NCBI RefSeq assembly: GCF_001429185.1
Contig: NZ_LMIW01000010.1
Coordinates: 186,001-250,000, forward strand
Length of the DNA: 64,000 nucleotides
Origin: Terrabacter sp. Root85
Lineage (GTDB): Bacteria > Actinomycetota > Actinomycetes > Actinomycetales > Dermatophilaceae
Direction of reading: 5' to 3'
This document shows, one piece after another, positions 1 through 64,000 of the stretch (its first letter is position 1; the number at the start of each line of letters is the position of its first letter). The position numbers were made by a program, and so were the translations under genes. The notes under the pieces were generated by a model. It was given only the letters and a program-made list of their open reading frames with translations. It searched no databases and was not told the DNA's origin.

Positions 1-635
1 TCGGGCCTGCCGAAGTACATGTCCCAGTCGGAGAGCAGGCGCCCGAGCTCGGTCACGGGGTCGGCGTGGTCGTCGACGCGCAGGTCGGCGAGCACCCCGC
101 ACGCGTCGTAGCCGGAACCCGGCTCGACGGCATACATGGCTGCGCTCTGGCGTCCGCGGGAGTCGCCACCGGCGGCGTCGCCGGCCACGAGGGCGGCGAG
201 CAGACGCCGGGCGAGCGGCTGCCCTGCCGTCTCGTGCCAGGCGCGCTCCATCTCCTCGACGACCTCGGGCCCGGTGAGGATGTTGCCCTGGATGGCGTAT
301 GCCGTGTGGCCGTCGTCGCGGGCGACGCCGCCCGCCCAGTCGTTGCACTCCGAGCCCGTGAAGGTCGCGGCCGAGGCGAGCCCGACGACGCCCACCTGGC
401 GGGTCTCGCGACCCTCGTCGAGCGCGGTCGCGGCCGCGAGCGCCTCGTCCGCGGGCTCGCCGGCAGCGAGGCGGCCGAGGAGCTCGTCGAGGTAGGCGAC
501 CCGGGCGAAGGACTGCGTCGCGACCGCGCCCACGCCGAGACGGGCGGCCGGGACGACCGCCCCGACCGCGAGGAACTTGCTCGCGACGGCGATGCCGTGG
601 GCGTCACCCTGACGGGCGACGATCGAGAAGGTCAC
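1..635 (-). CDS. DUF1028 family Ntn-hydrolase-like protein (3' end cut by window edge)
   Basis: Reading leftwards from a GTG at 635, the protein begins [14 protein letters not shown] and continues with [14 protein letters not shown], the conserved N-terminus of the DUF1028 family, whose fold resembles Ntn hydrolases. Around residues 90-120 it has the family pattern of a QGNILTG segment. About 211 residues are visible and the C-terminus lies outside the window. The biochemical activity of DUF1028 proteins is not settled, so none is assigned. It starts 15 bp after the hpt stop and is probably co-transcribed with it. No good Shine-Dalgarno sequence precedes the GTG; the start rests on family alignment. 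The gene contains two copies of the octamer described in the findings. Confidence 0.85.
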
Positions 636-650
636 CGGAGGCCGCCGCGG

Positions 651-1202
651 TCAGGCGTAGACGTGCGGGGCGAGGGTGCCGACACAACGCAGGTTGCGGT
701 ACTTCTCGGCGTAGTCGAGGCCGTAGCCGACGACGAACTCGTTGGGGATGTCGAAGCCGACGTACTTGACCGGGATGTCGACCTTGACGACGTCGGGCTT
801 GCGCAGCAGCGTGCAGATCTCGACCGAGGCGGGCTTGCGCGACTCGAGGTTGGACTTGATCCACGAGAGCGTCAGGCCGGAGTCGATGATGTCCTCGACG
901 ATGAGCACGTGGCGGCCGCTGATGTCGGTGTCGAGGTCCTTGAGGATGCGCACGACGCCCGAGGACTTCGTGCCGGAGCCGTAGGACGAGACCGCCATCC
1001 AGTCCATCGGTGCGGTGCCGGGCAGGGCGCGCATGAGGTCGGCCATGACGACGACGGCGCCCTTGAGGACGCCGACGAGGAGGAACTCCTTGCCCTCGTA
1101 GTCCCGCCAGATGTCGGCGGCGAGCTCGGAGAGGCGGGTCTGGATCTGCTCCTCGGTGAGCAGGACCTTGGCCAGGTCATCTCCCATGTGCTCGTGGTCC
1201 AC
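651..1202 (-). CDS. hpt: hypoxanthine phosphoribosyltransferase
   Basis: This purine-salvage enzyme converts hypoxanthine or guanine plus PRPP to IMP or GMP in the cytoplasm. The 183-residue protein has the normal family length. The PRPP-binding loop [13 protein letters not shown] lies at about residues 99-111, and the flexible-loop SYG segment at about 73-75. The GTG start at 1202 is supported by a GAGGAG sequence 5-7 nt upstream; an ATG five codons further in is the alternative. It lies downstream of tilS on the same strand, the usual actinobacterial order. The following gene here is DUF1028, where ftsH is commonly found. Confidence 0.97.
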
Positions 1203-1451
1203 GAAGGCTCCTCAGTGCGTTGCGGGGGGTGGTGCAGGGTCGTGCGGGGCGGGTCCATTCAACCGCACGCGGCTGGGTGCCGTCGCCGCCGGGGAAGCAG
1301 GCCGGGCCTGTCAGCCGAGCGGCCGCTCGAGCCACTCCTCCAGGCGGGCGTATGCCGTCGGCTCCGTCACGACGACGCCGCGGTCGCGCGCCACGGCCCC
1401 CCACACCGTCGGGTGGTGACGGGGCGGCCCAGCGGCTCTCGCGCACCGGGC

Positions 1452-2468
1452 TCAGGCGTTGGCGGTCTGTCGCAGCGGGCTGAAGACGATGGCCCCACCG
1501 GTGCGCGCGACGGCGATGCCGCCGGGCACGTGGAGCGGGCCCTGTCCGTGCCACGAGGTGAGGAGCGCGTCGAGCGACTCGACATGGGCGGCGCTGACGT
1601 CGGCGAGCGGTGCGCCGGCCTCGGCGGCGAGGATCCGCCAGACGCGCGTGCGGATCGCCCGTGGCAGGGCCGCGAGCGCGTCGAGGTCGACGCCCTCACC
1701 GCCAGGACCGCCGGGCAGGTCGGCCCGGGCCCGGACGGCCAGGCTCTCGAGGTAGTCGGCGTCCTCGCGCAGCAGGTCGGCACTGCGGGCCAGGGCTGCC
1801 CCGAAGCCGGGGCCGAGGTCGGACTCGAGGGTGGCGAGCAGCCGGCGGGCGCGGACCCTGCGGAACGAGTCGTCGCTGTTGTGCGGGTCGTCCCATGGGT
1901 CGATGCCGTAGGCCGCGCAGGCGGCCAGCGTCGTGGCGCGCGGCAGGCCGAGGAGGGGACGGACGAAGCGGTCGCGGCGCACCGGCATACCGCTCAGCGA
2001 CCGCGCACCCGACCCGCGGGACAGGCCGAGGAGCACCTGTTCGGCCTGGTCGTCGCGGGTGTGGCCGATGAGCACCATGGACGCGCCGACGCGGTCGGCC
2101 GCGCCCTCGATGGCGGCGTAGCGGGCCGACCGGGCGTCGGCCTCGAGTCCGGCACCGCTCGTGCGCACGTCGGCGCGGACGACCTCGACGGGGTCGAGAC
2201 CGATCTCGCGGCACAGGGCTGCGGCGTCCTCGGCGACCTGGGCCGAACGGTCCTGGAGGCCGTGGTCGACGACGACGGCACCGGCACGCACACCGGAGCG
2301 CGGCGCCTCGAAGGCGAGGGCCGCGGCGAGCGCCACGGAGTCGGGGCCGCCCGAGCACGCGACGAGGACGACACCGCCCTCGGGCACGTCGGCAAGGTGC
2401 TCACGCACCGCGAGCCGGGTGGCGGCGACGGCGGGGTCAGGACCGGGCATGTCTGCGGGACCTCGCAT
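1452..2468 (-). CDS. tilS: tRNA(Ile)-lysidine synthetase
   Basis: TilS uses ATP and lysine to modify the wobble cytidine of the CAU-anticodon tRNA-Ile to lysidine, so that it reads AUA. The PP-loop motif SGGPDS is at residues 39-44, followed by the family segments VVDHGLQ and GHTRDDQAEQ. At 338 residues it is the short actinobacterial form. The ATG at 2468 is separated by one codon-sized gap from the metalloprotease stop (TGA GCG ATG), which implies translational coupling; an internal ATG at 2450 is possible. It lies between the metalloprotease and hpt genes, a conserved arrangement. Confidence 0.96.
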   Translation of the reverse strand: MRGPADMPGPDPAVAATRLAVREHLADVPEGGVVLVACSGGPDSVALAAALAFEAPRSGVRAGAVVVDHGLQDRSAQVAEDAAALCREIGLDPVEVVRADVRTSGAGLEADARSARYAAIEGAADRVGASMVLIGHTRDDQAEQVLLGLSRGSGARSLSGMPVRRDRFVRPLLGLPRATTLAACAAYGIDPWDDPHNSDDSFRRVRARRLLATLESDLGPGFGAALARSADLLREDADYLESLAVRARADLPGGPGGEGVDLDALAALPRAIRTRVWRILAAEAGAPLADVSAAHVESLDALLTSWHGQGPLHVPGGIAVARTGGAIVFSPLRQTANA

Positions 2469-2471
2469 CGC

Positions 2472-3578
2472 TCACCCGTGGACCCGGCGCACCCAGGCGC
2501 CCGGATCGAGGATCTCGGCGGCCCGGGGCAACGTCTCCGGGGAGGACCACACGGCGTTGAAGCCGTCGCGGCCCACCTGGTCGGTGACGGCCCGGACGAA
2601 GACGGCGCCGTCGCGGTACTGACGCATCTTGGCCTCGAGACCGAGGAGCTTGCGCAGCAGGCGGTCGATGCCGACCGAGCTGCTGCGGCGCTCGTCGAAC
2701 TTGCGGCGGATCTCGCCGACGCTCGGGATGACCTGGGGACCGACCGCGTCCATGACGACGTCGGCATGGCCCTCGAGCAGCGACATGACGGCGGTGAGCT
2801 CGGCGATCTGGGCCTTCTGCTCCGGGGTCGCGAAGAGCTGGCCGATGCCCTCGCCGGAGCTGAACACCTCGGGGAGGTTCTTCGTCAGCTGCTCGAACCG
2901 CTTGGAGAGGTCCTCGGGGGTCGGCGCGAGGTCGACGGCGAGCGCCTGGGTGCGGGCCACCATGTGGTCGCGCAGCCACGGCACCGCGGTGAACTGCACC
3001 CGGTGCGTCTCCTCGTGCATGGCGACCCAGCGGCGGAAGTCGGTCGGGTCGACCTCGAGGCGTCGCTCGGTGGCGACGATGTTGGGGGCGACGAGGAGGA
3101 GCCGAGGCGTGCCGCCGGGTGCGAGGTCGTACTGTCCGAGCACCTTGCTCGACAGGAAGGCGAGCAGCCCGCCCATCTCGGCGCCGGTGACCTTGCCGCC
3201 GATCGCCGCGGCGGTGGCGTTCGTCGACGACTTCTTCGTCGCGTTGAGCTTGTCGACGACCGGGTCGAGCATCGACTTGAACGAGTCGACGTTGGCGCTG
3301 ATCCAGCCCGCGCGGTCGACGACGAGGGGCGCCGGCGCGTCGGCGGGCGCGGTCAGCGCGCTCGTCTCGGCAACCGGAGCCACGGCGGACGCGGCGGCTG
3401 CACGCAGGTCGGCGACGATCGCCGCGGCCTCGTCGCTCGAGACCTGGGGGCCCGGGTTGACGATCGCCCGACCGGTCCGCTTCGCGAACTCGTAGTCGAC
3501 GGACGCGGCCGGTGCACCACCCCTCGAGCCATCGGGACGTCCGGCGTCCACGGGAGTCGGGAGGGTCGTGTCGGTCAT
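2472..3578 (-). CDS. zincin-like metalloprotease (DUF2342 / F420-biosynthesis-associated family)
   Basis: Predicted cytosolic protein of 368 residues. The zinc-binding motif HEETH (HEXXH) sits in WVAMHEETHRVQF, and the rest matches the actinobacterial family annotated as zinc-dependent metalloprotease or coenzyme F420 biosynthesis associated. No substrate is known and neither name proves activity. I place the start at ATG 3578 (MTDTTLPTP), preceded by GAAAGGG; the longer open frame upstream of it lacks family-like sequence. It overlaps no neighbour and lies in the dacB-metalloprotease-tilS-hpt block. A low-complexity Ala-rich stretch links the N-terminus to the conserved part. Confidence 0.9.
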   Translation of the reverse strand: MTDTTLPTPVDAGRPDGSRGGAPAASVDYEFAKRTGRAIVNPGPQVSSDEAAAIVADLRAAAASAVAPVAETSALTAPADAPAPLVVDRAGWISANVDSFKSMLDPVVDKLNATKKSSTNATAAAIGGKVTGAEMGGLLAFLSSKVLGQYDLAPGGTPRLLLVAPNIVATERRLEVDPTDFRRWVAMHEETHRVQFTAVPWLRDHMVARTQALAVDLAPTPEDLSKRFEQLTKNLPEVFSSGEGIGQLFATPEQKAQIAELTAVMSLLEGHADVVMDAVGPQVIPSVGEIRRKFDERRSSSVGIDRLLRKLLGLEAKMRQYRDGAVFVRAVTDQVGRDGFNAVWSSPETLPRAAEILDPGAWVRRVHG

Positions 3579-3701
3579 GCCAGCCCTTTCGGTGCCGTGA
3601 CGGTGTCGACGTCGCGCGAGGTGTCTGGGAAGCCCAGCCGGCAACACGGAGAGGTCACGACCACCATCGCTCACCAGGACCCCGAGCGGCCCACCGGCCC
3701 G

Positions 3702-5336
3702 TCAGCGGCACCCGCACGAGGCGATCGCCGCTACAAAACGGTCCAACGCCGCTCGCGCGTCGTTGGTTCCCACTCCGGCGACCATACCCACGAAGACGAG
3801 GAGCCGACCGTCGTCGTCGACGACGCTCCCGGCGAGGGCGTTGGCCCCGGTCAGGGTGCCCGTCTTGGCCCGGGCGCGGCCTGCGGCGTCGTGCTGCGCG
3901 CCGGTGAACCGGTCCGCCAGGGTGCCGGTCAGGCCACCGATCGGGAGTCCGTCGAGGGCTCGCCGCAGCACGGCGTGCTTCCCGTCGTAGCCGAGCACGA
4001 GCACGTCGGACAGGAGCGAGGCGCGGACCCGGTTCTCGCGGGAGAGGCCGCTCGCGTCGGAGAGGGTCACTCCGGCCGTGTCGAGGCCGAGCGCGGCCAC
4101 CTGCGACACGACCCACGCGCCGACCTCGGCGAAGTCGGTGCCGGCGCCGGAGCGGTAGGCCGCTTGGCGGGAGAGGATCTCGGTCAGCGCGTTGTCGCTG
4201 TCGGTGAGGGCGAGGGCCAGCTGCTCTCGCACGGGCGCGGACTCGACGCTGCCGAGGACCGCTCCCGGGCCGCTCGCGGGCGCCGTCGGCGTCGCGGCCG
4301 CGGTCGTCGGGGCCCGCGCGCCGTCGGGCGTCGCCCCCTCGGGCGGCGTGGCCCCGCCGGACGGTGAGGCCCCGTCGGACGGTGTGGCCCCGTCGGACGG
4401 TGCGGCGGACGCTCCAGCGTCGGCAGCCGGCGTCGGCATCGGCGACCCGGGGACGCCGGGTGCCTGACCTCGCGCGGCCAGCCTCACGTCGATCCCGCGC
4501 CCCTCCAGCTGCCGGGCGAAGGCCGACCGGACGGAGGCGACGGGGTCGGCCGGGCCGGGCGCCCCACCGTGGGCGCGCTGGCTCGACAGCCCGAGCATCG
4601 CGACCGCGCCGGTGATGCCCGAGCTGCGGAAGGTCGACGCCCACGTCGGCGCCGTCGTCGGCCCGGCGGCATACGTCTCGTCGACGTAGAGGGTGACGCT
4701 GGTGGTGCCGCTGCCCTTGAGGGCCGTGGCCACCTGCCCGGCCAGGTCGCGCAGTCCGGCTCGGCCGGCGACCGCGTCGGGGTCGCCCGTGCCGGGGTTG
4801 AGCAGGGAGTCGCCGCCCGCGACGAGGACGATCTCGTCAGGCGTGTCCCCCTCGCGCACTACGGTGCGCAGCGTCTCGTCGGGTGCGAAGGTCTGGCCGA
4901 TGGCCGCGGCGGAGAGCAGCTTGGTCGTCGAGGCCGGGATGCGCAGCTCGTCGCCGCCCTGGTCGAGCAGCACGTCGCCGGTCTGCCCGTCACGGACGAC
5001 GAGGGCTGAGTCGCGCAGCGCCGGGAGCGCACGCACCGACGCGAGCGCCTGCTCGATGCCGGCGGCGGACGGCGCGACGGTGTCGCCGGCGAGTGAGGGC
5101 AGCGGCGGCGCGACAGAGGTCGACAGCGTCGGCTGCGGGACCGAGGGCAGCGTCCGCGTCGCGACCGTCTCGGTGGGCGCGGGCGGCGGCAGCGGCCGCA
5201 CCGTCAGCGCACCGGGCGCGGCGTCGGCGACGTCGAGGACGGCATACCCCAGCACGATCGCGACGACCGACCACACCGCGGCCATGCCGTAGGTCAGGCG
5301 GGGACCGCGCCGCCCCGGCTGCGTCTCGTGCGCCAC
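3702..5336 (-). CDS. dacB: D-alanyl-D-alanine carboxypeptidase/endopeptidase (PBP4 type)
   Basis: This exported penicillin-binding protein trims or cleaves D-Ala-containing peptidoglycan cross-links. It has an N-terminal membrane anchor (about residues 17-38) followed by a Pro/Thr-rich linker. The three catalytic boxes are present: STTK with the nucleophile Ser136, SDN in [10 protein letters not shown], and KTG in RAKTGTLTG. At 544 residues it is within the family range. An inserted low-complexity tract of Ala/Pro/Ser/Gly repeats (encoded near 4310-4440) separates the middle domain from the SDN region. It is the first gene of the leftward block and is divergent from ppa. Confidence 0.95.
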
Positions 5337-5388
5337 GTCGCGTCACCCCCTGTCCGTCGTCCGTCGCTGTTTCGCGCAAGGACCGCCC

Positions 5389-5416
5389 TTGCTGACACAC
5401 TGTCGCGGACGATTCT
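5389..5416 (+). promoter_or_regulatory. possible ppa promoter
   Basis: TTGCTG at 5389-5394 and GATTCT at 5411-5416 are separated by 16 bp in the divergent dacB/ppa intergenic region. The match to a housekeeping promoter is only moderate and the start of transcription is not shown by the sequence. Confidence 0.3.
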
Positions 5417-5492
5417 GTCAGCCGCCGACGGGTGCTCCGGCACCCGAGCCGCACCCGAGACAGCACCCGAAGACCGTGAAGAAGGGGAAGAC

Positions 5493-6011
5493 GTGGAGTT
5501 CGACGTCACCATCGAGATCCCGCGCGGACAGCGCAACAAGTACGAGGTCGACCACGAGACCGGTCGGATCCGCCTCGACCGCTACCTCTTCACGCCGATG
5601 GCCTACCCCGCCGACTACGGCTACATCGAGGACTCGCTCGGTGAGGACGGCGACCCCCTGGACGCGCTCGTGCTGCTGCCCGAGCCGGTCTTCCCCGGCG
5701 TCGTCGTCGAGGCGCGCCCGATCGGTGTCTTCCACATGACCGACGAGGCCGGCGGTGACGACAAGGTGCTCTGCGTGCCCGTCGACCCGCGCACCGCCGA
5801 CGTCCAGGACATCTCTGACGTCAGCACGTTCACCCTCGACGAGATCCAGCACTTCTTCGAGCGCTACAAGGACCTCGAGCCCGGCAAGCACGTCGAGGGC
5901 TCGGACTGGGGCAACCGCGAGGCCGCCGAGAAGATCATCGGCGAGGCCTTCGACCGCGCCAAGGAGCAGGGCACCTCGACCGCCCGCTGGGCGATGCCGC
6001 AGGGGCACTGA
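5493..6011 (+). CDS. ppa: inorganic pyrophosphatase (family I)
   Basis: Soluble enzyme that hydrolyses pyrophosphate to phosphate, pulling biosynthetic reactions forward. The GTG at 5493 gives [18 protein letters not shown], the family N-terminus, with GAAGGGGAAG upstream; longer open frames upstream are not family-like. The 172-residue length is normal. The metal-binding signature [18 protein letters not shown] is present at about residues 49-66, and the C-terminal WGN motif is conserved. Divergent from dacB, an arrangement common in Actinobacteria. A 50-bp palindrome follows 130 bp downstream. Confidence 0.97.
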
Positions 6012-6142
6012 GCCTCCCGCAACACCTGCCCACACGCGTTCGTATGCCGTGTGCCTGACCCCCGCCGCCCGTCCCGGTCGCGGGGGTCAGCCGTCTCCGG
6101 CGGCGGGTGCGGCACCAGGGTGGGCCTGCACGTGAAATGCGC

Positions 6143-6192
6143 GATGGACCGGCGTCCGGTGGGGTGATCACCCCACCGGACGCCGGTCCATC
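6143..6192. terminator. 50-bp perfect palindrome, probable bidirectional terminator
   Basis: The sequence is a perfect palindrome with no spacer, centred on TGATCA at 6165-6170; the two 25-bp arms begin GATGGACCGG and match base for base. It lies between the convergent ends of ppa and the MFS gene, so a bidirectional transcription stop is the simplest role. There is no clear U-tract on either side. Confidence 0.7.
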
Positions 6193-6207
6193 TGCTGTTC
6201 GATCTAA

Positions 6208-6258
6208 CGGGCCGGGCCGGGCCGGGTCGGGTCGGGCCGGGTCCGGCCGGGTCCGGTC
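6208..6258. repeat. G-rich pentamer tract (GGGCC/GGGTC/GGTCC)
   Basis: About ten near-contiguous five-base units containing GGG or GG runs at regular spacing lie directly downstream of the MFS stop at 6274. Four or more GGG runs separated by two bases could form a G-quadruplex on the plus strand. It may equally be simple tandem slippage in non-coding DNA. Confidence 0.7.
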
Positions 6259-6273
6259 AGGCCGCAGGTGCCC

Positions 6274-7782
6274 TCACTGGGCCTCGGCGCCGTCTGCTGC
6301 GGCGACGGCCACCGCCTCTCGAGTCGGCTCACGGGTCGGCTCGGACGATGCGGTCACCACCTGGGCCGGGCGCGGCCGGAGCACGAACGCCGCGACGAGC
6401 AGCGCCACGAGGGTGAACGTCGCCGACGTGAGGAACGCCGGCTCGACGCCCGGCACGAACTGGCCCGGGACGGCCTGCGACGCATAGACGCTGACGATCG
6501 CGGCGAGCCCCACGGCGCCACCGAGCTGCTGCGCGGTCTGGAGCAGCCCGGAGACCGTGCCGGCCTGGGCGCGGTCGACGCCGCCGAGGACGACGACCGT
6601 GACCGGCATGAAGACGAGCGCGGCCGACACGCCGTTGAGCACCAGCGCACCCAGGAGGTGCGCGGCATACGTGCTCGTCGTCGACATGGTGCTCAGCCAC
6701 ACGAAGCTGGCGGTGAGGCCCAGCGTGCCCACGAGGAGCATCGGCCGGGGGCCGACCTTGGCGACGAGGCGGGCGCTGACCCGCGACGTCGCGAAGATCG
6801 CGAGGCTGAGCGGGAGGAACGCGGCGCCGGTCGCGACCGGGCTGAAGCCGAGGACGAGCTGGAGGTACTGCGTCACGAGGAAGAACGTCGAGAACTGCGC
6901 GCCGACGACGAGCGCCATGAGCACGAGGGCTCCCCCGCGGGTGCGGTTGCGGACGAGCGCGAGCGGCAGCAGCGGGGAGCTGACCCGACCCTCGGTGCGC
7001 ACGAAGAGCGCGATGAGGAGCACGCCGACGACGAACGAGCCGATCGTCACGGGCGACGCCCAGCCGCGGTCGGCCGCACTGATGAAGCCGTGCACGACGG
7101 AGACGGAGCCGAGGGTGGCGGTGATCGCGCCGACCACGTCGAAGCGGCCTCGGATCCTCGGCGTCTCGGTCACGTAGCGGCGCGCGAGGACGAGCACGAC
7201 GGCCCCGATCGGGACGTTGACGAAGAGCGTCCAGTGCCAGCTCACGTAGTCGGTGAGGATCCCACCGAGGAGCAGGCCGATGGACGCGCCGGCGGACGAC
7301 ACGGCCGTGAAGAGCGCCAGCCCGCGGTTGCGCGCGGCCTCGTTCGGGGCGCTCGTCGTGACGAGGGCGAGGACGCTCGGCGCGGCGAGCGCGGCACCGA
7401 CTCCCTGGAGGGTGCGCGCGGCGATGAGCCAGGCGGGGGACGTGGCGAGGCCACCGAGCAGGCTCGCGACGGTGAAGATCGCCAGGCCGATCTCGAAGAT
7501 GCGCAGTCGCCCGAAGACGTCGCCGAGGCGCCCGCCCAGGAGCAGCAGTCCGCCGAAGGCGAGGGTGTAGGCGTTGAGCACCCAGGAGAGGCCCGCGGGC
7601 GTGAACCCGAGGTCGGTCTGGATGTGCGGGAGCGCGACGTTCACGACGGTCGCGTCGAGCACGAGCATGAGCTGGGCGACGAGGACGACGCCGAGGCCGA
7701 TGGCGCCGCGTCTGGCGGCCCGCTCCCTCGTGGAGCGCTCGGGTTGTCGGGTGACGGGTGATGCGGTGGTGCTGGTCGACAT
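6274..7782 (-). CDS. MFS drug exporter, DHA2 (EmrB/QacA) type
   Basis: Integral membrane proton antiporter predicted to export drugs or toxic compounds. The 502-residue protein begins MSTSTTASPV at ATG 7782, preceded by TGAGG, and has about 14 hydrophobic helices. Family motifs include LDATVVNVALP in helix 1 and GGRLGDVFGRL in the first cytoplasmic loop. Upstream codons up to 8106 are basic and Pro-rich and do not look like this family. It lies behind a short unknown frame and opposite a TetR gene with operator-like inverted repeats between them, so repression by that TetR protein is likely. The substrate is unknown. Confidence 0.9.
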   Translation of the reverse strand: MSTSTTASPVTRQPERSTRERAARRGAIGLGVVLVAQLMLVLDATVVNVALPHIQTDLGFTPAGLSWVLNAYTLAFGGLLLLGGRLGDVFGRLRIFEIGLAIFTVASLLGGLATSPAWLIAARTLQGVGAALAAPSVLALVTTSAPNEAARNRGLALFTAVSSAGASIGLLLGGILTDYVSWHWTLFVNVPIGAVVLVLARRYVTETPRIRGRFDVVGAITATLGSVSVVHGFISAADRGWASPVTIGSFVVGVLLIALFVRTEGRVSSPLLPLALVRNRTRGGALVLMALVVGAQFSTFFLVTQYLQLVLGFSPVATGAAFLPLSLAIFATSRVSARLVAKVGPRPMLLVGTLGLTASFVWLSTMSTTSTYAAHLLGALVLNGVSAALVFMPVTVVVLGGVDRAQAGTVSGLLQTAQQLGGAVGLAAIVSVYASQAVPGQFVPGVEPAFLTSATFTLVALLVAAFVLRPRPAQVVTASSEPTREPTREAVAVAAADGAEAQ

Positions 7783-7790
7783 CTCTGACC

Positions 7791-8030
7791 TCAGGATTCG
7801 TGGTGCGTGAACGGGCGGTGCGAGCTCTCGTCGGTGAGGTCGCGGGCCATGGGCGTGAAGGAGGTGGCGCGGGTGCGGCGTCGGCGCTCGCCGTCGCTGG
7901 CACCCTGCGTGCCGTGCGTGCCCTCGGCTCCGTGGGTGCCGCGGGGCACGAGCGGGGCACGGTGGGTCGTGGCGAGGTGCGACAGGTGGACGCGTCGGGC
8001 CTGTCGGGTGGGCTGGATCGTGGTGGTCAT
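7791..8030 (-). CDS. possible small Thr/His/Arg-rich protein ahead of the MFS exporter
   Basis: A 79-codon frame (MTTTIQPTRQARRV...) begins at ATG 8030 with GAGGAG about ten bases upstream and ends 8 bp before the exporter start. It has no membrane segment, no recognised domain and a short internal THG repeat. It could be a real leader or adaptor peptide, or only a permissive frame in a 360-bp regulatory region. I do not recognise a family. Confidence 0.4.
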   Translation of the reverse strand: MTTTIQPTRQARRVHLSHLATTHRAPLVPRGTHGAEGTHGTQGASDGERRRRTRATSFTPMARDLTDESSHRPFTHHES

Positions 8031-8073
8031 GGGTGCCGGACTCCTCTGTGACGACGATCGGCGCTACGATTAG

Positions 8074-8124
8074 CGGAGAACCACTCCGGTTCTGCCTGAC
8101 CCACAATACGGAGACTGTCTCCGT
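8074..8124. promoter_or_regulatory. two TetR-type operator-like inverted repeats
   Basis: CGGAG-aacca-CTCCG lies at 8074-8088, overlapping a second pairing AGAACC/GGTTCT at 8077-8093. ACGGAGA-ctg-TCTCCGT lies at 8108-8124. Both share the CGGAG half-site and are in the divergent MFS/TetR intergenic region, as expected for autorepression plus repression of the exporter. Binding is inferred from position and symmetry only. Confidence 0.65.
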
Positions 8125-8144
8125 TTTAGCAAGGGAGATTTCTC

Positions 8145-8810
8145 GTGAGGCCTGCCGACGCTGGCAGTGCGACGCTCGAGTCGTCGCCGGGATCTGTTGC
8201 CACCCAAGGGGATTCGGCTGACGGACCGGCTCAGGAGAGCCCCGAGAACATGCCTCGCCCGATGCGCGCCGACGCCAGGCGCAACTACGACAAGATCCTC
8301 GCGACCGCCCGCATCGTCTTCACCGAGCGCGGCACTGACTCCTCGCTCGACGAGATCGCGAAGCGGGCCGGGGTGGGCCCCGGCACGCTCTACCGCCACT
8401 TCCCCACCCGCGAGGCCCTCGTCGACGCCCTCATGCAGGACTGGACCGACCGCGTTTCCGCCGACGCCGACGCCGCCATCGCCACGGGGCAGCCCGCCCG
8501 GGAGATGCTGCTCGGCTGGTTCGAGCACTTCATCGACCACATCACGCTGCACCGGGGCGCGGCCAGCAAGATCTGCGCCGCCATGGACGACCCCGCGTCC
8601 CCGATGTACCGCAAGTGCCGCGTCATGGGCGAGGCCAACCGCCGCGTCATCGACCACCTCGACGTCGGGGGGCAGCTGCGCCCGGGCGTCGACGCCGCCA
8701 ACGTCATGCGCCTCGTCAGCGGCGTCGCGAGCGTCGCCGACACGAGCCACGCCGACCTCGACGTCAGGCCCATGCTCGAGGTCGTCGTCGACGGGATCGT
8801 CCGCGGCTGA
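8145..8810 (+). CDS. TetR family transcriptional regulator
   Basis: Predicted repressor of the divergent MFS exporter. The N-terminal helix-turn-helix contains SLDEIAKRAGVGPGTLYRHF, the classic TetR signature, followed by an all-helical ligand-binding domain. GTG 8145 follows AAGGGAG by seven bases, but ATG 8250 (MPRPMRADARRN), preceded by CAGGAGAG, gives the more usual family N-terminus. The first 35 residues are therefore uncertain. The protein is 221 residues from the GTG or 186 from the ATG. Confidence 0.9.
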   Translation: MRPADAGSATLESSPGSVATQGDSADGPAQESPENMPRPMRADARRNYDKILATARIVFTERGTDSSLDEIAKRAGVGPGTLYRHFPTREALVDALMQDWTDRVSADADAAIATGQPAREMLLGWFEHFIDHITLHRGAASKICAAMDDPASPMYRKCRVMGEANRRVIDHLDVGGQLRPGVDAANVMRLVSGVASVADTSHADLDVRPMLEVVVDGIVRG

Positions 8811-8916
8811 CGCGTCGTTGCAGGGGCAGGACCGTCGACCAGGCGCGTGAGACGTCGACGATCCGGCTCGGCACGTTCGTCACGTCCGCCACCTTCCGCC
8901 TGCCCGGCAGGTCGCG

Positions 8917-9111
8917 GTGATCACCGGACCCTGGACTGCCGAGCCCGGGAAGACCTTCAGCCACAACGGAACCCACTACCCCGTCATCGACTCCCCCGCT
9001 CTCGCGACGCCGGTGCAGGCTGGTGGCGTGCTGATCATCATCGGCGGTGGCGGCAAGAGGCGCACCCCGGCACTCGCCGTGAGGTATCCCGCCGAGTTCA
9101 ACGCGCCGCCG
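8917..9111 (+). pseudogene. remnant of an LLM-class (F420-dependent) flavin oxidoreductase
   Basis: A 65-codon stretch reads GPWTAEPGKTF, then GTHYPVIDSPAL, then LIIIGGGGKRRTPAL and AEFN. These are consecutive blocks of the C-terminal third of luciferase-like F420-dependent oxidoreductases. The N-terminal TIM-barrel half and the final helices are missing in all frames nearby, so this is a decayed fragment rather than a gene. The rest of the 8811-9239 gap holds no convincing gene. Confidence 0.7.
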
Positions 9112-9141
9112 ACGGCGTGCTCCGCCAGCCCAGCTGAGTCC

Positions 9142-9200
9142 CAGTCGAGTGAGCGCCCCGCCCCACTCGAGTGAGCGCTCCGCCCCAGTCCCGTGAGCTC
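9142..9200. repeat. tandem 22-bp repeat with ACTCGAGTGAGCGC core
   Basis: Two units of 22 bp start at 9142 and 9164 (CAGTCGAGTGAGCGCCCC and CACTCGAGTGAGCGCTCC), followed by a degenerate third unit. The same core recurs in both orientations at 53534-53655 beside topA, so this is a dispersed intergenic repeat family. Function unknown. Confidence 0.75.
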
Positions 9201-9203
9201 GAC

Positions 9204-9229
9204 TTGATATGCATAGGTTGTCTATGTAA
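9204..9229 (+). promoter_or_regulatory. AT-rich promoter/operator of the marR-MFS operon
   Basis: In very GC-rich surroundings this stretch contains TTGATA, and an imperfect inverted repeat TGCATAG-gttgt-CTATGTA immediately upstream of the MarR start at 9240. MarR proteins commonly bind such sites and repress their own operon. The -10 and -35 assignment is unclear because the spacing between TTGATA and TATGTA is short. Confidence 0.55.
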
Positions 9230-9239
9230 ATTGGAGCGA

Positions 9240-9701
9240 GTGACCGAACCGACCACCCTGGGCAACGACCTGCTGCGCTCGGCCGCGCGACTCTCGCGCT
9301 GGGCCAGCCGCCACGCGTCGTTCGACGTGCCCTTCGCGCAGGCCCGCCTCCTCGCCCTGCTCGACGAGCTCGGACCCTCCCGCGTCAGCGCCCTCGCGGC
9401 CGCCGATCACAGCAGCCAGCCGACGATCACCACCCAGCTCCAGCGCCTCGAGGCGTCGGGCTGGGTGCACCGCGCGTCCGACCCCGACGACGCGCGCGCC
9501 ACGGTGATCTCCCTCAGCGACGAGGGCCACGCCGCGCTCGAGACCGTGCGTCGGGCCCGACTGGCCGTCCTGTCCCCCGCCCTCGACCAGCTCGACGGAC
9601 CGGCCCTCGACCGCGTCCGCGTCGCCATCGACGTCATGGACGAGCTGCTGGCCGCCGCGGCGGACGCCCCTGTCCCGCACCCCACCCGAAAGGACGGATG
9701 A
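9240..9701 (+). CDS. MarR family transcriptional regulator
   Basis: A 153-residue winged-helix regulator, presumably controlling the MFS gene that follows. The recognition region reads AADHSSQPTITTQLQRLEASGWV, and the wing contains RASDPDDARAT, both standard MarR features. The start is GTG 9240, with GGAG four bases upstream; earlier starts would add non-family sequence across the promoter. The stop overlaps the start of the MFS gene by four bases (ATGA), so the two are translationally coupled. Confidence 0.93.
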   Translation: MTEPTTLGNDLLRSAARLSRWASRHASFDVPFAQARLLALLDELGPSRVSALAAADHSSQPTITTQLQRLEASGWVHRASDPDDARATVISLSDEGHAALETVRRARLAVLSPALDQLDGPALDRVRVAIDVMDELLAAAADAPVPHPTRKDG

Positions 9702-10924
9702 CCACCACCATGTGGCGCCAACCCAAGACCGTCTGGTCGATCGCCTTCGCCTGCGTGATCTCCTTCATGGGCATCGGCCTCGTCGACCCCATCCTCAAGC
9801 CGATCGCCGACGAGCTCGGCGCAGGCCCGTCGCAGGTCTCGCTCCTCTTCACCAGCTACCTCGCCGTCATGGGCATCGCGATGCTCGGCACCGGCTGGGT
9901 CAGCAGCCGCGTCGGTGCCAAGCGCACCCTGCTGCTCGGCCTCGCCCTCATCATCGTCGGCGCCGCCTTCGCCGGCAGCCAGGACACCGTCGGCGGCATC
10001 GTCGCCTTCCGCGCCCTTTGGGGCCTCGGCAACGCGCTCTTCATCGCGACCGCCCTGGCGACGATCGTCAACGCGGCGTCCGGCTCGGTCAAGCAGGCGA
10101 TCATCCTCTACGAGGCCGCTCTCGGTGTCGGCATCGCGACCGGCCCGCTGCTCGGCGGCTGGCTCGGCGGCATCTCCTGGCGCTGGCCGTTCTACGGCGT
10201 CGCCGTGCTCATGGCCGTCGCGTTCATCGCGACGCTGACCACGCTGCCGAAGACCCCGCCGGCCGAGAACCCCACCTCGATCACGGCGCCCCTGCGTGCC
10301 CTCGGCCACCGTGGCCTGCTCACGGTCGGCATCACGGCGCTGCTCTACAACTTCGGCTTCTTCACCCTGCTCGCCTTCACGCCCTTCCCGCTCGCCATGG
10401 GGGCGCACGAGATCGGGTTCATCTTCTTCGGCTGGGGCGTGCTGCTCGCCATCACGTCGGTCTTCGTCGCCCCGATGATCCAGCGCCGCTTCGGCACGCT
10501 GGCCGGCATCGTCGGTGCGCTGCTCGGCTTCGCGGTCATCCTCGCCGCCATGGCGATGTGGACCGAGAACAAGACCGTGCTGGTCGTCGGCGTCATCCTC
10601 GCCGGCGCCTTCCTCGGCGTGAACAACACGCTCATCACCGAGACGGTCATGAAGGTCTCCCCCGTCGAGCGCGGGGTCGCGTCGGCGGCCTACTCCTTCG
10701 TCCGCTTCAGCGGCGGCGCCGTCGCCCCGTGGCTCGCCGGCAACCTCGGCGAGAAGTCGATCCACCTGCCCTTCTGGGTGGGCTCGGCCGCGGTCGTGCT
10801 GGCCGTCCTCGTGCTCCTCACCGCTCGCCGGATCATCAGCGCGCTCGACGAGGCGCCCGGACACGGCGTCGAGGAGGTCACGTCCCGCACCGAGGCCGAG
10901 GCCCTCACCGTCGGCGACGCCTGA
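9698..10924 (+). CDS. MFS transporter, 12-TM DHA1-like
   Basis: A 408-residue membrane protein with about 12 hydrophobic helices. The N-terminal half contains GTGWVSSRVGAKRTL, the loop 2-3 motif of the superfamily, and ASAAYSFVRFSGGAVAPWL near helix 11. Coupling to marR suggests an inducible exporter of an aromatic or drug-like compound; the substrate cannot be read from sequence. The C-terminal tail of about 30 residues is cytoplasmic and acidic. Confidence 0.9.
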   Translation: MTTTMWRQPKTVWSIAFACVISFMGIGLVDPILKPIADELGAGPSQVSLLFTSYLAVMGIAMLGTGWVSSRVGAKRTLLLGLALIIVGAAFAGSQDTVGGIVAFRALWGLGNALFIATALATIVNAASGSVKQAIILYEAALGVGIATGPLLGGWLGGISWRWPFYGVAVLMAVAFIATLTTLPKTPPAENPTSITAPLRALGHRGLLTVGITALLYNFGFFTLLAFTPFPLAMGAHEIGFIFFGWGVLLAITSVFVAPMIQRRFGTLAGIVGALLGFAVILAAMAMWTENKTVLVVGVILAGAFLGVNNTLITETVMKVSPVERGVASAAYSFVRFSGGAVAPWLAGNLGEKSIHLPFWVGSAAVVLAVLVLLTARRIISALDEAPGHGVEEVTSRTEAEALTVGDA

Positions 10925-10939
10925 GGCCCCAGCCTCTCC

Positions 10940-11009
10940 AACCGTCGAAAGGCCACGAACCGGGCCGCCCCCGCAGGGCGAGAACCCGGTTCGTGGCGTT
11001 TGGACGGTT
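10940..11009. terminator. long imperfect inverted repeat between convergent genes
   Basis: AACCGTC-gaaag-GCCACGAACCGGG on the left pairs with CCCGGTTCGTGGC-gtttg-GACGGTT on the right, with a five-base internal mismatch and a loop of about 20 bases. It sits between the MFS gene and yjbR and reaches the yjbR stop codon. It shares GTGGC and GACGG elements with the repeats at 11403-11484 and 50395-50436. Confidence 0.7.
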
Positions 11010-11371
11010 CAGCCCAGGAGGTCGGCCAGGTCGGTGTCACCCCGCCGGCGGCGCCCGCCGCGGATGTCATAGGAGTCGACGAGCAGCTCCGCGAGCTCAG
11101 CCCGGTCGAGGCGGTCGAGGCGCGCCCACACCGTGACGCGGTAGCGGAACGTGTCGATCCGCACGAACGTGTCGCGCCGGTCGGCGAGCGCCTGCTCGGT
11201 GTCCATCTCGCCGGTCCACACCTGGACGAGCTCGCGCCCGTCGTCGTCCCAGCGCAGACGAGCGAACGTATGCCGTCCGGCGTGCCAGGCGGGAGAGCCC
11301 TCGTGGGCGACCCCGAGCACCGCGCCGGGCAGGCGCCCGGCCAGCTCGTCCACGTCCGCCCACGTCGCCAT
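11009..11371 (-). CDS. MmcQ/YjbR family protein
   Basis: A 120-residue cytosolic protein of the small MmcQ/YjbR (CyaY-like fold) family, often listed as DNA-binding although the role is poorly defined. Family features include LPGAVLGVAHEGSPAWHAG near the N-terminus and RDTFVRIDTFRYRVTVWARLD in the second half. The start at ATG 11371 is preceded by GGAGGAGGA. A basic stretch (GGRRRRGD) precedes the C-terminus. It is flanked on both sides by repeat-bearing intergenic DNA. Confidence 0.88.
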   Translation of the reverse strand: MATWADVDELAGRLPGAVLGVAHEGSPAWHAGRHTFARLRWDDDGRELVQVWTGEMDTEQALADRRDTFVRIDTFRYRVTVWARLDRLDRAELAELLVDSYDIRGGRRRRGDTDLADLLG

Positions 11372-11400
11372 CGCTCCTCCTCCCGAGCAGGCTAGACCGC

Positions 11401-11484
11401 AGAACGTGGCCTTTCGACGGGGCGGCACCCACGAAACGTGGCCTTTCGACGGGTGCGGACCCGCAGAACGTGGCCTCTCGACGG
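11401..11484. repeat. 32-bp-period repeat, three copies
   Basis: AACGTGGCCTTTCGACGG occurs at 11403-11420 and 11435-11452, with a third copy at 11467-11484 differing at one base. The copies are exactly 32 bp apart and are separated by 14-bp spacers that resemble each other (both contain ACCC). The array lies between the starts and ends of two leftward genes. A related unit forms a hairpin at 50395-50436. Confidence 0.85.
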
Positions 11485-11499
11485 TTGAGAGGGGGTCCG

Positions 11500-12831
11500 T
11501 CAGTGGAAGGTGACGGAGCGGCCGGCCTGCATGGCGGCGTACGCGTCGGGGTCGGCCTCGAGGGCCGCGCGCCGCGCCCTGTGCCGGTAGCGCAGGATCT
11601 GCACGATCCCGAGCGCCCACACGGGGTACTGCACCGTCATCGCGACCCGGAACGCGTCGACGTCCCAGGTCGGCGGCCCGCCCGGAGCGACCCGGTCGAG
11701 GACGACGCCGACGAGGGCCACCGCCGTCAACGTCGCGATGAAGCCGCCGGTGTTGACGATGCCCGAGGCGCTGCCGATGCGGGTCGGCGGGTTGAACGTG
11801 CGCGCGAGGTCGAAGCCGATCATCGAGCCCGGACCGCCGATGGCGATGAGCACGACGAGGACGACGAGCATCCACAGCGGCGCGCGTCCGGGCCAGAGCA
11901 GGACCACCGTCCAGGCGGCGATCGCGGCGGCCACGATCCACAGCACGAGGGTGCTGCGCGAGAACGGGTAGCGCATCGTCAGCGTGCCGATGACAGGGCT
12001 CGACACGACCGTCGTCACGACCATGAGCATGAGCAGCACACTCGCCGTCGACGCCGAGACTCCTTGTCCTGCAACGAGGAACGGGAAGCCCCACAACATC
12101 GTGAACATGTTGGCGGCGAACTGCGACGTGAAGTGCGACCACAGCCCGAGCCGGGTGCCCGGCACGAGCCACGCCGCCCGCAGGGTGCGCGCGATGGCCC
12201 GCAGCCGCAGCTCGTCGCGGTGGTGGTCGACGTAGGGGCTGTCCTTGACGACGACGACGAGCGCGACCCCCGTGAGCACGCCGACCGACGCCGCGACGGC
12301 ATACGACGGGGTCCAGCCGAAGTGGTCGAGCGCGGCCGCGAGCGGCCCGGCGGCGGCGAACGCCCCGAGCTGCCCGAGGACGCCGGTCAGCTGCGTCACC
12401 ATCGGCGTGCGGCGCGGTGAGAACCACAGCGCGACGAGGCGCAGCACCGAGATGAACACCATGGCGTCGCCCATGCCGAGCAGCACCCGGCAGAGCAGGG
12501 CGGCGGGGAAGGCGTGGACGAACGCGAAGCCGAACTGGGCCACCGTCAGCAGGGTGAGCCCGACCCCGAGCATCCGCTTGCTGCCGTAGCGGTCGAGCAG
12601 CGCCCCGACCGGCAGCTGCATCGCCGCGTAGACGAAGACCTGGACGATCGTGAAGGTCGACAGCTGCGAGCTGCTGATGCCGAAGCGGTCGGCGGCCTCG
12701 AGACCGGCGACACCGAGCGAGGTGCGGTGGAAGACGGCGAGGACGTAGACCGAGATGGCGGCCGCCCACACCGCCCAGGCGCGGCGGCCGTCGAGCGGGT
12801 AACGCTGTCCGGGATGGGTCGTGCTCGTCAT
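11500..12831 (-). CDS. MFS transporter
   Basis: A 443-residue protein with 12 predicted helices. The loop 2-3 region reads LPVGALLDRYGSKRMLG, and the N-terminus WAVWAAAISVYVLAVFHRTSLG resembles nitrate/phosphonate-type or sugar-phosphate-like MFS members common in Actinobacteria. ATG 12831 is used; GAGGAG lies 13 bases upstream, rather far. It starts 18 bp after the malic enzyme stop on the same strand, so a transported carboxylate is conceivable, but that is inference from position only. Confidence 0.88.
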   Translation of the reverse strand: MTSTTHPGQRYPLDGRRAWAVWAAAISVYVLAVFHRTSLGVAGLEAADRFGISSSQLSTFTIVQVFVYAAMQLPVGALLDRYGSKRMLGVGLTLLTVAQFGFAFVHAFPAALLCRVLLGMGDAMVFISVLRLVALWFSPRRTPMVTQLTGVLGQLGAFAAAGPLAAALDHFGWTPSYAVAASVGVLTGVALVVVVKDSPYVDHHRDELRLRAIARTLRAAWLVPGTRLGLWSHFTSQFAANMFTMLWGFPFLVAGQGVSASTASVLLMLMVVTTVVSSPVIGTLTMRYPFSRSTLVLWIVAAAIAAWTVVLLWPGRAPLWMLVVLVVLIAIGGPGSMIGFDLARTFNPPTRIGSASGIVNTGGFIATLTAVALVGVVLDRVAPGGPPTWDVDAFRVAMTVQYPVWALGIVQILRYRHRARRAALEADPDAYAAMQAGRSVTFH

Positions 12832-12848
12832 CCGGTGGGTCGTGCTCC

Positions 12849-14297
<1,449 letters not shown>

Positions 14298-14470
14298 CGT
14301 CCCACGACCGGAGAAGCGACCCGGACCTCGTCCGAAGACCGATCAGTAACCTTTGTCCACCGCCGCGCGACGACGGTCGTATGCCGTCGCGCCGCCTTCC
14401 CGAGACGCCTCCGCAGCGCTCGCGCGCGTTCCACCGCGGAGGCGAGCACCCGGCATACGACAATGGGCCG

Positions 14471-16966
14471 GTGACGACAGACGGGGCGACACACGGCCCG
14501 ACGCACGGGACGACGGACGGCAGGACCCCTGGCGGGGCGACCCTGACCCGGCCCGAGGGGCTGACGGGTGCCGAGGTGGCCGAGCGCGTCTCGCGTGGCG
14601 CCGTCAACGCGCTGACCGAGCGGACGTCGCGCTCGATCGGCGAGATCGTCCGGGCCAACGTGCTGACCCGCTTCAATGCGATCCTCGGCGCCCTCTTCGT
14701 CCTCGTCATGGTGACGGGGTCGTTCGCCGACGGGCTCTTCGGGATCGTCCTCGTCGTCAACTCCGCCATCGGCATCGTCCAGGAGTACCTCGCCAAGCGG
14801 AAGCTCGACCGGCTCGCGCTGCTCAACGCCCCGACGACGCGGGTCGTGCGCGACGGCGAGGTGCGGGTGGTGCCGACGACCGAGGTGGTGCAGGACGACC
14901 TCATCGAGCTGCGCACGGGCGACGAGGTGCCCGCCGACGGCACCCTCCTGGCGAGCGCCGGTCTCGAGCTCAACGAGGCGAACCTCACCGGCGAGTCCGA
15001 TCCGGTGCCGCACGGCGAGGGCGACGACATCATGTCGGGCACGAGCGTCGTCGCGGGGTCGGGCCGCTACCACGCGAGCCAGGTCGGTGCCGACGCCTAC
15101 GTCAACCGGATCGCCGCTGACGCAAGGAAGTTCACGCGCACGCGCTCGGAGATCCAGGACTCGATCAACACCCTGCTGACCTACATCACCTGGGTCATCG
15201 TCGGCGCCCTGCCCATCGCCATCTGGTCGCAGTGGCGCACCGTCGGCGACCAGGGCTGGCGCGAGGTCGTCCTCCGCTCGGCGGCGGGCGTCGTCGGCCT
15301 CGTGCCCGAGGGTCTCGTGCTCCTCACCTCGGTCGCGTTCCTGCTGTCGGCGGTGCAGCTGACGCGCCGCAACGTCCTCGTCCAGCAGCTCCCGGCCGTC
15401 GAGGGCCTCGCCCGGGTCGACGTCGTCTGCCTCGACAAGACGGGGACGTTGACCGCGGGCGAGATCGCCTTCGAGTACGCGCACACCCTCGACGGGCAGG
15501 ACGCCGACGAGATCCGTTGCGCGCTGGGGGCGCTCGCCGACGACCCGAACGCCAACGGCACCCTGACCGCCGTGGCCGCGGTCATCGAGGCGCCCGGCTG
15601 GGAGCGCACGCAGACGATCCCGTTCAACTCCTCCCGCAAGTGGAGCGCGGCGTGCTTCGCCGAGCGCTCGACGTGGGTGCTCGGCGCGCCGGAGGTGCTG
15701 CTCGCCGCGGACCCGCAGCCGTCGCCGCCTGAGGTGCTCGAAACGATCCGGGCACGGGTCGCCGCGCTCGCGGACTCCGGGCGACGCGTCGTCCTGCTCG
15801 CCCGGAGCGAGGCGCACCTCACCGAGGCGACGCTGCCGGCCGACATCACCCCGGCCGCCCTCGTGACCCTCACCGAGCAGGTGCGCCCGGACGCCAAGGC
15901 GACGCTCGACTACTTCGCCGAGCAGGGGGTCGCCATCAAGGTCATCTCGGGCGACAACCCCGTCACCGTCGCCGCCGTGGCCCGGACCGTGGGGCTCGAC
16001 GTCGGTGAGCCCGTCGACGCGCGCACCCTGCCCGACGACGAGGACGCCCTGAGGGAGGTCCTCGCGACGCACACGGTCTTCGGCCGGGTCACCCCCGAGC
16101 AGAAGCGCGCCTTCGTGCACGCGCTCCAGGCCGACGGTCACGTCGTGGCGATGACCGGAGACGGCGTCAACGACGCGCTCGCCCTCAAGGACGCCGACAT
16201 CGGCGTGGCCATGGGCAACGGCGCCCAGGCCACCAAGGCGGTGGCCGAGCTCGTCCTGCTCGACGGGCGGTTCTCGCACCTGCCCGACGTGCTCGCCGAG
16301 GGACGCCGCGTCATCGGCAACGTCGAGCGCGTCGCCAACCTCTTCCTCGCCAAGAACGCGATGAGCCTCGTCGCCATCCTCGCTGCAGCGCTCATCGCCG
16401 TTCCCTTCCCGTTCCTGCCGCGCCACCTGACGCTCGTGTCGGCCGTGACCATCGGCATCCCGGCGTTCTTCCTCGCCCTCGGACCCAACAAGCGCCGCTA
16501 CCTCTCCGGCTTCCTCGGACGCATCCTGCGTTTCGCCGTGCCGTCCGGCGCCGTCGCGGGCGTCGCCGTCATCACGTCCTACCTGCTCGCGGGCAGCAGC
16601 TACGGCGTGCCGCCGGACGAGTTCTCGACCCGGTGTGCCGTCGAGACCGGCGCGAAGACCGTCGCCGACGTCGCGTGCTGGCAGCCGGGCAGCGGAGCGA
16701 CGATCACGCTCCTCACCGTCTTCTTCTGGATCCTCGTCGTGCTCGCCCGCCCCTTCCGGCTGTGGAAGGCCGTCCTCGTCGCGGCGATGGTCGGGCTCGC
16801 CGTCACGGCGTTCGTCTGGCCGTTCGCCGCCACCTTCTTCAACCTCGACGCGCCCCTGCCGCTCGTCTGGCAGTCGCTCGCGGTCGGTGCCGTCGGCGCG
16901 GGGCTGGTCGAGGTGATCTACCGGCTCTCGCCGTCGGTGCGCCAGGCCCACCACATGCGCGACTGA
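14471..16966 (+). CDS. ctpE: P-type ATPase, CtpE-like (probable calcium)
   Basis: Membrane cation pump forming an aspartyl-phosphate intermediate. From GTG 14471 the protein has 831 residues. LTGESDP lies in the actuator domain, VPEGLVLLTSVAF in TM4, DKTGT has the phosphorylated Asp at residue 322, and MTGDGVNDALALKDADIGVAMG lies in the P domain; about ten membrane helices are visible. N-terminus, PEGL motif and overall layout match mycobacterial CtpE, for which calcium uptake is reported; the ion here is inferred from that similarity. Codons upstream to 14381 are open but not family-like. Two copies of the dispersed octamer lie in the upstream intergenic region. Confidence 0.92.
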   Translation: MTTDGATHGPTHGTTDGRTPGGATLTRPEGLTGAEVAERVSRGAVNALTERTSRSIGEIVRANVLTRFNAILGALFVLVMVTGSFADGLFGIVLVVNSAIGIVQEYLAKRKLDRLALLNAPTTRVVRDGEVRVVPTTEVVQDDLIELRTGDEVPADGTLLASAGLELNEANLTGESDPVPHGEGDDIMSGTSVVAGSGRYHASQVGADAYVNRIAADARKFTRTRSEIQDSINTLLTYITWVIVGALPIAIWSQWRTVGDQGWREVVLRSAAGVVGLVPEGLVLLTSVAFLLSAVQLTRRNVLVQQLPAVEGLARVDVVCLDKTGTLTAGEIAFEYAHTLDGQDADEIRCALGALADDPNANGTLTAVAAVIEAPGWERTQTIPFNSSRKWSAACFAERSTWVLGAPEVLLAADPQPSPPEVLETIRARVAALADSGRRVVLLARSEAHLTEATLPADITPAALVTLTEQVRPDAKATLDYFAEQGVAIKVISGDNPVTVAAVARTVGLDVGEPVDARTLPDDEDALREVLATHTVFGRVTPEQKRAFVHALQADGHVVAMTGDGVNDALALKDADIGVAMGNGAQATKAVAELVLLDGRFSHLPDVLAEGRRVIGNVERVANLFLAKNAMSLVAILAAALIAVPFPFLPRHLTLVSAVTIGIPAFFLALGPNKRRYLSGFLGRILRFAVPSGAVAGVAVITSYLLAGSSYGVPPDEFSTRCAVETGAKTVADVACWQPGSGATITLLTVFFWILVVLARPFRLWKAVLVAAMVGLAVTAFVWPFAATFFNLDAPLPLVWQSLAVGAVGAGLVEVIYRLSPSVRQAHHMRD

Positions 16967-17057
16967 CGCACCTGGGCGGATCGTCGCCGCCCTCCGCCCG
17001 CCGCCCTCCGCCCGCCCCGGCCGGTGAGCAGCGACCGGGCTCCGGTCCGCGACGCCC

Positions 17058-17150
17058 TACACTGGGAGCTGCACAGGGATCTGGCGTGACCTGTTGGGCG
17101 GGTAGGCACGCACCCGTTGTCGCGTACCCCGCGACCAGATCCGGAGCTGC
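17058..17150 (+). ncRNA. candidate structured leader RNA (three-way junction) of the MFS gene
   Basis: A -10-like TACACT at 17058-17063 precedes a leader with closing stem GGATCTGG (17077-17084) / CCAGATCC (17135-17142). Inside it are two hairpins: CGGGT/ACCCG (17099-17103 with 17112-17116) and TCGCG/CGCGA (17120-17124 with 17130-17134). The 3' closing strand abuts the GGAG that serves the GTG at 17155. An alternative pairing, ACAGG (17073-17077) with CCTGT (17090-17094), would loop out the 5' closing strand, which suggests a switch. I do not recognise a known riboswitch class. Confidence 0.45.
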
Positions 17151-17154
17151 TCAC

Positions 17155-18390
17155 GTGTCACCCATCGACTCCTACCGCCACCTCTTCGGCCTCACCGGGC
17201 GCACCTACATCGTCGTCGCCTTCCTGGCTCGTATGCCGCTCGCGATGAGCCAGCTGGGCACCCTCCTGCTCGTGTCGTCCGCCACCGGCAGCTATGGCGC
17301 GGGCGGCTTCTGCGCCGGTGCCCTCGCCGTGGCCAACGCCGTCGGGGCGCCCTTCTGGGGTGCCCGGGCCGACCGGCTCGGCCAGCGCCGGGTCGTCGCC
17401 TTCCAGTCGCTCGCCGGGGCGGCCGGCCTCGTCGGCATCCTCCTCGTGGTCAACGCCGGACTCCCTTGGGGCGTGGCCGCGGTCGCCAGCGCGGTCGCGG
17501 GTCTCCTTCTGCCGCAGATCGGTCCGCTGGCCCGCGTGCGCTGGCGCCCCATCACCGCCGAGACCGGTGCCCGCCAGCACCGGCTCGTCGACGCCGCCTT
17601 CTCCTACGAGGGCGCGGCCGACGAGGCCTCCTTCGTGCTCGGCCCGGCGCTCGTCGGGCTCGGCGTCTCCGTCGCCAGCCCCACGGCGGCCTTGGCGCTG
17701 GCGGCCGCGGGCCTCGCCGTCTTCGGCACGTGGTTCGCCCTGCACGAGACCGCAGCGGTCACGCACGCCGCGACGTCGCGGACGACCGGCGCCGTCGGCC
17801 GGCTGATGACACCCGCCGTCGTCGTCCTGTGCGCCGCCCAGCTGCTCGTCGGCACCGTCTTCGGGTCGGTCCAGACCGGCACGTCCGTCCTCGCCACCGC
17901 TGCGGGCTCCCCCGGCCTCACGGGCTACTTCCACGCCCTGCTCGGCGTCGGCAGCGTCATCGCCGGTCTCGCCGTCGCAGGACTGCCCGCGCGGTTCGCG
18001 CTGTCGGCACGGCTGCGGTGGTTCGCCGTCGGCCTGCTCGCCCTCTCGGCGCCGCTCCTGCTCGTCGGGTCGCTGCCCGCTCTCGTCCCCGTCCTGCTCG
18101 TGCTCGGCCTCACGGTCGCGCCCTACATGATCACGACGTTCACCCTGGGCGAGCGCGTCACTCCGCCGTCACGCACCGGCGCCGCGATGACGGCCCTCGC
18201 CGCGGCCACCGGGCTCGGCTACGCGCTCGGAGCCGCGCTGGCCGGGCGCCTCGCCGACTGGGGCGGGCACACGCCGGCGTATGCCGTCACGGTCGGTGCC
18301 GGCGCCGCAGCCGTCCTCGTGTCGTGGGGATTCCGGCGGGTCCTCGAGCGCGCCCAGCCCCACGAGGCCGCGCCAGCGCCCGTCCCCTGA
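17155..18390 (+). CDS. MFS transporter
   Basis: A 411-residue membrane protein with about 12 helices, starting at GTG 17155 behind GGAG. The protein begins VSPIDSYRHLFGLTGRTY and contains the loop 2-3 sequence GARADRLGQRRVV. Most of the sequence is short, Ala/Leu/Val-rich helices with few charged residues, typical of efflux-type MFS members of Actinobacteria. The substrate is unknown. The 5' leader shows an unusually structured arrangement, which suggests control of translation or transcription by a ligand or stress. Confidence 0.88.
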   Translation: MSPIDSYRHLFGLTGRTYIVVAFLARMPLAMSQLGTLLLVSSATGSYGAGGFCAGALAVANAVGAPFWGARADRLGQRRVVAFQSLAGAAGLVGILLVVNAGLPWGVAAVASAVAGLLLPQIGPLARVRWRPITAETGARQHRLVDAAFSYEGAADEASFVLGPALVGLGVSVASPTAALALAAAGLAVFGTWFALHETAAVTHAATSRTTGAVGRLMTPAVVVLCAAQLLVGTVFGSVQTGTSVLATAAGSPGLTGYFHALLGVGSVIAGLAVAGLPARFALSARLRWFAVGLLALSAPLLLVGSLPALVPVLLVLGLTVAPYMITTFTLGERVTPPSRTGAAMTALAAATGLGYALGAALAGRLADWGGHTPAYAVTVGAGAAAVLVSWGFRRVLERAQPHEAAPAPVP

Positions 18391-18442
18391 GCCGGGAACG
18401 GACCGGTGCGCGGTCGCACCACGAGTGCGCCCTCGACGTGCA

Positions 18443-18464
18443 GGTGCGCGGTGCACCGCGCACC
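18443..18464. terminator. 22-bp palindrome between convergent genes
   Basis: A perfect 22-bp palindrome beginning GGTGCGCGGTG and centred at 18453/18454 lies between the MFS stop and the GNAT stop, which face each other. It probably ends transcription from both sides. Confidence 0.55.
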
Positions 18465-18543
18465 CCTGCGGCGAGGGCACACCCCTGGCGCCAGCCAGCA
18501 CCCCCGGCCACCCCGGCGCCGCGGCCCCCGATCCGGCGGCGCG

Positions 18544-19020
18544 TCAGCGGTCGAGGCGGAGGCGCATCGCGGGCCAGGCCGTCGGGGTGAAGCCGAGCTC
18601 CTCGTAGAGCCCTGCCCCCTCCCCCGTCGCGAAGAGCTCGACGACCGTCGCCTCCGTCTCGTCGCGCAACCAGTCGAGGACGCCCACGACGCACGCCCGG
18701 GCCAGCCCCTGCCGGCGCGCCCGAGGGTGGGTCGCGACGTTGTTGACGAGACCCCAGACACCGTTCGGGTTGACCGGCGAGGGGGTCTCGAAGCGGAGCC
18801 CCGCCATCGCCCCGGCCACGACCTCACCGTCGGCGTCCTCGGCGACGACCACGCAGGCACGTCCGCCGTCGAGCTCCCGCTCGAACCACGTGGTGGCCGC
18901 CTGCTGCCAGCCCGGGTCGTCGACGCCCGGCACGCCCATCGCCGAGAACATCAGCGCCCGCAGCCCGACCACGACCACAGCATCGGCGGCGGTCGCCCGC
19001 CGGGTCGTCCAGGCGGTCAC
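18544..19020 (-). CDS. GNAT family N-acetyltransferase
   Basis: A 158-residue acetyl-CoA-dependent transferase. The acetyl-CoA binding stretch reads NNVATHPRARRQGLARACVVG (motif A, RRQGLA), followed by GLYEELGFTP (motif B). The start is GTG 19020, which overlaps the stop of the upstream phosphotransferase gene by four bases (GTGA), so the two are coupled. The substrate is unknown; pairing with an aminoglycoside-phosphotransferase-like kinase might hint at small-molecule modification, but this is weak inference. Confidence 0.88.
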   Translation of the reverse strand: MTAWTTRRATAADAVVVVGLRALMFSAMGVPGVDDPGWQQAATTWFERELDGGRACVVVAEDADGEVVAGAMAGLRFETPSPVNPNGVWGLVNNVATHPRARRQGLARACVVGVLDWLRDETEATVVELFATGEGAGLYEELGFTPTAWPAMRLRLDR

Positions 19021-20147
19021 CGGAACGCACCACCGGTGAACGCGGGGGCGAGCGGCACGTCGGTGGCGGCATACGTCGTCTCGACGGCACGCGCCAGGCG
19101 CAGCGCGACCTCGGCGAGCTCGGGCAGCGCCCGACCGGCCGCCGCGGTGCGCAGGAAGCGGAGCACGCGGTCGGGCATGCGCGGCATCGGCTTGACCGGG
19201 TTGACCCGCTGCGGCTCCCCGTCGACGAGTCCGGCCAGGCACCAGCTGCCGGCGAGCCAGGCCCAGGCCTCCGTCGCGAGGTCGAGGTCGTGGTCGAAGT
19301 CGGAACCCAGCACCTCGGGCCACTCCACCGCCACGGCGTCCCGCCATCGCCCCAGTGCCACCTCCGCGGCAGACGTCTCGAGCGACCAGGCGCACCAGCA
19401 CGTCGGCCACGGCACCCTGAGGTAGGCCGCGTCCCAGACGATCGGTCGCCACAAGGCGAACTCGAAGTCGAGCAGGACGAGGCGGGTGTCGCGGACGAGG
19501 TTGTTGTCGGGGCACATGTCGGCTGCGGACAGACTGCAGGCGTCGACCCGGAAACGTTCCGGCACGCTCGCGAGCACGTCGAACGTCCCGTCAGGCACAG
19601 CGACGTCGAGGGCAGCGGCGAGGCGGTTCCACACCGAGACGGCCTCGGCGAGATGTGCCGGCAGGTAGTCGACGTCGACCGGCTCCGACGAGCGGGCCAG
19701 CACACCGGCCTCGAAGGTGTCGCGCACCTGGTGCCCGGCCCGGTGCAGACCGGCCACCGCTGTGGCCCACCCGGACAGCGTGGCCGCGGCCCGGTCGGCG
19801 TCGTCACCGAGGAGCGCGTCGGCCAGGTGCGTGCCGTCCCCGAGGTCGCCCATGACGACGAGGCGCGGGTCGCTGGACTCGGCCACGAGCGTCGGCGTCT
19901 GAGCGACCCCGGTCAGCGCCTCGAGCGCGGACGCCTCGCGGGCATACGCCTCCCGCCCCTCCTCGCTGAGGTAGCGCTTGACCACGAACGAGCGGCCCGA
20001 CGGGTCGACGGTTCGCACGACGAGCGTGCGACGACTGCCGGGGAAGGGCTGACCCACCGCTCGCAGCGGGCCCCCGAGGAGGCGGGCCGCGACGGCCAGC
20101 GTCTCGGCCAGGACGTCCTGGTCCACGTCTGCCGGGGTCGCGCTCAC
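19017..20147 (-). CDS. phosphotransferase of the APH/choline-kinase-like family
   Basis: A 376-residue cytosolic kinase-fold protein. The N-lobe has VVKRYL as the ATP-anchoring lysine region; the catalytic loop reads SAADMCPDNNLV, and the metal-binding DFE lies in LLDFEFALW. In many APH proteins the loop is HGDxxxxN; here His and Gly are both Ala, with Asp and Asn kept, a variant seen in related families. The substrate is unknown. Long N-terminal and C-terminal helices resemble actinobacterial members of uncharacterised subgroups. First gene of a two-gene unit with GNAT. Confidence 0.82.
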   Translation of the reverse strand: MSATPADVDQDVLAETLAVAARLLGGPLRAVGQPFPGSRRTLVVRTVDPSGRSFVVKRYLSEEGREAYAREASALEALTGVAQTPTLVAESSDPRLVVMGDLGDGTHLADALLGDDADRAAATLSGWATAVAGLHRAGHQVRDTFEAGVLARSSEPVDVDYLPAHLAEAVSVWNRLAAALDVAVPDGTFDVLASVPERFRVDACSLSAADMCPDNNLVRDTRLVLLDFEFALWRPIVWDAAYLRVPWPTCWCAWSLETSAAEVALGRWRDAVAVEWPEVLGSDFDHDLDLATEAWAWLAGSWCLAGLVDGEPQRVNPVKPMPRMPDRVLRFLRTAAAGRALPELAEVALRLARAVETTYAATDVPLAPAFTGGAFR

Positions 20148-20445
20148 CGGGTCACTGTGCCAGATCGACGACGGCCCGGGCTCTGCCGGGGATTGTCGAC
20201 AAAAGCCCCACGACCCACCATTCCAAAACTTCTCGGCACAAATTTGTCGAAAGTCCGTACACGTGGCTACAGGTTCATTACTGTCACACCTGTAACACCC
20301 CCACGGCTGGCACGCACCCCCCCATCCGCACCAGCCTCGAAGGAGCCCGTCCTGCGCGCGCAGGTGGGCTCCTTCGTCATTCCCGGGAGTATGCCGTCCC
20401 GCGGGCCATGGGGCTCGGCGCCGTCGCGTGTCGGGGCACGGAGAA
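20148..20445. other. intergenic region with AT-rich segment, inverted repeats and a hairpin
   Basis: No convincing gene. 20192-20300 is markedly AT-richer than its surroundings and holds TTGTCGACAA, ACAAATTTGT and the inverted repeat TACAGGT (20268-20274) / ACCTGTA (20288-20294). A strong hairpin with a ten-base stem GAAGGAGCCC/GGGCTCCTTC at 20339-20375 and a second inner palindrome follows. It could be the end of a short plus-strand RNA starting near 20280-20300, or simply the promoter of the leftward phosphotransferase plus a terminator. Confidence 0.5.
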
Positions 20446-20483
20446 GGCCCCGCCTCCTGCGACGAACGCAGGTGACGGGGCCT
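20445..20483 (-). terminator. terminator of the tRNA-Thr gene
   Basis: Reading leftwards after the tRNA, AGGCCCCG pairs with CGGGGCCT and an inner stem CCTGCG/CGCAGG closes the loop. A pyrimidine-rich TTCTCC follows on the transcribed strand. It lies eight bases beyond the tRNA 3' end. Confidence 0.75.
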
Positions 20484-20490
20484 CGAGCCG

Positions 20491-20564
20491 AGCCGCTTAT
20501 CGGAATCGAACCGATGACCTATTCATTACGAGTGAATCGCTCTGGCCGACTGAGCTAAAGCGGC
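20491..20564 (-). tRNA. tRNA-Thr(CGT)
   Basis: Reading the minus strand, the acceptor stem GCCGCTT (20564-20558) pairs with AAGCGGC (20498-20492), and the discriminator is at 20491. The anticodon stem ATTCA/TGAAT encloses the loop CTCGTAA with anticodon CGT at 20530-20528, which reads the threonine codon ACG. The T-arm has GGTTCGATTCC. CCA is not encoded. No attachment-site duplication or integrase is seen near it. Confidence 0.95.
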
Positions 20565-20607
20565 TGGTCGTGAGGGCCGCGACGAGCGCGACCGGACACG
20601 GAGGTTG

Positions 20608-20613
20608 AGTATA
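20608..20613 (-). promoter_or_regulatory. -10 box of tRNA-Thr
   Basis: On the minus strand TATACT lies 44 bp before the tRNA 5' end, a near-perfect -10 element in a GC-rich setting. The -35 region is not clear. Confidence 0.55.
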
Positions 20614-20783
20614 CGCACGACCCCTGCCGGAGAAAAATCGTGTCCCGAGAAGGCCTTCGGCACGTCGTCACCGGCCGCGCCCGTGCCGTTCGCGACCCTC
20701 GGGAATGCCGCGCCGACCCCGTGGCCTTGACCTCCAGGAGACCGCGTAAACCCCCACCGGCCACTCCCCCAGGAAGGACCACG

Positions 20784-21740
20784 ATGACCGAGTCGAACGC
20801 CTCGACCCCGACCATGCGCGCCATGACCTACGACACCTACGGCGGACCCGAGGTGCTCGCCCTCACCGAGCAGCCGCGCCCCAAGGTCGGGCCCGGAGAG
20901 GTGCTCGTGCGAGTGCGGTCGGCGTCGGTCAACCCCGTCGACTGGAAGCTCATGTCGGGCGGCCTCGACGCCGTCATGGACGTGCGGTTCCCCGTCGTCC
21001 CGGGATGGGACGTGTCCGGGGTCGTCGAGGCCGTCGGCTTCGACACCCCTGAGTTCTCGCCCGGCGACGAGGTGCTGGCCTACGCCCGCAAGGACTACGT
21101 CCACGGCGGCACCTTCGCCGAGCTCGTCAACGTGCCGGTGCGCGCCGTCGCCGCCAAGCCCGCGTCGATGTCGTGGGACGAGGCGGCCGGCCTGCCGCTC
21201 GCAGGCCTCACCGCCCTGCGCCTGCTGACGCGCCTCGAGGTCGGCGAGGGCGACACCGTGCTCGTGCACGCAGCGGCCGGTGGCGTCGGCTCGCTCGCGG
21301 TGCAGATCGCCCGGTCGCTCGGTGCCCGCGTCATCGGGACGGCGTCGGAGCGCAACCACGACCGCCTGCGCGAGCTCGGTGCCGAGCCGGTGACCTACGG
21401 CGACGGCGTGGTCGAGCGCGTCCGCGCGCTGGCTCCTGACGGCGTGGACGCCGTCGCGGACTTCGTGGGCGACGTGCTCGACGTGACGACGGCCGTGCTC
21501 GCCGACGGTGGACGCCACGCCTCGATCGCCGATGGGTCGGTCACCGAGGCCGGCGGCCACTACGTCTGGGTGCGGCCGGACGGCGCCGAGCTGGCCCGCC
21601 TGACCGCGCTCTTCGAGGGAGGCACGCTGACGGTGCCGGTCGCGCAGACCTTCCCGCTCGAGGATCTGGCGGACGCCTTCCGGCTCAACCAGGAGGGGCA
21701 CACCGCCGGCAAGATCGTGGTCCGGGTCTCGACCGACTGA
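20784..21740 (+). CDS. zinc-independent MDR / quinone-oxidoreductase-like NADP-dependent reductase
   Basis: A 318-residue cytosolic oxidoreductase of the medium-chain family. The start is ATG 20784 behind AGGAAGG. The N-terminal catalytic domain has PKVGPGEVLVRVRSASVNPVDWK, and the nucleotide-binding fold has VHAAAGGVGSLAVQIA, the family AxxGxxG fingerprint. The catalytic zinc ligands of alcohol dehydrogenases are absent, as in quinone oxidoreductases. The substrate is unknown. It converges on the TAP-peptidase cluster, with a strong terminator between. Confidence 0.92.
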   Translation: MTESNASTPTMRAMTYDTYGGPEVLALTEQPRPKVGPGEVLVRVRSASVNPVDWKLMSGGLDAVMDVRFPVVPGWDVSGVVEAVGFDTPEFSPGDEVLAYARKDYVHGGTFAELVNVPVRAVAAKPASMSWDEAAGLPLAGLTALRLLTRLEVGEGDTVLVHAAAGGVGSLAVQIARSLGARVIGTASERNHDRLRELGAEPVTYGDGVVERVRALAPDGVDAVADFVGDVLDVTTAVLADGGRHASIADGSVTEAGGHYVWVRPDGAELARLTALFEGGTLTVPVAQTFPLEDLADAFRLNQEGHTAGKIVVRVSTD

Positions 21741-21763
21741 CCGAGCCGGCACACGCCATCACG

Positions 21764-21806
21764 ACGTCGAGGGGCACTCTCCGCGTCGGAGAGTGCCCCT
21801 CGACGT
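21764..21806. terminator. 20-bp perfect stem, three-base loop, between convergent genes
   Basis: Arms 21764-21783 and 21787-21806 match perfectly; the left arm begins ACGTCGAGGGG. The loop is CGT. Placed between the reductase stop and the stop of the leftward peptidase gene, it probably terminates both transcripts. Confidence 0.85.
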
Positions 21807-21827
21807 ATGGTCCTGGGCCCTGCGGCG

Positions 21828-23585
21828 TCAGGCGTCGCAGAGCTCGCCGTTGCGGGGCGCGAGCCCCTGCACGATGTAGTCGTCGACGATCCCGTCGGCG
21901 CAGTCGTTGCCGTTGGCGTAGACCCCGTGGCCGTCCGCGTCGACGAGCACGAGGCGCGACCCGAAGATGCCGTGACCCATCTCGCGCGTGCCGTCTGGAG
22001 GGGTCGTCAGGTCGCGCTCGTTGGCGAGGACGAGGACCGGCGAGGTGGCGTCCACGGTGAGGATGAGGTTGGTGCGCTGGGTGCCCACCCAACCCTCGCA
22101 GGAGTCCGTCGCCACGCCGTGGAGGTGCGCGTAGACCGGGTGCTCGTCGAGGACGGAGGCACTCGGCTCCATCTGCGACGTCGCGTCGAGCGGCCAGTCC
22201 GCGCAGTGGATCGGCAGGTGGCTCGCCTCGTAGCCACCGACGTACGACCCGTCGTCGTCGCGCATGACCGTGTCCATCGCGGCCCACACGAGGTCGGTGC
22301 CGTCACCGTCCTCGAGCGCCCCGTGGAGCGCATCCTCGACGTCCTCCCACGAGTCCGGATAGAGGAGCACCGAGTTGACGGCCGTCACGGCCCAGCCCTC
22401 GGTGAGGCGCGGGATGCCCTGTGCGTCGCTCGGGAGCGGCTTGCGGTCGAGCCGGTCGAGGAAGGCGAGGAGCCGGGTGCGTGCCGTGTCGACGTCGTCA
22501 CCGAGAGCACAGTCACCCTGGTCGACGCAGTCCTCCAGGAAGGCGTCGAGCCCGTCCTCCACCGTCGCGGCCTCCTCCTCGGCCCAACCGTCGACGTCGC
22601 CCTGCGACGCCGAGTCCGCCGCGACGTAGTCGGGCGAGACGGCCGAGTCGATGACCATGAGCCCGATCCGGTCGGGGAACTGGGCGCCGTAGAGCGCCCC
22701 GATGAGCGTGCCGTAGCTGATGCCGTAGTAGTTGAGATGGGCGTCGCCGACGGCATCGCGCATGACGTCGAGGTCGCGCGCCACCTGCTCGGAGCCCATG
22801 TTGCGGGCGAGCGCACCGCCTCGGGTCAGGCAGCCCTGGAGCCGAGCGGTCCGTGACGAGGCGGCGGCCGCCTTCTCGGCCTGGGTGTCCGGGGTGGGGT
22901 CGGCGGCGTACATCGCGTCGAGGTCCTTGCTGCGCAGGCAGGCGAAGCCGCCCGACTCGCCGATGCCGCGCGGGTCGAAGCCGACGACGTCCCAGACCTC
23001 GCGGACGTCGTCGGAGAAGAAGTCCCGGGCCTCCATCGCGAACTCGAGGCCGGAGGCGCCGGGACCACCCGGGTTGATGAAGAGCGTGCCCTTGCGTGCC
23101 ACGGGGTTGCCGGCCGGAACCTTGCGCAGGGCGATCTCGACCGTCTCACCGCGAGGGGCCAGGTAGTCGACGGGGACGCGCACCGTGCCGCACCGGTCGT
23201 CGGCTGAGCCCCGGCCGTCGCCCGTGACGTCGCAGGGGCGCCAGCTGATCGTCTGGTCGTAGAAGACGTCGAGACCCTGGGCGGGCTTCGACGTCGGTGT
23301 CCCGAGCTCGACTCGGTCACGCGGCGGCGCGTCGCCGTCCGCCCCGGCGGGCAGGTGCGAATCCGTGCCCGACGACCCTGGCTCCGGGGAGGCCGGCGAG
23401 CCGGCGGCGACCGCGCCACCGGGCACCGTCTCACCCGGCCCGTGGGCCGGGCTCGCGGCGAGCAGAACGAGTGCCGCGAGGACCGCGACGGAGACGAGGG
23501 AAGCGAGCAGTCGGCTCAGCAGGTCGTGCCGTCGGCCGGCGCCGTTCCCCTGAGCAGGTACCCGTCCACGGCGGAGTCCACGCAC
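21828..23585 (-). CDS. secreted TAP-like alpha/beta hydrolase (peptidase), copy 1
   Basis: Exported tripeptidyl-aminopeptidase-like hydrolase. The catalytic serine is in GISYGTLIG, the acid in ANERDLTTPPDG and the histidine in DADGHGVYANGN; the oxyanion region FINPGGPGASG is conserved and a TAP-like C-terminal domain follows. The mature part is preceded by LLSRLLASLVSVAVLAALVL, a signal-peptide-like segment. The only canonical start in frame is GTG 23585, which overlaps the upstream gene by 70 bp, so translation may instead begin at a non-standard codon near 23520. First-transcribed order: copy 3, copy 2, copy 1. Confidence 0.85.
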   Translation of the reverse strand: MRGLRRGRVPAQGNGAGRRHDLLSRLLASLVSVAVLAALVLLAASPAHGPGETVPGGAVAAGSPASPEPGSSGTDSHLPAGADGDAPPRDRVELGTPTSKPAQGLDVFYDQTISWRPCDVTGDGRGSADDRCGTVRVPVDYLAPRGETVEIALRKVPAGNPVARKGTLFINPGGPGASGLEFAMEARDFFSDDVREVWDVVGFDPRGIGESGGFACLRSKDLDAMYAADPTPDTQAEKAAAASSRTARLQGCLTRGGALARNMGSEQVARDLDVMRDAVGDAHLNYYGISYGTLIGALYGAQFPDRIGLMVIDSAVSPDYVAADSASQGDVDGWAEEEAATVEDGLDAFLEDCVDQGDCALGDDVDTARTRLLAFLDRLDRKPLPSDAQGIPRLTEGWAVTAVNSVLLYPDSWEDVEDALHGALEDGDGTDLVWAAMDTVMRDDDGSYVGGYEASHLPIHCADWPLDATSQMEPSASVLDEHPVYAHLHGVATDSCEGWVGTQRTNLILTVDATSPVLVLANERDLTTPPDGTREMGHGIFGSRLVLVDADGHGVYANGNDCADGIVDDYIVQGLAPRNGELCDA

Positions 23586-25333
23586 GAGTTGCCAGCGTAG
23601 TAGGTGCCGTGCCCGTCGTGGTCCGAAGTGAGCAGAATGCCCGAGGCGAGGTCCTTGGCGAGCTGCTTCGTGCCGCCGATGGGCGTCGCGGGGTCACGCT
23701 CGTTGCCGATGACGAGGATCGGGTCGGCGCCGGCCGCGAGCGTCGCTCCCTTGGGAGTGCGCCCAGCCGTCGGCCACGTGCGGCAGTTGTCGTAGAGCTC
23801 ACCGGTCATCCGGGCCCACAGCGGGTGCGCGGCCTTCGCCTTCTTCTGATCCGCCGCCAGGGTGGGGTCGGCCGTCGACCGTGGCCAGTCCGCACACCGC
23901 ACCGGGATCATCGCCTGCAGGTAGGTGCTCGGCGCGTAGTCGCCGCCGATGCCGCGCTCCACGACCGACATTCCCTTGGCGAGGAGGATGTCGCCCTTCC
24001 CGGTGAACGCCTGCGCGAGCCCCTTGTCGAGCGTCGGCCAGGACTGGTCCGAGTAGAGGCACATGAAGATCGCAAAGCCGACCCAGCCCTCGCCGATCCG
24101 GGTCAGACCCGGCTTGGTCGTCGTCAGGCCGTTCTTCTCGACGCTGTCGAGCAGGTCGACGATCTTCTGGCGGGCGCCGGCCTTGTCGCTGCCGAGTGCG
24201 CAGTCGGGCCGGCCGACGCACCAGTCGATGAAGGCGTCGATCGAGGACTCGAAGCCCTGGATGTCGTAGGTCATCTCCTGCTGCTCGGTCTGGTTCGGCG
24301 ACATCGCTGAGTCGAGCACCATCCGGCCGACCTTCCTCGGGAAGGTGTCGGCGTAGATCGCGCCGAGGAACGTGCCGTAGGAGCCGCCGAAGAAGTTGAG
24401 CTTCTCGTCGCCGAGGAGCACCCGCAAGACGTCCATGTCGCGGGCCACCTCGGTCGTGCTCATGTGCATCGCCCGGTCGCCGCCGCGCGCCGCGCAGCGC
24501 TTCGTCACCCCGTCGACGTCGGCGAGCAGCGTCCAACGCTCGGCCGCCGAGTCGGGTGTCGGGTCGGCGCTGAAGAGCAGGTCCATGTCGGAGTTGCTCA
24601 GGCACCGCACGGGGCTCGACGCCCCGATCCCCCGCGGGTCGAAGCCGACGATGTCGTATGCCGCTCGCACCCCGGGAGAGAAGACGAACGACGAGTACTG
24701 GGCGTACTCCACCCCGGAGCCGCCGGGCCCCCCGGGGTTGATGACGAGCGAGCCGAGCCGCTTGGACGGCTGGGTCGCCGGGGCCTTGCGCAGCGCCAGG
24801 GTGAAGCGGTCGCCGGTCGGCTTGGCGTAGTCGACGGGCACCTCCATCGTGGCGCACTGGTGCTTGGCGTTGTCGGCGCACGGCGACCAGCCGAGCTGCT
24901 GGGTGTAGAAGGGCGCGAGGGCGGCCGGATAGTCCGCCGTGACGGTGCTGTTCGGCGCCGGCGTCGCGGGCGCCGGGTCCGTGGCGCTCGGTGCCGGCGA
25001 GCCCGACGCCGGTGCCGTGACCCGGGGCTGGGCGACGGTCGGCGGGTTGCCGATGCGCCAGACGGCGAGGACCAGGGCTGCGACGACGGCCACCACGGCG
25101 ACGGCCGCGAGCACCGGTCGCACCGACGACCGGCGCGGCCGGCCCGTCCCGGAGCCCCCAGAGCCCCAGGCCCCTCCAGAGCCCCGGGCCCCTCCGGATC
25201 CCCAGGACCCGCCGGGCCCGCCCGCGTCACCGCTCCGGGCACCCGGCGCGGGCGCCGGGTAGGAGGGCGGCAGGGCGGCATACCCCGTCGGTGCGTCCGG
25301 AAGGTCGTCGGGACGCGGGTCCTCGTTCAGCAC
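23516..25333 (-). CDS. membrane-anchored TAP-like alpha/beta hydrolase, copy 2
   Basis: A 605-residue hydrolase with a Pro/Gly-rich cytoplasmic N-terminus (many GSGG repeats), a single membrane segment VLAAVAVVAVVAALVLAVW and an extracytoplasmic catalytic domain. The nucleophile is in GGSYGTFLGA, the acid in GNERDPATPIGG and the histidine in DHDGHGTYYAGN; the C-terminal cysteines match the copy 3 layout. GTG 25333 overlaps the end of copy 3 by seven bases, so translation is coupled. Substrate inferred only as peptides. Confidence 0.9.
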   Translation of the reverse strand: MLNEDPRPDDLPDAPTGYAALPPSYPAPAPGARSGDAGGPGGSWGSGGARGSGGAWGSGGSGTGRPRRSSVRPVLAAVAVVAVVAALVLAVWRIGNPPTVAQPRVTAPASGSPAPSATDPAPATPAPNSTVTADYPAALAPFYTQQLGWSPCADNAKHQCATMEVPVDYAKPTGDRFTLALRKAPATQPSKRLGSLVINPGGPGGSGVEYAQYSSFVFSPGVRAAYDIVGFDPRGIGASSPVRCLSNSDMDLLFSADPTPDSAAERWTLLADVDGVTKRCAARGGDRAMHMSTTEVARDMDVLRVLLGDEKLNFFGGSYGTFLGAIYADTFPRKVGRMVLDSAMSPNQTEQQEMTYDIQGFESSIDAFIDWCVGRPDCALGSDKAGARQKIVDLLDSVEKNGLTTTKPGLTRIGEGWVGFAIFMCLYSDQSWPTLDKGLAQAFTGKGDILLAKGMSVVERGIGGDYAPSTYLQAMIPVRCADWPRSTADPTLAADQKKAKAAHPLWARMTGELYDNCRTWPTAGRTPKGATLAAGADPILVIGNERDPATPIGGTKQLAKDLASGILLTSDHDGHGTYYAGNSCVDSAVDGYLLRGTAPADGTTC

Positions 25334-26880
25334 TTGAGTCCGTCCTTGGGCACGCGCCCCTGCACGTAGTAGGCGTCGATGGCGCTGTCGACGCACGTGT
25401 TGCTCCGACCGTAGGCGGTGTGGCCGTCGCCGTCGTAGGACACGAGCACGGCGTTGTCGAGCTGGTCACGCAGCCGCTTGGACCACTCGTAGATCGTGGC
25501 GGGGTCGCGCGTCGTGCCGACGACGACGATCGGGTCGCTGCCGGGGGCCGCCACCGTGTGCGGGCCCACGGCGGACTTCACCGGCCACACGCCGCAGGGC
25601 AGGGCGCCCCACGCGAGGTTGGCGCCCCACGTCGGCGCCTTGGCCGAGAAGTCCTTGGCGTAGGTCTCGTAGGCGGACACGTCGGGGCTGTCCGGTCGGT
25701 CGAGGCAGTTGACGGCGTAGATCGACTCCATGAGGTTGCCGTCGTAGCCGCCACCCGGACGTCGGCCTGCGTAGGCGTCGGCCAGCTGCATGAGGGACTG
25801 GCCGTTGCCGGACTTGGCCTCCCGGAGGGCGTCGGTGAGGAAGCCCCACGAGCCCTGGTCGTAGAGCGCGACGGCGACGCCGAGGCGGGCCCAGCCCTCG
25901 GTGAGCAAGGGGGCGCTGGGGTCGCCGGTCGGCAGGGGCTGGCGGTCGACCTGGCGGAAGAAGTCGTCGAGGCCCTTGAGTGCGGCCTGCGGGGTCGAGC
26001 CGAGGGGGCACTCCTCGGTGACGCAGTCCTCGACGTAGGCCTGCGTCGCGATCTGGAAGCCCCGGGCCTGGCCCTCGCCGAGCTCGGCGCTCGTCAGGTC
26101 GGGCGGCACGACGCCGTCGAGGACGACACGGCCGACGCGCTGCGGGAAGAGGTCGGCGTACGTCGAGCCGAGGAACGTGCCGTAGGACTTGCCGAGATAG
26201 TTCAGCTGGGTGTCGCCGACCGCGGCCCTGAGGATGTCCATGTCGCGGGCGGCGTCGGCGGTCGAGAGGTGCTTGACGAGGTCGGGGTTGTCCTGCTGGC
26301 AGCCGTCGGCCATGGCCTTGGCCTGCGTGAGGAGCGCCTGCTCCTCGGTGGCGTCGTCGGGCGTCGGGTCGGCCGCGAGGAAGCGGTCGAGGTCCTTGTC
26401 GTCGAGGCAGTCGATCGGGTCGGAGCTCGCGACGCCGCGCGGGTCGAAGCCGACGAGGTCGTAGTAGCGGCGCACCTCGGGGCCGCCGATCGTCTCGGCT
26501 CCACCGCGGACGTAGTCGATCCCCGACGCGCCCGGGCCGCCGGGGTTGACGAGCAGCGAGCCCAGGCGCTTGGCCTGGTCGCGGGCCTTGACCCGGGCGA
26601 CCTTGATCGTCAGGTCCTTGGACGGGTCCGGGGCCGCGTGGTCGAGCGGGACCCGCAGGTCGGCGCACTCGAGGTCGCCGCACTTCTTCCAGTCGAGCTT
26701 CTGGGTGTAGTAGGGGGCGAGCGCCGCGCTCGGCGCCGCCGTGGCCGGCGGGAGACCGGTCTTCGAGGTGGGCCCGACCGGTGGCTCGCTCGTCGTGCAG
26801 GCCGCAGCAGCCAGCACCAGCGCCAGGGTCGCCACGGTGGTGGTGAGGGCGCGGGAGATGGCGGCAGGGCGTGTCGTCAT
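25327..26880 (-). CDS. lipoprotein TAP-like alpha/beta hydrolase, copy 3
   Basis: A 517-residue exported hydrolase. The signal peptide ends at lipobox LAAAAC, with Cys28 the probable lipidated residue. The catalytic serine is Ser232 in GKSYGTFLG; the acid lies in TTRDPATIYE, and the histidine in DGDGHTAYG. NPGGPGASG is the oxyanion motif near residue 113. It is the first gene of the three-gene run. Related clusters next to holB are common in Actinobacteria, including Streptomyces. Confidence 0.92.
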   Translation of the reverse strand: MTTRPAAISRALTTTVATLALVLAAAACTTSEPPVGPTSKTGLPPATAAPSAALAPYYTQKLDWKKCGDLECADLRVPLDHAAPDPSKDLTIKVARVKARDQAKRLGSLLVNPGGPGASGIDYVRGGAETIGGPEVRRYYDLVGFDPRGVASSDPIDCLDDKDLDRFLAADPTPDDATEEQALLTQAKAMADGCQQDNPDLVKHLSTADAARDMDILRAAVGDTQLNYLGKSYGTFLGSTYADLFPQRVGRVVLDGVVPPDLTSAELGEGQARGFQIATQAYVEDCVTEECPLGSTPQAALKGLDDFFRQVDRQPLPTGDPSAPLLTEGWARLGVAVALYDQGSWGFLTDALREAKSGNGQSLMQLADAYAGRRPGGGYDGNLMESIYAVNCLDRPDSPDVSAYETYAKDFSAKAPTWGANLAWGALPCGVWPVKSAVGPHTVAAPGSDPIVVVGTTRDPATIYEWSKRLRDQLDNAVLVSYDGDGHTAYGRSNTCVDSAIDAYYVQGRVPKDGLKC

Positions 26881-27069
26881 GCCCGAAACCGTAACCGGTC
26901 GACCTGTAGGCGGCCGCCACGGACGACAGGTCGTGACCGCATCGAGGCCGTATGCCGTGTCGCCCGACCCGTCGGCCGCGCGGGCTGCCGCACGGGGCGG
27001 CTCGCGGGCCCGCCGGGCGCTCCCCCGCCACGCATGAAGAACCTCACACCGACGCCGCGCGCGAGTGGG

Positions 27070-28230
27070 TCAGATGCCGAGGTCGCGCGGGACCCGGAGC
27101 TGCAGGGCCATCGCCTCGAGCGCGAGCAGCGGCGACACGTTGGCGTTGATGCGGTCGCGGGCCTCGTTGATGGCGTCCATGGCGGCGAGCAGCTGCTCGG
27201 GGCCGAAGACGCCGGCGAGCGCGCGCACCTTGTCGACGGCGTCGGGGTTGACGAGGTCGACGTCGGATCGCAGGCGCAGCACGAGCGCGTCGCGGTAGAT
27301 CGAGGTGAGGTCGATGAGGGCCCGGTCGACGACGTCGCGGGCCGATCGGGTGGCGCGCGTCTTCTGCTCGCGCTCGAGCGCGGCGACCTGCGAGCGGATG
27401 TGGGGCGGCTGGGTGCGCGCCGTCGGGTCGGCGCCGAGCGTCTCCATGAGGTGCGCCCGCTCGGCGGCGTCGCGCTCGGCGCTCGAGGCGGTCGACTCCT
27501 CGTCGGCGATCTGGGCGAGGTCGGCGGCCGCGCCGATGGCGTCACCGACCCCGAGGATCTTCGTGGCCATGGCGATGACGTCACGACGGCGGATGCGGGC
27601 CTGCTCGTCGCGAGCCAGCCGGCGCGCGAGGCCGACGTGCGACTGGGCGGCGCGAGCGGCATACAACGCCATGGCGGGGTCGACCCCGTCGCGTCGCTGG
27701 AGCAGCTCGGCGACGGCCTCGACCGGGGGTGTGCGCAGACGGACGTGTCGCGACCGCGAGCGGATCGTGACGATGACGTCCTCGAGGCTCGGCGCGCAGA
27801 GCATCCAGACGGTGCGCGGCGTCGGCTCCTCGAGGGCCTTGAGCAGCGCGTCGGCCGGGGCGTCTGTGTAGGCGGTGAGACGGTCGGCGTCCTCGATGAT
27901 GATGATGCGCCAGCGGCCGACCGACGGGCGCAGCGCGGCCTCCTGGACGAGCGCCCGGGCCTCGGCGACCTTGATCGACAGGCCCTCGGTGGCGACGACC
28001 TTGACGTCCGCGTGGCTGCCGTCGAGGGCCGTGCGGCACTCGCGACACTGACCGCAGCCACCGTCGGGGCACTGGAGGGCGGCGGCGAAGGCGCGGGCTG
28101 CGGTCGAGCGACCCGAGCCCGGCGGACCGGTGAAGAGCCACGCGTGCGTCATCGCCGACTCGTCGCTCACGGCTCGAGAGAGCGTCTCGATCGTGGGCTC
28201 CTGGCCGACGAGGTCGGCCCAGACGGTCAT
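27070..28230 (-). CDS. holB: DNA polymerase III subunit delta'
   Basis: Clamp-loader subunit. A 386-residue AAA+ protein beginning MTVWADLVGQEPTIE, with P-loop TGPPGSGRST and a zinc-binding cysteine cluster around CPDGGCGQCREC. The arginine-finger region SRSRHVRLRTPP is present. ATG 28230 overlaps the tmk stop by four bases (ATGA), a standard arrangement. An open frame runs on upstream through tmk but is not part of the gene. Confidence 0.95.
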   Translation of the reverse strand: MTVWADLVGQEPTIETLSRAVSDESAMTHAWLFTGPPGSGRSTAARAFAAALQCPDGGCGQCRECRTALDGSHADVKVVATEGLSIKVAEARALVQEAALRPSVGRWRIIIIEDADRLTAYTDAPADALLKALEEPTPRTVWMLCAPSLEDVIVTIRSRSRHVRLRTPPVEAVAELLQRRDGVDPAMALYAARAAQSHVGLARRLARDEQARIRRRDVIAMATKILGVGDAIGAAADLAQIADEESTASSAERDAAERAHLMETLGADPTARTQPPHIRSQVAALEREQKTRATRSARDVVDRALIDLTSIYRDALVLRLRSDVDLVNPDAVDKVRALAGVFGPEQLLAAMDAINEARDRINANVSPLLALEAMALQLRVPRDLGI

Positions 28231-28886
28231 CGGCGGCCCGCCATGACGCGGTCGACGCCGTCGACGACGCCGCCGTGGAGCCGCTCGACCGACTCGGTCG
28301 CGTCGAGGACGAGGTAGCGCTCGGGGTCGGCCGCGGCGAGCTCGAGGTAGCCGCGGCGGACCGCGGCGTGGAAGGCGTCGGCCTCGGACTCGAGCCGGTC
28401 GTGCACGGTGCCGCGACGCGCGCGACCCACCTCGGGCGAGACGTCGAGGACGATGGTCAGGTCGGGCAGCAGGCCGCCGACGGCCCAGTGCTGCAGGGCG
28501 GTGATCTCGTCGCGGCCGAGCTCGCGGCCGGCCCCCTGGTAGGTGATCGAGCTGTCGACGTAGCGGTCGGTGATGACGACGGCACCGCGCACCAGCGCCG
28601 GCTTGATGAGCTGGTCGACGTGGTGGGCCTTGTCGGCCGCGAAGAGGAGCGCCTCGGCGCGCGCCGCGACGTGGTCGCCGTGCAGCACGAGCTCGCGGAT
28701 CTGCGCGCCGAGCGGGGTGCCTCCGGGCTGGCGGGTCACGACGACCTCGCGCCCTTGCTGCTCGAGCGCCTCGGTGAGCAGGCGCACCTGGGTCGACTTG
28801 CCCGCACCGTCGCCGCCCTCGAAACAGACGAAGAGCCCGGGGGCGGTGCCCTGTCGATGGGTCGCGGCCGCGAGGTTCTCCGTCAC
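28227..28886 (-). CDS. tmk: thymidylate kinase
   Basis: Phosphorylates dTMP to dTDP using ATP. The protein is 219 residues with P-loop FEGGDGAGKST at about residues 22-32, the TRQPGG motif binding dTMP, and the LID region in VGRARRG. Directly coupled to holB. In many Actinobacteria topA lies immediately upstream of tmk; here topA is 25 kb away (see findings). ATG 28886 starts a normal N-terminal extension. Confidence 0.96.
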   Translation of the reverse strand: MTENLAAATHRQGTAPGLFVCFEGGDGAGKSTQVRLLTEALEQQGREVVVTRQPGGTPLGAQIRELVLHGDHVAARAEALLFAADKAHHVDQLIKPALVRGAVVITDRYVDSSITYQGAGRELGRDEITALQHWAVGGLLPDLTIVLDVSPEVGRARRGTVHDRLESEADAFHAAVRRGYLELAAADPERYLVLDATESVERLHGGVVDGVDRVMAGRR

Positions 28887-28939
28887 GCCCCGACCCTATG
28901 CCAGCGTCCGGACACCAGCCCCGCGTCCCCGATCCCTCA

Positions 28940-29020
28940 CACCGCAACACACCGAGAAGGTCACAACCCACCGCGATCGGATCGCGGTGGGTTGTGACCT
29001 GCACGGTGTGTTGCGCGGTG
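28940..29020. repeat. large nested inverted repeat between asd and tmk
   Basis: An inner 41-bp palindrome (arms 28959-28978 and 28980-28999, single-base centre) starts GGTCACAACC and reads into GGTTGTGACC. Outer arms CAACACACCG (28945-28954) and CGGTGTGTTG (29004-29013) extend the structure, with CACCG/CGGTG beyond. It lies downstream of asd and upstream of tmk, so it may terminate asd and insulate tmk. Confidence 0.8.
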
Positions 29021-29037
29021 GAACGGGCGCCCACGTC

Positions 29038-30081
<1,044 letters not shown>

Positions 30082-30264
30082 TTACGGCGGGCGGCGACCG
30101 GGCACCGGGCCCCGTTCAACTGGTGGGCGCCCGGACCTCGCGGGCTGGGAGGTGGCTGTGATTCCCCCGTTCCACCCACCTGCCCTGCGGAGTGGGAGCA
30201 CCCTCGACAGGGGGCCACAGTCCCTCTCGGGGGCCACAGGAACACATCTTCAAGGGAGAGTCGT

Positions 30265-30747
30265 ATGAGCCGACTCAGCATTCGGGCCACCTGCGCGATG
30301 GCCGCCGTCGCACCACTTCTCGTCGTCAGTGCCGTGTCCGCCGGTGCCGGCGGCAGGGGAGCCGTCACGTTCACCGACAACCAGCACTCGGTCGTCGACG
30401 TGTTCCACGACATGAACCCGTGCACCGGGGACCCGGGCACGGTCAGTGCCGTGGAGAACCAGATCTTCCACGGCACCATCAACAAGACCGGCTCGTGGTT
30501 CACGGGCACGGTCGAGGGCAAGTTCACGTTCACGCCGGACGACCCGTCGAAGATCACCTACACGGGACACTTCGCCACGTGGTTCGGCGACGAGAACAAC
30601 CTGCGCAACGGCGTGGAGCACAGCACGTTCAACGTCAACGCGACGGGCACGGACGGGTCCCACCTGCAGTTCCACGACAACGCCCAGGCCACGCTCAACG
30701 CGAACGGCACCGTGACGGTCTCGTTCGACCACATGTCCTGCGCCTGA
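30265..30747 (+). CDS. secreted protein of unknown function
   Basis: A 160-residue protein with a signal peptide (about residues 1-28, cut probably after a VSAGA-type site). The mature part is beta-rich, with NVNATGTDGSHLQFHDNAQATLN and FDHMSC at the C-terminus. Two cysteines (around residue 52 and at the penultimate position) could form a disulphide. I do not recognise the family, though similar short secreted proteins occur in Actinobacteria. ATG 30265 follows AAGGGAG. Direct repeats GGGGCCACAG occur just upstream. Confidence 0.75.
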   Translation: MSRLSIRATCAMAAVAPLLVVSAVSAGAGGRGAVTFTDNQHSVVDVFHDMNPCTGDPGTVSAVENQIFHGTINKTGSWFTGTVEGKFTFTPDDPSKITYTGHFATWFGDENNLRNGVEHSTFNVNATGTDGSHLQFHDNAQATLNANGTVTVSFDHMSCA

Positions 30748-30785
30748 GCGGGTGCGTCGCGCACCACCGGGCACAGCGGCACACC

Positions 30786-30833
30786 GGGCCCATCGGGCCG
30801 GGCGGCGCAGCGGTCGCCCGGCCCGGTGGGCCC
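30786..30833. terminator. 19-bp stem between convergent genes
   Basis: Left arm 30786-30804 and right arm 30815-30833 pair with one G-U position; the loop is ten bases. It lies between the secreted-protein stop and the MerR stop and probably ends both transcripts. Confidence 0.8.
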
Positions 30834-30839
30834 CCGGCG

Positions 30840-31601
30840 TCACTCGCGGTGGCGGTCGGCGTTGGCGTGGATGGCGTCGCGGACGTATGCCGCGAGCCCG
30901 GGTGCGAGGTCCTCGTACGTCTTCGTGAAGCGGGGGTCGGCGACGTACATGTCGGCGAGCCCGCGGTGGAAGGTGTGGTCGAGGTCGTAGAAGCGGTCGT
31001 CGATGTGTCGGCGGTGCTGCTCGGCGGCGTCCATGGCCGCCTCGCTCGTCGCGGGCGCGCCGGAGTGCAGGGCTGCGACGAAGGCGGCGTTGACGGCGTC
31101 GGCCTCCTGCTTGACCTGCTCCCAGTCGGCCTTCGTGTAGCGCTTGGTGCGCGAGCGCGACTGCTTCCAGGCGTCGGTCTCACCCCAGCGCTCCTGGGCC
31201 TCCTGCTCGTACTCGTCCGTGAAGCCGTCGCCGAAGAGGTCCTTGAGGTCCTCGGTCGAGGCGGGCTGGTCGTTCATCGCTCTCTCCAGTGCTCGGTCGA
31301 TGGCCGAGACGAGCTCGCGCAGCTCGTCCAGCCGGGTCATGACGGTGGCGCGCTGCCGGCGCAGGTGGTCGGCTGCGTCCTCATTGCCGCGCAGCAGGGT
31401 CGCGATCTCGTCGAGCGGCATCTCGAGCCGTCGGTAGACCACGACCTGCTGCAGGCGCGTGAGGTCCTCGTCGGTGTAGAGCCGGTAACCCGCCCGCGAG
31501 CGCTCGCTCGGGACGAGCAGCCCGATCTCGTCGTAGTGGTGCAGTGTGCGCACCGTCACGTCGAGGAGCTCGGCGACCTGCCCCACCGTCCAGGTGGTCA
31601 T
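30840..31601 (-). CDS. MerR family regulator with TipAS-like antibiotic-binding domain
   Basis: A 253-residue TipA-type activator. The DNA-binding N-terminus reads WTVGQVAELLDVTVRTLHHYDEIGL, then the MerR beta-wing RSRAGYRLY, then a coiled-coil linker. The C-terminal 100 residues match the TipAS fold (for example HRRHIDDRFYDLDHTFHRGLADMY), which in TipA binds thiopeptides. The ATG at 31601 is preceded by AGGA; the start seven codons earlier is less likely. It probably activates its own promoter, which has the 19-bp spacing described below. Confidence 0.93.
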   Translation of the reverse strand: MTTWTVGQVAELLDVTVRTLHHYDEIGLLVPSERSRAGYRLYTDEDLTRLQQVVVYRRLEMPLDEIATLLRGNEDAADHLRRQRATVMTRLDELRELVSAIDRALERAMNDQPASTEDLKDLFGDGFTDEYEQEAQERWGETDAWKQSRSRTKRYTKADWEQVKQEADAVNAAFVAALHSGAPATSEAAMDAAEQHRRHIDDRFYDLDHTFHRGLADMYVADPRFTKTYEDLAPGLAAYVRDAIHANADRHRE

Positions 31602-31629
31602 CTCCTGCGTCCTTCCGGTCATGGGATCG

Positions 31630-31660
31630 AGCGTGACGCCTCACGCGACGTGAGGGTCAA
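31630..31660 (-). promoter_or_regulatory. MerR-type promoter and operator
   Basis: On the minus strand TTGACC (31660-31655) and CACGCT (31635-31630) are separated by 19 bp, longer than normal and typical of MerR-activated promoters. The spacer contains the inverted repeat CCTCACG-cga-CGTGAGG (31639-31655). This is exactly where a TipA-like MerR regulator would bind to activate its own gene. Confidence 0.7.
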
Positions 31661-31768
31661 GCCCATTGAAGCGCCGATGGGCGCGGAAAGTGCCGGGAGG
31701 TGCTGAGGTGCCGGGAGGCGCCGGACGTCCCGGGTGGCGCCGTCGGGCGTGCGGCCTACTCTCGATAC

Positions 31769-32743
31769 GTGGAGCTCGAGGTCCGTCACCTGCGCGTCGT
31801 CGCGGTGGTCGCGCAGCAGGGCAGCATCCCTGCCGCCGCGGCTGCTCTCGGGGTGTCCCCGGCGACCCTGGGGTCCGAGGTCGGCCGCATCGAGCGCGCC
31901 CTCGGCTGCGCGCTGTTCCGGCCGAGCGGTGACCGGGTCGCGTGCACCGCGATCGGCGAGCGCGTCGTGTCGCGGGCCCGCACCGTCCTCGACGAGGTGG
32001 CGGCGCTGCGTGAGGACGTGCGCACGCACCGCGCGAGCGACGCCCCACTGCGCATCACGTCGGACTCGATGCGCTACTTCACGTCGTTCGTCAGCGCCGC
32101 CTACGCGACGGACATGAGCCGGCCGCTCATGCCGGTGCCCCCGCTGGCCGGAGGCACGACGACCGAGGCGATCAGTGACGGCCGGGTCGACGTCGCGGTC
32201 GTCATCGCGCTCGTCGCCGACCGGCGCGAGGAGCGGGCGCGGTCGATGATCGGCGAGCGCGTCATCGTCGAGCGCGAGCCGCTGCTCGTCGCACTGTCGG
32301 CGTCGCATCCGCTGGCGGCGCAGCGGTGCGTCGACATCAGGGAGCTCGCCGGCGAGGACTGGATCCTGCCGCCGACCGAGGTCGACCCCGGGTCCGAGGC
32401 GACGAGCACCGTGCTCGCCCGCCTCGGCGTCACCCTCCGCTCGTCCTACGGACCGCACGACCTCGGGCCGCTGTGGCCGGCGGTCGTCGCCGGCCGGGCC
32501 GTGTCCTTCGCCGTGCCCACGGCGTCCGCGCCGCCGGGCGGGGTGCTGCGGCCGCTCTGCGACCAGCCGATCACGGCCCGACGCCTGCTCCGTTGGCGGC
32601 TGGGGGCGCTCGACGACGAGGACGTCGAGCGGTGCGTGCGCGCGGCGGGCTCGGCCTACCGGGAGCAGCTGACCCACACGGCGCAGACCCAGGGCTGGTG
32701 GCCGACGGCGCGCTCCGACGAGAAGCCGATCCTCGCGCCCTGA
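31769..32743 (+). CDS. LysR family transcriptional regulator
   Basis: A 324-residue regulator. The N-terminal winged helix VELEVRHLRVVAVVAQQGSIPAAAAALG is a typical LysR domain, followed by the substrate-binding domain with DGRVDVAVVIAL and REPLLVALSASHPLA. The start is GTG 31769; a TACTCT box ends six bases before it, so the transcript may be leaderless. Divergent from the MerR gene with 167 bp between starts; the target genes are not identified. Confidence 0.88.
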   Translation: MELEVRHLRVVAVVAQQGSIPAAAAALGVSPATLGSEVGRIERALGCALFRPSGDRVACTAIGERVVSRARTVLDEVAALREDVRTHRASDAPLRITSDSMRYFTSFVSAAYATDMSRPLMPVPPLAGGTTTEAISDGRVDVAVVIALVADRREERARSMIGERVIVEREPLLVALSASHPLAAQRCVDIRELAGEDWILPPTEVDPGSEATSTVLARLGVTLRSSYGPHDLGPLWPAVVAGRAVSFAVPTASAPPGGVLRPLCDQPITARRLLRWRLGALDDEDVERCVRAAGSAYREQLTHTAQTQGWWPTARSDEKPILAP

Positions 32744-32791
32744 CCGGCCGCGACCTCCGACCGGTGGGCGCCGCGACCCTAGAGTGAGCGC

Positions 32792-33562
32792 GTGCACCGT
32801 CGCCTCGCCCTCGTCCGTCGACCCTCCCCTCGTCTCGCGGACGGGATCGTGACGCACATCGAGCGCTCGGCATCCGTCGACGGCGAGCTGGCCCTGCGGC
32901 AGTGGCAGGAGTACGTCGACGTGCTCCGTCGTCGAGGCTGGTCGGTCGTCGAGGCACCTCCGGTCGACGACTGCCCCGACGGCGTCTTCATCGAGGACCA
33001 GGTCGTCGTGCACGGCGACGTCGCGGTGCTGTGCCGCTCCGGCGCCCCCGGACGCCGCGGCGAGCGCGCGGGGGTGGGCGAGGCCGTCGAGGCACACGGC
33101 TACCGGGTCGTCGAGGTCGAGGAGCCCGGCACGCTCGACGGTGGGGACGTGCTCAAGCACGGGCACGTCGTGTGGGTCGGTGTCGGCGGCCGCACGAACC
33201 TCGCCGGCATCGAGCAGCTGCGGCGTGCGTGGGAGGGCCATCGCGTCGAGGTGGTGGCGGTGCCCGTGTCGAAGGTCCTGCACCTCAAGTCGGCAGTCAC
33301 CGCGCTGCCCGACGGGACCGTCCTGGGCTACCCGCCGCTCGTCGACGACGTGAGCACGTGGCCCCGGTTCCTCGCTGTGCCAGAGGAGTCCGGCGCCCAC
33401 GTCGTGCTGCTCGGTGGCATGTCGGTGCTCATGTCGGCGTCCGCGCCGCGCACCGCGCAGCTGCTCGCCGCCCGTGGTCACGACGTGACGACCGTCGACA
33501 TCTCCGAGTTCGAGAAGCTCGAGGGCTGCGTCACCTGCCTGTCGGTGCGCCTGCGGGGATAG
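32792..33562 (+). CDS. dimethylargininase (DDAH)-like amidinotransferase-fold protein
   Basis: Expected to hydrolyse N-methylated arginines to citrulline and amines. The protein has 256 residues from GTG 32792, with a TAGAGT box six bases upstream, suggesting a leaderless message. The active-site elements are FIEDQVVVHGD, LDGGDVLKHG and the catalytic cysteine near the C-terminus in GCVTCLSV (Cys249), with the histidine in VLHLKSAV. DDAH activity is likely; the agmatine or arginine deiminase alternatives cannot be excluded from sequence alone. Confidence 0.85.
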   Translation: MHRRLALVRRPSPRLADGIVTHIERSASVDGELALRQWQEYVDVLRRRGWSVVEAPPVDDCPDGVFIEDQVVVHGDVAVLCRSGAPGRRGERAGVGEAVEAHGYRVVEVEEPGTLDGGDVLKHGHVVWVGVGGRTNLAGIEQLRRAWEGHRVEVVAVPVSKVLHLKSAVTALPDGTVLGYPPLVDDVSTWPRFLAVPEESGAHVVLLGGMSVLMSASAPRTAQLLAARGHDVTTVDISEFEKLEGCVTCLSVRLRG

Positions 33563-33634
33563 ACCCGTAGCGGCGCCACCCTGTTAGGGTCGCTAACTGG
33601 ATGAGCAATCTCCCGAGCGACTGAGGTGATCGAC

Positions 33635-34474
33635 ATGCCCGGATCCACCACCACGCCGGCGGCCGCCCTGACCAGCAGCGACCAGGTGCGTCGCGTGGCC
33701 GTCATCGCCGCCGAGATCTTCTGCGTGGTCGGCACACTCGTCGGCGTCGGCGTCCTCGGCACGCGCGTCGAGGAGTCCTCGGGAGGAGCCCTGGCCGCGA
33801 CCGCGACCCTCATCGCGCCCGCCGGCCCGGCCTTCTTGATCTGGACCCCGATCTACCTCGGCCTCCTCGCGTATGCCGTGTGGCAGGCCCTGCCTGCCAA
33901 CGCCGTCCGCGAGCGGGTGCGCAGCACCGGGTGGCTCGCCGCTGCGTCGATGGTGCTCAACGCGACGTGGCTCCTCGTCACGCAGCAGGGCTGGATCTGG
34001 GCGAGCGTCGTCGTCATCGTCGTGCTCGCGCTGACCCTCGGCGTCCTCCTGCGCCGCCTGACCCGTGAGCCCGCCAGGTCGACGTGGGAGCAGGTCATCC
34101 TCGACGGCACGTTCGGCCTCTACCTCGGCTGGGTCGCCGTCGCCACGTGCGCCAACATCACTGCGGCACTGGTGGACTCGGGCGTGGACCTCGGCGCCAC
34201 CGCCAACCAGGCGGCGGCGGGGGTCGTCCTGGCCGTCGCGGCCGGACTCGGCATCGTCTTCGCCCGTCGCCTCGGTGGCCGCTGGTCGATCGCCGCCGCG
34301 ATGGCCTGGGGGCTCGCCTGGATCGCCGTCGGCCGCCTCGGGGACGAGCCGAGCTCCGTCGTGACCGGCATCGCGGCGGTCGTCGCCGCCGTGGTCGTCG
34401 TCGTCGCCGCCCGGCGCTGGCACACCCGACGGCCGGCGACGCCGGAGACGTCGCGACGGCTGCACACCGTCTGA
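33635..34474 (+). CDS. tryptophan-rich sensory protein (TspO/MBR family)
   Basis: A 279-residue integral membrane protein. ATG 33635 follows GAGGTGATC, a near-perfect Shine-Dalgarno sequence, eight bases upstream. Five or more helices are visible; TM2 has FLIWTPIYLGLLAYAVWQALP and TM5 has LDGTFGLYLGWVAVATCANI, patterns of the TspO-like family. It is longer than classical TspO (about 160 residues) because of extra helices at the C-terminus. A porphyrin or oxidative-stress role is inferred from the family only. Confidence 0.85.
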   Translation: MPGSTTTPAAALTSSDQVRRVAVIAAEIFCVVGTLVGVGVLGTRVEESSGGALAATATLIAPAGPAFLIWTPIYLGLLAYAVWQALPANAVRERVRSTGWLAAASMVLNATWLLVTQQGWIWASVVVIVVLALTLGVLLRRLTREPARSTWEQVILDGTFGLYLGWVAVATCANITAALVDSGVDLGATANQAAAGVVLAVAAGLGIVFARRLGGRWSIAAAMAWGLAWIAVGRLGDEPSSVVTGIAAVVAAVVVVVAARRWHTRRPATPETSRRLHTV

Positions 34475-34641
34475 CGGGCCTCGGCGCCGCGCCGTCGGAA
34501 CGGCGTGTCGCGACGGTCCCGCGGCGCGTCGCGAACCGGCCGGGTGCCCGCCTCGGATACGGCCCTCGCAGCCACCCCGCGACCGACCCGTGAGGTCTAC
34601 GCTGCGACGGGGGCCGGACTCGAGCAGTGGGGTGATCCTTC

Positions 34642-35889
34642 GTGGACGCTGACGTCGTCATCGTCGGGGCAGGGCTGGCAGGGCTGCGGTGCGCGCGACG
34701 ACTGACCGAGCTCGGTCACGAGGTCGTCGTCCTCGAGTCGAGCGACGGGGTCGGCGGGCGCATCCGCACCGACGTCGTCGACGGCTTCCGCTGCGATCGT
34801 GGCTTCCAGGTGCTCAACCCCGCCTACCCGGCGGTGCGACGGTGGGTCGACGTGTCGACGCTCGATCTCAAGCCCTTCGGCTCCGGCGTGCTGGTCAGAC
34901 GCACGAACGGCCTGCAGGTGCTCGCCGACCCGATGCGCGAGCCACGCCTGCTCGCCCAGACGATGCGCAGCGGCTACCTTCACCCGCGCGAGCTCGCGGG
35001 CGTCACACGGTGGACTGCACGCGTCATGGCTGACCCGAAAACCGTTCTGGCCCAGAAGGACTCGACCCTCGCCGAGTCTCTCGACGAGGCCGGCGTCACG
35101 GGTCGGCTGCGCCGAGAGGTGCTCGACCCCTTCCTCGCCGGCGTCCTCGTCGACAGCCACGGCGGCTCGTCGGCCAACTTCACGAAGCTGCTCGTGCGGA
35201 TGTTCGCGCTGGGCCGCCCGGCCGTCCCGGCGACGGGCATGCAGGCGCTGCCCGAGCAGGTCGCGAAGCCGCTCGGCGACCGCGTGCGGCTGAACAGCCA
35301 CGTCGAGTCGATCACGCCCGTGCCCGGGGGCGTGGACGTCATGGTCGACGGTCAGTGCCTGAGGGCCCGCAGCGCCGTCGTCGCCACCGACCCGATCGGC
35401 GCGGCCACCCTCACCACCTTGCCCGAGCCGCCGACCAAGGGCCTCGTCACGTGGTGGTTCGACGCACCGGAGCCGCCCCACTCCCTACCGCTCGTGGCCG
35501 TCGACGGACGCCGCCACGACTCCGTCCCGCCCGGCCCGGTGTGGAACACCGCCGTCATGACGGCCGCGGCCCCGAGCTATGCCCCGCCGACGAAGCACCT
35601 CGTCGAGGCGACGTGCCTGCTCGACCGTCCCGACGGCGACGCGTCCGAGGCCGACGTCCTGCGCCACGTCGGCGAGATCTACGGCTGCGACACGACGGAC
35701 TGGCGCGTCGTGACACGACACCGCGTCGACGCGGCGCTGCCCGCCATGACACCGCCGCTCGAGGTGCGGTCACCGGTCACGCTCGGCGACGGCGTCTTCG
35801 TCTGCGGCGACCACCGCGACACCGCGTCGATCCAGGGCGCGCTCGTCTCCGGCCAGCGCGCGGCCGAGGCGGTCAACGCGCACCTCTGA
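34642..35889 (+). CDS. FAD-dependent oxidoreductase (amine oxidase/phytoene-desaturase fold)
   Basis: A 415-residue flavoprotein starting at GTG 34642 behind GGGGTGATC. The FAD dinucleotide fold reads VVIVGAGLAGLRCARRLTELG, with ESSDGVGGRIRTD at the second FAD contact. A C-terminal FAD segment (GDGVFVCGDHRDTASIQGAL) closes the fold. A -10-like TACGCT lies at 34598-34603. The substrate is unknown; the size suits a small-molecule amine or carotenoid-type oxidoreductase. Confidence 0.87.
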   Translation: MDADVVIVGAGLAGLRCARRLTELGHEVVVLESSDGVGGRIRTDVVDGFRCDRGFQVLNPAYPAVRRWVDVSTLDLKPFGSGVLVRRTNGLQVLADPMREPRLLAQTMRSGYLHPRELAGVTRWTARVMADPKTVLAQKDSTLAESLDEAGVTGRLRREVLDPFLAGVLVDSHGGSSANFTKLLVRMFALGRPAVPATGMQALPEQVAKPLGDRVRLNSHVESITPVPGGVDVMVDGQCLRARSAVVATDPIGAATLTTLPEPPTKGLVTWWFDAPEPPHSLPLVAVDGRRHDSVPPGPVWNTAVMTAAAPSYAPPTKHLVEATCLLDRPDGDASEADVLRHVGEIYGCDTTDWRVVTRHRVDAALPAMTPPLEVRSPVTLGDGVFVCGDHRDTASIQGALVSGQRAAEAVNAHL

Positions 35890-36008
35890 CGCGGCACGCC
35901 CCCCAGCGCGAGAAGAAAGTTCGCGGCAGGTGCATCCCTGCCCGGCACGTCCTCGGAAGTAGGGGCAGACGGCACACGACGCCGTCGCTCCCGAAGAGAG
36001 GACAGACC

Positions 36009-36701
36009 GTGAAGAAGCGTCATCTCGTCCCCGTCGTCGCGGCCCTGGCCGGCGCCCTCGCCGTCCCTGCCGCTGTCGCCGCCCCTGCTGCATCGAGCGC
36101 ATCGAGCGCATCGCGCACCCAGGCATCGGTGGTCGCCGCAGCCGCCCCGATCGGAACGACGAGCCTCGCCGACGTGCTGCTCGCGGACGGCAACCAGTTC
36201 GACGGCAACTGGTACGACTACGACATCGTCACCGAGGCGGTCCTCGCCGTGCTCGCGGCCAAACCGAGCAGCCCTGTCGGCCTGCTGACCAAGGGCGATG
36301 TGGCACTGACGGCCTTCATCCCCAACGACCGGGCCTTCCAGGTCCTCGCCGCCGACGTGACGGGGCGCTGGTACGGATCCGAGACGAAGGTCTTCCAGGC
36401 GCTCGCCGGCGCCGTCGGCATCGACGCCCTGGAGCGGGTCCTGCTCTATCACGTCGTCCCCGGCGGCCCCGTCACCTCGTCGCAGGCCCTCCGGTCCGAC
36501 GGCGCGATGCTGGCGACGGCACTTCCCGGCAAGAGCATCAAGGTCGACGTGCTGTCGCGCTGGCTCAAGCTCGTCCGCCTCGTCGACGGCGACCGCAACG
36601 ATGCTGACCCGCTGCTCAACCCGCGGGCGCTCGACATCAACAAGGGCAACCGGCAGATCGCGCACGGCATCGTCCTCGTCCTGCGACCCGCCGACCTCTG
36701 A
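36009..36701 (+). CDS. secreted fasciclin-domain protein
   Basis: A 230-residue exported adhesion-type protein. A signal peptide covers residues 1-26 or so, followed by an Ala/Ser linker. The fasciclin (FAS1) domain is recognised from TAFIPNDRAF in H1 and VLLYHVVPGG in H2, and the C-terminal region has INKGNRQIAHGIVLVL. The start is GTG 36009 with AGAGGAC upstream. It is followed by DUF4397 and sortase genes, suggesting a cell-surface role. Confidence 0.9.
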   Translation: MKKRHLVPVVAALAGALAVPAAVAAPAASSASSASRTQASVVAAAAPIGTTSLADVLLADGNQFDGNWYDYDIVTEAVLAVLAAKPSSPVGLLTKGDVALTAFIPNDRAFQVLAADVTGRWYGSETKVFQALAGAVGIDALERVLLYHVVPGGPVTSSQALRSDGAMLATALPGKSIKVDVLSRWLKLVRLVDGDRNDADPLLNPRALDINKGNRQIAHGIVLVLRPADL

Positions 36702-36729
36702 CGCCCTCTGACGCCCTCTGACGCCCTCC
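36696..36729. repeat. 10-bp tandem repeat after the fasciclin gene
   Basis: The unit TGACGCCCTC occurs at least three times from 36699, so that each unit begins with a TGA, making three stop codons ten bases apart. The first is the fasciclin stop. Probably slippage; function unknown. Confidence 0.75.
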
Positions 36730-36841
36730 GTGCGGCCCCCGAGGTCCGCACCGCACACCACCGCTTCCCCTCCCGGATTCACCTCCACCCGAGCGCGGCC
36801 CCGTCGCACTCGAGCACTCACCCCTCTGGAAAGGAACGACC

Positions 36842-37663
36842 ATGAAGTCGCTTCGCATCGCCGCCGCCACGACCCTCGCCCTCGCCCCGGCCGCCTTCCT
36901 GGCGGCCCCGGCCCACGCGGCCGACGCCACGGTCTCGATCCTCCACGCCGTGCCCGGCGCGACGGTCGACGTCTACGCCAACGGCAAGGCCCTCCTGACG
37001 GACTTCAAGCCCGGCACACTGACCGATCCGCTGATGCTCCCCGAGGGCACCTACGACCTCAAGGTCACGCAGGCCGGCGCGGGCGCCGGTGGTGCAGCCG
37101 TCATCGAGGCCAACGACGTCAAGGTGCCGGGCGGCGCCAACGTCACCGTCGTCGCGCACCTGTCCGAGGCCGGCAAGCCGGTCCTCACGCCCTTCGTCAA
37201 CGACACGTCCAAGATCGATGCCGGCAAGGCGCGGATCACCGTGCGCCACACGGCCGCCGCCCCCGCGGTCGACGTCCGGGCCAACGGCACGGTGGCCTTC
37301 AAGAACCTCACCAACCCGAACGAGGCCAAGGCCGACCTGCCGGCCGGCACGATCTCGGCCGACGTCGTCCTCGCGGGGACCGACACCGTCGCGATCGGCC
37401 CAGCCGACCTCGACCTCAAGGAGGGCACCAACACGATCGTGTACGCGTGGGGCAGCGCCGCCGACAAGAACCTCGAGCTCGCGGTCCAGACCCTCTCCGG
37501 CATGCACTCGGCCCCGGGTGGCGTCCCGGCCGGGGCGGGCGGCCAGGCCGCCGCGGCCCGGGAGTCCTCGGAGGTGGCTCGCTACGCGGCCGTCATCGGT
37601 GCCGCTGCCGCCGCGGGCGGGCTCGTCCTCGTGTCGCGCCGGCGCGCCACCGGGGTCCGCTGA
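36842..37663 (+). CDS. secreted DUF4397 domain protein with C-terminal anchor-like tail
   Basis: A 273-residue exported protein. A signal peptide ends near AAPAHA-AD (about residue 27). Two DUF4397-like repeats follow (ATVSILHAVPGATVDVYANG and ARITVRHTAAAPAVDVRANG), then a Gly/Ala linker and a C-terminal membrane segment ending in SRRRATG. That tail resembles a sortase sorting signal, but I see no LPXTG or LAXTG motif before the hydrophobic part. Directly upstream of the sortase gene. Confidence 0.9.
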   Translation: MKSLRIAAATTLALAPAAFLAAPAHAADATVSILHAVPGATVDVYANGKALLTDFKPGTLTDPLMLPEGTYDLKVTQAGAGAGGAAVIEANDVKVPGGANVTVVAHLSEAGKPVLTPFVNDTSKIDAGKARITVRHTAAAPAVDVRANGTVAFKNLTNPNEAKADLPAGTISADVVLAGTDTVAIGPADLDLKEGTNTIVYAWGSAADKNLELAVQTLSGMHSAPGGVPAGAGGQAAAARESSEVARYAAVIGAAAAAGGLVLVSRRRATGVR

Positions 37664-37693
37664 CCCGCTACGCACCCGTCGCCAACGACCGAG

Positions 37694-38461
37694 ATGAAAC
37701 GCACCGTCGACCCCGGACCGGGTCGCTCCCGGGCCCGGGCGTCGAGCCCGTCCAGGGGGGTGGTCGCCGCGCTCGCGGCCGCCCTCCTGGCGGGCGTGGG
37801 CGTGGCGTGGCTGACGCGCGCCTCGGACACCGCCCTCCCCGCGGCGTCCGGGGCGGGCGTCACCAGCACCGCCGCACCCGCAGCCGGCGCCCCCACGACC
37901 CCTGCCCCGCAACCGGGGTCGCCGGGGTCGCCGGGGTCGCCGGCCGGGACGGACGGCTCGGCCGGTCCGGCACAACCGGGGGTCCGCCCGGCGACGCAGC
38001 AGGCGGGCCCGACCGCGGCGGCCCCCGACCGCCTGACGATCCGCCGTCTCGGCATCGACATGCGGGTCGTTCCGGTGGGCGTCGCCCGTGACGGCGAGAT
38101 GGCGCTGCCGGAGACGCCGGCGCAGGTGGGCTGGTACCGCTACGGCCCGCGGCCCGGCGACGACGCCGGGTCGACGGTCCTCGCGGCGCACCTCGACATG
38201 CCGGGCTACGGGATCGGCCCCATCGCGGCCGTCGAGGAGCTGCGCACGGGCGACGTCATCACGGTGCGGTCGGGCGAGGTGAGCAGGAGGTATGCCGTGA
38301 CGTCGGTGACCCAGGTCCGCAAGACGACGCTGGACCTCGCCGCCCTCTTCGCCCGCGACGGACCTGCACTGCTCCACGTCGTGACCTGCGGGGGCGACTT
38401 CGACCGCGAGCAGCGCCGCTACGACGAGAACGTCGTCGTGACCGCCGAGCCGCTCGCGTGA
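37694..38461 (+). CDS. class E/F sortase
   Basis: A 255-residue membrane transpeptidase. An N-terminal membrane segment (about residues 23-41) is followed by a Pro/Ser-rich linker. The sortase catalytic triad is visible: His166 in LAAHLDMP, Cys232 in VVTCGG, and Arg241 or Arg242 in EQRRYDE. A tandem (GGGTCGCCG) repeat at about 37915-37945 encodes the GSPGSP linker. The sigma gene overlaps its stop by four bases. DUF4397 or fasciclin proteins are candidate substrates. Confidence 0.9.
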   Translation: MKRTVDPGPGRSRARASSPSRGVVAALAAALLAGVGVAWLTRASDTALPAASGAGVTSTAAPAAGAPTTPAPQPGSPGSPGSPAGTDGSAGPAQPGVRPATQQAGPTAAAPDRLTIRRLGIDMRVVPVGVARDGEMALPETPAQVGWYRYGPRPGDDAGSTVLAAHLDMPGYGIGPIAAVEELRTGDVITVRSGEVSRRYAVTSVTQVRKTTLDLAALFARDGPALLHVVTCGGDFDREQRRYDENVVVTAEPLA

Positions 38462-39057
38462 GCAGGACGTGGTTAGGTGGGTCCGTGCACGTGCACGACG
38501 ACCCAGACGTCGAGTCCGCCGAGCTCGCCGTCCGGTTGGTCGGTGGGGACCGCGAGGCCCTCGCCGAGATGTACCGCCGCTGGTCCCCCCTCGTGCACAC
38601 CATCGCCCTGCGCGCCCTCGGCACCAGGGAGGACGCCGAGGACGTCGTCCAGCAGGTGTTCGTCGCCGCCTGGCGGGGACGCGCCACTCTCCGACCCGAC
38701 CGTGGGTCGCCGGCGGCGTGGCTCGTGGGCATCACGAAGCACCGCGTCGCCGACGTGCGCACGCAGCGCTACCGCGCCCACCGCAACCTGCAGGCGCTCG
38801 CGTCCGAAGTGGTCACCGAGCCGACGACCACGCACGACTCCGACTGGGCCGAACGACTGCTCCTCGTCCACGAGCTGGAGCGCATGGGCGATCCGCGGGC
38901 GACCGTGCTCCGAATGGCTTTCATCGAGGACCGCACGCACGATGACATCGCCCGCATGCTGCAGATGCCCCTCGGCACCGTGAAGAGCCACGTCAGGCGG
39001 GGACTGCTCGAGCTGAGAGACCGACTCAAGGAGGTGGAACGTGTCGCATCCGACTGA
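38458..39057 (+). CDS. ECF sigma factor
   Basis: A 199-residue RNA polymerase sigma factor. Region 2 reads AEDVVQQVFVAAWRGRATL; region 4 is ERMGDPRATVLRMAFIEDRTHDDIARMLQMPLGTVKSHVRRGL. GTG 38458 overlaps the sortase stop (GTGA); a start at GTG 38485 is also possible, with TTAGGT six bases upstream. The partner anti-sigma gene overlaps its 3' end by 17 bases. Likely drives this surface cluster or its own operon. Confidence 0.92.
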   Translation: MSRTWLGGSVHVHDDPDVESAELAVRLVGGDREALAEMYRRWSPLVHTIALRALGTREDAEDVVQQVFVAAWRGRATLRPDRGSPAAWLVGITKHRVADVRTQRYRAHRNLQALASEVVTEPTTTHDSDWAERLLLVHELERMGDPRATVLRMAFIEDRTHDDIARMLQMPLGTVKSHVRRGLLELRDRLKEVERVASD

Positions 39058-39964
39058 CGACGAGCTCGTCGACCTCGCCCTGGGCGAGCCCGTCGACGCG
39101 AGTCGTTCTGCCCACGTCGAGGAGTGTGCCGTCTGCTCCGCGTCGGTGGAGCAGCTGCGCCGCACCCTGCGCCTCGCCTCAGGACCGCTGGCGTATGCCG
39201 GCTGGCAGGCTCCCGACGACGCCGTCTGGGCGCGCGTGACCGCCCAGATCGACGCGGAGCCCGACGCCCCGGTCGATGCCGGGCCGCCCCCCGCGACCAT
39301 GGCGGGTCCCGACGCCGGACCTGACGCCGGACCCGCGCCCACTCCTCCGGAGACCCCCCTGCCTCGCGACGAGCGACCGTCAGGGACGGACGCCGCCGAC
39401 CGACCTGACCGACCTGACCGACCCGCGAACCCGACCGGTCCCGCGGCGACGGCGGGGACGGCATACCCCCCCGAACCCGTCCCCGCGGACGCGACGGTCA
39501 CGCCGATCACGGCGGGCGCCGCTCGTGCGACGCGCCGACGTGCCGCGGCGTGGGGCGCCGCTCTCGTGGCGGCCAGCCTCGTCGTGGGACTGCTCGCCGG
39601 GCGGGCCATCTGGAGCCCGAACGAGAGCGGGAGCGTCTCGCAGGTCGCCCTGAAGACCCTCGACACGCGCCAGCGCGAGGGAGAGGCCTCGGTCGTGCGG
39701 GCCGGGGACGGGCTCGACCTCAACGTCGTCACCGATCGTCCGCTCGACGCCGGCGACGGCTACCTCGAGGTCTGGCTCATCAACGCCGACGGCAAGCGGA
39801 TGGTCTCCGTCGGGGTGCTGCGACCCGGCGAGACGGGCACCTTCCCGATCAGCCAGGCGCTCATCGACCAGGGCTACGTCGTCGTCGACATCTCCAAGGA
39901 GCAGTTCGACGACAAGCCGGCGCACTCGGGCGACAGCCTGCTGCGGGGCCAGCTGCCCGCCTGA
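39041..39964 (+). CDS. zinc-binding anti-sigma factor (RskA family)
   Basis: A 307-residue membrane protein that should hold the adjacent ECF sigma factor inactive. The N-terminal ZAS motif is HVEECAVC (HxxxCxxC), at about residues 27-34. A long Pro/Asp-rich linker leads to the membrane helix AAAWGAALVAASLVVGLLAG, then an extracellular RskA domain with EVWLINADGKRMVSVG. The GTG start at 39041 follows AAGGAGG. Confidence 0.92.
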   Translation: MSHPTDDELVDLALGEPVDASRSAHVEECAVCSASVEQLRRTLRLASGPLAYAGWQAPDDAVWARVTAQIDAEPDAPVDAGPPPATMAGPDAGPDAGPAPTPPETPLPRDERPSGTDAADRPDRPDRPANPTGPAATAGTAYPPEPVPADATVTPITAGAARATRRRAAAWGAALVAASLVVGLLAGRAIWSPNESGSVSQVALKTLDTRQREGEASVVRAGDGLDLNVVTDRPLDAGDGYLEVWLINADGKRMVSVGVLRPGETGTFPISQALIDQGYVVVDISKEQFDDKPAHSGDSLLRGQLPA

Positions 39965-39967
39965 GAC

Positions 39968-40543
39968 TCAGGTCATGAGGTTCTTCATCGCGGCGGTCGC
40001 GCCCCTGAGGTAGCGCTCGACGACGTCGCGGTCCCCCTCCGACAGGGTCGCGTCGAGGGCGGCGAGGCTCTCGAACATCGGCGTCATCCGGGCGAGCACC
40101 TCGGCGCGGCCGCTGTCGGTGATGACGACCTCGGTGCGGCGGCCGTCGCCGGGGTGTGAGCGACGCTCGGCATGACCGTGGCCGACGAGACGGTCGACGA
40201 CGCCCGACGAGGCGGCCGACGTCACGCCGAGCACCTTGGCGAGATCGACCGGGCCGATCGGGCCGCGCATGAGGTGCCGGAGCGAGTGCAGCTCAGACGT
40301 GCTGAGGCCCGCCTTGCGGGCCACGACCGACGGGACGGCCTCCGAGACCTCGACGAGCTCCTGCAGGGCCGAGAGCGTGGCGGTCGTGCGCCATCCGGGC
40401 ACCCCGGGCACGAGGCCCACCTCGGGCGGCCCGTCTCCCCGAACGGGCTGCCCTTCATCGACGGACGCATCCTTCGGGGCGCGGGCACGCCTTGGGGCCG
40501 GCTGTTGGCCGACGGTCTGTTTGCTGCTAATGTCACTCACCAA
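39968..40543 (-). CDS. MarR family regulator
   Basis: A 191-residue winged-helix regulator, divergent from the MMPL exporter. The reading head is LAKVLGVTSAASSGVVDRLVGHGHAERRSHPGDGRR. The N-terminal 60 residues are longer and less conserved. The start is TTG 40543 or GTG 40540: a TAGATT box lies six bases before the TTG, suggesting a leaderless message. The operator below overlaps this promoter. Predicted to repress the MMPL gene and itself. Confidence 0.88.
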   Translation of the reverse strand: MVSDISSKQTVGQQPAPRRARAPKDASVDEGQPVRGDGPPEVGLVPGVPGWRTTATLSALQELVEVSEAVPSVVARKAGLSTSELHSLRHLMRGPIGPVDLAKVLGVTSAASSGVVDRLVGHGHAERRSHPGDGRRTEVVITDSGRAEVLARMTPMFESLAALDATLSEGDRDVVERYLRGATAAMKNLMT

Positions 40544-40560
40544 CTTAGTAATCTACTGAG
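40544..40560. promoter_or_regulatory. MarR-type operator in the marR/mmpL divergent region
   Basis: CTTAGTA-atc-TACTGAG at 40544-40560 is an inverted repeat with one mismatch, in an AT-rich patch of GC-rich DNA. It overlaps the marR -10-like box and lies 35 bp before the MMPL start, so the regulator could control both genes. Binding is inferred. Confidence 0.6.
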
Positions 40561-40594
40561 TAACCCGATGAACCATCTTAACTGGAGGTGTGGC

Positions 40595-42724
40595 GTGCGT
40601 TCGGTGACCGACAGGATCACGCGCAAGTGGTGGGCCGTGGCGATCGTCGTCCTGGCCCTGGCCGGAGCGATGGGCGTCGTGAGCGCCGTGGGCGAGGCGC
40701 AGCGCACCTCGGCCTCGACCGACGCCCTGCCGATCGGCTCAGACAGCGCAGCGGCGCTCGAGATGCGCGACCGACTGCCGGAGGCCGAGGGCTCCACGGC
40801 CGTCGTCGTCTTCAGCAAGGACTCGGGCACGCTGACCGACGCCGACCTGACGGCCGTCGAGGGACGCGTCGCCCAGGTCCCCGGTGCCGGCCGCGCCCCG
40901 CTCCAGCGCAGCGAGGACGGCACGGCCGCGCTCGCGATCGTGCCCGTCGACGCCACGGACGCGACGGACACGGCAGCCCTCGTGGGCGACATCCGCGAGG
41001 TGGTCAAGGCCGACCTTCCCGAGGGCGTCACGGCACAAGTGACCGGACCCGCCGCGGTCCAGGCCGACCTCGCCGCGGTCTTCGAGGGCGCCAACACCCG
41101 CTTGCTCATCGCCACCGCCTCCGTCGTCGCCCTGCTGCTCGTGCTGACCTACCGCAGCCCCATCCTCTGGATCTTCCCGCTCCTCGTCGTCGGCGTCGCG
41201 GACCGACTCGCAGCCGTGGTCGCGACACACACGCTCGCGGCATTCTCCATCGTCTGGGACGAGTCCACCATCGGCATCCTCTCGGTCCTCGTCTTCGGCG
41301 CCGGCACCGACTACGCCCTGCTGCTCATCTCGCGCTACCGGGACGAGCTGCGCAGCCACGCCGACCGGCGCGAGGCCATGGCCTTGGCCCTGCGCCGCAC
41401 GTCCGAGGCCGTCCTGTCGAGCGCCGTCACCGTCGTCATCGGCCTGCTGACCCTGCTGCTCTCGCTCTTCCCGGCGACGCGGGGACTCGGTCTCGCCTGC
41501 GCCGTCGGCGTCGTCGTCGCCGCGGCCTTCGTCCTGCTCGTGCTGCCCGCGGCGCTCGTCGTCTTCGACCGCTGGATCTTCTGGCCCAGGGTGCCCCGCG
41601 AGGGCGAGGCGGCTCTCGCGGACGGCCACTCGCTGTGGCGCCGCGTCGGCGACCGCGTCGCCGCCCACCCGAAGCGCATCATCAGCGTGACGCTCGTCGT
41701 GCTCGCCGTCATGGCGGCCGGCATCGCGGCGATCGACACCGGACTCAAGCCCGCCGACCAGTTCCTCAGCAAGCCCGAGGCCATCGCCGCGAGCGAGCGC
41801 CTGGCCCAGTCCTTCCCCGCCGGCAGCGCCGACCCCGCCGTCATCGTCACGACGGCCGACCCGCAGTCCGTGGCGACCGCCGCCGAGGACGTCCCCGGCA
41901 TCGCCGGCGCGCGCATCGTCAAGCAGGCCGGCGGCGTGGCCGAGGTGGACGCCGTCATCCAGGCGGCGCCAGGATCGGACGAGGCGACCGACACCGTGCG
42001 CTCCCTGCGGGCCGCACTCACCCAGCTCCCCGACAGCCACGTCGCGGGCACCGAGGCCGTCGCACTCGACCAGGCGGAGGCGTCGTCGCGCGACCGCCTC
42101 GTCATCTTCCCGATCGTGCTGGCTCTCGTCCTGCTGGCCCTCGGACTGCTGCTCCGATCTGTCGTCGCCCCGCTCGTGCTCGTCTCGACGGTCGTCGCGA
42201 CGTTCCTCGCTAGCGTGGGCGCCTCGTGGTGGATCTTCACGAAGATCTTCGGCTTCTCCGGCCTCGACGACAGCGCGCCGCTCTTCGCCTTCGTCTTCCT
42301 CGTGGCGCTCGGCGTCGACTACAACATCTTCCTCGTCACGAGGGCGCGCGAGGAGTCACGCCTGCACGGCTCCCGCCAAGGGATGCTGCGGGGCCTCGCC
42401 GCGACGGGGGGCGTCATCACGAGCGCCGGCATCCTGCTCGCCGCGGTCTTCGCGGTGCTCGGCGTCCTGCCGCTCGTCGTCCTGGCCCAGATCGGCGTCA
42501 TCATCTGCGTCGGCGTCCTGCTCGACACCCTCGTCGTGCGCACGCTCCTCGTCCCGGCCATCGCGGTCGTCCTCGGCGACCGCTTCTGGTGGCCCCGCCG
42601 AACGCACCCCTCTGTGTCGGACCGGTCGGCGACCGAGGACGCCGCCCCGGCCGCCCCTGCCGATGCCGATGCCGATGCCGATGCCGATGCCGATGCTCTG
42701 ACGAAAGTCGGGACAAACTCTTGA
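40595..42724 (+). CDS. MMPL family RND-type transporter
   Basis: A 709-residue membrane transporter with about 12 helices. GTG 40595 follows GGAGG by six bases. Two repeats each carry the family TM motif: GAGTDYALLLISRYRDEL in the first half and ALGVDYNIFLVTRAREE in the second, with the Asp-Tyr pair important in proton-coupled transport. The C-terminus has six AD dipeptides encoded by a hexamer repeat. Substrate unknown; in Actinobacteria such transporters often export lipids or hydrophobic compounds. Confidence 0.92.
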   Translation: MRSVTDRITRKWWAVAIVVLALAGAMGVVSAVGEAQRTSASTDALPIGSDSAAALEMRDRLPEAEGSTAVVVFSKDSGTLTDADLTAVEGRVAQVPGAGRAPLQRSEDGTAALAIVPVDATDATDTAALVGDIREVVKADLPEGVTAQVTGPAAVQADLAAVFEGANTRLLIATASVVALLLVLTYRSPILWIFPLLVVGVADRLAAVVATHTLAAFSIVWDESTIGILSVLVFGAGTDYALLLISRYRDELRSHADRREAMALALRRTSEAVLSSAVTVVIGLLTLLLSLFPATRGLGLACAVGVVVAAAFVLLVLPAALVVFDRWIFWPRVPREGEAALADGHSLWRRVGDRVAAHPKRIISVTLVVLAVMAAGIAAIDTGLKPADQFLSKPEAIAASERLAQSFPAGSADPAVIVTTADPQSVATAAEDVPGIAGARIVKQAGGVAEVDAVIQAAPGSDEATDTVRSLRAALTQLPDSHVAGTEAVALDQAEASSRDRLVIFPIVLALVLLALGLLLRSVVAPLVLVSTVVATFLASVGASWWIFTKIFGFSGLDDSAPLFAFVFLVALGVDYNIFLVTRAREESRLHGSRQGMLRGLAATGGVITSAGILLAAVFAVLGVLPLVVLAQIGVIICVGVLLDTLVVRTLLVPAIAVVLGDRFWWPRRTHPSVSDRSATEDAAPAAPADADADADADADALTKVGTNS
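42659..42694 (+). repeat. GCCGAT hexamer microsatellite in the mmpL 3' end
   Basis: Six tandem GCCGAT units encode Ala-Asp six times near the C-terminus of the MMPL protein. The hexamer keeps the frame, so changes in copy number alter only tail length. Confidence 0.9.
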
Positions 42725-42948
42725 CATGGAGCGGCAGCCGCCGTTGAATCGGGAGTGCCAACATTAGACAAACCATGGACAAACAGGGCTGATGCCCCAG
42801 GCGAAACCCTCGTCCATACCTCGCATCCCCCATCACCGTTCACGGCGCCACCCCCTCGACAGCCCGTGCGGTCTCGATCGACTCCCTCCCCGTCGATCGA
42901 GGCAGACCGTGGGCCACGCGCCGGACTCCCTTCCGGCGCGTGGCCCAC
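42721..42948 (+). other. intergenic region with promoter-like boxes and two strong hairpins
   Basis: TTGACA at 42721-42726 overlaps the mmpL stop and is followed, after 17 bp, by TTGAAT at 42744-42749. Downstream, TCGATCGAC/GTCGATCGA forms a hairpin at 42874-42900, and a perfect 16-bp stem with an eight-base loop lies at 42909-42948. No convincing ORF is present. Candidate small RNA of roughly 190 nt with an intrinsic-type end; otherwise the mmpL terminator region. The rest of the gap up to 43025 shows only a copy of the octamer at 42994. Confidence 0.4.
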
Positions 42949-43025
42949 ATCTGCGTGTGCGGGAGTCGCCTCGACCGCCGGATCCGACGCGGACGGCATA
43001 CGCCATCTGCGTCGCGCTGCTCGGC

Positions 43026-43625
43026 TCAGACCGGCCATTCCTCGCGGAGCAGGGCCCACGTGTTGTCGTCGAGCCACGTACCGTCCTTGCCCAGCGACTT
43101 CGCCCGGATCGTGGCCTCGTGCCGCATCCCGATGCGGCGCAGGACGCGGTTCGAGGCGATGTTGTCGGCGTAGGCGTCGGCCGTGATCCGGCGCAGCCCC
43201 AGGTCGCGGAAGCCGATGACGAGCAGCTCGGCGGCGGCCTCGGCCGCCAGCCCGCGGCCCTGGGCGTCCGGATGCAGCGCGTAGCCGATCGTCCCCTCCC
43301 ACTCCTGTGCCGGCGCGCGGCCGATGCTGTGGCACGGCTCGAGCCGCAGCATGACGTCGCCGACGACGCGACCCGTGCGCCGCTCCTCGACGGCCAGCCC
43401 GAGCAGTGGCTCGGCAGCACCAAGGCGTCCCCGCTCGATGCGCTGGGCGATGCGCTCGCGCACCTGGTCGTGGGTCAGGACGTCATGACTCAGGTGGACG
43501 ACGACCTCGGGCAGGCAGCGGTAGGCGTGGACGGCATCGACGTCGTCGAGCGCCAGCGGACGCAGCAGGAGGCGATCGGTGAGCCGCGGCCACACGAGCC
43601 GGGACAGGTCCGGGGACGCCGGCAC
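43026..43625 (-). CDS. GNAT family N-acetyltransferase (RimJ/RimL type)
   Basis: A 199-residue acetyltransferase. The N-terminus has LTDRLLLRPLALDDVDAV, the core IGYALHPDAQGRGLAAEAAAELL (motif A), and GLRRITADAYADNIASNRVLRRIGM, typical of the RimJ/RimL subgroup. GTG 43625 overlaps the serine hydrolase stop by one base (TAGTG), so the genes are coupled. Substrate unknown; family members acetylate ribosomal proteins or small amines and antibiotics. Confidence 0.9.
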   Translation of the reverse strand: MPASPDLSRLVWPRLTDRLLLRPLALDDVDAVHAYRCLPEVVVHLSHDVLTHDQVRERIAQRIERGRLGAAEPLLGLAVEERRTGRVVGDVMLRLEPCHSIGRAPAQEWEGTIGYALHPDAQGRGLAAEAAAELLVIGFRDLGLRRITADAYADNIASNRVLRRIGMRHEATIRAKSLGKDGTWLDDNTWALLREEWPV

Positions 43626-45031
43626 TAGCGCCAGCCGCCCGCGGCGACCCCGCCGGGCACGTCGCCGGCCGGGTCGTAGGGCGTGCGTGTGAAGCGGAAC
43701 GACGCGAGGTCGAGGTGCGACGGCGTGCCGTCAGCGGCGCGCACGACCCGAAGCGGCTCACCCGTGTAGTAGCCGTCCAGCCCCACCCAGGCGTCGGGGC
43801 CGTCCGCGACGAAGCGCGAGCCCCGGGCCTGGCCGGGCTCACCGAGCACGAGGTGCTCTCCGACGACCTTCGCCGTGGACACGGTCGGCCCCCAGTGCCA
43901 CGTGCCGACGAGCTCGAGCGCCGACGGGTCGCCCGACGCGAACCACGGCTCCGGTGGTCGCGGCTCGCGCTCGACGAACGCCGAGAGCAGCTCGGGGGCG
44001 ATCTGGCCCATCCCGCTCGTCGTGTTGGTGACGACGACGACCCCGTCACCGCTCTCGACCTCGACGCGCAGCCCCGCGAGGAAGCCAGGCATCGAGCCGC
44101 CGTGGCCGGCACACCTCGTACCGTCGACGTTCCAGACCTGCCAGCCGAGCCCGTGGGCCGTGGTCCAGGGCTGGCCGGGGTTGTCGTTGACCGTGTGGGG
44201 CTCGTACATCTCGGCGAGGGTGTCGGGCGACAGGAGCCCGCCGGTGTCGCCCCCGGCGAAGGTGGCCCAGCGCGCCAGGTCCTGCACCGTGGTCCAGAGC
44301 TGTCCGGCCGGGGCCATCGCGCCCGCGTCGTGCTCGGGTTCGGGCAGCAGGACGTCGGCGAAGGGGTGCACAGCGAGGCCCTGCGCGGCGCGGCCGCTGG
44401 GGCGGGTCGTCGTCCGGGACATGCCGAGCGGGCCGAGCAGGTCACGCCGGACGACCTCGAACCAGTCGACCCCGTGCGCCCGGGCCAGGAGCTCGCCCAG
44501 CGCCGCGAAGCCGACGTTCGTGTAGTGGAACCGCCGACCGGCCCGGAAGCGCTGTCCCACAGGCGATCCCGCGATGGAGCCTGCCAGCGACTCCCAGTCC
44601 CCACCGGGCGTGCGCTCCCACCACGGGCCGTTCGTCTCGGCCTGCACCCCGGCCCCGTGCGAGAGCAGCTGGGCGATCGTGGCGCCGCCCAACCGCGAGC
44701 CGGGCACGTGGTCCTCGAACCGGTCGAGCAGGTCGAGCCGTCCGGCATCGCGCAGTCGCATGACGGCCACTGCCACGAAGGTCTTCGTGATGGAGCCCAT
44801 CCGGTACTGCGTGTCGGTGTCGGCCGGCTGCCCGCCGAGGCGCCCGTCGAGCGTGCCGATGGCGTCGGACCACACGAGCGTGCCGTCACGCACGACGCCG
44901 GCGGCGACCGAGGGCAGGCGCCCGCGACGCTGCTCGGTCGCGAGCAGGTGGTGGAGGTGGCGGGCGGTCACGGGGTCGATCTCGCCATCGGTGGCCGGGA
45001 CGTCGGCGTCGCTGCGCGGGTCGGTGCTCAC
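43625..45031 (-). CDS. serine hydrolase of the beta-lactamase/EstB family
   Basis: A 468-residue hydrolase of the class C beta-lactamase/D-Ala-D-Ala-peptidase-like family. The nucleophile box is SITK in MGSITKTFVAVAV, the YxN motif is FHYTNVGFAALGEL, and HGGSMPGF matches the third motif (HxG). No signal peptide is seen. GTG 45031 is preceded by TAGGCT seven bases upstream, so the message may be leaderless. The substrate is not predictable. Confidence 0.88.
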   Translation of the reverse strand: MSTDPRSDADVPATDGEIDPVTARHLHHLLATEQRRGRLPSVAAGVVRDGTLVWSDAIGTLDGRLGGQPADTDTQYRMGSITKTFVAVAVMRLRDAGRLDLLDRFEDHVPGSRLGGATIAQLLSHGAGVQAETNGPWWERTPGGDWESLAGSIAGSPVGQRFRAGRRFHYTNVGFAALGELLARAHGVDWFEVVRRDLLGPLGMSRTTTRPSGRAAQGLAVHPFADVLLPEPEHDAGAMAPAGQLWTTVQDLARWATFAGGDTGGLLSPDTLAEMYEPHTVNDNPGQPWTTAHGLGWQVWNVDGTRCAGHGGSMPGFLAGLRVEVESGDGVVVVTNTTSGMGQIAPELLSAFVEREPRPPEPWFASGDPSALELVGTWHWGPTVSTAKVVGEHLVLGEPGQARGSRFVADGPDAWVGLDGYYTGEPLRVVRAADGTPSHLDLASFRFTRTPYDPAGDVPGGVAAGGWR

Positions 45032-45120
45032 CCGCTCCAGCCTAGGCCGGGGGTCTCTGGCGTGGCGCGGGCCACCCCGGCAGGATGGGACGGCGGCCCC
45101 ACGGTCGCCCCGCATCGGAT

Positions 45121-45136
45121 ATCTTGACATCAAGAT
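45121..45136. promoter_or_regulatory. palindromic site upstream of icd
   Basis: ATCTTGA-ca-TCAAGAT is an inverted repeat with perfect arms, 64 bp before the icd start codon. TTGACA within it could also be a -35 hexamer. A regulator binding site is the likely meaning, but no regulator gene in the window is linked to it. Confidence 0.55.
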
Positions 45137-45199
45137 TTATTCGGGGATCCTCGAAGACCGGATCTCGGCACGAACAGCAACCCGAACGGAGCACCCGCG

Positions 45200-47422
<2,223 letters not shown>

Positions 47423-47439
47423 CCGCGTCCGCCCGCAGC

Positions 47440-47476
47440 ACGTGCCCACCCGACTCACGGAGTCGGGTGGGCACGT
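47440..47476. terminator. terminator downstream of icd
   Basis: Sixteen-base arms (47440-47455 and 47461-47476; left begins ACGTGCCC) flank a five-base loop. It lies between the convergent icd and gntR genes and probably serves both. Confidence 0.85.
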
Positions 47477-47581
47477 CGCGTATGCCGCCACGCACGTCGG
47501 ACGCCGGACGATCCGTGAGCACGGGGTTGGCGGAACGACATACTCCACCACGTCGACTGCTGACGAGAACGCTTGTGACAG

Positions 47582-48316
47582 TTAGTTGTCCGCGTCGCGC
47601 AGGGCGTCACTGGCCTCGGTGATGATGGCCTGCATGGCAGCCGCGGCGGCAACACCGTCGCCGGACTGGACCGCCTCGGCGACGTCACCGTGCAGGCGGA
47701 CCGCGAGAGGGTTGGGCGTGGCAGGCATGAGGTCGTGGTGGGTGCGGCCCGCGAGCACCTCGCCGACGACGTCGGACAGCGCTGCGAGCATCTCGTTGCC
47801 GGAGGCGGCGAGCAGGGTCGAGTGGAAGAGCTGGTCGGCCACGAGGTAGGCCTCGAGGTCGCCCGACTTCGCGTGCACCGCCATCTGCATGACGGCGCCC
47901 ATGAGCGCCCCGCACTGGTCAGGGGTCGCCCGTGCCGCGGCGAGCTCGGCGGCGACGGGCTCGACTCCTCGACGCACGTCACCGAGACTGAGCAGCTGCT
48001 GCTCACGACCCGGCCCGTCGAGGCGCCAGCGGATGACGCGCGGGTCGAAGACGTTCCACGACGTGCTGGGCAGGACGCGCACACCGACGCGCTTGCGGGC
48101 CTCGACGAGTCCCATCGAGTCGAGGACGCGGACGGCCTCGCGCACGACGGACCGGGACACCCCGTAGCGCTCGTCGAGCTGGTCGATGCGCAGCACGGCG
48201 CCCGGGGCGAGCTCGCCGGTGGCGACCTGTCGGCCGAGGTCGTCGAGCACGCTCGCATGCAGGGCGGGGCGACGGTCCGTGGGCACGGACCCAGCCTGAC
48301 ACACGGCGGTCGTCAT
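47582..48316 (-). CDS. gntR: GntR family regulator (FadR subfamily) of gluconate genes
   Basis: A 244-residue regulator, divergent from gntK-gntP. The winged helix reads LDERYGVSRSVVREAVRVLDSMGLVEARKRVGVRVLP, and the C-terminal FCD domain includes DQLFHSTLLAASGNEML with metal-binding histidines. Assigned to gluconate control because of its position opposite gntK/gntP and the palindrome below. Gluconate or 6-phosphogluconate is the likely effector (inference). Confidence 0.9.
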   Translation of the reverse strand: MTTAVCQAGSVPTDRRPALHASVLDDLGRQVATGELAPGAVLRIDQLDERYGVSRSVVREAVRVLDSMGLVEARKRVGVRVLPSTSWNVFDPRVIRWRLDGPGREQQLLSLGDVRRGVEPVAAELAAARATPDQCGALMGAVMQMAVHAKSGDLEAYLVADQLFHSTLLAASGNEMLAALSDVVGEVLAGRTHHDLMPATPNPLAVRLHGDVAEAVQSGDGVAAAAAMQAIITEASDALRDADN

Positions 48317-48330
48317 CTAGCCCAGCCGGC

Positions 48331-48347
48331 ATTAAAACCGTTTTAAT
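48331..48347. promoter_or_regulatory. GntR operator-like palindrome
   Basis: ATTAAAAC-c-GTTTTAAT is a 17-bp perfect inverted repeat (one-base centre), very AT-rich for this genome, between gntR and gntK. It fits an operator controlling both directions. Confidence 0.75.
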
Positions 48348-48444
48348 CGTCATCGTGGCTTGATAAGACGCACTTGTTGCTGCACCCTAGTGCGAGCGAC
48401 TCGACGAAGACGTCGTTCGAGCCGGACGAAGGAGTCACGGAGAC

Positions 48445-48975
48445 ATGCAGCACCACCCACCTCCCCTGGTCGTCGTCATGGGGGTGTCCGGCTCGGGCAA
48501 GACCACCGTCGGCGCGGCCCTCGCGCAGCGCCTGCGCGTCCCCTTCGCGGACGCCGACGACTTCCACCCCAAGGCCAACATCGACAAGATGTCGGCCGGC
48601 ATCCCGCTGACGGACGAAGACCGCGGCCCGTGGCTCGCGACCATCGCCGCGTGGCTCGGTGAGCACGCGGAGAGCGGTGGTGTGGCGAGCTGCTCGGCTC
48701 TCAAGCGCGCCTACCGCGACGTCCTCGCAGCCGCGGCGCCCCACGTCTTCTTCGTGCACCTGCACGGCGACCCCGACGTCATCGCCGCCCGCGTCGCCGG
48801 CCGGCCCGGACACTTCATGCCCACAGCCCTCGTCGAGTCGCAGTTCGCGACGCTCGAGCCCCTCGAGCCGGGCGAGCGCGGAGCCGTCCTCGACGTCGAC
48901 CAGCCGGTCGACGACCTCGTCGGCCAGTCCCTCACCCTCATCGATCCTCGCGACCCGGAAGCGACCCGCTCATGA
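48445..48975 (+). CDS. gntK: gluconokinase
   Basis: Phosphorylates gluconate to 6-phosphogluconate with ATP. The 176-residue protein has P-loop GVSGSGKTT at about residues 13-21 and DADDFHPKANIDKMSAGIPLTDEDR, the gluconokinase signature. ATG 48445 follows GAAGGAG. It overlaps gntP by four bases. 6-Phosphogluconate then enters the pentose phosphate or Entner-Doudoroff route; those genes are outside the window. Confidence 0.96.
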   Translation: MQHHPPPLVVVMGVSGSGKTTVGAALAQRLRVPFADADDFHPKANIDKMSAGIPLTDEDRGPWLATIAAWLGEHAESGGVASCSALKRAYRDVLAAAAPHVFFVHLHGDPDVIAARVAGRPGHFMPTALVESQFATLEPLEPGERGAVLDVDQPVDDLVGQSLTLIDPRDPEATRS

Positions 48976-50366
48976 CCTCCGACCTGCTCTCGATCCTGCC
49001 CGTGTCGGCGCTTGCCGCCGACGACCTCCCCGCCATCCCGGCCGGACGGCTGGTCCCCGCGGCCCTGCTCGGCATCGCCGTCCTCGTGGTGCTCATCGTG
49101 CGGTTCAAGCTGCACCCGTTCCTGTCCCTGACGCTGGGCTCGCTCACCGTCGGGGCGGTCGCGGGCGTCCCGATGGCCGACGTGCTCGAGAGCTTCACCA
49201 AGGGCTTCGGATCGACCGCCGCGGGCGTCGGCATCCTCATCGCCCTCGGCGCGATGTTCGGCAAGCTGCTCGCCGACTCCGGCGGTGCCGACGAGATCGT
49301 CGACACGATCATCGGCCGCAGCGGTCCGCGCACCCTGCCGTGGGCGATGGCGGGCGTCGGCGCCCTCATCGGCCTGCCGATGTTCTTCCAGATCGGCCTC
49401 GTCCTGCTGATGCCCGTCATCTTTCTCGTCGCGCGCCGCTCGGGACTGTCCCTGGTCCGCGTCGGCATCCCGGCACTCGCCGGCCTGTCGGCCATGCACG
49501 GCCTCGTGCCTCCCCACCCGGGCCCGCTCGTGGCGATCGACGCCCTCAAGGCCGACCTCGGAGTCACCCTCGGCCTCGGCATCCTCGTCGCGATCCCGAC
49601 GATCGCCGTCGCGGGCCCGTGGTTCGCCCGCGTGGCCGCCCGCTGGGTCGACGTCCCCGCGCCCGAGCTCTTCGAGTCGCGTGAGGCCGAGAGCGGACCG
49701 CGTCCGTCGTTCCCCGTCACGCTGCTGACCGTCCTGACCCCCGTCGCCCTCATGATGGGCAAGGCGCTCTCCGACATCCTCACCGCCGACGGCACGGCCG
49801 TCCGCACCGTCCTCGACTTCCTCGGCACGCCGCTCATCGCACTGCTCATCGCCGTGATCCTCGCGATGTTCACGCTCGGCCGCGGCGCCGGCATGGGTCT
49901 CAAGGAGGTCGGGTCGTCCCTCGAGGCCTCCCTCGGCCCGATCGCCGGCATCCTGCTCATCGTCTCCGCCGGCGGCGGCTTCAAGCAGACCCTCGTCGAC
50001 ACCGGCATCGGCCAGCTCGTCGCCGACTGGATCGCGCAGAGCGGCCTGTCCGTGCTGCTGCTGGCCTGGCTCGTCGCGGTCCTGATCCGCCTCGCGACCG
50101 GCTCGGCCACCGTCGCGACCGTCACGGCCTCCGGCATCCTCGCTCCGCTCGCGGCCGGGATGCCCACGGCCCAGGTGTCGCTCATGGTGCTCGCCATCGG
50201 CGCCGGCTCGGTCTTCTTCTCCCACGTCAACGACGCCGGCTTCTGGCTCGTCAAGGAGTACTTCGGGCTCAAGGTCGGCCAGACCATCAAGTCGTGGTCC
50301 GTCATGGAGACGATCCTGTCGGTGACCGGTCTCGTCCTCGTCCTGCTCCTCGACCTCGTCGTCTAG
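48972..50366 (+). CDS. gntP: gluconate:H+ symporter
   Basis: A 464-residue permease with about 12 helices, of the GntP/GntT family. ATG 48972 overlaps the gntK stop (ATGA). Family motifs include FGSTAAGVGILIALGAMFGKLLADSGGA, SAMHGLVPPHPGPLVAID and FFSHVNDAGFWLVKEYFGL near the C-terminus. Forms the gluconate uptake operon with gntK under the divergent GntR. Confidence 0.95.
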   Translation: MTSDLLSILPVSALAADDLPAIPAGRLVPAALLGIAVLVVLIVRFKLHPFLSLTLGSLTVGAVAGVPMADVLESFTKGFGSTAAGVGILIALGAMFGKLLADSGGADEIVDTIIGRSGPRTLPWAMAGVGALIGLPMFFQIGLVLLMPVIFLVARRSGLSLVRVGIPALAGLSAMHGLVPPHPGPLVAIDALKADLGVTLGLGILVAIPTIAVAGPWFARVAARWVDVPAPELFESREAESGPRPSFPVTLLTVLTPVALMMGKALSDILTADGTAVRTVLDFLGTPLIALLIAVILAMFTLGRGAGMGLKEVGSSLEASLGPIAGILLIVSAGGGFKQTLVDTGIGQLVADWIAQSGLSVLLLAWLVAVLIRLATGSATVATVTASGILAPLAAGMPTAQVSLMVLAIGAGSVFFSHVNDAGFWLVKEYFGLKVGQTIKSWSVMETILSVTGLVLVLLLDLVV

Positions 50367-50394
50367 CCGACTCGGAAGCCCAGCACACCCCACC

Positions 50395-50436
50395 TGAACC
50401 GTCGAGAGGCGCAGACCGTGGCCTCTCGACGGTTCA
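50395..50436. terminator. terminator sharing the AACGTGGCC repeat family
   Basis: Arms TGAACCGTCGAGAGGC (50395-50410) and GCCTCTCGACGGTTCA (50421-50436) are perfect; the loop is ten bases. The 3' arm with its loop, gcagaCCGTGGCCTCTCGACGGTT in pieces, is one base off the unit at 11463-11486. It lies between the convergent gntP and acyl-CoA dehydrogenase genes. Confidence 0.85.
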
Positions 50437-50448
50437 GGGTTGGGCGGG

Positions 50449-51663
50449 TCAGCGGATGCGGACGCCGCTGATGGCCCTCGCGATGACGAGTCGCTGGATC
50501 TCGGACGTGCCCTCGAAGATCGTGTAGATCTTCGCGTCGCGCGACCACCGCTCGACGGGGTGGTCGGTGACGTAGCCGGCCCCACCGAGGATCTGCACCG
50601 CCTTGTCGGTCACGGCGACCGCGACCTCACCCGCCTTGAGCTTGCTCATCGAGCCCTCGGCCGCGGTGAACGGCTGGTTCGTGCGCCCCATCCACGACGC
50701 CCTCCAGACGAGCAGCCGGGCCGCGTCGATCTCGGTGCGCATGTCGGCGAGCGCGAACGCGATCGCCTGGTTCTCGATGATCGGCCGACCGAAGGCGACG
50801 CGGCCCTTGGCGTAGTCGAGGGCGTACTCGTATGCCGCCCTGGCGATCCCGAGCGCCTGCGCACCCACCGTGGGGCGCGAGATCTCGAACGTCCGCATGG
50901 CCGCCTGTCCGCTCGACGACCCTCCCTCGCGGGCCCGGGCGAGGCGCTCGTCGAGCTTGTCCTTGCCGCCGAGCAGGCACGAGCCCGGCACGCGCACGTC
51001 GTCGAGGAAGACGTCGGCGGTGTGCGAGGCGCGCAGGCCGAGCTTGCGCAGCTTCTTGGCGCCCTCGAGCCCCTTCGTGCCGGGCGGGACGACGAAGGCG
51101 GCCTGCCCGCGCGAGCCGAGGTCGGGGTCGACGACGGCCGTCACGACGTGGACGTTGGCGATGCCGCCGTTGGTGATGTAGGCCTTCTGGCCATTGAGGA
51201 TCCACTCGTCGGCGGCCTCGTCGTAGCGGGCCCGCGTGCGCATGGCGCCGACGTCGGAGCCGGCCTGCGGCTCGGTCGTCGCGAAGGCCCCGAGCTTCGG
51301 GTCGTCGGCGTCGCCGTAGCACTGCGGCAGCCACTCGACCATCTGTTCGGGGGTGCCCGAGCCGTAGATCGCGGCCACCGCGAGGGTCGTGCCGAAGATC
51401 GACATCCCGATGCCCGCGTCACCCCAGAAGAGCTCCTCGTTGGCGAGGTTGATCGAGATGCCGGTCGGGTCGGACCAGCACTGGGCCAGGAACTCGAAGC
51501 CGTAGAGGCCGTTCCTGGCCGCCTCCTGGATGACCGGCCAGGGCGTCTCCTCCCTCGCGTCCCACTCGGAGGCGGCCGGGCGCACGACGTCGGCGGCGAA
51601 GCCGTGCACCCAGTCGCGCAGCTCGGTCTGGTCGTCGTTCAGGGCGAGCGAGAACTCCACCAC
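50449..51663 (-). CDS. acyl-CoA dehydrogenase
   Basis: FAD enzyme introducing a 2,3 double bond into acyl-CoA. The protein has 404 residues from GTG 51663 (GAGG six bases upstream; GTG 51660 also possible). FAD- and substrate-binding stretches are TEPQAGSDVGAMRTRA and WILNGQKAYITNGG; the catalytic glutamate is in TIFEGTSEIQR. The stop of the SCP2 gene lies nine bases before the start, so the two are co-transcribed in a lipid-oxidation unit. Confidence 0.93.
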   Translation of the reverse strand: MVEFSLALNDDQTELRDWVHGFAADVVRPAASEWDAREETPWPVIQEAARNGLYGFEFLAQCWSDPTGISINLANEELFWGDAGIGMSIFGTTLAVAAIYGSGTPEQMVEWLPQCYGDADDPKLGAFATTEPQAGSDVGAMRTRARYDEAADEWILNGQKAYITNGGIANVHVVTAVVDPDLGSRGQAAFVVPPGTKGLEGAKKLRKLGLRASHTADVFLDDVRVPGSCLLGGKDKLDERLARAREGGSSSGQAAMRTFEISRPTVGAQALGIARAAYEYALDYAKGRVAFGRPIIENQAIAFALADMRTEIDAARLLVWRASWMGRTNQPFTAAEGSMSKLKAGEVAVAVTDKAVQILGGAGYVTDHPVERWSRDAKIYTIFEGTSEIQRLVIARAISGVRIR

Positions 51664-51671
51664 GACGTGCC

Positions 51672-52139
51672 TCAGGCCTTGGGGATGTCGAAGAAGTTCG
51701 CGATGTTGGCTGCGAGCCCGAGGTCGCCCTTGGCCTTGATCTTGCCGGTCATGAACATCATGACCGGGTTGCCGCTCTTGGTGATGACCTTGGTGAAGTC
51801 GACGGGCGACATGGCGAGCGACAGCGTCGAGTCGCCGTCGTGGCCGGGCACCGACGTGCACGTGCCGTCGGCGAAGCGCACGGTCCACTCGTCGGCGCCG
51901 CCGTCGGGACGGCCGGTGATGCTCCAGTGCGTCGTCGCGGTCGTCGATCCGGCGCGGTCGGGGCGGAAGAGCTCAGGCATCCGACGGAAGATCGCGTCGA
52001 CGATCGGGCCGCGGTTGGCGCTCTCCATGACCTCCTTGACGTCCTTGTCGGACATCTCCTTGACGATGCGGATGAACTCGCCGGGCTCGACGGCGGCGAG
52101 CTCGTCGGCGGTGGCGGTCGTGAAGTCGATCTCGGGCAT
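51672..52139 (-). CDS. SCP2 sterol-carrier-domain protein
   Basis: A 155-residue lipid-binding protein. The start is ATG 52139 (MPEIDFTTATADEL), preceded by GGAGGGA; an upstream ATG at 52166 is less likely. The SCP2-like fold is recognised from ITGRPDGGADEWTVRFADG and SPVDFTKVITKSGNPVMMFMTGKIKAKGD. Directly upstream of the acyl-CoA dehydrogenase gene, suggesting presentation of hydrophobic acyl substrates. Direct repeats GGTAAC lie in the promoter region at about 52165-52190. Confidence 0.87.
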   Translation of the reverse strand: MPEIDFTTATADELAAVEPGEFIRIVKEMSDKDVKEVMESANRGPIVDAIFRRMPELFRPDRAGSTTATTHWSITGRPDGGADEWTVRFADGTCTSVPGHDGDSTLSLAMSPVDFTKVITKSGNPVMMFMTGKIKAKGDLGLAANIANFFDIPKA

Positions 52140-52193
52140 CGGGGGTCCCTCCGGAGGAAACGGCATTGTTACCGCGAGTAGGTTACCGGACGG

Positions 52194-52985
52194 TCACCCG
52201 TCGAGGAACCAGCCGGCCACCATCCCGTCGGGACGGCCGGGCTCGATGTAGTGCTCCCACGCGAAGGCCACGGCGAACATCTCGACCGGCATCTGGAGCA
52301 TCCCCTGCGCGTCGGACTGGCTCGCGTGCGCCTTGAGCGCCGATCGCTTGACCTCGAGGAACTCGCTGACGTCGCAGGCCCAGTGCAGCTCGCTCTCGAG
52401 GCTGCCGAGGGGGTTGCCGTCGTCCATCGGCTGGCTGGGGTCCCACTCCCCCATGTCGAGGCCTGCGGCCATCGCGGCCTGGTGCGAGCGGATCATCGCG
52501 TCGCGGTTCATCGAGCCCTCGAGGTAGCGGGGCGTGCCGGCGAGCTCGGCGGCACGCTTCGTCACGGCGTGCACCTTGACGTGGTCGGGGTGGCCGTAGC
52601 CGCCGTGCCAGTCGTAGCCGACGACGACGTCGGCCGCCTCCTCGCCCAGGACGGCCGCGAGGCGCTGCGCCGCCTCCTCCGTGTCGGCCCGGGCGAAGCT
52701 CTCCTCGTGGTCGTTCTGGGCCCACCCGGTCATGCCGGAGTCGGCGTAGCCGAGGAACTCGACGCGATGGGTGCCGATGACGGCGTTGGAGGCCGCGGCC
52801 TCGGCCCGGCGCCGCTCGACGACGGTCTCGCCGTCGGCCAGGTCGTCGGGGGCGTCGCCGTGGTCACCGTTGGTGGCGACGACGAGCACGACGCGGTGGC
52901 CCTCGCTGACGGCCCGCGCCATCGAGCCGGCGGACTGCGAGGCCTCGTCGTCGGGGTGGGCGTGGACGAAGACAACGGTTGACAT
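52194..52985 (-). CDS. PIG-L family deacetylase (LmbE-like)
   Basis: A 263-residue zinc-dependent deacetylase. The zinc motif AHPDDE is at residues 9-14 and HPDH lies near residue 132 (GYGHPDHVKVH). Such enzymes deacetylate N-acetylglucosaminyl compounds (MshB, Mca, LmbE). Overall sequence does not match classical MshB or Mca closely, so mycothiol metabolism is not assigned. It is 12 bp downstream of a GNAT gene on the same strand. Confidence 0.88.
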   Translation of the reverse strand: MSTVVFVHAHPDDEASQSAGSMARAVSEGHRVVLVVATNGDHGDAPDDLADGETVVERRRAEAAASNAVIGTHRVEFLGYADSGMTGWAQNDHEESFARADTEEAAQRLAAVLGEEAADVVVGYDWHGGYGHPDHVKVHAVTKRAAELAGTPRYLEGSMNRDAMIRSHQAAMAAGLDMGEWDPSQPMDDGNPLGSLESELHWACDVSEFLEVKRSALKAHASQSDAQGMLQMPVEMFAVAFAWEHYIEPGRPDGMVAGWFLDG

Positions 52986-52997
52986 GGGATCAGCCTC

Positions 52998-53471
52998 TCA
53001 CCGCGGGCCGACGTTCCCGTCACCAGCGCCACCGGGCGCGACCGGCAGCGTGTAGACGACGTAGCCCTCGAACGTCGCGACCTCGTCGTAGAGGCGGCGG
53101 GCGAGGGCGTTCGACTCGTGGGTCTGCCAGTAGACGCTGCCACAGCCGTGCTCGCGTGCCCAGTCACGCACGGCCGCGATGGGGGCGCTCGCCACGCCGC
53201 GACCACGCACCGCCGGGTCGGTGAAGAGGTCCTCGAGGTAGCAGAGGTCGGGCTCGCTCGAGCTGGGGTGCACGAGGAAGTGGGTGATCCCGACGAGCTC
53301 GCCGTCGAGCCATGCCCCGAGCCCGTGCAGTCTTGTGTCAGAGGCGATCTCGCGCCACGCCCGGTCGTATGCCGTCTGGCCGAGCTCACGCTCGTAGAAG
53401 CGGATGTACGCGCGGAAGAGCGTCTCCCACCGGTCCCGGTCGGTGGGTTCCAGACGTCGGGTCTCGATCAC
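52998..53471 (-). CDS. GNAT family N-acetyltransferase
   Basis: A 157-residue acetyltransferase. The motif A region is LEDLFTDPAVRGRGVASAPIAAV, followed by YWQTHESNALARRLYDEVA. Start ATG 53471. Its pairing with a PIG-L deacetylase might mean that they act on related amino sugars, but this is speculative. Substrate unknown. Confidence 0.88.
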   Translation of the reverse strand: MIETRRLEPTDRDRWETLFRAYIRFYERELGQTAYDRAWREIASDTRLHGLGAWLDGELVGITHFLVHPSSSEPDLCYLEDLFTDPAVRGRGVASAPIAAVRDWAREHGCGSVYWQTHESNALARRLYDEVATFEGYVVYTLPVAPGGAGDGNVGPR

Positions 53472-53533
53472 GACCCGACGCTAGCGCGACGGCACCGTCC
53501 CCGGCAGGGCCACCTCACGGCATACGCGATGAG

Positions 53534-53655
53534 CCACTCGAGTGAGCGCCAAACCACACTCGAGTGAGCACGCGGTCACAGACGAGCGAGCGCCCCACCC
53601 CACGAAGGTGGGACGGGGCGCTCACTCGAGTGGGACGGAGCGCTCACTCGACGTG
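53534..53655. repeat. ACTCGAGTGAGCGC repeats in both orientations plus hairpin, beside topA
   Basis: Forward copies begin at 53534 and 53557, and two inverted copies (GCGCTCACTCGA) lie at 53619-53650. Between them, CGCCCC-a-CCCCAC / GTGGGAC-GGGGCG forms a strong hairpin near 53591-53620. The block ends just before the topA stop at 53661 and may terminate topA. The same unit occurs at 9142-9200. Confidence 0.8.
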
Positions 53656-53660
53656 GTGGG

Positions 53661-56432
53661 TCAGGCCTTCTTGGCGGTGGCCTTCTTCGTCGTGCGCGTC
53701 GTCGCCTTCTTCGCGGTCTTCTTCGCCGTCTTCTTCACGGCGCGCTTGCGGGTCGTCGGGCCCTTGGCGCGCTTCTCGGCGAGCAGCTCGAAGCCCCGCT
53801 CCGGCGTGATCGCCTCGGGGTCGTCGTCCTTGCGCAGCGTCGCGTTGGTCTCGCCGTCGGTGACATACGGACCGAAGCGGCCGTCCTTGACGACGACGGG
53901 CTTGCCGCTGACGGGGTCGGCGCCGAGCTCCTTGAGGGGCGGGGCGGCCGCGGCACGACCGCGCTGCTTGGGCTGGGCGTAGATCGCGAGCGCCTCGTCG
54001 AGCGTGATGTCGAAGAGCTGCTGCTCGGTCGTCAGCGACCGCGAGTCGGTGCCCTTCTTGAGGTACGGGCCGTACCGACCGTTCTGCGCGGTGATCTCGA
54101 CACCTTCGGCGTCGGCACCGACGACGCGCGGCAGCGAGAGCAGCTTGAGCGCCGAGTCGAGGTCGAGCGTCGCGAGCTCCATGTCCTTGAAGAGCGAGGC
54201 CGTGCGCGGCTTGACCTTGGCGGCCTTCTTGGCCTTGGGCTTGTCGGCCGCGGCGGCGTCGTCGTCGTCGATGACCTCGGTGACGTAGGGCCCGTAGCGC
54301 CCGGCGCGCGCGATGATCTCGCGGCCGGTCTCGGGGTCCTTGCCGAGCACCTTGCCGTCGTCGGCGGCGACCTCGAGCAGCTCGCGCGCCTTCCCGGGCG
54401 TCATCTCGTCGGGCGCGATGTCGTCGGTGATCGTCGCGCGGCGCGGCGTCGACGGCACCTCGGCGCCGTCCGCGACCTCGCCCGTCGCGAGGTCGACGCC
54501 CGCGGGCACGAGCTCCTCGACGTAGGGGCCGTAACGGCCGACGCGCACGACCATGCCGTCGCCGATCGGGATCGTGCTGATCTCCTTGGCGTCGATCTCG
54601 CCGAGGTCCTCGACGAGGTTGCGCAGACCGGCGGCCGAGGTGGCCTCCTCGCCGAAGTAGAACCGCTTGAGCCACGCGACGCGACCCTCGTCGCCGTTGG
54701 CGATGCGGTCGAGGTCCTCCTCCATCGAGGCGGTGAACTCGTAGTCGACGAGGTTGCCGAAGTGCTCCTCGAGCAGCCGGGTCACGGCGAAGGCGAGCCA
54801 CGTCGGCACGAGGGCCTGGCCCTTGGTGAAGACGTAGCCGCGGTCCTGGATCGTGCCGATCGTCGAGGCGTACGTCGAGGGGCGGCCGATGCCGCGCTCC
54901 TCCATCGCCTTGACGAGGGTGGCCTCGGTGAAGCGGGCGGGCGGGCTCGTCTCGTGGCCGTCGGCCTCGGCGCGCACGACCTCGAGCGGGACGCCGGCGC
55001 TCAGCTTGGGCAGGCGACGCTCCTCGGCGGCGGCGTCGGCGCGGGCGGCGGACTCGTCGTCCCGGCCCTCCTCGTAGGCGGCGAGGAAGCCCTTGAAGGT
55101 GATGACGGTGCCGCTCGCGCTGAACTCGACCGACTGGGCGCCCTCGAGCGCCGTGTCGACAGCGAGCTTGACGGTGGCGGTCGAGCCGCGGGCGTCGGCC
55201 ATCTGCGAGGCGACGGTGCGCTTCCAGATCAGCTCGTAGAGCGCGAACTCCTCGCCGCGCAGCGACCCGGCGACCTGGGCCGGGCTGCGGAAGCGGTCGC
55301 CGGCGGGACGGATGGCCTCGTGGGCCTCCTGCGCGTTCTTGACCTTCTTCTCGTAGCGGCGCGGGCTGTCCGGAACGTACTCGGCGCCGTACATGTCGCG
55401 TGCCTGGCTGCGCGCGGCGGTCATCGCGGCGTCCGACAGCGTCGTGCTGTCGGTACGCATGTAGGTGATGTAGCCGTTCTCGTAGAGCCGCTGCGCCACG
55501 CGCATCGCGTTCTTGGACGACATCCGCAGCTTGCGGGACGCCTCCTGCTGGAGGGTCGAGGTCGTGAACGGGGCCGACGGGCGGCGGGTGTAGGGCTTCT
55601 CCTGGACGTCGGTGACGCGCGCTGTGAGGGGCAGGCACGCCTCGGCGATCCGGGTCGCGAGGGCCTCGTCGAGGTGGACGACGCCCTTGCCGGTCAAGCG
55701 GCCGTCGTCGGCGAAGTCGCGACCGGTGGCGACGCGGACGCCGTCGACGGAAGACAGTCGTGCCGTGAACTGCTGGCTCGCACTGTCGGGGGTGAAGTCG
55801 CCCTCGACGTCCCAGTAGGAGGAGCGGACGAACGCCATGCGCTCACGCTCGCGCTCGACGACCATGCGGGTCGCGACGGACTGGACGCGGCCGGCCGAGA
55901 GGCCCTGGCGGACCTTGCGCCACAGGACCGGGCTGACCTCGTAGCCGTAGAGGCGGTCGAGGATGCGGCGGGTCTCCTGGGCGTCGACCATCGCGGTGTC
56001 GATCTCGCGGGTGTCGTTGACGGCCCGCTGGATCGCCTCGCGGGTGATCTCGTGGAACACCATGCGCTTGACAGGGACCCGCGGCTTGAGCGCCTCGAGC
56101 AGGTGCCACGCGATGGCCTCGCCCTCGCGGTCCTCATCGGTGGCGAGGTAGAGCTCGCTGGCGTCCTTGAGGAGCCGCTTGAGCTCGGCGACCTTCTTCT
56201 TCTTGTCCGGGTCGACGACGTAGTACGGCTCGAAGCCGTTGTCGACGTCGACGGCGAACTTGCCGAACGGGCCCTTCTTCATGTCGGCCGGCAGCTCGGA
56301 GGGGTTCGGCAGGTCACGGATGTGACCCACGGACGCCTCGACCTCGAAGTCGCCTCCGAGGTAGCCGGCGATGGTCTTCGCCTTGGCGGGCGACTCGACG
56401 ATGACGAGCTTGCGGCCCTTGCCTGCGGCCAT
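53661..56432 (-). CDS. topA: DNA topoisomerase I
   Basis: A 923-residue type IA topoisomerase relaxing negative supercoils. The TOPRIM domain includes TDEDREGEAIAWH at about residues 98-110; the catalytic tyrosine is Tyr324 in YITYMRTDST. The C-terminal part has repeated domains (GRYGPYV repeats) and a Lys-rich tail (KKTAKKTAKKATTRTTK), as in actinobacterial enzymes; zinc-finger cysteines are absent. In many Actinobacteria topA lies directly upstream of tmk-holB; here it is 25 kb away. Confidence 0.96.
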   Translation of the reverse strand: MAAGKGRKLVIVESPAKAKTIAGYLGGDFEVEASVGHIRDLPNPSELPADMKKGPFGKFAVDVDNGFEPYYVVDPDKKKKVAELKRLLKDASELYLATDEDREGEAIAWHLLEALKPRVPVKRMVFHEITREAIQRAVNDTREIDTAMVDAQETRRILDRLYGYEVSPVLWRKVRQGLSAGRVQSVATRMVVERERERMAFVRSSYWDVEGDFTPDSASQQFTARLSSVDGVRVATGRDFADDGRLTGKGVVHLDEALATRIAEACLPLTARVTDVQEKPYTRRPSAPFTTSTLQQEASRKLRMSSKNAMRVAQRLYENGYITYMRTDSTTLSDAAMTAARSQARDMYGAEYVPDSPRRYEKKVKNAQEAHEAIRPAGDRFRSPAQVAGSLRGEEFALYELIWKRTVASQMADARGSTATVKLAVDTALEGAQSVEFSASGTVITFKGFLAAYEEGRDDESAARADAAAEERRLPKLSAGVPLEVVRAEADGHETSPPARFTEATLVKAMEERGIGRPSTYASTIGTIQDRGYVFTKGQALVPTWLAFAVTRLLEEHFGNLVDYEFTASMEEDLDRIANGDEGRVAWLKRFYFGEEATSAAGLRNLVEDLGEIDAKEISTIPIGDGMVVRVGRYGPYVEELVPAGVDLATGEVADGAEVPSTPRRATITDDIAPDEMTPGKARELLEVAADDGKVLGKDPETGREIIARAGRYGPYVTEVIDDDDAAAADKPKAKKAAKVKPRTASLFKDMELATLDLDSALKLLSLPRVVGADAEGVEITAQNGRYGPYLKKGTDSRSLTTEQQLFDITLDEALAIYAQPKQRGRAAAAPPLKELGADPVSGKPVVVKDGRFGPYVTDGETNATLRKDDDPEAITPERGFELLAEKRAKGPTTRKRAVKKTAKKTAKKATTRTTKKATAKKA

Positions 56433-56687
56433 GGTGCACCTTCAACTTCCCGCATCTCACGTGCAGCGGATTCGTCGCTGCCCCGACGTGGACGCGGACC
56501 GACCGTAACAGCCCGCGCCGAGTGCGGTCTCACGACATCCACCGGAGAGGGGCGTATGCCGTCCGCCGCAGCCCCGGTCCTCGGGCTCGCTCGGGTGGCG
56601 GGTGCGGTCACCTGCCGCGGGTGCGGCGAAAAGGGGCCACCGGGCATACGCCCTCGGGAATGATGGCGATCCAACGCTCGTTCCCCA

Positions 56688-56711
56688 TGATAGTTTAGAC
56701 TTCAACAACTT
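56688..56711 (+). promoter_or_regulatory. AT-rich operator-like site before the dioxygenase gene
   Basis: The stretch AGTTTAGACTTCAACAACT, just upstream of GGAAGG and ATG 56726, has AGTT and AACT ends and internal CTTCAA. It looks like a MarR/HxlR-type operator combined with a promoter, in an otherwise GC-rich area. No linked regulator is present in the window. Confidence 0.45.
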
Positions 56712-56725
56712 CGGAAGGAACCGCC

Positions 56726-57505
56726 ATGTCCGCCCCCGTCCTGTACCTCAGCCACGGCGCCCCGCCGCTCGCCGACGACGAGCGCTGGACGGCCGAGCTG
56801 GCCGGATGGTCCGCGGACCTGCCGAAGCCCACGAACGTCCTCATGGTCTCCGCCCACTGGGAGGACGCACCGACGACGCTCGGCTCGACGACCGGCGCAC
56901 CGCTGACCTACGACTTCTGGGGCTTCCCGCAGAAGTACTACGACGTGACCTACGACGCCCCTGTCGCCCCCGGGCTCGCCGACGACGTGACCAGGCTGCT
57001 CACGTGGCCGGGCCACCAGGTGCACCGCGACGAGGCGCGCGGCCTCGACCACGGCGCGTACGTCCCGCTCAAGGAGATGTTCCCCGACGCCGACGTGCCG
57101 GTGCTCCAGATGTCGATGCCGACGCTCGACCCGCGCGGCCTCTTCGGGATCGGCCGACGCCTCGCACCCCTGCGCGAGCAGGGCACGATGATCGTCGGCT
57201 CCGGCTTCACGACCCACAACCTGCGCTGGTTCAACCCGCACGCCGGCGCCGACGGCCTGCCCCCGCGCGCCAGCGCCGAGTTCGACCACTGGGCCCAGGA
57301 GGCCATGAAGGCCCAGGACGTCGACAGCCTGCTCGACTTCCTCGACAAGGCCCCGGCCGCCCACGAGGCCCACCCCCGCACCGAGCACTTCGCCCCGCTC
57401 TTCGTCACCCTCGGCGCCGCCTACGAGTCCGGCGGTCTCGACAACAAGAGCGTCATCGACGGCTTCTGGTTCGGGCTGAGCAAGCGCTCCTGGCAGTTCG
57501 ACTGA
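56726..57505 (+). CDS. extradiol ring-cleavage dioxygenase (LigB/DODA class III)
   Basis: A 259-residue enzyme of the 4,5-DOPA dioxygenase type. The metal site uses HGAPP with His10, SAHWE with His44 and the GSGFTTHNLRWF region with another His, while the family core YDFWGFPQKYYDV is well conserved. ATG 56726 follows GGAAGGAACC. The substrate is an aromatic catechol-like compound by family; no pathway gene is adjacent. Probably regulated by a MarR-type factor. Confidence 0.9.
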   Translation: MSAPVLYLSHGAPPLADDERWTAELAGWSADLPKPTNVLMVSAHWEDAPTTLGSTTGAPLTYDFWGFPQKYYDVTYDAPVAPGLADDVTRLLTWPGHQVHRDEARGLDHGAYVPLKEMFPDADVPVLQMSMPTLDPRGLFGIGRRLAPLREQGTMIVGSGFTTHNLRWFNPHAGADGLPPRASAEFDHWAQEAMKAQDVDSLLDFLDKAPAAHEAHPRTEHFAPLFVTLGAAYESGGLDNKSVIDGFWFGLSKRSWQFD

Positions 57506-57827
57506 GCCGTCGGAGGGCCCCGGTCGCGGGGGTGGGAACCGGTGGGTAACCCCATCCGTTCTTCGGATGTGGGTGCCCCACGCACGCGGCCGCGGCTCGT
57601 AACCTCCCCTGACTCCGAGCCGCGGCCGCTCCCTCTCCGGAGGGGTCGTCCGAGCGACGGAACCCACGCGTTCGCCCACCCGTCGCAGGCGCACGGCACG
57701 TAGAGTGGCCGTACGCCCGACGAGCGCGCCGCAGGCGTGATTCGTGCGCCGTCCGCGGTGCCGACGGGCGAGGGACTTCGGTCGCGTCGCCGACGTGGCC
57801 GGCACGCGAGGGAAGGACCCGCTCCAC
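57506..57827 (+). promoter_or_regulatory. intergenic region with GC hairpin and -10 box before telA
   Basis: A hairpin with 13-base arms (57586-57598 and 57617-57629; left GCGGCCGCGGCTC) and a weaker ATCCG hairpin near 57549-57575 can end dioxygenase transcription. TAGAGT at 57701-57706 may be the -10 of the telA operon; if so the leader is about 115 nt. No other gene in this 322-bp stretch. Confidence 0.5.
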
Positions 57828-59087
57828 ATGACTGACCAGCCCGCCGCCCAGGCAGCCGCGCCCGCCCAGGTCGCCCCCCTCGAGCCGCCGCCCGGTGACG
57901 CGTTCATCCTCACGGCCCCCGCGCCGACGGCCGCCGTCGCCGAGACCGCCGCGCCGAAGATGGCCCCGGCCGTTCCGGACGCCGCCCTGCCCGGCCTCGA
58001 CGCCAAGGTCGACACCTACCTCGACTCCCTCACGAAGGCCGCGGCCCGCTCGCCCGAGTGGGAGACCAAGGCCGCCGACGTGCGGATGATGGGCAACGAC
58101 GAGGTGCGGTTCGCCGCCGAGTCGTCCAACCGGATGCTCCAGATGCCGGTCAAGGCGCTCAACGAGGGCGGCCTGTCCGGCAACTCGAAGGTCGGCAAGA
58201 CCCTGCTCGACCTCCGGCGCACCGTCGAGGACCTCGACCCGGGCCAGGCCGCGGGCGCCAAGAAGTTCCTCGGCATGATCCCCTTCGGCGACAAGGTCAC
58301 CGACTACTTCCGCAAGTACCAGTCGGCCCAGAGCCACCTCAACGGCATCCTCCACTCGCTCCAGTCGGGGCAGGACGAGCTCGTCAAGGACAACGTCGCC
58401 CTCAACCTCGAGAAGAAGAACCTCTGGGAGTCGATGGGCCGGCTCAACCAGTACGTCTACGTCGCCGAGCGGCTCGACGCCAAGCTCGCCGCCCAGGTCG
58501 CGACCCTCGAGACGACCGACCCCGAGCGGGCCAAGGCGCTGCGCGAGGACGTCCTCTTCTACGTGCGCCAGAAGCACCAGGACCTGCTGACCCAGCTCGC
58601 GGTCTCGATCCAGAACTACCTCGCGATCGACATCATCATCAAGAACAACATCGAGCTCATCAAGGGCGTCGACCGCGCGACCACGACGACCGTCTCGGCC
58701 CTGCGCACCGCCGTCATCGTGGCCCAGGCGCTCAACAACCAGCAGCTCGTCCTCGACCAGATCACGGCCCTCAACACGACGACCTCGGGCATCATCGAGC
58801 GCACGTCGGAGGCGCTCAAGCAGAACTCCGCCCGCATCCAGGAGCAGTCGGCGAGCGCGACGCTGTCGATCGAGTCGCTGCAGAAGGCCTTCGCCAACAT
58901 CTACGAGACGATGGACACCATCGACCAGTTCAAGGTGCGGGCGCTCGACAACATGGCCGCGACGATCGGCACCCTCGAGACCGAGGTCGCCAAGTCGCGC
59001 ACCTACCTCGACCGCGTGTCCAAGCAGGACGCCCGCCGCGCCGAGAACGCCGCTCCCGGGCTGCTCGACCTCGGCTCCGGCCGGTGA
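57828..59087 (+). CDS. telA: TelA-like toxic anion resistance protein
   Basis: A 419-residue helical cytoplasmic protein of the TelA (KlaA-like) family. Start ATG 57828. Residues 1-50 are Ala/Pro-rich; the family core includes LGMIPFGDKVTDYFRKYQSAQSHLNGIL and long coiled-coil-like segments (VEDLDPGQAAGAKK, RQKHQDLLTQLAVSIQNYLAID). TelA proteins accompany tellurite resistance and TerD-type stress systems, but their own activity is unknown. First gene of a five- or six-gene operon. Confidence 0.92.
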   Translation: MTDQPAAQAAAPAQVAPLEPPPGDAFILTAPAPTAAVAETAAPKMAPAVPDAALPGLDAKVDTYLDSLTKAAARSPEWETKAADVRMMGNDEVRFAAESSNRMLQMPVKALNEGGLSGNSKVGKTLLDLRRTVEDLDPGQAAGAKKFLGMIPFGDKVTDYFRKYQSAQSHLNGILHSLQSGQDELVKDNVALNLEKKNLWESMGRLNQYVYVAERLDAKLAAQVATLETTDPERAKALREDVLFYVRQKHQDLLTQLAVSIQNYLAIDIIIKNNIELIKGVDRATTTTVSALRTAVIVAQALNNQQLVLDQITALNTTTSGIIERTSEALKQNSARIQEQSASATLSIESLQKAFANIYETMDTIDQFKVRALDNMAATIGTLETEVAKSRTYLDRVSKQDARRAENAAPGLLDLGSGR

Positions 59088-59239
59088 GGGTGGCTGCGCC
59101 TGGAGGCCCGACCGGGAGCCGGTGACGGGCCCGCGACGCGGGTGAGGTGAGGCGGGATCGCCGTGGCGCGACCCGTGGAGCAGGATGTGCGTGGCCGGCC
59201 GACGGTCGGCGCGCGGGACACACCAGAGGGGACAACGCA

Positions 59240-59851
59240 GTGGGAATCCGGTCGTGGTTCGGGTTGGACAGGCCCGAGGCACCCGAGCCCGTGCGCTCGG
59301 GGCCACCGACCACCGAGCAGCTCCTCGGGGCGCTCGACGCCATCGAGGCCCAGGCCCGCGAGGGCAAGGTGCCCGGCGTCGTGCTCTCGCGCCTGCTGCG
59401 GGTCACCCGGATCGTGCGCCAGACCCTGCCCCGCCTGTCCAACCTCGGCCTCGGCAGCAGCCAGGGCTTCAGCGTCATGGCCACCGCCACCGACTACCTG
59501 CCGGTCGCCATCGGCAACTACCTGCGCCTTCCGCGCGACTGGGCCGACACGCGCCCCATCGCGGCGGGCAAGAGCTCGGTCATGCTCCTCGTCGACCAGC
59601 TCGACCTGCTCGGCACGACGATGGACAAGGTCTACGACGCCGTGTGCCGTGCCGACGCCGAGGCGATCATCGTGCACGGGGCGTTCCTCGAGCAGAAGTT
59701 CGGCCAGGCGTCGGGCGGTGGCGTGCTGGGTCTCGGTCCGGACCCGGTGCGGGTCGCCCCACCACCCGGCACGGGCTCGTCGGGAACCGCGGACCCGTCC
59801 GGTGCCGTCAGCACGTCACCGTCCCCCCACCCGCTGGCCCCGCCGGAGTGA
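59240..59851 (+). CDS. conserved hypothetical protein between telA and AAA ATPase
   Basis: A 203-residue protein from GTG 59240 (AGAGGGGA upstream). It has no signal peptide and no membrane helix; the C-terminal 45 residues are Gly/Pro/Ser-rich, while the core (TEQLLGALDAIEAQA to GAFLEQKFGQ) is alpha-helical. Genes in this position next to telA are sometimes XpaC-like; I cannot confirm such similarity here. Function unknown. Confidence 0.75.
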   Translation: MGIRSWFGLDRPEAPEPVRSGPPTTEQLLGALDAIEAQAREGKVPGVVLSRLLRVTRIVRQTLPRLSNLGLGSSQGFSVMATATDYLPVAIGNYLRLPRDWADTRPIAAGKSSVMLLVDQLDLLGTTMDKVYDAVCRADAEAIIVHGAFLEQKFGQASGGGVLGLGPDPVRVAPPPGTGSSGTADPSGAVSTSPSPHPLAPPE

Positions 59852-59904
59852 TGCATGAACGCCGACCGTGAACGCCGACCCCAGCGCCGACCTGAGTGCG
59901 GATC

Positions 59905-61551
59905 ATGACCACTGACGAGTCACGCCTCGCCGAGAGCCTGGAGCAGCTGAGCGACGTCGCCGCGGAGGCAGGACTCGACCCCGCCGCCGCCCGCGACGAG
60001 GGGCTGCGGGTCGCGGCCGCGCTGGCCGAGGCCGTGCCCGGTGCGGCCCCAGCCTGGGCCGAGGTCGCGCACCCCGGCCTCACCGACGTCGCCCGCATCA
60101 ACGAGGCGTTCTTCGACGCCGCCTCGTCCGGGCGTCGCTGGCGCGGCGCCCCGACCGACCTGCTCGACGCCCTCGTCGCCTCCCGGCACTCCCTCGCCGC
60201 CGAGTACGCCGAGGCGCTGACCGAGGTGGCCTCGTCCGCCGTCATGCTCGGCACGGCGCCGATCTGGGTCATCGCCAACGCGTCCGCCGCCTCGGGCGCC
60301 TACCTCGCCGCGGCGCGCCTCCCCTCGCACGGGCTGCCCGGCTTGCCCGGTGGCCCTCTCGGCGGCGTGCCCGGGATGGGCTTCGGCTCCCCCGACACGA
60401 TGCGTCCGAACGTCCCCGGTCCGATCGACCCCCGCCTCCTCGAGCTGGTGCTCCCCGGCAGCCCTGGGGCGCAAGGCGACCCAGACGGCGTCCCCACCCC
60501 CGGCGCGACGGCCACGGCCGCCCCCGCCGAACCGCCGGCCGGACCCGGGAAGGCCGCCGAGCCCGAGAAGTCGGTCGAGGAGCTCCTCGCCGAGCTCGAC
60601 GCGATGATCGGGCTCGCCCGGGTCAAGAAGGAGATCCACCGCCAGGTCGCCCTGCTCAGTGTCGAGAAGATGCGCACCCACGCCGGCCTCAAGGCCCCGA
60701 AGATGAGCCGGCACCTCATCTTCGTCGGCAACCCCGGCACCGGGAAGACGACCGTGGCACGGCTCGTCGGTGGCATCTACAAGGCGCTCGGCCTGCTCCC
60801 CACCGGCCAGCTCGTCGAGGTCGACCGCAGCGAGCTCGTCGCCGGCTACGTCGGGCAGACCGCGTTGAAGACCGCGGAGGTCTGCGCCAAGGCCACCGGC
60901 GGCGTGCTCTTCATCGACGAGGCGTACGCCCTGACCGGCGACCAGTACGCCGAAGAGGCGGTCAACACCCTCGTCAAGGAGATGGAGGACCACCGCGAGG
61001 ACCTCGTCGTCATCGTCGCCGGCTACCCCGACCCGATGGTCCGCTTCATCGCCCAGAACCCCGGTCTGGCCAGCCGGTTCACGACGACGATCGAGTTCGA
61101 CGACTACTCCGACGACGAGCTGCTCGACATCCTCGACTCGATCGCCACGGGCTCCGACTACGAGCTGACCACCGAGGCCCACACCCACGTGCGCCACATC
61201 CTGCAGGCCACGCCGCGCACCTCGGCCTTCGGCAACGGCCGCTTCTCGCGCAACCTCTTCGAGCAGGCTGTCGGCCGTCACGCATGGCGGCTCAAGGACG
61301 CGACGGAGCCGACGCGCGACGAGCTGCGTCTACTCACCGCAGACGACGTCACCGACCAGCCCGACGACGCACCCGCCGGCGCGCCAGCCGAGCCAGAGGG
61401 GGAGGCACCGGTTGCACCGGAGGCGACTCCGGAGGATCCGGCGGCGCTCAGGGCAGACCCTGATGGTCCGGCGGGCACCGATGAGGCAGTCTCGAACGAG
61501 CACGACGAGCAGGACGACACGAGCGCGACCGAGCACGAGGACACCGCATGA
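59905..61551 (+). CDS. CbxX/CfxQ-type AAA ATPase
   Basis: A 548-residue AAA protein of the CbbX/SpoVK-like clade. The N-terminal 140 residues are helical, then a Gly/Pro-rich linker. Walker A is GNPGTGKTT at 275-283; Walker B is VLFIDEA at 334-340; the arginine-finger region is ASRFTTTIEF. An acidic tail of about 60 residues ends the protein. GTG 59896 is an alternative start. It overlaps the next gene by four bases. Its N-terminal domain may dock on a partner in this operon (inference). Confidence 0.9.
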   Translation: MTTDESRLAESLEQLSDVAAEAGLDPAAARDEGLRVAAALAEAVPGAAPAWAEVAHPGLTDVARINEAFFDAASSGRRWRGAPTDLLDALVASRHSLAAEYAEALTEVASSAVMLGTAPIWVIANASAASGAYLAAARLPSHGLPGLPGGPLGGVPGMGFGSPDTMRPNVPGPIDPRLLELVLPGSPGAQGDPDGVPTPGATATAAPAEPPAGPGKAAEPEKSVEELLAELDAMIGLARVKKEIHRQVALLSVEKMRTHAGLKAPKMSRHLIFVGNPGTGKTTVARLVGGIYKALGLLPTGQLVEVDRSELVAGYVGQTALKTAEVCAKATGGVLFIDEAYALTGDQYAEEAVNTLVKEMEDHREDLVVIVAGYPDPMVRFIAQNPGLASRFTTTIEFDDYSDDELLDILDSIATGSDYELTTEAHTHVRHILQATPRTSAFGNGRFSRNLFEQAVGRHAWRLKDATEPTRDELRLLTADDVTDQPDDAPAGAPAEPEGEAPVAPEATPEDPAALRADPDGPAGTDEAVSNEHDEQDDTSATEHEDTA

Positions 61552-62885
61552 GCGCACCGACGACGAACATCCCCGTCGCCATCCCGGCGGGTGCGTCGTC
61601 CGGCGCGCCCGCGGGCCAGCATCCGCGCACCATCGCCGGCAGCCTGTCCGGCGGCGTCCCCGGCGCCCGGGGCCTCGCGAGCCGGCTGCTCCACGGCACC
61701 CCGGGCCGGATGCGCCTCTTCGGCCTCCTCGGCGTCCTCGCTGCGCTCCTGCTCGGCGCGATCAGCGTCAACGCGCTGCTCGCGTCGCAGTCCGCGGTCG
61801 AGCGTGCGGCCAACAACAGCGCCCAGGTGGTCCTAGCCCAGTCGATCCACGTCGACCTGCTGCGTGCCGACGCCGTCGCCACCAACGCCTTCCTCGTCGG
61901 CGGTCTCGAGTCACCCGAGTCACGCGCCAAGTACGAAGGCGCCATGGGGCGCGTCGCCGCGGGCATCGCCAAGGCAGCCGCCGCCCAGCCCGCCGACGGC
62001 AACGCTCTCGGGGTGCTGTCCCAGCGCGTGCAGACCTATGCCGCCCTCGTCGAGCAGGCTCGCTCCAACAACCGACTCGGTCTGCCCGTCGGCGCTCAGT
62101 ACCTCACCCAGGCGAGCACCGGGCTCCGGGCCGATGCGATCCCCATCATCACGCAGGTGGTCGAGGCCAACGAGGAGCGGGCGACGATGGAGTTCGAGCG
62201 CAGCAACTCGAGCGTCCAGCTCCTCGTCGGCGTCGTCTCGCTCATCGGTCTCGTGGCCCTTGCCGTGTGGCTCGCCAGGCGCACGCGCCGTTACCTCAAC
62301 CCGTCGCTGACCGGGGCGATCGCGCTGCTGCTCGTGGCCCTCTTCGTCACCGCCACCGTCATCACGGGCATCAGCACGGCGACCCGTGACGTGTCCGGCG
62401 GCGACTACGAGCGGGCCGTCGCCCTCGCGAACGTGACGACGGCGGCCAACGACGCCCGCGCCAACGAGAGCCTGACCCTCATCAAGCGCGGGTCCGGCGC
62501 GGCCAACGAGGCCGCGTGGAAGACCAACCGCACCGCCGTCGACGCCGGCCTCGCGAAGACCGATCATTCCGGCGAGCTGACGCGGTCGTGGCAGGCCTAC
62601 GTCGACGCCCACGTCAAGGTGCGGACACTCGACAACGGCGGCCATTGGGACGATGCGGTCAAGCTCTCGACGAGCACGGCCGACGGCGGGGCCGCCAACA
62701 CCTTCGACACCTTCGACGTCGCCGTGACGCAGGCGCGAGACAGCGCCGGCAAGGCCACGGTCACGACGCTCGAGGGGCTCGGCGGCAGCGCACCGCTCGT
62801 CGCCGTCGTCGTCGCCCTCGTGGCCCTCGTCGCGTCGTGGCTCATCGTCCGAGGAGTCGGCCAGCGGATCGAGGAGTACCGATGA
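61548..62885 (+). CDS. glnX: GlnX-like membrane sensor protein
   Basis: A 445-residue protein. Four hydrophobic helices (near residues 54-79, 223-243, 256-277 and 418-438) frame two helical ectodomains of about 145 residues each, rich in short Asn/Ala heptads. The layout and linkage to GlnH match mycobacterial GlnX, which with GlnH signals amino acid levels to protein kinase PknG. No kinase or methyl-accepting domain is present. The stop overlaps GlnH by four bases. Confidence 0.75.
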   Translation: MSAPTTNIPVAIPAGASSGAPAGQHPRTIAGSLSGGVPGARGLASRLLHGTPGRMRLFGLLGVLAALLLGAISVNALLASQSAVERAANNSAQVVLAQSIHVDLLRADAVATNAFLVGGLESPESRAKYEGAMGRVAAGIAKAAAAQPADGNALGVLSQRVQTYAALVEQARSNNRLGLPVGAQYLTQASTGLRADAIPIITQVVEANEERATMEFERSNSSVQLLVGVVSLIGLVALAVWLARRTRRYLNPSLTGAIALLLVALFVTATVITGISTATRDVSGGDYERAVALANVTTAANDARANESLTLIKRGSGAANEAAWKTNRTAVDAGLAKTDHSGELTRSWQAYVDAHVKVRTLDNGGHWDDAVKLSTSTADGGAANTFDTFDVAVTQARDSAGKATVTTLEGLGGSAPLVAVVVALVALVASWLIVRGVGQRIEEYR

Positions 62886-63868
62886 GCACCATCAGCTCGA
62901 CGCTGCGGCGCCGCCTCTCCACCCTCGTCGCCGTGGCCGGGCTGGGCGCCCTCGCCGGCTGCTCCGGTGTCACGTACGCCGAGACCCAGCTGCCGACGAC
63001 CCCGGCACCGAAGCCGTCGAGCAGCGCGCCTGCCGTGGCCGCACCGACGTGCACCAACGCGACGCAGTCCTACGACCCGCTGCCGAGCCTGCCGACCCGT
63101 GCCGACATCAGCGACGGCACGATGCGCAAGATCCTCGACAAGGGCTTCATCACCGTCGGGGTCTCGGCCGACACATACCTCTTCGGCGCCCGCAACGCGT
63201 TCACCGGCGGCATCGAGGGCTTCGACATCGACATGGCCAGGGCCGTCGCCAAGGCGATCTTCGGCGACGCCTCGAAGGTCCAGCTCCGCGTCATCACGGC
63301 CGACGACCGCAAACCCCTGCTCAAGAACCGCGAGATCGACATGGTCGCACGCAACATGTCGATGACGTGCGATCGCTGGAACGACATCGGCTTCTCGGCC
63401 GAGTACTACCGGTCCGGCCAGAAGGTCCTCGTCAGCAAGGCCCTGCCCGGCGCCAAGGACCTCACGCTCGCCGACCTCAAGGGCAAGCGGGTGTGTGCCC
63501 CGAACGGCACGACCTCCCTGGCCAAGCTGCAGCAGGTCAAGGGGCCGGTCGTCGTGACGGCCGGCACCCACACCGGATGCCTCGTGCTGCTCCAGCAAGG
63601 CAAGGCGGACGCCATCACCGGTGACGACACCGTGCTCGCCGGCCTCGCCGCGCAGGACCCCAACACCGTCATCACGAGCGCCAAGGCGATCACCGTCGAG
63701 CCCTACGGCCTCGGCGTCAACAAGGCCGACGTCTACCTCGCGCGCTACCTCAACCGGGTCATCGCCGACCTCGAGGCCGACGGCGAGTGGAAGACGATCT
63801 ACAACCGCTGGCTCGCAGCGCCGCTCGGACCCGCGCCCGCACCCCCGACCCCGGTCTACGGACGATGA
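62882..63868 (+). CDS. glnH: GlnH-like amino acid-binding lipoprotein
   Basis: A 328-residue substrate-binding lipoprotein. Lipobox LGALAGC with Cys27. The binding-protein fold includes RKILDKGFITVGVSADTYLFGARN and IEGFDIDMARAVAKAIFGD, and the binding-site ADDRKPLLKNREIDMVARNM. Linked with the GlnX-like gene it is probably a sensor receptor rather than part of an importer, since no permease or ATPase gene is nearby. GlnH proteins bind aspartate/glutamate/glutamine; the ligand here is inferred. Confidence 0.85.
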   Translation: MSTISSTLRRRLSTLVAVAGLGALAGCSGVTYAETQLPTTPAPKPSSSAPAVAAPTCTNATQSYDPLPSLPTRADISDGTMRKILDKGFITVGVSADTYLFGARNAFTGGIEGFDIDMARAVAKAIFGDASKVQLRVITADDRKPLLKNREIDMVARNMSMTCDRWNDIGFSAEYYRSGQKVLVSKALPGAKDLTLADLKGKRVCAPNGTTSLAKLQQVKGPVVVTAGTHTGCLVLLQQGKADAITGDDTVLAGLAAQDPNTVITSAKAITVEPYGLGVNKADVYLARYLNRVIADLEADGEWKTIYNRWLAAPLGPAPAPPTPVYGR

Positions 63869-64000
63869 GCGCAGTGCCGCAGAGCCACCCCGACCCGGGC
63901 ACCGTCGCACCGACGGCGCCCGGGCGGCTCGGCGTGCCGGTCCAGGCCGGGGAGGCCCAGACCTACCTCAACGCGTTGCGCGAGTGGGTCGCCCAGCGTC
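63865..64000 (+). CDS. start of an unknown gene (cut by window edge)
   Basis: ATG 63865 overlaps the glnH stop by four bases (ATGA). The 45 visible residues begin MSAVPQSHPDPGTVAP and continue GEAQTYLNALREWVAQR, a Pro-rich start followed by an amphipathic helix. It does not look like the PknG N-terminus. A PknG-type kinase gene may lie farther downstream, which the sequence here cannot show. Confidence 0.7.
   Translation, partial: MSAVPQSHPDPGTVAPTAPGRLGVPVQAGEAQTYLNALREWVAQR

Follow-up and report, generated by a model that had tools for sequence, protein, structure and literature searches.

The octamer GTATGCCG is the most over-represented octamer, by its ratio to an order-2 Markov model, in a 64-kb stretch of the Terrabacter sp. 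Root85 genome, hereafter the window. Pressure on the word acts at the level of DNA and not of protein, as the earlier note on this DNA had held; the conclusion is supported because the excess persists against synonymous-codon shuffles, the density between genes is 4-fold above that within genes, and the sites are conserved. We tentatively read GTATGCCG as a selected genome-wide recognition word, most likely an actinobacterial DNA uptake sequence with clade-specific dialects, although our confidence in this assignment stays short of even. The even spacing of the sites in each direction is as expected of a self-DNA signal read by a machine running in one direction.

Abundance of the octamer and its sites in the window

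The window holds 34 exact copies (19 on the plus and 15 on the minus strand, spanning positions 128 to 56561), exactly as had been counted by eye. The chance count is 0.84, with a maximum of 3 among 100 dinucleotide shuffles, so the word is rarer by chance than the two to three copies estimated previously. The intergenic copies had been put at about ten, but 14 of the 34 fall outside gene calls, which come from our own simple caller and leave the first 650 bases of the window without a gene. The GTATGCCG sites are as follows.

128-135, minus strand, outside called genes
297-304, plus strand, outside called genes
1350-1357, plus strand, inside a doubtful 31-codon gene call
1983-1990, minus strand, coding
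4667-4674, minus strand, coding
5240-5247, minus strand, coding
6042-6049, plus strand, intergenic
6663-6670, minus strand, coding
11268-11275, plus strand, coding
12297-12304, minus strand, coding
14379-14386, plus strand, intergenic; opposite site 72 bp away
14451-14458, minus strand, intergenic
17231-17238, plus strand, coding
18279-18286, plus strand, coding
19067-19074, minus strand, coding
20389-20396, plus strand, intergenic
24656-24663, plus strand, coding
25276-25283, minus strand, outside called genes
26950-26957, plus strand, intergenic
27657-27664, minus strand, coding
29475-29482, minus strand, coding
29544-29551, minus strand, coding; with 29475, a rare close same-orientation pair
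30885-30892, plus strand, coding
33871-33878, plus strand, coding
38290-38297, plus strand, coding
39193-39200, plus strand, outside called genes
39459-39466, minus strand, outside called genes
42994-43001, minus strand, intergenic
46039-46046, plus strand, coding
47480-47487, plus strand, intergenic
50830-50837, plus strand, coding
53367-53374, plus strand, coding
53518-53525, minus strand, intergenic, near topA
56554-56561, plus strand, intergenic, near topA

The whole genome (4.87 Mb) contains 2300 copies (1168 forward and 1132 reverse) versus 237 (112 and 125) of a reversed-word control. The earlier note had called for a count against a Markov model and had named a codon-preserving shuffle as its refuter. 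In 464 kb of the genome, i.e. the window and 400 kb more, 219 copies were observed versus 6.8 by the order-2 model, and the excess stands against 100 synonymous-codon shuffles of the same sample (135 coding copies versus 12.6 ± 3.6, maximum 23). A codon or Markov artefact is rejected by these two results. The reading frames of the 135 coding copies are largely those described before, with TAT GCC (Tyr-Ala) in 82 and GCA TAC (Ala-Tyr) in 38. An RNA-level signal is also rejected, since sense and antisense copies in genes are similarly enriched (10.5-fold and 14-fold) and codirectional intergenic sites favor neither orientation (19 same versus 29 opposite, p 0.19).

The related octamer GTACGCCG had been seen about five times and regarded as scarce. 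It occurs 8 times in the window versus 3.3 expected from base composition, and 48 times in the 464 kb versus 42 or 39 expected, without depletion, although its count within genes is somewhat below codon expectation (42 versus 59.2 ± 7.3). Single-mismatch variants of the word show no enrichment in the own genome (302 versus 297) and a mild one in G034, a GGATGCCG genome (398 versus 316).

Conservation, dialects and orientation-specific spacing

Comparison of orthologous sites, also asked for previously, indicates that 88 of 108 GTATGCCG sites are kept between congeners; the non-conserved sites are in mixed states, GTACGCCG being the commonest single alternative. GTATGCCG is common to one actinobacterial family, Dermatophilaceae as judged from named topA relatives. 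Other genera carry the dialects GTACGCCG and GGATGCCG, and about a third of genera are without a clear word. Positions 2 and 4 are the only ones at which the three main words vary (GKAYGCCG). By our own count 37 of 53 genera have a clear word, under minimum densities and ratios to control of 0.2 per kb and 4x for GTATGCCG (g16 was let in at 2.5x), 0.3 per kb and 6x for GTACGCCG, and 0.6 per kb and 9x for GGATGCCG, with g3 scored as word-bearing from G062 although G010 lacks the word and with borderline genera (g2, g20 and others) scored as wordless. GTACGCCG is the least secure dialect because in many genomes codon use alone raises it to roughly 3-5x control; it is also at 10x control in G108 of family f5. 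The genome G015 has 4724 word copies in 4.2 Mb, and G052 carries two words with 1217 and 2195 copies.

An AdnA tree of 30 genomes requires 12 changes of dialect label, and when the dialect switches, the old sites are lost. Comparison of the own genome (G000) with the same-dialect G047 (82.1% DNA identity) finds 21 of 36 sites kept, versus none of 27 with the GGATGCCG genome G034 (80.8%) and 2 of 14 with the GGATGCCG genome G024 (78.7%).

The GTATGCCG sites are more evenly spaced than chance, each orientation independently: same-orientation sites show mutual avoidance up to about 2 kb apart and opposite ones do not (z -5.0). One GGATGCCG genome exhibits the same avoidance (z -3.5), and a hint of it persists at 2-4 kb in the congener set (z -1.9). 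G024 by itself gives no clear avoidance (z -0.48 at 60-1000 bp and -1.67 at 60-2000 bp), and neither do the named loci (z -1.3) or, with the range widened to 2 kb, the pooled other genera (z -1.1) and the complete relative G068 (z -1.5); the GTACGCCG sample shows none (74 same pairs versus 73.7 expected). Among the yardsticks, the USS sample of Pasteurellaceae has none (31 same and 30 opposite pairs at 60-1000 bp) and the DUS sample of Neisseria has a weak one (43 same and 65 opposite pairs at 60-500 bp), both samples being viral contigs picked for holding an inverted pair (80 loci each among the matches listed, with 30 USS and 45 DUS loci kept after exclusion of near-duplicates and loci with fewer than 4 sites). 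Same-orientation Chi pairs in 300 kb of E. coli K-12 are clustered (26 versus 13.8 expected at 60-1000 bp). Orientation-pair spacing is a simple statistic that sets the word apart from the tested USS, DUS and Chi samples, and it informs on how the reader of the word works.

No strand polarity was observed around the chromosome of G068 (173 and 179 sites in 20 samples; two-arc split p 0.98 for the 352 sites) or in three stretches of the own genome (strand counts 19/15, 21/26 and 66/72), which bears out the earlier argument against a KOPS-like polar motif. Inverted GTATGCCG pairs form terminator-like hairpins (6 in 464 kb, all intergenic), plus-minus pairs less than 100 bp apart number 10 versus 2.6 expected, and hairpins from inverted pairs occur in the GGATGCCG dialect too. 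Word density is 2.06 per kb in convergent gaps, 1.56 in codirectional and 0.73 in divergent ones. A 20-kb Wadjet/IS stretch of G068, chosen post hoc as the poorest of the 20 samples, holds one site versus a mean of 17.6. Viral contigs with GTATGCCG hairpins hold at most 5 copies per locus in the ten densest of 80 loci.

Readings of the word and candidate readers

As an uptake sequence, the word would be a label that lets a competent cell favor DNA of its own kind. The reader would belong to the DNA import machinery, ComEC being found in 68 of 71 family genomes, and import would run one way from the site; a second site would then be redundant only if it lay within about 2 kb and had the same direction. 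We count for this reading the copy number and density like those of known uptake sequences, the lack of polarity, the dialects, the hairpins, the loss of old sites after a switch, the scarcity in one mobile island, and ComEC. Counted against it are the absence of avoidance in the USS sample and its weakness in the DUS sample, ComEC in wordless genera, the rarity of PilM of T4a pili (just 3 of 71 genomes), a receptor not found, and the lack of enriched single-mismatch variants in the own genome, with mild enrichment in G034. Our literature searches gave no report of transformation in Dermatophilaceae, and those with the strings GTATGCCG or CGGCATAC gave unrelated titles among the matches listed. 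An uptake motif was among the causes suggested earlier; it is the closest known kind, although the orientation-specific avoidance is unlike the USS and DUS samples.

The reader protein was not found in comparisons of the pilus, one Tad cluster, the comEC neighborhood and AdnAB. The pilus ATPase family was rejected as a predictor of the word, T2SSE being present in 71 of 71 genomes. The Tad cluster shows no special protein divergence across a dialect switch, and no clear dialect-diverged receptor appears among 67 protein triplets from this cluster and the comEC neighborhood. The most divergent of these triplets is a 206-residue protein.

The best reading is an uptake-like self-recognition word that is directionally read, with a Chi-like signal as the main rival. 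It is also quite possible, if short of likely, that GTATGCCG is a new signal, neither DUS nor Chi as known: a dialect-forming octamer whose copies fall into two independently spaced sets, one per orientation, and which is read by an undescribed directional actinobacterial machine. This machine may be one-way DNA import, an AdnAB-specific Chi system or a single-strand mark.

In the main rival, which we regard as rather doubtful, the word would tell a helicase-nuclease to stop degrading a broken end and begin recombination. The enzyme would be AdnAB because our search of the own genome detected no RecC, a result that also led us to reject RecBCD as the reader. One-sided reading would space each orientation independently and a two-ended break would call for both orientations throughout the genome, so that the directional spacing is a direct prediction; the sharpness of the octamer, with variants not enriched in the own genome, is likewise consistent. 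The own genome carries AdnAB-type genes, and an AdnA-type protein was detected in all 30 genomes selected for an AdnA search, but AdnA is equally present in wordless genera. RecC was detected in 8 of 37 word-bearing versus 11 of 16 wordless genera (p 0.0017, uncorrected for kinship). Column 280 of AdnA, presumably near helicase motif III, is T in 5 of 5 GTACGCCG genomes, and 9 of 10 GTATGCCG genomes have A there. However, this one striking column is confounded by kinship, G011 breaks the pattern, and the dialect-associated columns above z 3 are similar in number in AdnA (18) and AdnB (22); we rejected AdnA/AdnB residues as dialect trackers. Loss of the AdnA Walker A lysine (G000, G052, G016, G009 and G045) has no link to the word. 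We know of no Chi system in which dialects change fast or the sites are used in hairpins, and the E. coli signal differs from the word in clustering, enrichment and polarity. Excerpts of a 2026 paper call the management of Chi-like steps by AdnAB unclear (PMC13309787), a point that we count in favor of this rival.

We consider it unlikely that the word is a putative single-strand methylated mark of strand or self for repair or restriction. An asymmetric mark would label one strand, both orientations would be dense, and exchange of the methyltransferase target domain would produce the dialects; the independent spacing of both orientations, the main words differing at two positions only and the patchy presence of the word fit this scheme. 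However, methylation sites are usually not over-represented. The nearest case, HIP1, is a palindrome according to the portion of the source consulted (PMC4390886).

A putative binding site of an abundant chromosome-organizing protein is similarly improbable: it would suit a genome-wide, conserved word spaced more evenly than chance, but a static binder is hard to square with orientation-specific avoidance, and the dialects switch between close genera. The deamination of m5C in a methylated GTACGCC, suggested earlier, is very improbable as the origin of the word, because although GTACGCCG is the commonest single alternative state, the non-conserved sites are mixed, GTACGCCG is present and itself a dialect elsewhere, GGATGCCG cannot come from deamination owing to its T/G difference, and the 88/108 conservation and orientation spacing require selection.

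Comparison with known systems

To our knowledge, uptake-type sequences are established in two proteobacterial families only. An actinobacterial word with dialects would make self-recognition or recombination control testable there, and sister genera with differing dialects are a natural experiment for the reader search.

The DUS of Neisseriaceae is alike, by the excerpts available, in its more than 1000 copies, coding and intergenic location, both orientations, genus dialects and terminator-like hairpins (PMC3630211, PMC1852404); the former reports hairpins from inverted pairs for DUS dialects and the latter USS/DUS pairs as terminators. The word differs in belonging to another phylum, in an uptake role that is here a proposal, its receptor not having been found, and in same-orientation avoidance reaching about 2 kb, whereas that of the DUS sample is weak and below 500 bp. 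The USS of Pasteurellaceae is alike in density, hairpins and the lack of orientation bias around the chromosome, and uptake by H. influenzae is described as orientation-independent in the same partial source (PMC1939737); unlike the word, the USS sample has no orientation effect apart from hairpins. Whether the word would act alike in both directions is a matter on which its orientation-dependent spacing bears indirectly. Altogether the word shares with DUS and USS hyper-abundance, no chromosomal polarity, intergenic hairpin pairs and related-taxon dialects.

Chi of E. coli (GCTGGTGG) is likewise an over-represented octamer, and a directional reader would account for the spacing of the word. 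However, GTATGCCG is far more enriched (Chi is 3.2-fold in 300 kb of E. coli K-12), and its same-orientation pairs are avoided whereas Chi pairs are clustered. Chi is also polarized, as stated in the extract consulted (PMC8022716), and the word is not; in our Chi sample 51 of 82 sites lie on the expected strand (two-arc split p 0.097, the small sample limiting power). HIP1 of cyanobacteria is, in the text retrieved, a hyper-abundant, clade-limited octamer of unknown purpose (PMC4390886), but it is palindromic whereas GTATGCCG differs from its reverse complement and has a spacing that depends on orientation. Unlike a KOPS-like polar motif, the word has no orientation bias along chromosome arms.

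Abundance and maintenance of the octamer

The window contains 34 copies of the octamer GTATGCCG (the word), 19 on the plus and 15 on the minus strand, and the count, orientations and span (128-56561) claimed in the earlier note proved exact. One hundred dinucleotide shuffles of the window yield a mean of 0.84 copies and a maximum of 3, and the word ranks first among window octamers by order-2 Markov ratio. The excess extends genome-wide: the own genome (4,865,335 bases, 15 contigs) carries 1168 + 1132 copies versus 237 of the word read backwards. Since the one-mismatch variants, with the sites masked, total 302 versus 297 expected, GTATGCCG is a sharp octamer. On its flanks, C is weakly preferred at -1 and +9, G at -3 and T at +8 (first base = 0).

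Within 464 kb of this genome (the window plus 400 kb more), 219 copies are observed versus 6.8 under an order-2 Markov model, and the genes called there by our own script contain 135 copies versus 12.6 ± 3.6 in 100 synonymous-codon shuffles. These two comparisons rule out a codon or composition effect behind the word, and the second upholds the earlier view that the pressure is on DNA rather than protein. Most coding copies spell Tyr-Ala (82) or Ala-Tyr (38), the frames noticed previously, accounting for about 22% of 367 Tyr-Ala and 11% of 354 Ala-Tyr dipeptides in called genes. The density is 0.334 per kb in genes and 1.40 per kb outside. All six inverted pairs with gaps of at most 40 bases in the 464 kb are intergenic, 6 to 124 bp from neighbouring gene calls, and most combine a long stem with a short loop.

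The earlier note proposed a comparison with related genomes: where the own genome is aligned with five congeners around comEC, 88 of 108 aligned sites are identical, versus fractions of 0.30 to 0.64 by pair for random octamers. As judged from these alignments, the sites are kept by selection. The non-conserved states are mixed, GTACGCCG being the most frequent, with GTATGCGG, GTATGCCA, GTGTGCCG and others. The longest word-free gap in the 464 kb is an operon of ribosomal proteins, identified by eye from the sequences; costly codons would presumably find least tolerance there. In a relative, G068, a 20-kb stretch with a transposase and the cluster below has one site versus a mean of 17.6 in 20 samples; the Poisson p of 4e-7 makes no correction for having picked the poorest of the 20.

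L209:7332-14171 (G068), JetABCD (Wadjet) cluster, adjoining genes for an OLD-like ATPase and an IS transposase, in DNA almost devoid of the word

Separately, the palindrome CACTCGAGTG has three copies downstream of topA (53535-53632) and one, plus a one-mismatch copy, at 9142-9173. The copies lie about 22 bp apart inside degenerate repeats (CACTCGAGTGAGC...), and the two other sampled own-genome stretches have one exact copy each. With one mismatch allowed, its window count is not above chance.

Dialects among relatives

Judged by TopA, 90% identical to that of Intrasporangium oryzae and 89% to that of a Humibacillus MAG, the own genome belongs to Dermatophilaceae. Among 117 relatives, GTATGCCG is enriched in 9/9 own-genus genomes and many others of the family, 37 of whose 53 genera have a clear word by our count; all 46 genomes from other families stay at or below 167 copies. 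The enriched word is GTACGCCG in G031, G032, G048, G056 and G062, and GGATGCCG in G024 and G034; GGATGCCG genomes build equivalent intergenic hairpins from their own word. G052 (genus g45) carries 1217 GTATGCCG and 2195 GGATGCCG and has possibly been caught mid-switch. In another family, f19, the pattern GKATGCCG reaches at least 8x control in 18/28 genomes by our count, and the word was confirmed as GGATGCCG in G090 (8.4x; 7.3x in the GKATGCCG scan) and G106.

Among named-organism loci of about 10-23 kb each, GTATGCCG occurs in Intrasporangium oryzae, Knoellia flava and Phycicoccus sp. Soil802, GTACGCCG in Allobranchiibius, and GGATGCCG in a Humibacillus and a Dermatophilaceae MAG. The Janibacter (two), Kytococcus and Dermacoccus loci have zero GTATGCCG and few GTACGCCG or GGATGCCG.

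Between the own genome and G047, of the same dialect (82.1% DNA identity), 21/36 sites are kept, versus 0/27 with G034 of the different dialect (80.8%), where 2/27 turned into GGATGCCG in place. With G024 (GGATGCCG, 78.7%), 2/14 are kept and one turned into GGATGCCG. These alignments indicate that the old site set is lost on a dialect switch.

Further observations concern sampled loci. Position 6 of the word seems less constrained in G012 and G011 (L059-L060, L063-L064), Flexivirga (L111) and Metallococcus (L125), where GTATGACG and GTATGGCG are enriched too. In G023 (genus g16; L075-L076) the word is embedded in a longer common context, about CCAGCGGCATACGG, which resembles a piece of a dispersed repeat. 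Other octamers are abundant elsewhere: GAGCATCC in Microcella and a Microbacterium MAG (Microbacteriaceae; L179, L181), CGACGGCG in many Arthrobacter loci (among L146-L180), CGGCACCG in Boudabousia (L174) and CCCCTTCG(CC) in G045 (L053-L054); codon effects may account for some.

Orientation-specific spacing and the search for a reader

At short range the own genome is depleted of same-orientation pairs: observed/expected is 0.10 between 100 and 500 bp and 0.31 between 500 and 1000 bp, then 0.77 for 2-3 kb and 1.01 for 3-4 kb; opposite-orientation pairs are near expectation beyond the <100 bp hairpin range. Shuffling orientations while positions stay fixed predicts 73.2 ± 6.1 same-orientation pairs at 60-2000 bp, where 43 are observed (z -5.0), and the avoidance appears in coding (z -3.1) and intergenic sites (z -2.3) alone. 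It recurs below 1 kb in G068 (z -3.3), G034 with GGATGCCG (z -3.55), G047 (z -2.15) and seven other genera pooled (z -2.1), and up to 2 kb in five congeners (z -2.3). It was not seen in the GTACGCCG sample (z 0.1) and is not significant in G024 alone. No chromosome-scale polarity was found, disfavouring a KOPS-like polar motif, as the earlier note had argued.

As for a putative protein recognising the word, ComEC is found in 68/71 Dermatophilaceae genomes (the three misses are draft assemblies), T2SSE in 71/71 and PilM in 3/71; one Tad cluster and the comEC neighbourhood offered no convincing candidate. RecC occurs in 24/71, by genus in 8/37 with a word and 11/16 without (p 0.0017, uncorrected for kinship). 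An AdnA-type protein is present in 30/30 chosen genomes (27 Dermatophilaceae, 3 f19), both with and without a word; AdnA and AdnB are our own presumptive names, given because the proteins resemble helicase chains of the mycobacterial type with solved structures. On the AdnA tree of 30 genomes, dialect labels need 12 changes versus a shuffled mean of 16.6, and scanning AdnA/AdnB residues against dialect returned one AdnA column, whose link is suggestive. In the own AdnA-type protein (L084:4560-7796, minus strand, C1) the Walker A lysine is lost (GPGTGT versus GPGTGK in 7sjr_A), and it is also replaced in G052, G016, G009 and G045.

Possible functions and comparison with known systems

We tentatively favour an uptake-like word, a self-recognition label that would accompany one-way import, because most features fit DNA uptake sequences and the spacing points to a one-direction reader. 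A Chi-like signal of AdnAB ranks second and is rather unlikely; E. coli Chi has the opposite trend, with 26 same-orientation pairs versus 13.8 expected at 60-1000 bp. A single-strand mark and a binding protein's site share third place, both improbable. Searches of mostly open-access literature turned up no paper describing the word, or describing uptake sequences for Dermatophilaceae.

The word resembles DNA uptake sequences in copy number, lack of polarity, dialects, hairpins, patchy presence and replacement after a switch. It differs from the H. influenzae-type USS in its orientation-specific spacing: USS loci among the matches listed have no orientation effect (31 same, 30 opposite, 60-1000 bp). 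Neisseria DUS loci among the matches listed match it weakly, with slight same-orientation avoidance below 500 bp (43 same, 65 opposite; 121 and 146 at 60-1000 bp). This spacing, unmatched by USS and weakly matched by DUS, points to a unidirectional reader.
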